DNA from: a virus
Virus record (IMG/VR): IMGVR_UViG_3300042549_003870
Span: 1-20,841 of that record
Reading direction: 5' to 3' (one strand)
DNA: 20,841 bases
Part shown: in pieces, positions 1 to 20,841 of the stretch
Position numbering within the stretch: the stretch's first letter is position 1
Layout of the letters: each line of letters begins with the position of its first letter
Translations under genes and position numbers: made by a program
Notes under the pieces: model-generated
What the model was told of the DNA's origin: nothing
Database searches by the model: none
What the model saw: only the letters and a program-made list of their open reading frames with translations

Positions 1-1452
1 ATCTCGGTAAACTTTTTAGAGAATCGGCAGGAACTGGCGACAACTGGCGAGAACCAGCAACATGATTGGCGTATTGGTCGTGACCAGCCACGATTGGAAA
101 GTGTTGGTGTTGGGGCCGAGAGTTATGGGCCTCTTGTGGCGGCGTGGGCTGAGCGTTACATGAATGTAAAACTTATGAAGTGGCAGGAGCACGCACTTAA
201 TGGGCAACTTTGTAAAAATGCTGATGGCTCTTTACAGTTTCGTGAGGCTCTTGTAAGTACGGCAAGACAAGCCGGCAAATCTGTTGCTCTCCAGGCGCTT
301 ATTGGTTGGTGGATGACAGAAGGCGCAGTCATTCGTGGTGGCCCACAATCTGTAATGTCTGTGGCTAACAAACTGGACAGGGCTGAGGCCATCTTCCCTT
401 TGCTTGCCAACATTCTGTGTGAATACTTCAATGCTAAGAAACTTGCTGCTACAGGACGTAGAAGTATTGAAATGCCAGATGGGTCTAAATGGGAAATAAG
501 GGCCGCTACCAAGAGCCTTCATGGCGGCAGCCACGACCTAATCGTCTGTGACGAGTTATTCGACATAGATGCAGAGGTAGTAGATACCGCTTTGCGTCCT
601 AGCCAGATTGCTCGAAAGTCTCCCCTGCTTTCCATGTGGAGTACAGCCGGAGACCAAAACAGTGAAACCATGATTAAGTTACGCCAGCAAGCCATGGGCG
701 ATATAGACAAAGGCGTACCTAGCCTCTTGTACTTTGCTGAATGGTCAATGCCCACACACTTAGACCCTCACGATGAAAGGAATTGGTGCTGGGCTAACCC
801 ATCTCTTGGCACAACTATTACGGTAGATGCCCTTCGAGCAGTATCTAAAAAAGACTCTTTCATGCGTGCCCATCTCAACCAATGGATAACAGCCAGGGGC
901 GCATGGCTAGACCTTGGCGTCTGGGAAAAGAATGAGACAGATATACCTATGCCAACTACTGGCATCTCTTACCTTTCCGTAGATTCCTCATTAGACGATG
1001 CAAGGTATGTGGGTGTTAGGGCTGCAGAAGTAGATGGCAAAGTCATAGTGCAGACAGAGTTTGTGGTAGAGACCGAAGCCGATATGTGGACTGCTATAAG
1101 CCGAGTGATGGAGAACCCAGAGGTGCAGTTGCTGATTACGCCAACGCTCGAAATCCATGTGCCAATACCATTACGCCGGCGCACAACTATTACGGGCTAT
1201 GCAGAACTGACAAGGTTTACAAGTCTGGTCAGGTCAATGATTCATGAAGGCAATGTCAAACACCACGGCGAAAGTCTGCTGTCTGACCATTGCGGCCGAG
1301 CCGTTTTAGTCAAGACCCCATCCGGTGCCGTTATTTCCAGTCAGCGTTCTCCAGGCCCAATAGAATTGTGCCGGTGTATGGTGTGGGCAGTAGCGCAAGT
1401 ATCTAAACCAAAGCAAAAGACAAAACCTATGATGGTCATTGTGGGTGGCTAA
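1..1452 (+). CDS. terL: Terminase large subunit, 5'-truncated (copy 1)
   Basis: ATP-driven DNA packaging motor and headful or end-cutting nuclease acting at the portal. The frame is open from the first base. Codons 1-31 (reading HDWRIGRDQPRLE near bases 61-96) align with the second copy, so the TTG at 94 is not the real start and the gene begins outside the window. The ATPase domain shows a Walker A (ARQAGKS, about 262-282) and a Walker B (LIVCDEL, about 538-558), followed by MWSTAGD as a probable coupling motif. The C-terminal half has an RNase H-like nuclease start (YLSVDSS near 970) and a late Asp in LLSDH (about 1279-1293). In copy 2 the same protein carries an N-terminal HNH domain; whether copy 1 does cannot be seen. 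No small terminase gene is visible. Family assignment is firm. Confidence 0.93.
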   Translation: MSVNFLENRQELATTGENQQHDWRIGRDQPRLESVGVGAESYGPLVAAWAERYMNVKLMKWQEHALNGQLCKNADGSLQFREALVSTARQAGKSVALQALIGWWMTEGAVIRGGPQSVMSVANKLDRAEAIFPLLANILCEYFNAKKLAATGRRSIEMPDGSKWEIRAATKSLHGGSHDLIVCDELFDIDAEVVDTALRPSQIARKSPLLSMWSTAGDQNSETMIKLRQQAMGDIDKGVPSLLYFAEWSMPTHLDPHDERNWCWANPSLGTTITVDALRAVSKKDSFMRAHLNQWITARGAWLDLGVWEKNETDIPMPTTGISYLSVDSSLDDARYVGVRAAEVDGKVIVQTEFVVETEADMWTAISRVMENPEVQLLITPTLEIHVPIPLRRRTTITGYAELTRFTSLVRSMIHEGNVKHHGESLLSDHCGRAVLVKTPSGAVISSQRSPGPIELCRCMVWAVAQVSKPKQKTKPMMVIVGG

Positions 1453-1461
1453 ACTACAGGC

Positions 1462-1502
1462 GGTATTGCTCTGGGCGTTGTCGGGATGAGCAGGGCAATA
1501 CC
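1462..1502 (+). promoter_or_regulatory. Conserved hairpin between terminase and portal (copy 1)
   Basis: Twelve-base arms GGTATTGCTCTG and CAGGGCAATACC pair with a single G-U wobble around a 17-base loop (GGCGTTGTCGGGATGAG). The same hairpin with an identical loop lies at 16593-16633. There is no T-tract, so it does not look like an intrinsic terminator. It may be an RNA processing or translation-control element, or a packaging signal; the function is unknown. Confidence 0.7.
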
Positions 1503-1536
1503 ACATATCTCATCATGAAAGTGACATACTGCAACC

Positions 1537-2631
1537 ATGGCTCTGTTCGATAAAAAAGTTACCAAGGCTGCTATCAGTCCAATGCCTGACGTTCAGGCTG
1601 CAGTCGGCTACGGCGGTGCCAACATGATTGGTGATTTCTGGGCATACCAACAGGGTGAAGCACGAGCAGCAGCAATGCAAGTAGCCACCATCTCCAGGGC
1701 TCGTGACCTGATGGCCTCAGTCCTTGCCTCTATGCCACTAAAAATGTACGGCGAAATGTGGAACGAAGTAGATGGCGAAATGGAAGAAATACCACTGGCA
1801 CCTCGCTCGTGGCTACGCCAGCCAGACCCCACAGTTACATACCCATTCCTTATGGCATGGACATTCGATGACCTACTGCATTATGGAAAGGCTTACTGGT
1901 ACATCACAGCCAGAACAAAAGACGGCTTTCCGTCAGCATTTACTCGCATTCCTGCAGGTTCTGTAACTACGCCTGACATTCCAGGCAACATTCCTTTCGG
2001 GCCTTCCAAAGAGGTTTTCTTTGCAGGCAACTACTTAAAGACAGAAGATGTTGTGCAGTTCCTTTGCCCAATCGAAGGCATTGTTTACAACGGCCAGCAG
2101 ACCATTGCTACAGCCCTAGCCATTGGCGAAGCCCGTAAGCGCAATGCTTCATCTGCTATTCCTGCAGGAATCCTTAAACAAACAGGTGGCGAACCACTGT
2201 CAGGCCAAGAACTTGCAGACCTGGCGGCTCAATTCAACACGGCACGAGCCACTAACCAAACTGCAGCGCTCAATGAGTTTTTAAGTTATGAAGCCACTAC
2301 AGCCTCGCCAGACAAGATGCTGCTCATTGAATCTGCTAACTACTCAGCCCTAGAGGCAGCCCGTCTTTGCTCAGTGCCGCCATACTTGGTAGGCGTCTCC
2401 ACAGGCGCTTACAGTTATCAGTCCTCTGAGCAAGCCAGGGCTGATTTGTATATCTTTGGAGTTCAGCCTTATGCGCAATGCATAGCGTCCACGCTCAGTA
2501 TGAACAATGTCCTTCCTCGTGGAACCTACGTCTGTTTCGACACTGACGATTTCCTAGTAGAGAACGAAATGGCCGACACCATGAACCAACCACAACCAGA
2601 ACAAAACACACAGGAAGCGTTAGCAGAATGA
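1537..2631 (+). CDS. Portal protein (copy 1, short C terminus)
   Basis: Forms the dodecameric ring at the capsid vertex through which DNA is pumped and to which the connector binds. At 364 aa it resembles HK97-type phage portals: an N-terminal segment with SRARDLMASVLASMPLKMY, a central WLRQPDP motif, and a C-terminal stretch with SVPPYLVGV, SSEQARADLYIFGV and NNVLPRGTYV. The ATG at 1537 is chosen because the same start context (MALF.KKVTKAAISPMP) is conserved in copy 2. The stop overlaps the start of the protease-capsid gene as ATGA. The protein is about 55 residues shorter than copy 2. It ends in a Gln/Glu-rich tail soon after the stem region and lacks the IQKVYLGVGKVIT segment present there. 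Confidence 0.92.
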   Translation: MALFDKKVTKAAISPMPDVQAAVGYGGANMIGDFWAYQQGEARAAAMQVATISRARDLMASVLASMPLKMYGEMWNEVDGEMEEIPLAPRSWLRQPDPTVTYPFLMAWTFDDLLHYGKAYWYITARTKDGFPSAFTRIPAGSVTTPDIPGNIPFGPSKEVFFAGNYLKTEDVVQFLCPIEGIVYNGQQTIATALAIGEARKRNASSAIPAGILKQTGGEPLSGQELADLAAQFNTARATNQTAALNEFLSYEATTASPDKMLLIESANYSALEAARLCSVPPYLVGVSTGAYSYQSSEQARADLYIFGVQPYAQCIASTLSMNNVLPRGTYVCFDTDDFLVENEMADTMNQPQPEQNTQEALAE

Positions 2632-4235
2632 AACTTAACCTCTCAGCCGGCTTTGCCATTGACGTAGAAGCAGCAGCAGGCGAAGCGCCTACTCGCCAAA
2701 TCTCCGGTATTGCAGTGCCCTACAATGTCCCAGCCACAGTATCTGACGGCACAAAGGTGCAGTTCGCTGCAGGCTCTTTGCCAGTAGATGGCAAAGCACC
2801 AAAGATGTTTATGTACCACGACAGCAGCCAGCCAGTCGGTTTAGTCACTGCCCGTACCGAAACACCAGAAGGCATGATGTTCGTAGCATCCATAGTAAAC
2901 ACCCAGGCCGGTACGGATGCCTTGACCATGGCCTCAGCCGGAGTGCTTGATTCCGTGTCCGTAGGCGTAAATGTGCTTGAAAGTTACAACGATAAAAACG
3001 GCACAATGGTTGTCACGTCAGCCGATTGGTTAGAACTCTCGCTCGTGCCTATCCCAGCATTTTCCGGTGCCCTCGTAGAATCCGTGTTTGCATCAAATGA
3101 ATCTGTTACCATTCCAGAAGAACAGGAACCCGACGAGCCTGAAACAACCGAACCACAGGAGAACCCAGTGTCAGAACCAATTATCGAAGCCTCAGCACCT
3201 GAGTCAATTCCAACCTCACCTCTTTACGCACAAGCAGCACGAGAGTTTACTTTGCCATCAGCAGGCGAATACATGGCAGCACTTCACGCAGGTGGCCAGA
3301 CTTTTGCAAATATAAACAAAGCAGTTGCTGATTACACAGCATCAAAGCGCACAAACATTCAGGCCGCTGCTGGCGACGTGATTACAACTGACACACCGGG
3401 TCTCTTGCCAGTCCCCGTGTTGGGCCCACTTGTGCAAGACCTCAATTTTCTCCGCCCTGTTGTAGAAGCATTGGGAGTTCGTGCCTATCCAGATAACGGA
3501 CAGCAAAAGACATTCGTGCGTCCAACCATCACAACTCATACCTCAGTAGCGGCTCAAAGTTCTGAACTTGCAGCAGTATCAGCAACCACGATGGTTATTG
3601 CTTCAAACTCAGTAACAAAGACCACACTTGCTGGTCAGGTCACATTGAGCGCACAAGATATTTCATTCACGAGCCCTGCAGCAATGCAGTTAATCTTGAA
3701 TGACCTTATGGGTGAATACATGATTGCATCTGACAACCTTGCAGCAGACAACTTGCTTACAGCAGCATCAGCATCTGGTGTTTGGGACTTGTCAGTAGCA
3801 GACCTTTTGAAGAGCGTTTACGACTCAGCAGTGGACATTTCAAATGGCCGCAACTGGACACCAACGCACATGTTCGTATCTCCTGACGTTTGGGGCCAAC
3901 TCGGACAACTTGCAGATACAACTGGCCGTCCAGTGTTCCCATTCATTGGTGCAGGTTTAACAGGTCAGAACGCCCTTGGAAATGCATCAGCATCTTCGTG
4001 GAACGGAAACCCACTAGGTTTGCAACTTGTCGTAGATAGCAACTTTGCTGCAAAGACAATGATTATCACACGAGTAGGCCAAGGCCAAGGCGATGCTTTC
4101 GAGTATTATGAGGCACCTCAATCCCTCATGAGTTTCGAAAACCCATCAGTTTTGGGCAGGACAATGAGTTTCCATGGGTATGTAAGTACCTTCGCAAGTA
4201 TCCCCGGCATGATTCGCAAAATCACTCAGGCTTAG
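2628..4235 (+). CDS. Prohead protease-major capsid fusion (copy 1)
   Basis: One 535-aa polypeptide carries two head proteins. Residues about 25-155 form a U35/HK97-type prohead serine protease, with the probable catalytic His64 in MYHDSSQPVG, Ser111 in LDSVSVGV, and the typical ELSLVPIPAFSGA segment. A Pro/Glu-rich acidic linker spans about 163-195. Residues about 205-250 form a delta-like helical region ending in IQAAAGD, which is the likely processing boundary. Residues about 255-535 have an HK97-fold capsid pattern (RPTITTHTSVAAQSSELAAV, then THMFVSPDVWGQLGQL, ending GMIRKITQA). The protease presumably assembles in cis and releases mature capsid subunits. The gene starts inside the portal stop (ATGA). 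The fold calls are confident; the cleavage site is inferred. Confidence 0.9.
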   Translation: MKLNLSAGFAIDVEAAAGEAPTRQISGIAVPYNVPATVSDGTKVQFAAGSLPVDGKAPKMFMYHDSSQPVGLVTARTETPEGMMFVASIVNTQAGTDALTMASAGVLDSVSVGVNVLESYNDKNGTMVVTSADWLELSLVPIPAFSGALVESVFASNESVTIPEEQEPDEPETTEPQENPVSEPIIEASAPESIPTSPLYAQAAREFTLPSAGEYMAALHAGGQTFANINKAVADYTASKRTNIQAAAGDVITTDTPGLLPVPVLGPLVQDLNFLRPVVEALGVRAYPDNGQQKTFVRPTITTHTSVAAQSSELAAVSATTMVIASNSVTKTTLAGQVTLSAQDISFTSPAAMQLILNDLMGEYMIASDNLAADNLLTAASASGVWDLSVADLLKSVYDSAVDISNGRNWTPTHMFVSPDVWGQLGQLADTTGRPVFPFIGAGLTGQNALGNASASSWNGNPLGLQLVVDSNFAAKTMIITRVGQGQGDAFEYYEAPQSLMSFENPSVLGRTMSFHGYVSTFASIPGMIRKITQA

Positions 4236-4242
4236 TCCGAAA

Positions 4243-4256
4243 GGCGGTAAGCCGCC
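4243..4256 (+). promoter_or_regulatory. Hairpin over the connector ribosome binding site (copy 1)
   Basis: The bases GGCGG-TAAG-CCGCC form a 5-bp GC stem that ends directly before the ATG at 4257. The upstream arm contains the only purine-rich ribosome binding stretch (AAAGGCGG). Copy 2 has the identical hairpin at 19530-19543. It probably lowers translation of the connector relative to the capsid gene just upstream. Confidence 0.55.
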
Positions 4257-4901
4257 ATGGCTACATACGAGATTATTTTTAACCAACGCATAGACAACTA
4301 TGCAGTGGTTCAAACTCTCACAGATAACGACGTAGTAGTCGGTGAGTCCATCACCGTCTCAGGTCTTGGGTCTGGGCTAAACGGAACCTTCACTGTTTAC
4401 GCCCAGCCTCAGTACCTATACATGGGTACCGACTCTGACGGCAACCTCATTTTCGATGCGTATGTACCAATCCCTAACCAGGTGATGTACTACGACGCAG
4501 ACACAGACCTTGACCGTGTTGCTGTGCAGCCCCCTGGCACATTAACTTTTACCCAGACCTGCACATGGATTACAGCAGCACAGTTGCTTACATACATGGG
4601 CGTGGAAATTACAAACCCCAGCGATGACTACACCCTGCTAACACAGGCAGTGTCAGCCAGTAACGCATTCTGTTTTAGACGCAGGCAAGAGTCCGGCTAT
4701 ACAGGTGACACCCTTAGCACCCCAACCACCAGTGGTGACGTCATCCTTGGCACCTTGATGTATGCGGCAGCCCTATGGCGTGCCCGTGGCAGCGTCCAGG
4801 ACACCTTTGCTACATTTGACGGAATGGGCTCTGCAAGCGTCTCAGCGATGACTCCAATCATTAAGCAACTTTTGGGCATCTCACGCCCCCAGGTGGCGTA
4901 G
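4257..4901 (+). CDS. Head-tail connector, with N-terminal beta domain (copy 1)
   Basis: The 214-aa protein has two parts. Residues about 1-100 are rich in beta strands (MATYEIIFNQRIDNYAVVQ, VVVGESITVSGL, GTFTVYAQP) and resemble a small beta-sandwich. Residues about 106-214 are helical, with TAAQLLTYMGVEITNPSDDY, then SASNAFCFRRRQ and LMYAAALWRARGS, as in the HK97 gp6-type adaptor that docks below the portal. Its place directly after the capsid gene fits this. Adaptors of this family are usually about 100 aa, so the N-terminal domain is an extra fusion, perhaps decorating the neck. The adaptor call rests on the helical half and gene order. Confidence 0.72.
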   Translation: MATYEIIFNQRIDNYAVVQTLTDNDVVVGESITVSGLGSGLNGTFTVYAQPQYLYMGTDSDGNLIFDAYVPIPNQVMYYDADTDLDRVAVQPPGTLTFTQTCTWITAAQLLTYMGVEITNPSDDYTLLTQAVSASNAFCFRRRQESGYTGDTLSTPTTSGDVILGTLMYAAALWRARGSVQDTFATFDGMGSASVSAMTPIIKQLLGISRPQVA

Positions 4902-5263
4902 TGGCTTACACAGACCTTCTGAACGAAGCCATAGATGATGTGGCAGCAAAGATAGCCACAATTTCAGGGCTAAGAGTTGTAACAGACCCCACAAAGATTG
5001 TGCCCAACTGTGTATTCATTGACGCCCCATCGTTCACCACCTTTGCCGGCAACGGCAACATTCTTAACGTGACCTTCCCTATTAAAGTTTTAGGCTCTGG
5101 CCCTGCAGGTCTCCCCGTCTTGCGTCAGTTGCTAGACACCACAGCCAAAGTAATTTCGAGCAATGTCATAGTAATGAACGGCCAGCCAACGGCCTACCTC
5201 ATAGGCGGTGCCGAATACCCTTGCTACGACCTAGTAGTATCTATACAAGCACAGACAGCGTAA
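4901..5263 (+). CDS. Probable tail terminator or neck protein (copy 1)
   Basis: The 120-aa protein starts at a GTG that shares its G with the stop codon of the connector gene (TAGTG), implying translational coupling. Copy 2 has the same junction. The sequence is a mixed alpha/beta protein with an N-terminal helix (LLNEAIDDVAAKIATI) followed by strands (VPNCVFIDAPSF, LNVTFPIKVLGSG) and a final DLVVSIQAQ strand. Size, fold pattern and position between adaptor and major tail protein fit a tail terminator or tail completion protein that caps the tail tube, but no diagnostic motif is visible. Copy 2 differs at nine of 120 residues by eye. Confidence 0.55.
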   Translation: MAYTDLLNEAIDDVAAKIATISGLRVVTDPTKIVPNCVFIDAPSFTTFAGNGNILNVTFPIKVLGSGPAGLPVLRQLLDTTAKVISSNVIVMNGQPTAYLIGGAEYPCYDLVVSIQAQTA

Positions 5264-5271
5264 GGCAGACC

Positions 5272-5430
5272 ATGTTCACAATCATTTCCCCACGAATCGG
5301 AACACCAGGCGACAAGTTTGAACCATCCGAAGAAACCAACATTGACGCCCTCATTGAAGGCGGCTTTATCAAATCCGACAAAACACCAACCAAATCTGCT
5401 AAAACAGTAGAAACATCTCCAGAGGAGTAA
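5272..5430 (+). CDS. Small conserved protein of 52 aa (copy 1)
   Basis: Starts at ATG 5272, nine bases after the upstream stop, with AAGGCAGACC as a weak ribosome binding site. The protein (begins MFTIISPRIGTPGDKF) has a short N-terminal beta part, a helix with NIDALIEGGFIK, and a Lys/Thr-rich C-terminal tail. It is not recognised. The ALIEGGFI segment resembles small proteins next to major tail genes in actinophages, perhaps a neck accessory or a start-up peptide for the tail operon. Copy 2 (20553-20711) differs at only two residues, which supports a real gene. It lies within the region where the two copies become nearly identical. Confidence 0.7.
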   Translation: MFTIISPRIGTPGDKFEPSEETNIDALIEGGFIKSDKTPTKSAKTVETSPEE

Positions 5431-5434
5431 CTCA

Positions 5435-5561
5435 CATGGCTACCAGCACTTACCTTTCCAACCCATCACTAACTGTTAATGCAGTTGATTTGTCAGACCA
5501 ATGCACATCAGCAACACTTACTGTCAAGTTTGACGCTCTTGAAAGCACTGCCTTTGGTGGT
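5435..5561 (+). repeat. 127-bp exact direct repeat, internal copy
   Basis: These 127 bases recur without a mismatch at 20715-20841, the very end of the window. The base before the repeat differs (A versus C). The length equals a common de Bruijn k-mer size, so the repeat marks an assembly-graph junction more likely than a biological repeat. Confidence 0.95.
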
Positions 5562-5846
5562 ACTTCTCGTGTTTATACAGCAGGTCTTGGAGACCATGAA
5601 CTTGTCTGTGAACTTTTTATGTCCTATGCGGCCTCGGAGACTTACAGCACTTTGAGCGCACTGGTGGGCACACAAACCACAGTGGTTATGAAGCCAACCT
5701 CATCGGCGGTCGGTGCAACCAACCCATCGTTCACATTGACAGGCACATACCTAGAGGCATTGCCAGTCATTGACGCAACTCTCGGAGAATTGTCAAGCAT
5801 CTCGCTTACATTCCGTGGCGGCGTTTACGCTGCTGCAGTCGCATAA
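5436..5846 (+). CDS. Major tail protein
   Basis: A 136-aa structural protein that would stack as hexamers to form the tail tube. It starts with a strong ribosome binding site (GAGGAG about 10 bases before ATG 5436). The N-terminal signature NAVDLSDQCTSATLTVKFD followed by ESTAFGG is the pattern seen in major tail proteins of small actinophages (a beta-sandwich tube fold, TLGELSSISLTFRGG near the C terminus). It lies directly before the tail assembly chaperone, the canonical order. The first 42 codons are repeated exactly at the end of the window. No domain insertion is present, so this is a minimal tube protein. Confidence 0.82.
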   Translation: MATSTYLSNPSLTVNAVDLSDQCTSATLTVKFDALESTAFGGTSRVYTAGLGDHELVCELFMSYAASETYSTLSALVGTQTTVVMKPTSSAVGATNPSFTLTGTYLEALPVIDATLGELSSISLTFRGGVYAAAVA

Positions 5847-5853
5847 AAAAACA

Positions 5854-5865
5854 AACAAAGGAAAC
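5854..5865 (+). promoter_or_regulatory. Ribosome binding block AACAAAGGAAAC (1 of 3)
   Basis: A 12-base block with an AAAGGA core lies a few bases before the chaperone start at 5871. The identical block occurs at 12176-12187 and 13151-13162, each just before a start codon that opens a gene cluster. Confidence 0.65.
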
Positions 5866-5870
5866 CCGAC

Positions 5871-6155
5871 ATGAAACTAGAACTTCGTGCTGACCTAGGC
5901 GAAGGCCCATTTACAGTAACCACCAACCTTTGGTGTGTCACCCAATGGGAACGCAAGTACAAGACCAAAGCGTCAGAGATGGCCAACGGTATTGGTATTG
6001 AGGACTTAGCGTTTCTTTGCTGGGCTGCTTGCCAAACCCATTCCATCGTGGTTCCGATTGTCTTTGACGATTTCATCAAGAAATTAGTGTCATTAGAAAT
6101 CGCAAGCGAGGACACTGACCGCCCTTTCTCCGAGGCACCTACCGACATTCCCTAG
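5871..6155 (+). CDS. Tail assembly chaperone, short (G-type) product
   Basis: The 94-aa protein sits between the major tail protein and the genes leading to the tape measure, the standard place of the chaperone that coats the tape measure during tail assembly. It starts with MKLELRADLGEGPFTV and has a helical middle (ASEMANGIGIEDLAFLCWAA), typical of the short partner in small actinophages. The start is set by the AACAAAGGAAAC block. A slippery heptamer near its 3' end allows a longer -1 product (see next entry). Identification rests mainly on position, size and the frameshift arrangement. Confidence 0.72.
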   Translation: MKLELRADLGEGPFTVTTNLWCVTQWERKYKTKASEMANGIGIEDLAFLCWAACQTHSIVVPIVFDDFIKKLVSLEIASEDTDRPFSEAPTDIP

Positions 6156-6256
6156 CGGCGGTGCTTATTGCCACAGGGTTTTGGCCACATGAGATAGAGT
6201 TCACCAGTGACGACCTCTCGACAGTCATCAAAATGATTAACGAAAGTCGAAAGTAA
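5871..6256 (+). CDS. Tail assembly chaperone, -1 frameshift product (GT-type)
   Basis: A -1 shift on C CCT TTC (6122-6128; zero-frame codons CCT, TTC; shifted codons CCC, TTT) joins residue 86 to a 42-codon -1 frame running from 6128 to the stop at 6254-6256. The product is about 128 aa. The extension (includes LAAVLIATGFWPHEIEF, then LSTVIKMINESRK) is free of stops and continues 100 bases past the zero-frame stop, filling an otherwise unexplained gap. The stop of the extension overlaps the next ATG as TAATG. This matches the conserved G/GT frameshift of siphophage tail genes. The exact slip site is inferred from codon geometry. Confidence 0.7.
6122..6128 (+). promoter_or_regulatory. Slippery heptamer CCCTTTC for -1 frameshift
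   Basis: In zero frame the site reads CGC CCT TTC, the X XXY YYZ form. After a -1 slip both tRNAs re-pair (CCC and TTT), and the -1 frame stays open to 6253. No other well-formed heptamer was seen in the overlap. Confidence 0.65.
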
Positions 6257-6777
6257 TGCCAGTAGATGTAACGATGGAGTTCTCAGGTCTAAAAGAGGCC
6301 CTGAAGGAAATTAACACCATTGACAAGAAACTGCGCCGCCAAATTACTCGTGACTTTACAAAGATTGTGCAGCCGGTATTAGGCAAAGCAGAGTCTTTAC
6401 TACCTAACGACCCACCATTGTCGGGTATGGCTCGCTCATGGAAAGGCAAGTCTGGCGCTGACATTATGTCTTGGAATGACCTGTTAGTACGCAAAAATCT
6501 TAAAGCCTTTACAAGCGGCAAAAAGATAAGAGACACAGGACTTGGTTTTAAACAAAACCTAGGCGTTTTTGGTATTAAATGGCTAGGGCCACAAGCAACC
6601 GCATTGGACTTTCTTGCCAAGGGCACAATGGGCAATAACCTAACTGCTCGCTTTGGGCCTCCGTCTCGTATTATTTATAAGGCTTACGAAGCAGCAGACG
6701 CCAAAGTACAAGCCGACGTTAAAGAACTTGTAAACAAAGTAATGAAAATGACTAACAGTGCAATGAGGATGAAATGA
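6256..6777 (+). CDS. HK97 gp10-like neck or tail protein
   Basis: The 173-aa basic protein has an N-terminal strand and helix (MEFSGLKEALKEINTIDKK, then RRQITRDFTKIVQPVL) and a C-terminal GPPSRIIYKAYEAADAKV region. This organisation is typical of HK97 gp10-like proteins, where a self-association helix is followed by an arginine-bearing segment and a long helix. Such proteins join tail to head or act in tail completion. Here the gene lies after the chaperone and overlaps the tape measure start (ATGA), unlike HK97, where gp10 precedes the major tail protein. The function is therefore a family-level suggestion. Confidence 0.55.
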   Translation: MPVDVTMEFSGLKEALKEINTIDKKLRRQITRDFTKIVQPVLGKAESLLPNDPPLSGMARSWKGKSGADIMSWNDLLVRKNLKAFTSGKKIRDTGLGFKQNLGVFGIKWLGPQATALDFLAKGTMGNNLTARFGPPSRIIYKAYEAADAKVQADVKELVNKVMKMTNSAMRMK

Positions 6778-8978
6778 GCGTAATTCTTAACATCGTCTCA
6801 GAATTTGACGCCAAGGGCATCAAACTTGCCCAGCGCCAATTTCAGCAACTAGAAAAAACAAGCGACAAAGTTGCCTTTGCCATGAAGCGAAGCATGGTTC
6901 CAGCCACTGCCGCACTGACAACGCTGGCGGCAGTTGCCTTCAAAGCCACCAAAATGGCCAGCGACCTTAATGAAGAAACCAGTAAAGCCAAGCAAATCTT
7001 TGGTGACGCCAGCGATTCAATCATTGCCTTTAGCAACACGGCTGCCACCAAACTTGGTCAATCTAAAACAGAGGCCCTAAAAGCCGCCGGCACTTTTGGT
7101 GTCCTTGGTAAAGCAGCAGGATTAACAGGCACCGACCTAACCACCATGTCCGTCAAGTTCACACAACTTGCAAGTGACCTGGCATCATTCAATAACACCA
7201 GCCCAGAAGATGCAGTATTGGCGTTAGGCGCTGGGCTCCGTGGTGAGGCAGAACCGCTTAGACGTTACGGCGTTTTGCTAGATGATGCCACGCTACGCCA
7301 AAAGGCTTTTGACCTTGAGTTAGTTAAAAGCACTAAAGAGGCATTGACCCCACAAAATAAGAGCCTTGCTGCACAGGCTGTAATTCTTGAAAAGACAGCG
7401 TTGCAACAGGGCAACTTTGCTTTGACCGCTAAGGATGCAGCCAACCAGCAACGTACCTTTACTGCCAAACTTAAAGACCTGCAAACACAAATGGGTGTCC
7501 TGTTCTTGCCTGTCTTAAAAGAAACCTTAGACACGCTGAATGATTATGCAGACGTCTTAATTTATTTAACCTCAAACACTGACAAGGCCAAGGATTCCAC
7601 CGGCAAATGGCTAGACCGATTTGTCAAACTTGCCGTAATAGTTTTACCTTTTGCCCAAGTCATGAAGGGCTTAGGAATTGTTGTCGGCAAAGTTAATGAG
7701 TATGTAGGCAACCAAGCCTCAGCGCTTAAACAAAACGAACGAGCCACAAGTCGAGTCACAAACAAGATTCAAGAATTGGCTGGCTTTGAAAAGTTGCTTC
7801 AAACAAAAGTTGATGACACCACAAAATCAACGGACAAATCTACAGCCGCTGCAAAGAAAAAAGCAGAAGCCTTAGCCAAAGGCAAAGAGGCTACCGCCAA
7901 ACTTAAAGCACAAATAGATGAACTTGCTGATGCTTTGCGTGGAAGGCTTAATGTCAGACTTGAAGATGCCCAAGAAAAACTAAAAGACGCACAAGACGCT
8001 TTTGATAATTTTGGCAAGAGTGTAGGCGCTGCTGTTACTGGTTCTTTTAATTTTGGTGCCGCACAATCTGAGGCGACAGGCAATGCCATGAGCCTTAAGA
8101 CCGCACTGGCTAAGCAAGCAGAAGCACAAGTAAAAGTAAACGACGCTTACAATAAATGGAGCGGCTTCCAGGACAAAGACAACCTAGATGCCCTGACAAT
8201 CTCGCAACGTGAACTGGCTGCAGCCACTGACGATGTAGCCATTGCACAGGCTAAGCCTCAGACTTTCTTCGAAAACTTAACTAAGCAGGCTGATAAGGCT
8301 AAAAAGTTTAGTGAGTTGGTCAGCAGACTTATGGCTGCCGACCTTAACGAAGGGGCATTGCAACAGGTTTTAGCAGCAGGAGTAGAGGGGGGAACCGCTA
8401 TTGCCGAAGAAATCCTTGGCTCCGCTGACGGTGTTCTAAGGGCTAATGACCTTACTTCTGCAATGCAAAAACTTGCAGATGATATGGGCAAACGAGCAGC
8501 CACAAAGTACTACCAAGCAGGCGTAGATTCGGCAACCAATTTCCTTAAAGGTATTAAAGACACAATTGCCAAGACCGAAATTGTGCTTGCAAATCCAAAC
8601 TTAACGGCAACAGACATAGCGCTTGCTGAGGCAGGTATATTTACTCCAGAAGATTTCCAATCCATTATGGCAAATCTCGGCAATCTAAACTTTGGCCTAC
8701 CTTTTAGTGTTGGCGGTATAGGAATCCCAACGATGATGGCTGACGGCGGTGTAGTTCGAAAGGCTACAAACATTGTGGCGGGGGAGTCCGGGCCCGAGGC
8801 AATAATTCCCCTCGACCGTCTGAGCAACATGGGCATCGGCGGCGGCATGAACATCACGGTCAATGCCGGACTTGTCTCTACGCCAGACCAAATCGGACAG
8901 GACATCATTCAGGCCATCCTTAAAAGCCAGAGAAGGTCAGGTGCCGTTTTTGCTCCAGCCACCGGACTGTCATTGTGA
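6774..8978 (+). CDS. Tail tape measure protein
   Basis: The 734-aa protein sets tail length; at about 1.5 angstrom per residue it predicts a tail near 110 nm. Residues about 60-260 match the TP901-type core (ASDLNEETSKAKQIFGD, LASFNNTSPEDAVLALGAGL, EAEPLRRYGVLLDD). A hydrophobic segment lies near 280-305 (LAVIVLPFAQVMKGLGIVVG). A Lys/Ala-rich coiled-coil stretch spans about 350-430. The C terminus near 655-680 has the frequent tape measure ending GGVVRKATNIVAGESGPEAI, then IPLDRL. The longest gene of the tail block, it starts within the gp10-like stop and ends overlapping the next GTG. Confidence 0.95.
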   Translation: MSVILNIVSEFDAKGIKLAQRQFQQLEKTSDKVAFAMKRSMVPATAALTTLAAVAFKATKMASDLNEETSKAKQIFGDASDSIIAFSNTAATKLGQSKTEALKAAGTFGVLGKAAGLTGTDLTTMSVKFTQLASDLASFNNTSPEDAVLALGAGLRGEAEPLRRYGVLLDDATLRQKAFDLELVKSTKEALTPQNKSLAAQAVILEKTALQQGNFALTAKDAANQQRTFTAKLKDLQTQMGVLFLPVLKETLDTLNDYADVLIYLTSNTDKAKDSTGKWLDRFVKLAVIVLPFAQVMKGLGIVVGKVNEYVGNQASALKQNERATSRVTNKIQELAGFEKLLQTKVDDTTKSTDKSTAAAKKKAEALAKGKEATAKLKAQIDELADALRGRLNVRLEDAQEKLKDAQDAFDNFGKSVGAAVTGSFNFGAAQSEATGNAMSLKTALAKQAEAQVKVNDAYNKWSGFQDKDNLDALTISQRELAAATDDVAIAQAKPQTFFENLTKQADKAKKFSELVSRLMAADLNEGALQQVLAAGVEGGTAIAEEILGSADGVLRANDLTSAMQKLADDMGKRAATKYYQAGVDSATNFLKGIKDTIAKTEIVLANPNLTATDIALAEAGIFTPEDFQSIMANLGNLNFGLPFSVGGIGIPTMMADGGVVRKATNIVAGESGPEAIIPLDRLSNMGIGGGMNITVNAGLVSTPDQIGQDIIQAILKSQRRSGAVFAPATGLSL

Positions 8979-10216
8979 GCGCCCCAACAATCCAAGTCTT
9001 AGTAGGGTTCCAGACCACCGCTGGCTTTGGGCAACCATTTCAATTAAACGATGCGGTGTACGGATTACTAGACACAGGCACCCTTGGCGGCCTTGCTTTT
9101 GCAGACTTAACTAGCCTTGTCGAATCTGTAAACATCACCCGTGGTCGTTCACGCCAACTAGACCAATTTAACGCTGGCACAGCCACAGTTTCATTTAACA
9201 ACTCAACACGAATACTTGACCCATTAAACACAGCCAGCATTTACTACCCATACGTTTTGCCACGATGCCCTATTCAAATCTTAGCCAATGGGATACCTAT
9301 CTACACAGGTTTAATTACTGATTGGAACCTTGAATACGACATTGCCAGCAACGGCGACAGAATGTACGCATCGTGCTCAGACTCTTTTACCGTCCTTGCA
9401 AACACAACCCTTGTGGCCCACACAGTCACACAGGAAAGCACCAACGCCCGTATAAACACAGTCCTTGACTACACAGAAGTTGCCTACCAAGGCGCTCGAA
9501 ACATTGGCACAGGTTCATCCACCTTAGGTGCTTCGGCATCATCTAGTGGCTTCAACATTGCAGATGGCACCAACCTGCTTACCTATTTGCAACTGGTAAA
9601 CACCAGCGAGCAAGGCTATTTATTTGTAGCGGCTGACGGAACCCTAACCTTTAAGGGTAGGTCTAGCGTTTTAAACCCTGTTGCCGGAGCCACATTTAGT
9701 TATACAGGCTCAATTTCATATCAAACTTTGCTCAATTCCTACGGTGACGAATTGCTTTACAACTACATAGTGACCCAAAGCCCTGCCGGCGTACAGCAAA
9801 TTGCTAGCGACTCAACCAGCATCAGCCAATATCAGTCACAAAGCCTTAACATCACAAACCTTTTAAACAGCACGGTTTCAGAAGTTGCCGGATTAGGCAC
9901 CTATTTACTAGGCAAATATAAAAACCCTGTTTTAAGATTTACCAATGTCTCAACCCAAATGGCTGCTTTATCTGATGCAAATCAAAACATAGCGTTAGCC
10001 CTTGATTTGACCAGCGTGGCAACAGTTGTAAAGAACTTTACTACTGGAACACCAAGTACGGAAAGCCAAACCCTTATTGTTTCAGGTGTGTCCCACAACA
10101 TAACGCCTTCATCCCATATTATTTCATATACATTTGAATCAACAGACGGCAATTCCTACCTTTCATTGGATGACCCGATATTTGGCACACTTGACAATAA
10201 TCTTTTAAGTTTCTAA
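8975..10216 (+). CDS. Minor tail protein (distal tail or baseplate hub)
   Basis: The 413-aa protein starts at GTG 8975, overlapping the tape measure stop (GTGA). It is beta-rich, with an N-terminal part containing GRSRQLDQFNAGTATVSFNN and the ILANGIPIYTGLITDWNLEY stretch. This pattern recurs in minor tail proteins of actinophages and resembles the distal-tail and hub proteins that follow the tape measure. The C-terminal half repeats Ser/Thr/Asn-rich strands and ends FGTLDNNLLSF. Only this gene and the fibre-like gene follow the tape measure, so it probably combines distal-tail and hub roles in one protein. No enzymatic motif was seen. Confidence 0.72.
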   Translation: MSAPTIQVLVGFQTTAGFGQPFQLNDAVYGLLDTGTLGGLAFADLTSLVESVNITRGRSRQLDQFNAGTATVSFNNSTRILDPLNTASIYYPYVLPRCPIQILANGIPIYTGLITDWNLEYDIASNGDRMYASCSDSFTVLANTTLVAHTVTQESTNARINTVLDYTEVAYQGARNIGTGSSTLGASASSSGFNIADGTNLLTYLQLVNTSEQGYLFVAADGTLTFKGRSSVLNPVAGATFSYTGSISYQTLLNSYGDELLYNYIVTQSPAGVQQIASDSTSISQYQSQSLNITNLLNSTVSEVAGLGTYLLGKYKNPVLRFTNVSTQMAALSDANQNIALALDLTSVATVVKNFTTGTPSTESQTLIVSGVSHNITPSSHIISYTFESTDGNSYLSLDDPIFGTLDNNLLSF

Positions 10217-10227
10217 AGGAGACACAA

Positions 10228-10785
10228 ATGACAGTTAGTACAGCAACTACATCGGGGCAGATTCTGACTTCGGCGTATCTTAATAACAACATAAATTCAG
10301 GTCTGACATACATCAGCACCACGGCACTGTCTGGCAGTAGCGTCTCCATTGCAGGATGCTTTAGCAGTACCTATGACCAGTACCTCGTGGTCTTGAATAA
10401 CGTGACAACTACCGCTAGTTGTACGCACTTGATTCAGTTTGCTACTGGCACCACCGATGCTGGCGCAAATTACGGCAGGCAAAGACTGGCAGTTCAAGCC
10501 GCTTCTGTTTCAAGTACGGGCTCAGTTAGCCAAACAAGCGGAACGTGGGGACAAACGACCGCAGGTAATGGTTCTTTTTACAAAATGGAAATATCTCAAC
10601 CCAACCTTGCCCGCAGAACTTTTGTCAATACACAGGGTGTCTATTACGACTCCAGTTTTGCATATTTAGAAATCCAAAACGTTGCCCTTGACACTTCAAC
10701 TCAATACACAGGCATGGTCTTGACACCATCAGGAACTTCGTACACAGCAGGAACCGTAACCATTTATGGTTACCGAAAGGCGTAA
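10228..10785 (+). CDS. Tail fibre-like or receptor-binding protein
   Basis: The 185-aa protein starts after a good ribosome binding site (AAAGGAG about 8 bases before ATG). It is Ser/Thr/Gly-rich and strand-forming, with an N-terminal helix-like docking part (TTSGQILTSAYLNNNINSG) and a body containing GCFSSTYDQYLVVLNNV and a closing GTVTIYGYRKA strand. Such compact beta-sandwich proteins commonly end phage tail operons and carry host recognition. The position as last gene of the tail block supports this. Receptor binding is inferred; there are no identifiable catalytic residues. Confidence 0.6.
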   Translation: MTVSTATTSGQILTSAYLNNNINSGLTYISTTALSGSSVSIAGCFSSTYDQYLVVLNNVTTTASCTHLIQFATGTTDAGANYGRQRLAVQAASVSSTGSVSQTSGTWGQTTAGNGSFYKMEISQPNLARRTFVNTQGVYYDSSFAYLEIQNVALDTSTQYTGMVLTPSGTSYTAGTVTIYGYRKA

Positions 10786-10788
10786 CCC

Positions 10789-10911
10789 ATGAGCAACACA
10801 AACCTAATTATTGGCACATTTCACGATGTTTTCACAGGAGAAATCATTGTAAGAGAATTAACAGCAGAAGAAATTGCTGCAATGCCACAGGTTGAAACGC
10901 CAAATGAATAA
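10789..10911 (+). CDS. Small protein of 40 aa with acidic TAEE motif
   Basis: Begins four bases after the fibre-like gene stop. The protein reads MSNTNLIIGTFHDVF at its start and contains the segment VRELTAEEIAAMP. Short proteins with an ELTAEEIA segment often follow tail fibre genes in unrelated phages and resemble the C-terminal part of fibre assembly chaperones. A fibre chaperone role is only a suggestion. Its stop overlaps the next gene (ATGAATAA), consistent with a real translated frame. Confidence 0.55.
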   Translation: MSNTNLIIGTFHDVFTGEIIVRELTAEEIAAMPQVETPNE

Positions 10912-11083
10912 GCGAAATAGTCTTATTTTGTTTGTCTTTTTAGCATCGCTTACTGCTTGTGCAGACCGTGAACGTCTAAACTGCCCACCGATTAAAAACA
11001 AAGCCCTTTCGAGCGTCACTAACACAGTGGCAACCGAAACGACCATAGCCCCCCGATACGCAACAGGAGCAAAGTGCCGATGA
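10904..11083 (+). CDS. Small lipoprotein of the lysis cassette
   Basis: The 59-aa protein starts at ATG 10904, overlapping the upstream stop. It has a basic start (MNKRN), a hydrophobic stretch (SLILFVFLASLTA) and a lipobox LTAC with Cys19, followed by a short polar mature part of about 40 aa. This predicts lipid attachment at the cell surface. Position before the holin candidate and endolysin suggests a role in lysis. A small outer-spanin-like (Rz1-type) lipoprotein would imply a Gram-negative host, while in an actinobacterial host superinfection exclusion is an alternative. A longer upstream start at 10874 lacks the signal-peptide form and is rejected. Confidence 0.65.
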   Translation: MNKRNSLILFVFLASLTACADRERLNCPPIKNKALSSVTNTVATETTIAPRYATGAKCR

Positions 11084-11343
11084 AACCAGACAACAGACAC
11101 AGCAACGAAGAAATCAAAGCCCGAATCGTCATGATTGTGGCAATCGGCCTCACACTGTCATTCGTAGGTTCAGTGTTTACAATTTTGTACGGCCTACTAT
11201 TTGTGACTCAGCCTGAAAAAATGGCTGAGTTAGACGCTGCTCAAATATCAGTGCTTAGCAGTATGTTGCTTACATTGTCCGGTGGCCTTATCGGCTTGCT
11301 GGCAGGTAACGGCCTTAAAGACAAACCGAAAGACCCCCAATGA
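11080..11343 (+). CDS. Two-pass membrane protein, holin candidate
   Basis: The 87-aa protein starts at ATG 11080 (ATGA overlap with the lipoprotein; AGGAG about 10 bases upstream). A GTG at 11074 would sit too close to that site. Two hydrophobic segments, residues about 16-42 (IVMIVAIGLTLSFVGSVF and on) and about 57-77 (SSMLLTLSGGLIGLLAG), are separated by a short acidic loop. Both ends are charged, and the C terminus is KDKPKDPQ. Size, topology and placement two genes before the endolysin fit a class II holin that triggers lysis. No family-specific motif was recognised. Confidence 0.62.
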   Translation: MKPDNRHSNEEIKARIVMIVAIGLTLSFVGSVFTILYGLLFVTQPEKMAELDAAQISVLSSMLLTLSGGLIGLLAGNGLKDKPKDPQ

Positions 11344-11597
11344 AAACCACTGTTTACACAGTCGGCGCAGTAACACCAGTGCTAATTCACAGCACCAGTT
11401 TTGGCAGTCAAACCATTTATGTTCAGAGCACCACGCAAGACATTCACCTTGGTGGCTCTAATGTCTCCAGCGCTCAGGGTCTCGATATCCCCAAATTGGG
11501 CTTTCAACAGATATTCCTTGACGAGCAAGAGACCCTTTACGCTTTAGCGGCTACCGGAACGGCGACAGTTAAAGTGCTGTCCCCATCTAACTCATGA
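11340..11597 (+). CDS. Small beta-rich protein of unknown role
   Basis: The 85-aa protein overlaps the holin candidate stop and the endolysin start (both ATGA). It is predicted to be all-beta, with the segment TQDIHLGGSNVSSAQGLDI, then ETLYALAATGTATVKVL. Comparable small proteins occur in phage structural or lysis regions and look like a single beta-sandwich, perhaps a decoration or fibre-attached protein. It carries no signal peptide or membrane segment. Its location between holin and endolysin gives no firm function. Confidence 0.6.
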   Translation: MKTTVYTVGAVTPVLIHSTSFGSQTIYVQSTTQDIHLGGSNVSSAQGLDIPKLGFQQIFLDEQETLYALAATGTATVKVLSPSNS

Positions 11598-12049
11598 CCG
11601 TCAGGCCATACCCCTACTACCCAAGTTTTGACGGCAAAGGCACAAAGCCGGTCACAAGCAAACTGGTTGAATTAACAAAAGCCAGATGGGGGCTAGTCTC
11701 GCTGGGCACCTATGCCAATAGGCCAATGCGAAACAATGCAGGACTATCAGTACACGCCACCGGCTACGCAGCAGACCTTCAATACAAAGACGAAGCGCAA
11801 GCGCGTGTGATTTGGGACTGGTTCCTAGCCAACAGCGCAGCCCTTGGATTATGTGAAATGCACTGGTACGCGTATGGTTCTTATGGTGCTGGATACCGCT
11901 GTTCACGCGGAGAAGGCAAGGCAGGCGTTAAAATCTTTACAGAAACTGACAACGCAGGCTCTTATCAAGGCAGCCCAAAATGGTTTCATATTGAGTTGGC
12001 AAAGCAAACTCCGGAACACTTTGAGCAAGTCTTTCGAGCGTTAAAATAG
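11594..12049 (+). CDS. Endolysin, M15-type zinc peptidase
   Basis: The 151-aa enzyme would cleave the peptide part of peptidoglycan. It carries the M15/VanY-type zinc site SVHATGYAADLQY (His54, Asp61) and a downstream WFHIEL with His132, giving the His-Asp-His metal triad expected for D-Ala-D-Ala or L-Ala-D-Glu peptidases. A separate cell-wall binding domain is absent, as is a signal peptide, so export through the holin is expected. The start overlaps the upstream stop. It is the last gene of the late operon, and structured non-coding DNA follows. Confidence 0.85.
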   Translation: MTVRPYPYYPSFDGKGTKPVTSKLVELTKARWGLVSLGTYANRPMRNNAGLSVHATGYAADLQYKDEAQARVIWDWFLANSAALGLCEMHWYAYGSYGAGYRCSRGEGKAGVKIFTETDNAGSYQGSPKWFHIELAKQTPEHFEQVFRALK

Positions 12050-12053
12050 GACT

Positions 12054-12080
12054 CCCAGCCACTGTTTGAGCGGTGCTGGG
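12054..12080 (+). terminator. Imperfect hairpin after the late operon
   Basis: CCCAGC and GCTGGG (12054-12059 and 12075-12080) pair, extended by AC/GT across a one-base bulge. It lies five bases after the endolysin stop. No T-run follows, so termination is uncertain. Confidence 0.4.
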
Positions 12081-12084
12081 GCTA

Positions 12085-12127
12085 GGTGGGGGGCGGTAGT
12101 TTGTTTCCATTGGCGAAATCCCCCACC
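12085..12127 (+). repeat. Inverted repeat GGTGGGGG / CCCCCACC
   Basis: Perfect 8-bp G/C-rich arms at 12085-12092 and 12120-12127 enclose a 27-base loop in the gap between late and early genes. It could be a bidirectional terminator, an operator or a replication-related structure. Confidence 0.55.
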
Positions 12128-12143
12128 GACTTCTCAAATTGTG

Positions 12144-12149
12144 TATAGT
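12144..12149 (+). promoter_or_regulatory. Possible -10 element (TATAGT) of the early operon
   Basis: A TATAGT hexamer lies about 40 bases before the first early gene, directly after the inverted repeat. No convincing -35 hexamer is present at the usual distance, so the promoter would need an activator or a relaxed -35. Confidence 0.3.
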
Positions 12150-12175
12150 AAATCCAAGCCACTCAAATGGCTCTT

Positions 12176-12187
12176 AACAAAGGAAAC
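12176..12187 (+). promoter_or_regulatory. Ribosome binding block AACAAAGGAAAC (2 of 3)
   Basis: It sits three bases before ATG 12191 and decides that start over the in-frame ATG at 12167, which has no ribosome binding site. Confidence 0.65.
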
Positions 12188-12190
12188 AAA

Positions 12191-12535
12191 ATGTCACGCA
12201 TGAAGGATTACCTCTTAGAGGATTTACCACTGTTCAGGGCCACAGACCCAGACACATCACGCCAGATAAAGCCCATCAGGATGAACAGCCACCGAGCCAT
12301 CCTGCTTGCTATCTACGCCGGCAATATCAGCGGCCTAACAGACGAAGAGGCAGCCGACATAGCCGCCTCACGAGGCCACGTCATTAACGGCTACTGGAAG
12401 CGCTGTGCCGACTTACGCAACCAAGGACTTATCCAGGACTTAGGAGTCCGTAAGACCCTTAGAACGGGCTCTCAGGGCATGGTATGTGCCGTTACGCGCT
12501 TTGGTCTCGACATTGCGACGGGTTGCTATGACTGA
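12191..12535 (+). CDS. Winged-helix DNA-binding protein
   Basis: The 114-aa protein begins at ATG 12191. It carries an early TDPDTSRQ motif, then a helical region (AILLAIYAG, GLTDEEAADIAA) and YWKRCADLRNQGLIQDLGVR as recognition helix and wing, ending VCAVTRFGLD. This arrangement is common in phage early regions and is usually annotated as a helix-turn-helix or winged-helix protein, with possible roles in transcription control or replication initiation. It is the first gene after the intergenic gap and hence a candidate early regulator. Its DNA site is unknown; the inverted repeat just upstream is one candidate. Confidence 0.68.
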   Translation: MSRMKDYLLEDLPLFRATDPDTSRQIKPIRMNSHRAILLAIYAGNISGLTDEEAADIAASRGHVINGYWKRCADLRNQGLIQDLGVRKTLRTGSQGMVCAVTRFGLDIATGCYD

Positions 12536-12614
12536 CACACAGTTTATATACAGTTTCATAATGGGTTGGGTCGGCTGCTGGCTATGGCTAAAAATGATGG
12601 CCAACAGACCATGA
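12528..12614 (+). CDS. Mini membrane protein, 28 aa (1 of 3)
   Basis: The frame starts inside the winged-helix gene stop and ends in an ATGA overlap with the next gene. It encodes a Trp-rich single hydrophobic segment (IYSFIMGWVGCWLWLKMM) with a short polar N terminus and a basic C-terminal NRP. It is too short for family assignment. Support comes from the tight overlaps on both sides and from two similar mini proteins at 14064 and 14449. Confidence 0.5.
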   Translation: MTDTQFIYSFIMGWVGCWLWLKMMANRP

Positions 12615-12775
12615 TTCCCACATGGGGGTATCGCCAGTTAGTCTCAAAGGACAAGTTATTGCTCGTCCAAATTTTTACGGATTTGGAAACAGGGGAACAC
12701 CTGAGAACTACCGTCTCGCAACGTGCGTGGCCGTTCTTAGATTGGTCGCCGCCTACCGAAGTAGAAGAGAACTGA
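12611..12775 (+). CDS. Small protein of 54 aa
   Basis: Starts at ATG 12611 (ATGA overlap). A longer start at 12566 would run through the mini membrane gene and is not preferred. The protein has strands (DKLLLVQIFTDLETGEHLR) and a Trp-containing C-terminal part (AWPFLDWSPPTEVEEN). It is not recognised. Short proteins of this layout occur in actinophage early regions without known function. It is followed nine bases downstream by the start of the secreted lysozyme-like gene. Confidence 0.55.
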   Translation: MIPTWGYRQLVSKDKLLLVQIFTDLETGEHLRTTVSQRAWPFLDWSPPTEVEEN

Positions 12776-12783
12776 AACGCATC

Positions 12784-13152
12784 ATGGCATTAGCCCTATT
12801 CGCTGTCCTATCCGTACCAGCCCACGCAAGTGCGGCCCCTAATTCATGCCCTAAATGGGAACCACTACTAAAGCAACATTTTCCAGCCAAAGTAGTCCCA
12901 GTGATGTCCCGAATTGCCTATCGGGAAAGTCGTTGCATTGAACGTGCCCTTTCTTTAGTGCGCAAATCTACGGGACGCCCAGATGTCGGACTACTTCAAG
13001 TGCAGGGGTCGTGGGCTACTGTGACACGGGCTGTCTGTAAGAAACAGGATGTAGTCAAAGCACTGCTAAATGCAGAGTGCAATGTCAAGGTCGCTGGGTA
13101 CTTATATCGCAATGGCGGCTTAGGTCACTGGCGAGCAACATCAGGAAAATAA
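12784..13152 (+). CDS. Secreted lysozyme-like (SLT-type) protein
   Basis: From ATG 12784 the product is 122 aa, with a signal peptide (MALALFAVLSVPAHASA) and a probable cleavage near residue 17. The mature part shows the lysozyme-like pattern of transglycosylases: RIAYRESRC with the probable catalytic Glu48, then DVGLLQVQGSW and AGYLYRNGGLGHW. It would act on peptidoglycan outside the membrane. An in-frame TTG upstream would add a basic n-region (RSRRELKR) typical of signal peptides, so the true start may be earlier. It lies in the early region, far from the M15 endolysin, which suggests a separate role such as envelope modification. Rpf-type muralytic factors are an alternative. Confidence 0.72.
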   Translation: MALALFAVLSVPAHASAAPNSCPKWEPLLKQHFPAKVVPVMSRIAYRESRCIERALSLVRKSTGRPDVGLLQVQGSWATVTRAVCKKQDVVKALLNAECNVKVAGYLYRNGGLGHWRATSGK

Positions 13153-13162
13153 CAAAGGAAAC
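13151..13162 (+). promoter_or_regulatory. Ribosome binding block AACAAAGGAAAC (3 of 3)
   Basis: It overlaps the upstream stop codon and lies two bases before ATG 13165. It is identical to the blocks at 5854 and 12176. Confidence 0.65.
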
Positions 13163-13164
13163 AA

Positions 13165-13401
13165 ATGGAAACATCTATGGGCGAACTAATTGCCAAACTA
13201 ACTAATTTGAGCCACAATCTGGCTTTAGAACTACGCTTCAAAGAATCAAGCCTTGTACTAGAGGCTGTGGGTGCTCTTCATGCCATCCCATCGTTGGCCG
13301 AAAAGTTGCGAGATTCTTGGCACCCATCACTTAATACCAGTGGCCCATCTAAAGGTTTGTCATACCTTTCGAGCGTTCAGTTGGCTGACGATGAGTCTTG
13401 A
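13165..13401 (+). CDS. Hypothetical protein of 78 aa
   Basis: It starts right after the repeated ribosome binding block, which makes translation likely. The protein is mainly helical (METSMGELIAKLTNLSHNLA, FKESSLVLEAVGALHAI) with a Ser/Gly-rich C-terminal third. No known family is recognised. It precedes a small coiled-coil protein and the annealing-type protein, so a role in DNA metabolism is possible but unsupported. Its stop overlaps the next gene start. Confidence 0.6.
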   Translation: METSMGELIAKLTNLSHNLALELRFKESSLVLEAVGALHAIPSLAEKLRDSWHPSLNTSGPSKGLSYLSSVQLADDES

Positions 13402-13534
13402 GTACACCCATAACGATGATGTAGCAGACATGATTTACGCCAAAGAGCAGGAAATTAAATTGCTTAAAGAGGCGCTGCTACGCATTGAGACAGAGTTAAA
13501 CCGCATTACAAATGAGTACAGCCGTGGCCTTTAA
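13391..13534 (+). CDS. Small coiled-coil protein, 47 aa
   Basis: Starts at ATG 13391 within the preceding gene. The protein is a single charged helix with heptad-like spacing (EQEIKLLKEALLRIETELNR), predicted to form a coiled coil. It ends 23 bases inside the following gene. No family is recognised; an accessory or dimerising role is possible. The long upstream extension to 13271 overlaps the 78-aa gene and is not used. Confidence 0.55.
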   Translation: MSLEYTHNDDVADMIYAKEQEIKLLKEALLRIETELNRITNEYSRGL

Positions 13535-14063
13535 CCTTGACGATTACGAGCCGGTAGCCAGCAGAGTAAGTAAATTCTACGACGCACACCCTGACGGTCG
13601 CATCATCACAGACTTGGTGCATTACTTGTCAGACGTTGCAGTGTTTAAGGCTGAGATATGGGTAGGGGATATTTTGGTGTCCACAGGATGGGAAGAGGAA
13701 GTGCGTAACTCATCGCACATTAACAAGACCTCCCACCTGGCTAACGCCGAAACAGGTGCTGTGGGACGCGGACTTGCTAACTACAACTTGGCTGGCAGCG
13801 ACCCATCGAAGCGTCCAAGTAGAGAAGAGATGGGCAAAGTGCAACGCATGACCCCATCAGGTGACGGCACAATCACTGAGAACAGCAACCTTGCTACAGA
13901 GAAACAGCAGAACATGATTCGTGCCGTATGCAAATCCAGGGGCCTTGTGCCACCGCACAACCTCCAAAGTTTTAGCCGTCGAGAGGCTTCGGCCTATATT
14001 GACACCCTCAAAAATGGTGAACAGCCGGCACCAACGTACAACTCAACAGAGGAACCGTTTTAA
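13512..14063 (+). CDS. Putative single-strand annealing or DNA-binding protein
   Basis: The 183-aa protein has an N-terminal domain with VSKFYDAHPDGRI, strands around FKAEIWVGDIL, and the motif NAETGAVGRGLANYNL. This last corresponds to the ETSAxGRAL-type signature of phage Rad52/DdrA-like or Erf-like annealing proteins. A linker is followed by a C-terminal helical module (ATEKQQNMIRAVCKSRGL, then SRREASAYIDTLKN), which recurs in such phage proteins. It would bind single-stranded DNA and promote recombination or replication. The VRR-NUC nuclease gene follows almost directly, a natural partner. The exact subfamily cannot be decided by eye. Confidence 0.65.
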   Translation: MSTAVAFNLDDYEPVASRVSKFYDAHPDGRIITDLVHYLSDVAVFKAEIWVGDILVSTGWEEEVRNSSHINKTSHLANAETGAVGRGLANYNLAGSDPSKRPSREEMGKVQRMTPSGDGTITENSNLATEKQQNMIRAVCKSRGLVPPHNLQSFSRREASAYIDTLKNGEQPAPTYNSTEEPF

Positions 14064-14144
14064 GTGTTAGACCTTTTCAGCCTCATCATCATGCTCAGTG
14101 CAGTGTTCATGTGCGGCTTTATGCTGGGCAAAGACAAACGATGA
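14064..14144 (+). CDS. Mini membrane protein, 26 aa (2 of 3)
   Basis: A GTG start directly follows the upstream stop (TAAGTG), and the frame ends in an ATGA overlap with the nuclease gene. The product is one hydrophobic helix (LFSLIIMLSAVFMCGFMLG) with a basic KDKR end. It is below usual annotation cut-offs and is supported by perfect packing between its neighbours. Confidence 0.5.
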   Translation: MLDLFSLIIMLSAVFMCGFMLGKDKR

Positions 14145-14455
14145 ACGACATAAGCGAGCAAGCATTTCTGCAGCAGATAAAAGCCCTGGCATACGTCCAT
14201 CATTGGACTGTCCATCACTCTCAGCCGTCCATGACTAAGACAGGCAGATACATAACTACTGGCAGCCCTGGATTCTTTGACTTAGTGCTTGCACATGAGC
14301 AGCGTGGTCTTATCTTTGCCGAACTAAAGACACGAACAGGCAAGGCCAGCGAGGCCCAACTAAGTTGGATGCGCATAGTGCACCCTCATGCTGAGGTTTA
14401 TCTATGGCGGCCAGAGGACATGGACTTCATTACTAAGCGCTTAGCATCATGCTGA
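14141..14455 (+). CDS. VRR-NUC family nuclease
   Basis: The 104-aa protein starts at ATG 14141, chosen for the ATGA overlap; a longer start at 14111 would run through the mini membrane gene. It has the PD-(D/E)xK-type core of VRR-NUC proteins: GSPGFFDLVLA with Asp47, GLIFAELKT with Glu61 and Lys63, and a later SEAQLSW with Gln73. Stand-alone VRR-NUC domains are frequent in phages and act as structure-specific nucleases, probably resolving branched DNA before packaging. Its pairing with the annealing-type gene upstream suggests a small recombination module. Confidence 0.82.
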   Translation: MNDISEQAFLQQIKALAYVHHWTVHHSQPSMTKTGRYITTGSPGFFDLVLAHEQRGLIFAELKTRTGKASEAQLSWMRIVHPHAEVYLWRPEDMDFITKRLASC

Positions 14456-14520
14456 TACTGGCCTGGTACGTCCTGCTACTGTCCATTGGCATTGCCATCA
14501 TCCAAGGCTTACGCAAGTAA
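14449..14520 (+). CDS. Mini membrane protein, 23 aa (3 of 3)
   Basis: ATG 14449 lies inside the end of the nuclease gene. The product is a single hydrophobic helix (MLILAWYVLLLSIGIAIIQ) with a basic GLRK tail. It is the last frame before a 302-base gap. The repeated form (helix plus basic tail) matches the mini proteins at 12528 and 14064. Confidence 0.45.
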   Translation: MLILAWYVLLLSIGIAIIQGLRK

Positions 14521-14822
14521 TTACCTTTTACAACTGAATACGACCAAGGGCCACATAGGGGATTGCACTCTGTTGGTATGCACACTACGGAAGTAGGGTC
14601 GAGCAGTGCGCCCCATTACCTGTGATGACTAACGTGAATGGCCGTGGGTGTCAGTCACTGTGCAGCGTCTAAACGTCATAAATACGAATGGTGTCCACTT
14701 CCCTATGGTGTCCGGCAACCTTGACCTACTTGGTCAGAACTGTGGGGAACACAAGCCCCAGACTCTCTCAGCACACAAGAGAGCAACCGCAGCGAAGCAA
14801 GGGCGGTAGTAACATCAGGCTT
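14521..14822 (+). other. Structured intergenic region before the terminase
   Basis: This is the longest non-coding stretch. It holds a 9-base direct repeat ATGGTGTCC (14688 and 14705), an imperfect hairpin (14622-14629 with 14650-14658), and three adjacent hairpins: TTGACC/GGTCAG at 14721-14737, TGGGG/CCCCA at 14743-14760, and CTCTCT/AGAGAG at 14763-14783. No tRNA or clear promoter was found. Its position just before the terminase gene suits a packaging site or late-gene leader. Confidence 0.5.
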
Positions 14823-16583
14823 ATGACATCCCCATACAACGACCCCATCTACAAAGCAAACAGACGCCAGATACTAAGCGACGGCAAAGCAACCATCTGT
14901 GCCCTATGCGGCAAGCCAGGAGCCAACACAGCAGACCACATAGTCAGCCTCATGTTCGGAGGCGACAACAGCATTGACAACCTCCAACCTGCCCATCAGT
15001 CATGCAACTCACGCAAAGGTGCAGCACAACAAAACAAACGAGCAGCCGCACAAAACCTAAACCGTTCACAGACAAACGCACCACCGATTACGCAAGAACC
15101 AGCAAAAAACAAAAACATGGATTTTTTTACGGAGAACCGACAAACCCCGACCCTTATTTCTTCCGTATTTTTTGGGGAAACTGGGGAATCTGACGGTCAT
15201 GATTGGCGAGTGGGCAGGGAAAAGCCTCGGTTGGAATCGGTTGGGGTTGGGACTGAGAGTTATGGCCCTTTGGTTGCTGCTTGGGCTGAGCGTCACATGA
15301 AGATGACTTTGATGCCGTGGCAGGTTCATGCGTTGTCTGGGCAACTTGCTCATGATGGTGATGGTGTTTTGCAGTTTCGTGAGGCGTTGTGCAGCACAGC
15401 GAGACAAGCCGGAAAATCGGTCGCTCTGCAGGCGTTATGTGGGTGGTGGATTACTGAGGGTGCGGTGCTTCGTGGCGGCCCACAGTCAGTTATGAGCGTT
15501 GCTAACAAACTAGATAGGGCTGAGGCCATCTTTCCTTTGCTTGCCAACATCCTTGTGGAGTCCTTTGGCGGTAAAAAGTTTCAGGCTGTAGGCCGTAAAT
15601 CTGTTGAAATGCCGGACGGTTCACGTTGGGAGATTCGTGCCGCAACTAAGTCTTTGCATGGAGGCAGTCACGATTTGATTATTTGTGATGAGTTATTTGA
15701 TATAGATGCTGAGGTGGTGGACGCTGCTTTGCGCCCTAGTCAGATTGCTCGAAAGTCTCCGCTGCTTTCTATGTGGTCTACAGCCGGAGACCAGCACAGT
15801 GAAACGATGATTAAGTTACGTCAGCAGGCCATGGCTGACATTGACAAAGGCATTCCTAGCCTGTTTTATTTTGCTGAATGGTCTATGCCGTCGCACCTGT
15901 CACCGCTGGATGAAAAGAATTGGTGCTGGGCTAACCCATCTTTGGGGACAACTATCACTATTGAGGCTCTTCGAGCAGTGTCTAAAAAAGACAGTTTCAT
16001 GCGTGCGCACCTAAACCAATGGATTACGGCTAGGGGGGCTTGGCTGGATTTGGGTGTCTGGGAGAAGAATCAGACAGATATTCCTATGCCAGATGGTGGG
16101 TATTTATCTGTGGATAGTTCTGTGGATGACGCTCGATATGTTGGTGTCAGGGCTGTAGAACTAGACGGCAAAGTCATAGTGCACACAGAGTTTGTGGTAG
16201 AGACCGAAGCAGATATGTGGACAGCCATTGAAAGAGTTATGGAAAACCCACAAGTGCATCTGCTAATAACGCCAACGCTCGATATTCATGTTCCATTGTC
16301 TTTACGCCGGCGCACAACCATTACCGGATATGCAGAACTAACAAAGTTCACAACCCTTGTGCGGTCAATGATTCACGAAGGCAACGTCAAACACCACGGC
16401 GAAAGCCTGCTGGCTGACCACGTTTCAAGGGCAGTCCTAGTCAAAACACCATCCGGTGCAGTCATTAGTTCCCAGAAATCACCAGGCCCAATAGAACTTT
16501 GCCGCGTCATGGTGTGGGCAGTGGCCCAAGTTTCTAAACCAAAACAAAAGACTAAACCTATGATGGTTGTCATTGGTGGCTAA
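14823..16583 (+). CDS. terL: HNH endonuclease-terminase large subunit fusion
   Basis: The 586-aa protein joins two packaging activities. Residues 1-66 are an HNH nuclease: Cys26 and Cys29 (ICALCG), ADHI with His39, Asn53, then His58 and Cys61 in PAHQSCNSRKG. A polar Gln/Asn/Lys linker runs to about residue 125. The ATPase has Walker A ARQAGKS (193-199), Walker B LIICDE (285-290) and MWSTAGD (317-323). The nuclease domain starts at YLSVDSS (Asp431), with Asp532 in LLADH a likely later metal ligand. An in-frame ATG at 14688 would add 45 residues lying over the hairpins, so 14823 is preferred. HNH proteins beside terminases are known to be needed for packaging; a fused form is uncommon. Confidence 0.88.
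   Translation: MTSPYNDPIYKANRRQILSDGKATICALCGKPGANTADHIVSLMFGGDNSIDNLQPAHQSCNSRKGAAQQNKRAAAQNLNRSQTNAPPITQEPAKNKNMDFFTENRQTPTLISSVFFGETGESDGHDWRVGREKPRLESVGVGTESYGPLVAAWAERHMKMTLMPWQVHALSGQLAHDGDGVLQFREALCSTARQAGKSVALQALCGWWITEGAVLRGGPQSVMSVANKLDRAEAIFPLLANILVESFGGKKFQAVGRKSVEMPDGSRWEIRAATKSLHGGSHDLIICDELFDIDAEVVDAALRPSQIARKSPLLSMWSTAGDQHSETMIKLRQQAMADIDKGIPSLFYFAEWSMPSHLSPLDEKNWCWANPSLGTTITIEALRAVSKKDSFMRAHLNQWITARGAWLDLGVWEKNQTDIPMPDGGYLSVDSSVDDARYVGVRAVELDGKVIVHTEFVVETEADMWTAIERVMENPQVHLLITPTLDIHVPLSLRRRTTITGYAELTKFTTLVRSMIHEGNVKHHGESLLADHVSRAVLVKTPSGAVISSQKSPGPIELCRVMVWAVAQVSKPKQKTKPMMVVIGG
15122..15128 (+). other. T7 run at the HNH-terminase junction
   Basis: Seven T bases read as GAT TTT TTT in frame, giving the heptamer T TTT TTT. 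A -1 slip would add about 21 codons and terminate at a TGA, releasing a free HNH protein. Whether slippage occurs is unknown. Confidence 0.35.
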
Positions 16584-16592
16584 ACTGTCGGC

Positions 16593-16633
16593 GGTATTGC
16601 TTTGGGCGTTGTCGGGATGAGCAGAGCAATACC
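16593..16633 (+). promoter_or_regulatory. Conserved hairpin between terminase and portal (copy 2)
   Basis: The arms GGTATTGCTTTG and CAGAGCAATACC enclose the same 17-base loop as at 1462-1502. Relative to copy 1, one stem base changes in each arm, and both changes keep pairing (C-G to U-G, U-G to U-A). Confidence 0.7.
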
Positions 16634-16667
16634 ACAATTCTCTAACTGAAAGTGGCATACTTCCATC

Positions 16668-17927
16668 ATGGCTATCTTCAACAATAAAGTCACCAAGGCT
16701 GCAATTAGCCCAATGCCCAAAGTGCAAGCCGCAGTGGGGTACTCGCCTGTAGGCACATCATCCAACCCTGTGATGAACTTCTATAACTATCTAGAAGGCC
16801 AGCAGCGTAACCAGGCCATGACTTTGGCAACGGTTTCACGCAGTAGGGACTTACTTGCCTCTGTCATTGCTTGTATGCCGTTGAAAATGTACAGCGAAAA
16901 GTTTAATAATGAATCTGGCGAAATGGAAGAAACACCATTAGCGCCAAAGGATTGGCTACGTCAGCCAGACCCAAGCAACACATACAACTTCCTTATGGCT
17001 TGGACGTTGGACGACCTCCTATTTTATGGCAGGGCTATGTGGGTAATTCTTGAAAGGGATGCCTCTGGGTACCCTTCAAAGTTCCGTCGTTTGCCTATGG
17101 GCTCAATCACAACACAAGACCAAACAGGGCCAGTGTTCTTTGGGCCGTCAGAGTCCATCATGTTTGCCGGCAACGAAATGGACTATCGAGACATTGTCCA
17201 GTTTATTAGCCCTATCCAAGGCATCATCTACAGTTCTACACAGACCATTGCTACAGCCTTGAAAGTAGAAGATAGCCGCTACAACTACGCCAGGTCGTCC
17301 ATCCCGTCTGGCGTTTTGCGTCAAAACGGAGGCGAACCATTGTCAGCACAAGAACTTGGCGAAATTGGTGCTGCCTTTAATCAGGCGCGTTTGACTAGCC
17401 AGACTGCAGTTCTTAACGAGTTCTTGACTTACGAGCCGAGCAATGCCACCCCAGACAAGATGCTTATGATTGAGTCTGCACAGTATTCGGCCTTAGATTT
17501 GGCACGCCTATGTGGAGTTCCCCCTTACCTTGTAGGCGTTGCCACTGGCTCTTATGCCTACACCAGCAGCGAACAGTCACGCGCTGACCTGTACATCTTT
17601 GGTGTTAAGCCCTACGCCGACTGCATTGCCGCCACTCTCAGCATGAACAATGTTTTGCCTCGTGGAACTTACGTCAAGTTTGACACAGACAGTTACTTGG
17701 AAGAGAACTACGCAGCAGACGCAATGCCTAGCGGCGACGAGACAACTGACGTCTCAGCAATGCAAATAGCCGAAGTAATCCAAAAGGTTTACCTTGGTGT
17801 TGGAAAAGTAATAACCTCAGACGAAGCCAGAGCAATCGTAAACCTTGCAGGCGGCGACCTAAATATCCCTAACAATGGCGTGCCATTTGCAATGCCAACC
17901 CAAGTGAAAGACCAAACAGCATCATGA
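16668..17927 (+). CDS. Portal protein (copy 2, full length)
   Basis: The 419-aa HK97-type portal shares its core with copy 1: SRSRDLLASVIACMPLKMY, DWLRQPDPSNTY, GVPPYLVGV, SSEQSRADLYIFGVKPY and NNVLPRGTYV. After the shared core it carries a further C-terminal segment (MQIAEVIQKVYLGVGKVIT, then DEARAIVNLAGGDLNIP) typical of longer portals. The ATG at 16668 follows the hairpin and a conserved GAAAGTG stretch. The stop overlaps the protease-capsid start (ATGA). The mid-region between the copies is clearly diverged, more than in the terminase. Confidence 0.92.
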   Translation: MAIFNNKVTKAAISPMPKVQAAVGYSPVGTSSNPVMNFYNYLEGQQRNQAMTLATVSRSRDLLASVIACMPLKMYSEKFNNESGEMEETPLAPKDWLRQPDPSNTYNFLMAWTLDDLLFYGRAMWVILERDASGYPSKFRRLPMGSITTQDQTGPVFFGPSESIMFAGNEMDYRDIVQFISPIQGIIYSSTQTIATALKVEDSRYNYARSSIPSGVLRQNGGEPLSAQELGEIGAAFNQARLTSQTAVLNEFLTYEPSNATPDKMLMIESAQYSALDLARLCGVPPYLVGVATGSYAYTSSEQSRADLYIFGVKPYADCIAATLSMNNVLPRGTYVKFDTDSYLEENYAADAMPSGDETTDVSAMQIAEVIQKVYLGVGKVITSDEARAIVNLAGGDLNIPNNGVPFAMPTQVKDQTAS

Positions 17928-19522
17928 TTAGATTAACCACCAGCACATTTTCTGTAGATGCAGCAGCCGGCGACGGAGTAGCAAAGCGCACCATTACTGG
18001 AATTGCATTGCCTTACAACACTGAGGCCATGGTTTCAGGAGGCCAAGTCGTTTCATTCCTGCCAGGGAGTTTGCCAACCACCGGCAAAAAACCAAAACTT
18101 TACATGAGCCACGACTCAACGCAAGCCATTGGTATTGTCACCGAGCGCACAGACGACCAAGACGCTATGTACTTCACAGCCAAAGTAAGCACCACAGCCC
18201 TTGGCGATGAAGCCCTAATCTTGGCGTCAGACGGCGTTTTAGACTCTGTGAGCGTTGGCGTAAACCCAACTGACTACAGTTTTAACGAAGATGGCGTCAT
18301 GATTATCAAAGCAGGTGATTGGCTCGAATTGTCACTGGTACCCCAGCCAGCCTTTAGCGGTAGTATCATCACAGATGTTGCAGCGAGTATCCCCACATCA
18401 GAGGATGATTTAAGCAATAATACAGAAACGGCACCCGACGAGCCAGAACCCACAGAGTCAGAGGAGACCGAAGTGTCAGAAACCCCAGTTCCAGAAGTAA
18501 TCGAAGCAGCAGCACCATTGTTTGCAGCAGCCAAGCGTGAACCACGTTTGCCAACTGCCGGCGAATTTGTAGCAGCAATGCACAAGGGTGGCGAAGTAGC
18601 CGCAGCAGCACAGCGCATTTTTGCTGACTATCGCGCATATCACCGCAATCCAATCGAAGCCGCCGCTGGCGACAACGTCCTCAGTAACGACGCAGGCATC
18701 ACGCCGGTTCCCATTTTGGCCCCCGTTTTCGAGGACATTAACTACATCGCTCCAGTGTTGTCAGCACTCGGGACAAGGGCAATGCCAAACAGCGGTGCAG
18801 GTTCTACGTTCATTCGTCCTACCTGGACTACTCACCCGACCGTTGCGCAGCAGACAACAGAACTTACAGCAGTGTCAGCAACCACCGCTGTAATTGCCTC
18901 AAATACCGTTACCAAAGTGACATTCTCGGGCAGTGCCCAGTTGTCATACCAGGTACTTGACTTCACAGACCCCAACGCCATGGACATCATCGTTCGTGAC
19001 CTTGCAGGCCAGTACCTCACAGCCATTGACAATTACGCAGCAGACAACTTGCTTGCAGCAGCATCTTCTGATGGAGTGTGGGACTTGTCAGTAACTGACT
19101 TAATGAAGTCAATCTACGACGCAGCAGTCACAACTTCTGCAGCAACCAACTACCTGCCAACACACATCTTTGTAGACCCAGCAACATGGGGTCTGATGGG
19201 ACAACTTGTGGATACCACAGGCCGTCCAATCTTCCCAAGCATTGGTGCACCAGGACTTATGGGCATGAACAGCCTTGGCGCAGGCCAGGCAACATCATGG
19301 TCAGGTATGAACCCACTTGGTTTGCAAATCGTAGTGGACAATAAGTTTGCCGCAAAGACCATGATTATCATGAACCAGAATGCGTTTGAAATTTACCGTC
19401 AAGACCGTGGAATGTTGTCAGTAGAAGTACCTTCAACACTTGGCCGTCAGATGAGCGTGTTCGGGTACGCAGCAACATTCGCTGCAAACTCAAGCATGAT
19501 TCGCAAAATCACTCAGGCTTAG
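17924..19522 (+). CDS. Prohead protease-major capsid fusion (copy 2)
   Basis: The 532-aa homologue of the protein at 2628 has the same two-domain design. The protease domain shows His63 in YMSHDSTQAIG and Ser110 in LDSVSVGV, with ELSLVPQPAFSGS. The acidic linker (about 160-190) is Glu/Pro/Thr-rich and differs in sequence from copy 1. The capsid part contains RPTWTTHPTVAQQTTELTAV, NYAADNLLAAASSDGVWDLS, HIFVDPATWGLMGQLVDTTG and the same MIRKITQA end. Linker and surface segments vary most; the capsid core motifs are kept. Conservation of both active-site residues in two diverged copies argues that the fused protease is functional. Confidence 0.9.
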   Translation: MIRLTTSTFSVDAAAGDGVAKRTITGIALPYNTEAMVSGGQVVSFLPGSLPTTGKKPKLYMSHDSTQAIGIVTERTDDQDAMYFTAKVSTTALGDEALILASDGVLDSVSVGVNPTDYSFNEDGVMIIKAGDWLELSLVPQPAFSGSIITDVAASIPTSEDDLSNNTETAPDEPEPTESEETEVSETPVPEVIEAAAPLFAAAKREPRLPTAGEFVAAMHKGGEVAAAAQRIFADYRAYHRNPIEAAAGDNVLSNDAGITPVPILAPVFEDINYIAPVLSALGTRAMPNSGAGSTFIRPTWTTHPTVAQQTTELTAVSATTAVIASNTVTKVTFSGSAQLSYQVLDFTDPNAMDIIVRDLAGQYLTAIDNYAADNLLAAASSDGVWDLSVTDLMKSIYDAAVTTSAATNYLPTHIFVDPATWGLMGQLVDTTGRPIFPSIGAPGLMGMNSLGAGQATSWSGMNPLGLQIVVDNKFAAKTMIIMNQNAFEIYRQDRGMLSVEVPSTLGRQMSVFGYAATFAANSSMIRKITQA

Positions 19523-19529
19523 TCAGAAA

Positions 19530-19543
19530 GGCGGTAAGCCGCC
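19530..19543 (+). promoter_or_regulatory. Hairpin over the connector ribosome binding site (copy 2)
   Basis: Identical in sequence and position to the hairpin at 4243-4256 (GGCGG-TAAG-CCGCC directly before the ATG), although the capsid genes around it have diverged. Confidence 0.55.
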
Positions 19544-20182
19544 ATGGCTACATACACAGTCACTTTCAAGCAACTGCTAGACAACTATGCAGTGCTACAA
19601 ACACTGACCAACACAGAGATAGCGGTGGGGCAACCCATCACTATCGCTGGTGTTGCAGTGCCTTTTAACGGCACCTTTACTGTTTATGCACAACCAGAGT
19701 TTGAATACATTGGAATAGACACCGAAGGTAATTTGTTATTTGACAATAACAATCCAATACCTAACCAAGTTTTGTTTGCTTGCACAGGTGACAACGTGGA
19801 ACGTGTGGCTTCAACTGGTGGCACTATTGCTTATACCCAGGTCTGCACATGGACCACAGTCCAACAATTGGAAACATATCTCGGGGTGGACATTACAGAC
19901 CCAAGCGATGACTACACCTTGCTCACACAATCTGTCTCAGCGGCAAACGCTTTCTGCTGGAGACGCAGGCAGGAGTCCGGTTACACCGGCGATGCACTCG
20001 GAACCTCACCAGGCGGTGACTGCACCTTGGGCGTCCTAATGTACGGTGCCGCTCTGTGGCGCAGCCGTGGCAGCGTGCAAGACACTTTTGCCACATTCGA
20101 CGGAATGGGCTCTGCAGGCGTCTCAGCGATGACTCCAATGATTAAGCAACTCTTGGGCATCTCACGCCCCCAGGTGGCGTAG
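19544..20182 (+). CDS. Head-tail connector, with N-terminal beta domain (copy 2)
   Basis: The 212-aa homologue of the protein at 4257 has the same layout: an N-terminal beta-rich domain (MATYTVTFKQLLDNYAVLQ, IAVGQPITIAGVAV) and a helical adaptor half (QQLETYLGVDITDPSDDY, AANAFCWRRRQESGYTG, LMYGAALWRSRGSVQDTF). The C-terminal 40 residues are almost identical to copy 1 (FATFDGMGSAGVSAMTP, then IKQLLGISRPQVA), while the N-terminal domain is strongly diverged. This fits an inner surface held fixed by portal and tail contacts and an outer domain free to vary. It overlaps the next GTG start by one base. Confidence 0.72.
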   Translation: MATYTVTFKQLLDNYAVLQTLTNTEIAVGQPITIAGVAVPFNGTFTVYAQPEFEYIGIDTEGNLLFDNNNPIPNQVLFACTGDNVERVASTGGTIAYTQVCTWTTVQQLETYLGVDITDPSDDYTLLTQSVSAANAFCWRRRQESGYTGDALGTSPGGDCTLGVLMYGAALWRSRGSVQDTFATFDGMGSAGVSAMTPMIKQLLGISRPQVA

Positions 20183-20544
20183 TGGCCTTTACAGACCTTC
20201 TCAACGAAGCCATAGACGACGTGGCAGCCAAGATAGCCACAGTCGCAGGCATCAGGGTTGTAACCGACTCGACAAAGATTGTGCCTAATTGTGTCTTTGT
20301 GGACGCCCCATCTTTTACTACCTTTGCTGGCAATGGCAACATTCTTAACATCACCTTTCCCATTAAGGTCTTGGGCTCTGGCCCTGCAGGTCTGCCAGTT
20401 TTGCGTCAATTGCTAGACATCACAGCCAAAGTCATTTCGAGCAACGTCATAGTGATGAGCGGCCAACCAACGGCCTACCTTATTGGCGGTGCAGAATATC
20501 CCTGCTACGACCTAGTAGTATCCATACAAGCACAGACAGCGTAA
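20182..20544 (+). CDS. Probable tail terminator or neck protein (copy 2)
   Basis: The 120-aa protein starts at GTG 20182, which shares its G with the connector stop (TAGTG). It differs from the copy at 4901 at nine residues by eye (for example Y3F, P30S, T80I, N93S), mostly conservative, and both copies keep the same length with no indels. The function is inferred only from gene order between connector and major tail protein. Its near identity contrasts with the diverged genes before it and places the start of the homologous stretch around this gene. Confidence 0.55.
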   Translation: MAFTDLLNEAIDDVAAKIATVAGIRVVTDSTKIVPNCVFVDAPSFTTFAGNGNILNITFPIKVLGSGPAGLPVLRQLLDITAKVISSNVIVMSGQPTAYLIGGAEYPCYDLVVSIQAQTA

Positions 20545-20552
20545 GGCAGACA

Positions 20553-20711
20553 ATGTACACAATCATTTCCCCAAGAATCGGAACACCAGGCGACAAGTTT
20601 GAACCATCCGAAGAAACCAACATTGACGCCCTCATTGAAGGTGGCTTTATTAAATCCGACAAAACCCCAACCAAATCTGCTAAAACAGTAGAAACATCTC
20701 TCGAGGAGTAA
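20553..20711 (+). CDS. Small conserved protein of 52 aa (copy 2)
   Basis: Begins MYTIISPRIGTPGDKF at ATG 20553 and differs from the copy at 5272 at two residues (F2Y and P50L). Several synonymous changes in the DNA with almost no amino-acid change suggest that the frame is translated and under purifying selection. Its 3' end supplies the GAGGAG ribosome binding site of the major tail gene. Confidence 0.7.
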   Translation: MYTIISPRIGTPGDKFEPSEETNIDALIEGGFIKSDKTPTKSAKTVETSLEE

Positions 20712-20714
20712 CAC

Positions 20715-20841
20715 CATGGCTACCAGCACTTACCTTTCCAACCCATCACTAACTGTTAATGCAGTTGATTTGTCAGACCAATGCACATCAGCAACACTTA
20801 CTGTCAAGTTTGACGCTCTTGAAAGCACTGCCTTTGGTGGT
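20715..20841 (+). repeat. 127-bp exact direct repeat, terminal copy
   Basis: Perfect match to 5435-5561; the window ends at the last matching base. The spacing between the two copies is 15,280 bases. Confidence 0.95.
20716..20841 (+). CDS. Major tail protein, 3'-truncated by the window end
   Basis: The first 42 codons of the major tail protein are identical at the DNA level to those at 5436-5561. The reading frame is open at the window end. If the lasso reading of the assembly is right, this is not a second gene but the same gene as at 5436, reached again after one full turn of the genome. Confidence 0.85.
   Translation, partial: MATSTYLSNPSLTVNAVDLSDQCTSATLTVKFDALESTAFGG

Follow-up and report, generated by a model that had tools for sequence, protein, structure and literature searches.

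The window, i.e., the whole stretch of 20,841 nucleotides analysed here, raises a simple question: does one viral genome really carry two head modules, or have two genomes been written as one? It is very probably a chimeric lasso in which two co-occurring strains of a single small siphovirus group have been merged. The genome of strain B is present in full, linear and cos-ended, 15,280 bp long, with the cos located inside an HNH–large terminase (TerL) frame, whereas strain A would supply only the left arm (1–5434), beginning at its own physical left end. The features on which this reading is based are collected in Table 1.

Table 1. Features of the window, with positions counted from its first base.
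Feature	Positions	Strand	Support or remark
Strain A head-module arm: TerL, portal, fused protease-capsid, adaptor, two small genes	1..5434	+	
Strain A TerL, from the conserved TTG codon	94..1452	+	ORF; Pfam TerL_nuclease E=3e-6
Strain A portal	1537..2631	+	Pfam Phage_portal E=1.1e-28
Strain A fused prohead protease–major capsid protein	2628..4235	+	Peptidase_S78 E=2.2e-9; phrog_2263 major head protein E=8.5e-94
Sole exact run of at least 127 nt common to strains A and B; probable false-join site	5435..5572	+	
Right part of strain B genome: tail, lysis, small non-structural genes, HNH, cos	5435..15155	+	PHROGs, Pfam; single tape measure gene
Major tail protein	5436..5846	+	phrog_4574 E=5.4e-25
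Tape measure protein, diverged in the real continuation of strain A	6774..8978	+	tblastn match (E=2e-45) to tape measures annotated in actinophages
Single open frame HNH – linker – cos – leader – TerL, 586 aa	14823..16583	+	HNH E=1.2e-10; phrog_9 TerL E=8.4e-48
cos, 10-nt cohesive end CCCGACCCTT	15146..15155	+	Probable 3′ overhang
Strain B left arm, head module (TerL, portal, protease-capsid, adaptor genes)	15156..20714	+	
127-nt k-mer overlap	20715..20841	+	Identical to 5435–5561

Two Head Modules and a Repeated Contig End

The first 5434 nucleotides are a diverged second copy of the head module found at 15156–20714. Nucleotide identity between the two modules is 56–90% over most of their length and reaches about 98% directly before the merge. 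As proteins, the two portals are 63% identical, the protease-capsid fusions 53%, and the adaptors 66%, and the products of the next gene reach 92.5%. The strain A TerL is preceded by an in-frame leader (1–93), which is open. In a test of six marker genes, the window proved to contain two copies of the head genes and of the beginning of the major tail gene, and a single tape measure gene. The contig as written shows the order of a true genome of at least 20.8 kb in which the head module has been duplicated in tandem and has diverged. Such a genome is extremely unlikely, since no relative of at least 12 kb has two head modules (TerL and the major capsid protein occur as one copy each in all 45 other loci of this size, some of which duplicate the same record, and as two only in the window) and none was found above 15.8 kb. 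In addition, base 1 is a physical genome end, a cos lies inside the contig, and the arm continues differently elsewhere, as detailed below.

An exact copy of the last 127 nucleotides lies where the major tail protein gene begins, with no further occurrence in the window. The suffix of 128 nucleotides does not recur, the two copies differing at the 128th base: the bases directly before copy 1 (5435) are ...GAGTAACTCA, and those directly before copy 2 (20715) are ...GGAGTAACAC. Exact repetition over such a length at the end of a contig cannot have arisen by chance. It was not taken for a biological terminal repeat of 127 nt, since the window's family has a 10-nt cos at another place. The segment is an assembler end overlap, exactly k long and equal to an internal node, as in a k=127 de Bruijn chimera. 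The value 127 is a standard metaSPAdes maximum k, and 127 and 99 are both SPAdes k values. Two related contigs are self-closing with end repeats of 127 nt (L076) and 99 nt (L075), and in the related circular contig L084 the end repeat measures 123 nt, outside the standard k values. Contigs whose ends overlap by exactly maxK have been described (COBRA paper, PMC10914622), at branch points created by strains or shared sequence. The window likewise has an exact k overlap and breaks or joins where two populations share sequence, and its relatives close in the same way. Its overlap differs in pointing back into its own contig, a lasso form that results from the entry of a second strain's arm into a circular path.

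The Junction between the Two Strains

The exact run shared by strains A and B is 138 nt long, and the two strains are joined in the window because this length just exceeds k=127. The arm's head genes are present in three contigs from other metagenomes (L043, L089, and L091), with 100% identity or at most 2 SNPs across most of the matching stretch and near-identical spans of 2.2–5.6 kb. L043 remains within 2 SNPs of the window over 1–5572, and L089 and L091 are near-identical to the arm over their matching stretches. All three match the window through 5572 and depart from it at 5573, with differences at 5573, 5597, and 5618, to continue into a tail different from that of the window. For L089, identity to the window is 86% over 5594–5793 and 48–62% across most of the tape measure gene. 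Since the arm departs into a different tail in all three copies, it belongs to another strain.

The same boundary could be read as that of a natural recombinant, strain A in the sample really having the tail of strain B after a crossover at the conserved head–tail boundary; the strains would then share 5435–15155 and differ only in the head module. Identity between the head modules indeed climbs toward the boundary (72%, then 87%, 90%, and 98%), as a recombination junction would predict. Several distinct relatives contain the exact 127-mer, and A-type heads lead into two or more tails (L089 and L091 are the same for 501 nt past the junction, then show 43 differences in 761 nt). We nevertheless consider a recombinant improbable, because all three A-head copies from other metagenomes part from the window at the same positions just past 5572, and because the join falls exactly at the sole shared run of at least 127 nt, where a k=127 graph predicts a join without recombination. 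Even for a recombinant, the conclusions on the lasso contig and on the 15,280-bp cos genome would be unaffected, and only the word “chimera” would have to change.

In the preferred explanation of a two-strain chimera, the assembler would pass from A into B through their sole shared exact stretch longer than k (5435–5572), next cross the joined cos of strain B and read B's own head module, and halt on re-entry into the same 127-mer. The length of the loop is 20714 − 5435 + 1 = 15,280 bp. The linear genome of strain B would run from its left end at 15156 to 20714 and then on from 5435 to 15155, ending with the cohesive end CCCGACCCTT. Related contigs that have both genome ends, or that close into a circle, measure 14.7–15.8 kb. 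Nothing but the same 127-nt overlap closes the strain B loop, though L006 has the same head type (95.8%) on the same tail type (93% over 5562–6773). No tRNA was found in the tRNA search, and a host/prophage scan of 84,980 GTDB genomes returned no relative. The kinship of the window proteins to those of actinophages is distant only.

Most of this outline had been anticipated from the sequence. Comparison of suffixes bears out the exact terminal repeat with a differing preceding base, and the 127-nt overlap and shared run support a lasso joined over exactly k=127. The departure of the arm copies at 5573 agrees with the attribution of 1–5434 to an alternative strain, and the complete genome of 15.28 kb proposed for 5435–20714 is recovered. 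The true double head module, initially held to be less likely, is now rejected in view of the single module of the other contigs of at least 12 kb.

Fixed Genome Ends

Thirty-one related contigs begin exactly after a conserved CCCGACCCTT, 12 stop exactly before it, and 16 cross it, so that the same genome ends recur in independent samples. These 10 conserved nucleotides are absent from both ends of standard contigs. They are present in joined forms and at the adapter-bearing ends of L080, which stops on its right side at CCCGACCCTT followed by Illumina adapter, and shows on its left side a low-complexity tail and then CCCGACCCTT. This pattern fits a 10-nt overhang, probably 3′, lost in library preparation. 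The first base of the window (ATCTCGG...) is the same base where the 31 contigs start, and L043 starts at the identical base. Since contig starts are fixed after CCCGACCCTT, the genome of strain A has its true left end at base 1.

A circularly permuted headful (pac) genome would agree with the assembly of some relatives as circles (L075, L076, and L084) and with the 16 contigs crossing cos. It is very unlikely, since random ends would not place 31 starts and 12 stops at just two bases, one on either side of a conserved decamer; any circular or joined reads would stem from annealed ends, circles, or concatemers. With a single fixed terminus, the cos at 15146–15155, the virion genome is linear and unpermuted. 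The original prediction thus holds for the lasso, the foreign-strain head arm, and the disfavoured double module, but not for a “circular or circularly permuted” genome. It mentioned neither base 1 as the physical left end of strain A nor a cos within the HNH-terminase frame.

A Reading Frame Containing cos

The HNH nuclease at the right end of the strain B genome and the large terminase at its left end form one frame containing cos, which is split by cos in linear DNA. The frame is open in all 15 cos-spanning sequences examined, the linker length is a multiple of three in 27/27 cases, indels keeping the frame, and pN/pS is 0.41 after cos and 0.27–0.50 before it. The frame is under purifying selection. 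Among the left arms, a single apparent in-frame stop turned out to be a spurious match on the reverse strand of L091, and an AlphaFold model of the fusion with 14 close homologues was discarded (mean pLDDT 33). No small terminase was recognised.

Since cos lies inside this frame, packaging would cut the packaging gene itself: the terminase would cleave the gene encoding it whenever DNA is packaged, and annealing of the ends after injection would restore that gene. The chances look even that, in this uncultured, widespread phage group of about 15 kb, the packaging enzyme is a single HNH-large-terminase fusion whose gene contains cos and is intact only in circular or concatemeric DNA, with no separate small terminase needed. 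It is also possible, though less likely than not, that the frame is not simply one protein, HNH being translated into the TerL gene while a functional TerL also, or only, starts at an internal TTG codon about 31 codons past cos. Of 32 invariant leucine codons in the TerL gene, this one is the most constrained (TTG in 44 of 45 sequences), and a purine-rich AGGGAA-like stretch lies ahead of it in many sequences. However, the stretch from cos to TTG evolves like protein-coding DNA, as judged from the pN/pS after cos, and no cos-spanning sequence has a stop between HNH and TerL, which means that HNH translation must run on into TerL.

This compact packaging arrangement, an HNH–TerL frame with fixed cos ends inside it, was not found in the 50,697 isolate phage records searched. 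Neither a cos within a terminase gene nor an HNH–TerL fusion is described in the titles or abstracts that literature searches listed, although an earlier description may exist. The arrangement raises the question of whether one fused protein could recognise cos, cut it, and package DNA without a small terminase. As for the database record, its 20.8 kb overstates the genome by a second head module, and it should be split into a complete 15,280-bp genome and a partial strain arm. More generally, a conserved head–tail boundary barely longer than k can fuse strains in assembly.

Comparison with Known Phages

The closest counterparts in overall design are the small actinobacterial siphoviruses of 14–18 kb, such as Rhodococcus RRH1 (14,270 bp), Decurrovirus (Arthrobacter Maggie), Atraxavirus, Paopuvirus (Microbacterium Quaker), Gordonia Coeurvirus, and Ericdabvirus. 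They and the window are alike in genome size, broad gene order, and the fused protease-capsid gene (phrog_2263 and Peptidase_S78 in the window), with HNH as the last gene at the right end and TerL near the left end. 3′ cohesive extensions of 8–13 nt have been reported in phage sets including some of these small actinophages. TerL identity to the isolates found is only about 26–33%. In the small actinophage records examined, at least one gene lies between the end and TerL, annotated as a terminase small subunit in several Gordonia and Rhodococcus phages, and HNH stops before or shortly past the genome end. In contrast, the window's family has no gene at this place: its TerL frame opens directly at the left end and is continuous with that of HNH.

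Emperorvirus (Gordonia phages Emperor and SallySpecial) resembles the window in having an HNH gene annotated across the joined cohesive ends. Its HNH frame, however, ends about 93 nt past the joint, and a separate TerS gene precedes TerL. In HK97-type packaging, the HNH protein is said (Kala et al. 2014) to help terminase cut cos. The window departs from this scheme in that HNH and TerL form one reading frame and no TerS was recognised, whereas an HNH adjoining cos, probable 3′ cohesive ends, and a TerL of the same broad type are common to both.

Two head modules in one contig

The window ends in 127 nt that are identical to 5435-5561, with a mismatch at the 128th base, as the original prediction had it, and no further copy of this end repeat was found elsewhere in the window. 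The head genes were also rightly described as repeated in diverged form, the compared proteins being 53-92% identical between modules. At the nucleotide level, the identity of 1-5561 to the second head module (15156-20714, the left arm of the loop strain, strain B) is 56-90% along most of the alignment, and climbs to 98% in the final 250 columns. Conservation between strains is strong at the head-tail boundary, which may be a natural site of recombination where heads and tails are swapped; the exact 127-mer is present in several distinct relatives (L006, L089, L091, L093 and L098). A weak tail completion/Neck1-like gene has an unusual position, after the presumed tail chaperone gene and not before the major tail gene.

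Strain A, the source of the 1-5434 arm, could be traced in other samples. L043 (IMG/VR 3300042868_000255) has the same first base as the window and matches it through 5572 except for two SNPs, beyond which 11 of 79 positions differ. L091 and L089, from two additional metagenomes, carry the strain A head (100% along most of their length), and after the junction both first differ from the window at the identical positions 5573, 5597 and 5618; in L089, identity then drops to 86%, and to 48-62% over most of the tape measure gene. Strain A has therefore a different tail in these samples, which bears out the proposed merging of another strain's head module into the loop. The two strains have a single exact stretch of 127 nt or more in common, namely 5435-5572 (138 nt), so that with k=127 both heads must enter one node, where the contig would break or switch. 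Exact maxK end overlaps have been described for metaSPAdes (PMC10914622), and two relatives circularise through repeats of 127 and 99 nt, both SPAdes k values. The large terminase (TerL) and the major capsid protein are present in one copy each in all 45 other loci of at least 12 kb, some of which duplicate one record. The contig is concluded to be an assembly chimera; a natural recombinant limited to this sample is a possible but less likely alternative, given that heads of type A are followed by different tails in different contigs.

Fixed ends and a probable cos site

A TerL-protein scan of IMG/VR yielded a family of 64 related contigs. The same exact first base (ATTTC/ATCTC), directly after the conserved decamer CCCGACCCTT, is shared by 31 of them, 12 other contig ends stop directly before it (...CAAAC/...GAAAC), and 16 contigs cross it. 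The decamer served as search pattern, and its own conservation in the set spanning the cohesive-end site (cos) is thus partly by construction, unlike the exact termini flanking it, which are independent evidence. Contigs having both termini measure 14.7-15.6 kb. In L080 (15,804 bp), CCCGACCCTT is followed at once by the Illumina adapter AGATCGGAAGAGCACACGT at the right end, and is preceded by a low-complexity tail at the left end; low-complexity library tails are also retained before the cos end in L007, L034 and L035. The simplest reading is a linear, cos-ended genome, whose 10-nt 3' overhang is stripped from both ends by normal end repair. Microbacterium and Arthrobacter phages are reported to have 3' cohesive extensions of 8-11 and 9-13 nt (PMC7302621; PMC5513430). 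From the decamer position, the strain B genome consists of 15156-20714 followed by 5435-15155 (15,280 bp), and window base 1 is the physical left end of strain A.

Two distant TerL relatives (43-46%), L060 and L062, have an identical first base, AGGGGCTCTATCCCC, about 50-70 nt ahead of the TerL match, which suggests fixed ends in these two as well. The left end of L143 (1-60) seemingly reaches upstream of its cos, with an HNH C-terminus differing from that of its own right end; it is perhaps another strain chimera.

Positions of the features in the window
Feature	Position	Observation
Head-tail boundary	5294-5572
Tail completion/Neck1-like gene	6256-6777
HNH gene	ATG 14823, right end of the genome	HNH E=1.2e-10
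Decamer CCCGACCCTT	15146-15155
Leu codon of PRLESV motif	15243-15253 and 94-96	TTG in 44/45 sequences, a bias not shared by other invariant leucines

A reading frame across cos

The HNH gene has no stop ahead of cos, and its frame passes through cos (codons T-P-T-L-I) into TerL. This frame is open in 15/15 cos-spanning sequences examined, in all of which the two alternative frames are closed within about 180 nt past cos. It is also open in 44 true left arms and 27 right arms; the alternative frames are closed in the majority of left arms and in at least about half of the right ones. Linkers are of 32, 35, 38 or 47 codons, length differences being multiples of three only, and pN/pS is 0.27-0.50 before cos and 0.41 after it. 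In the more distant relatives L143 and L152, the HNH frame likewise reaches the right end without a stop, and the TerL frame has none from the left end on. Among the 32 invariant leucines, the strongest constraint falls on the PRLESV leucine codon, about 31 codons past cos. Judged from this codon usage, translation may also begin internally at this TTG and yield TerL by itself as a second product, or the codon may belong to a DNA recognition site close to cos.

An HNH helper takes part in cos cutting in HK97-type phages. No small terminase (TerS) was recognised by Pfam or PHROGs among the window proteins scanned, and a hit to one PHROG called terminase small subunit covered the HNH domain only. 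After injection, the 10-nt ends would anneal and be ligated, restoring the HNH-TerL gene, the protein of which would be made late. HNH and TerL would then jointly recognise cos in concatemers and nick it there, which cuts their own gene, and would package one genome unit.

Comparison with known phages

Searched against 50,697 phage records, the 586-aa fusion found no place covering 80% of its length. The closest known kinds are the small actinophages (RRH1, Coeur, Schiebs, EricDab, GMA5, McGonagall, Quaker, Maggie and Atraxa were compared), in most of which protease and capsid are fused in one gene and HNH is the last or nearly last gene. In Emperor and SallySpecial, an HNH gene is annotated across the joined cohesive ends, as the HNH frame spans cos here; unlike the HNH-TerL frame of the window, however, it stops about 93 nt beyond the joint, ahead of the TerS gene. 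The window family is thus not a small-actinophage member in every respect.
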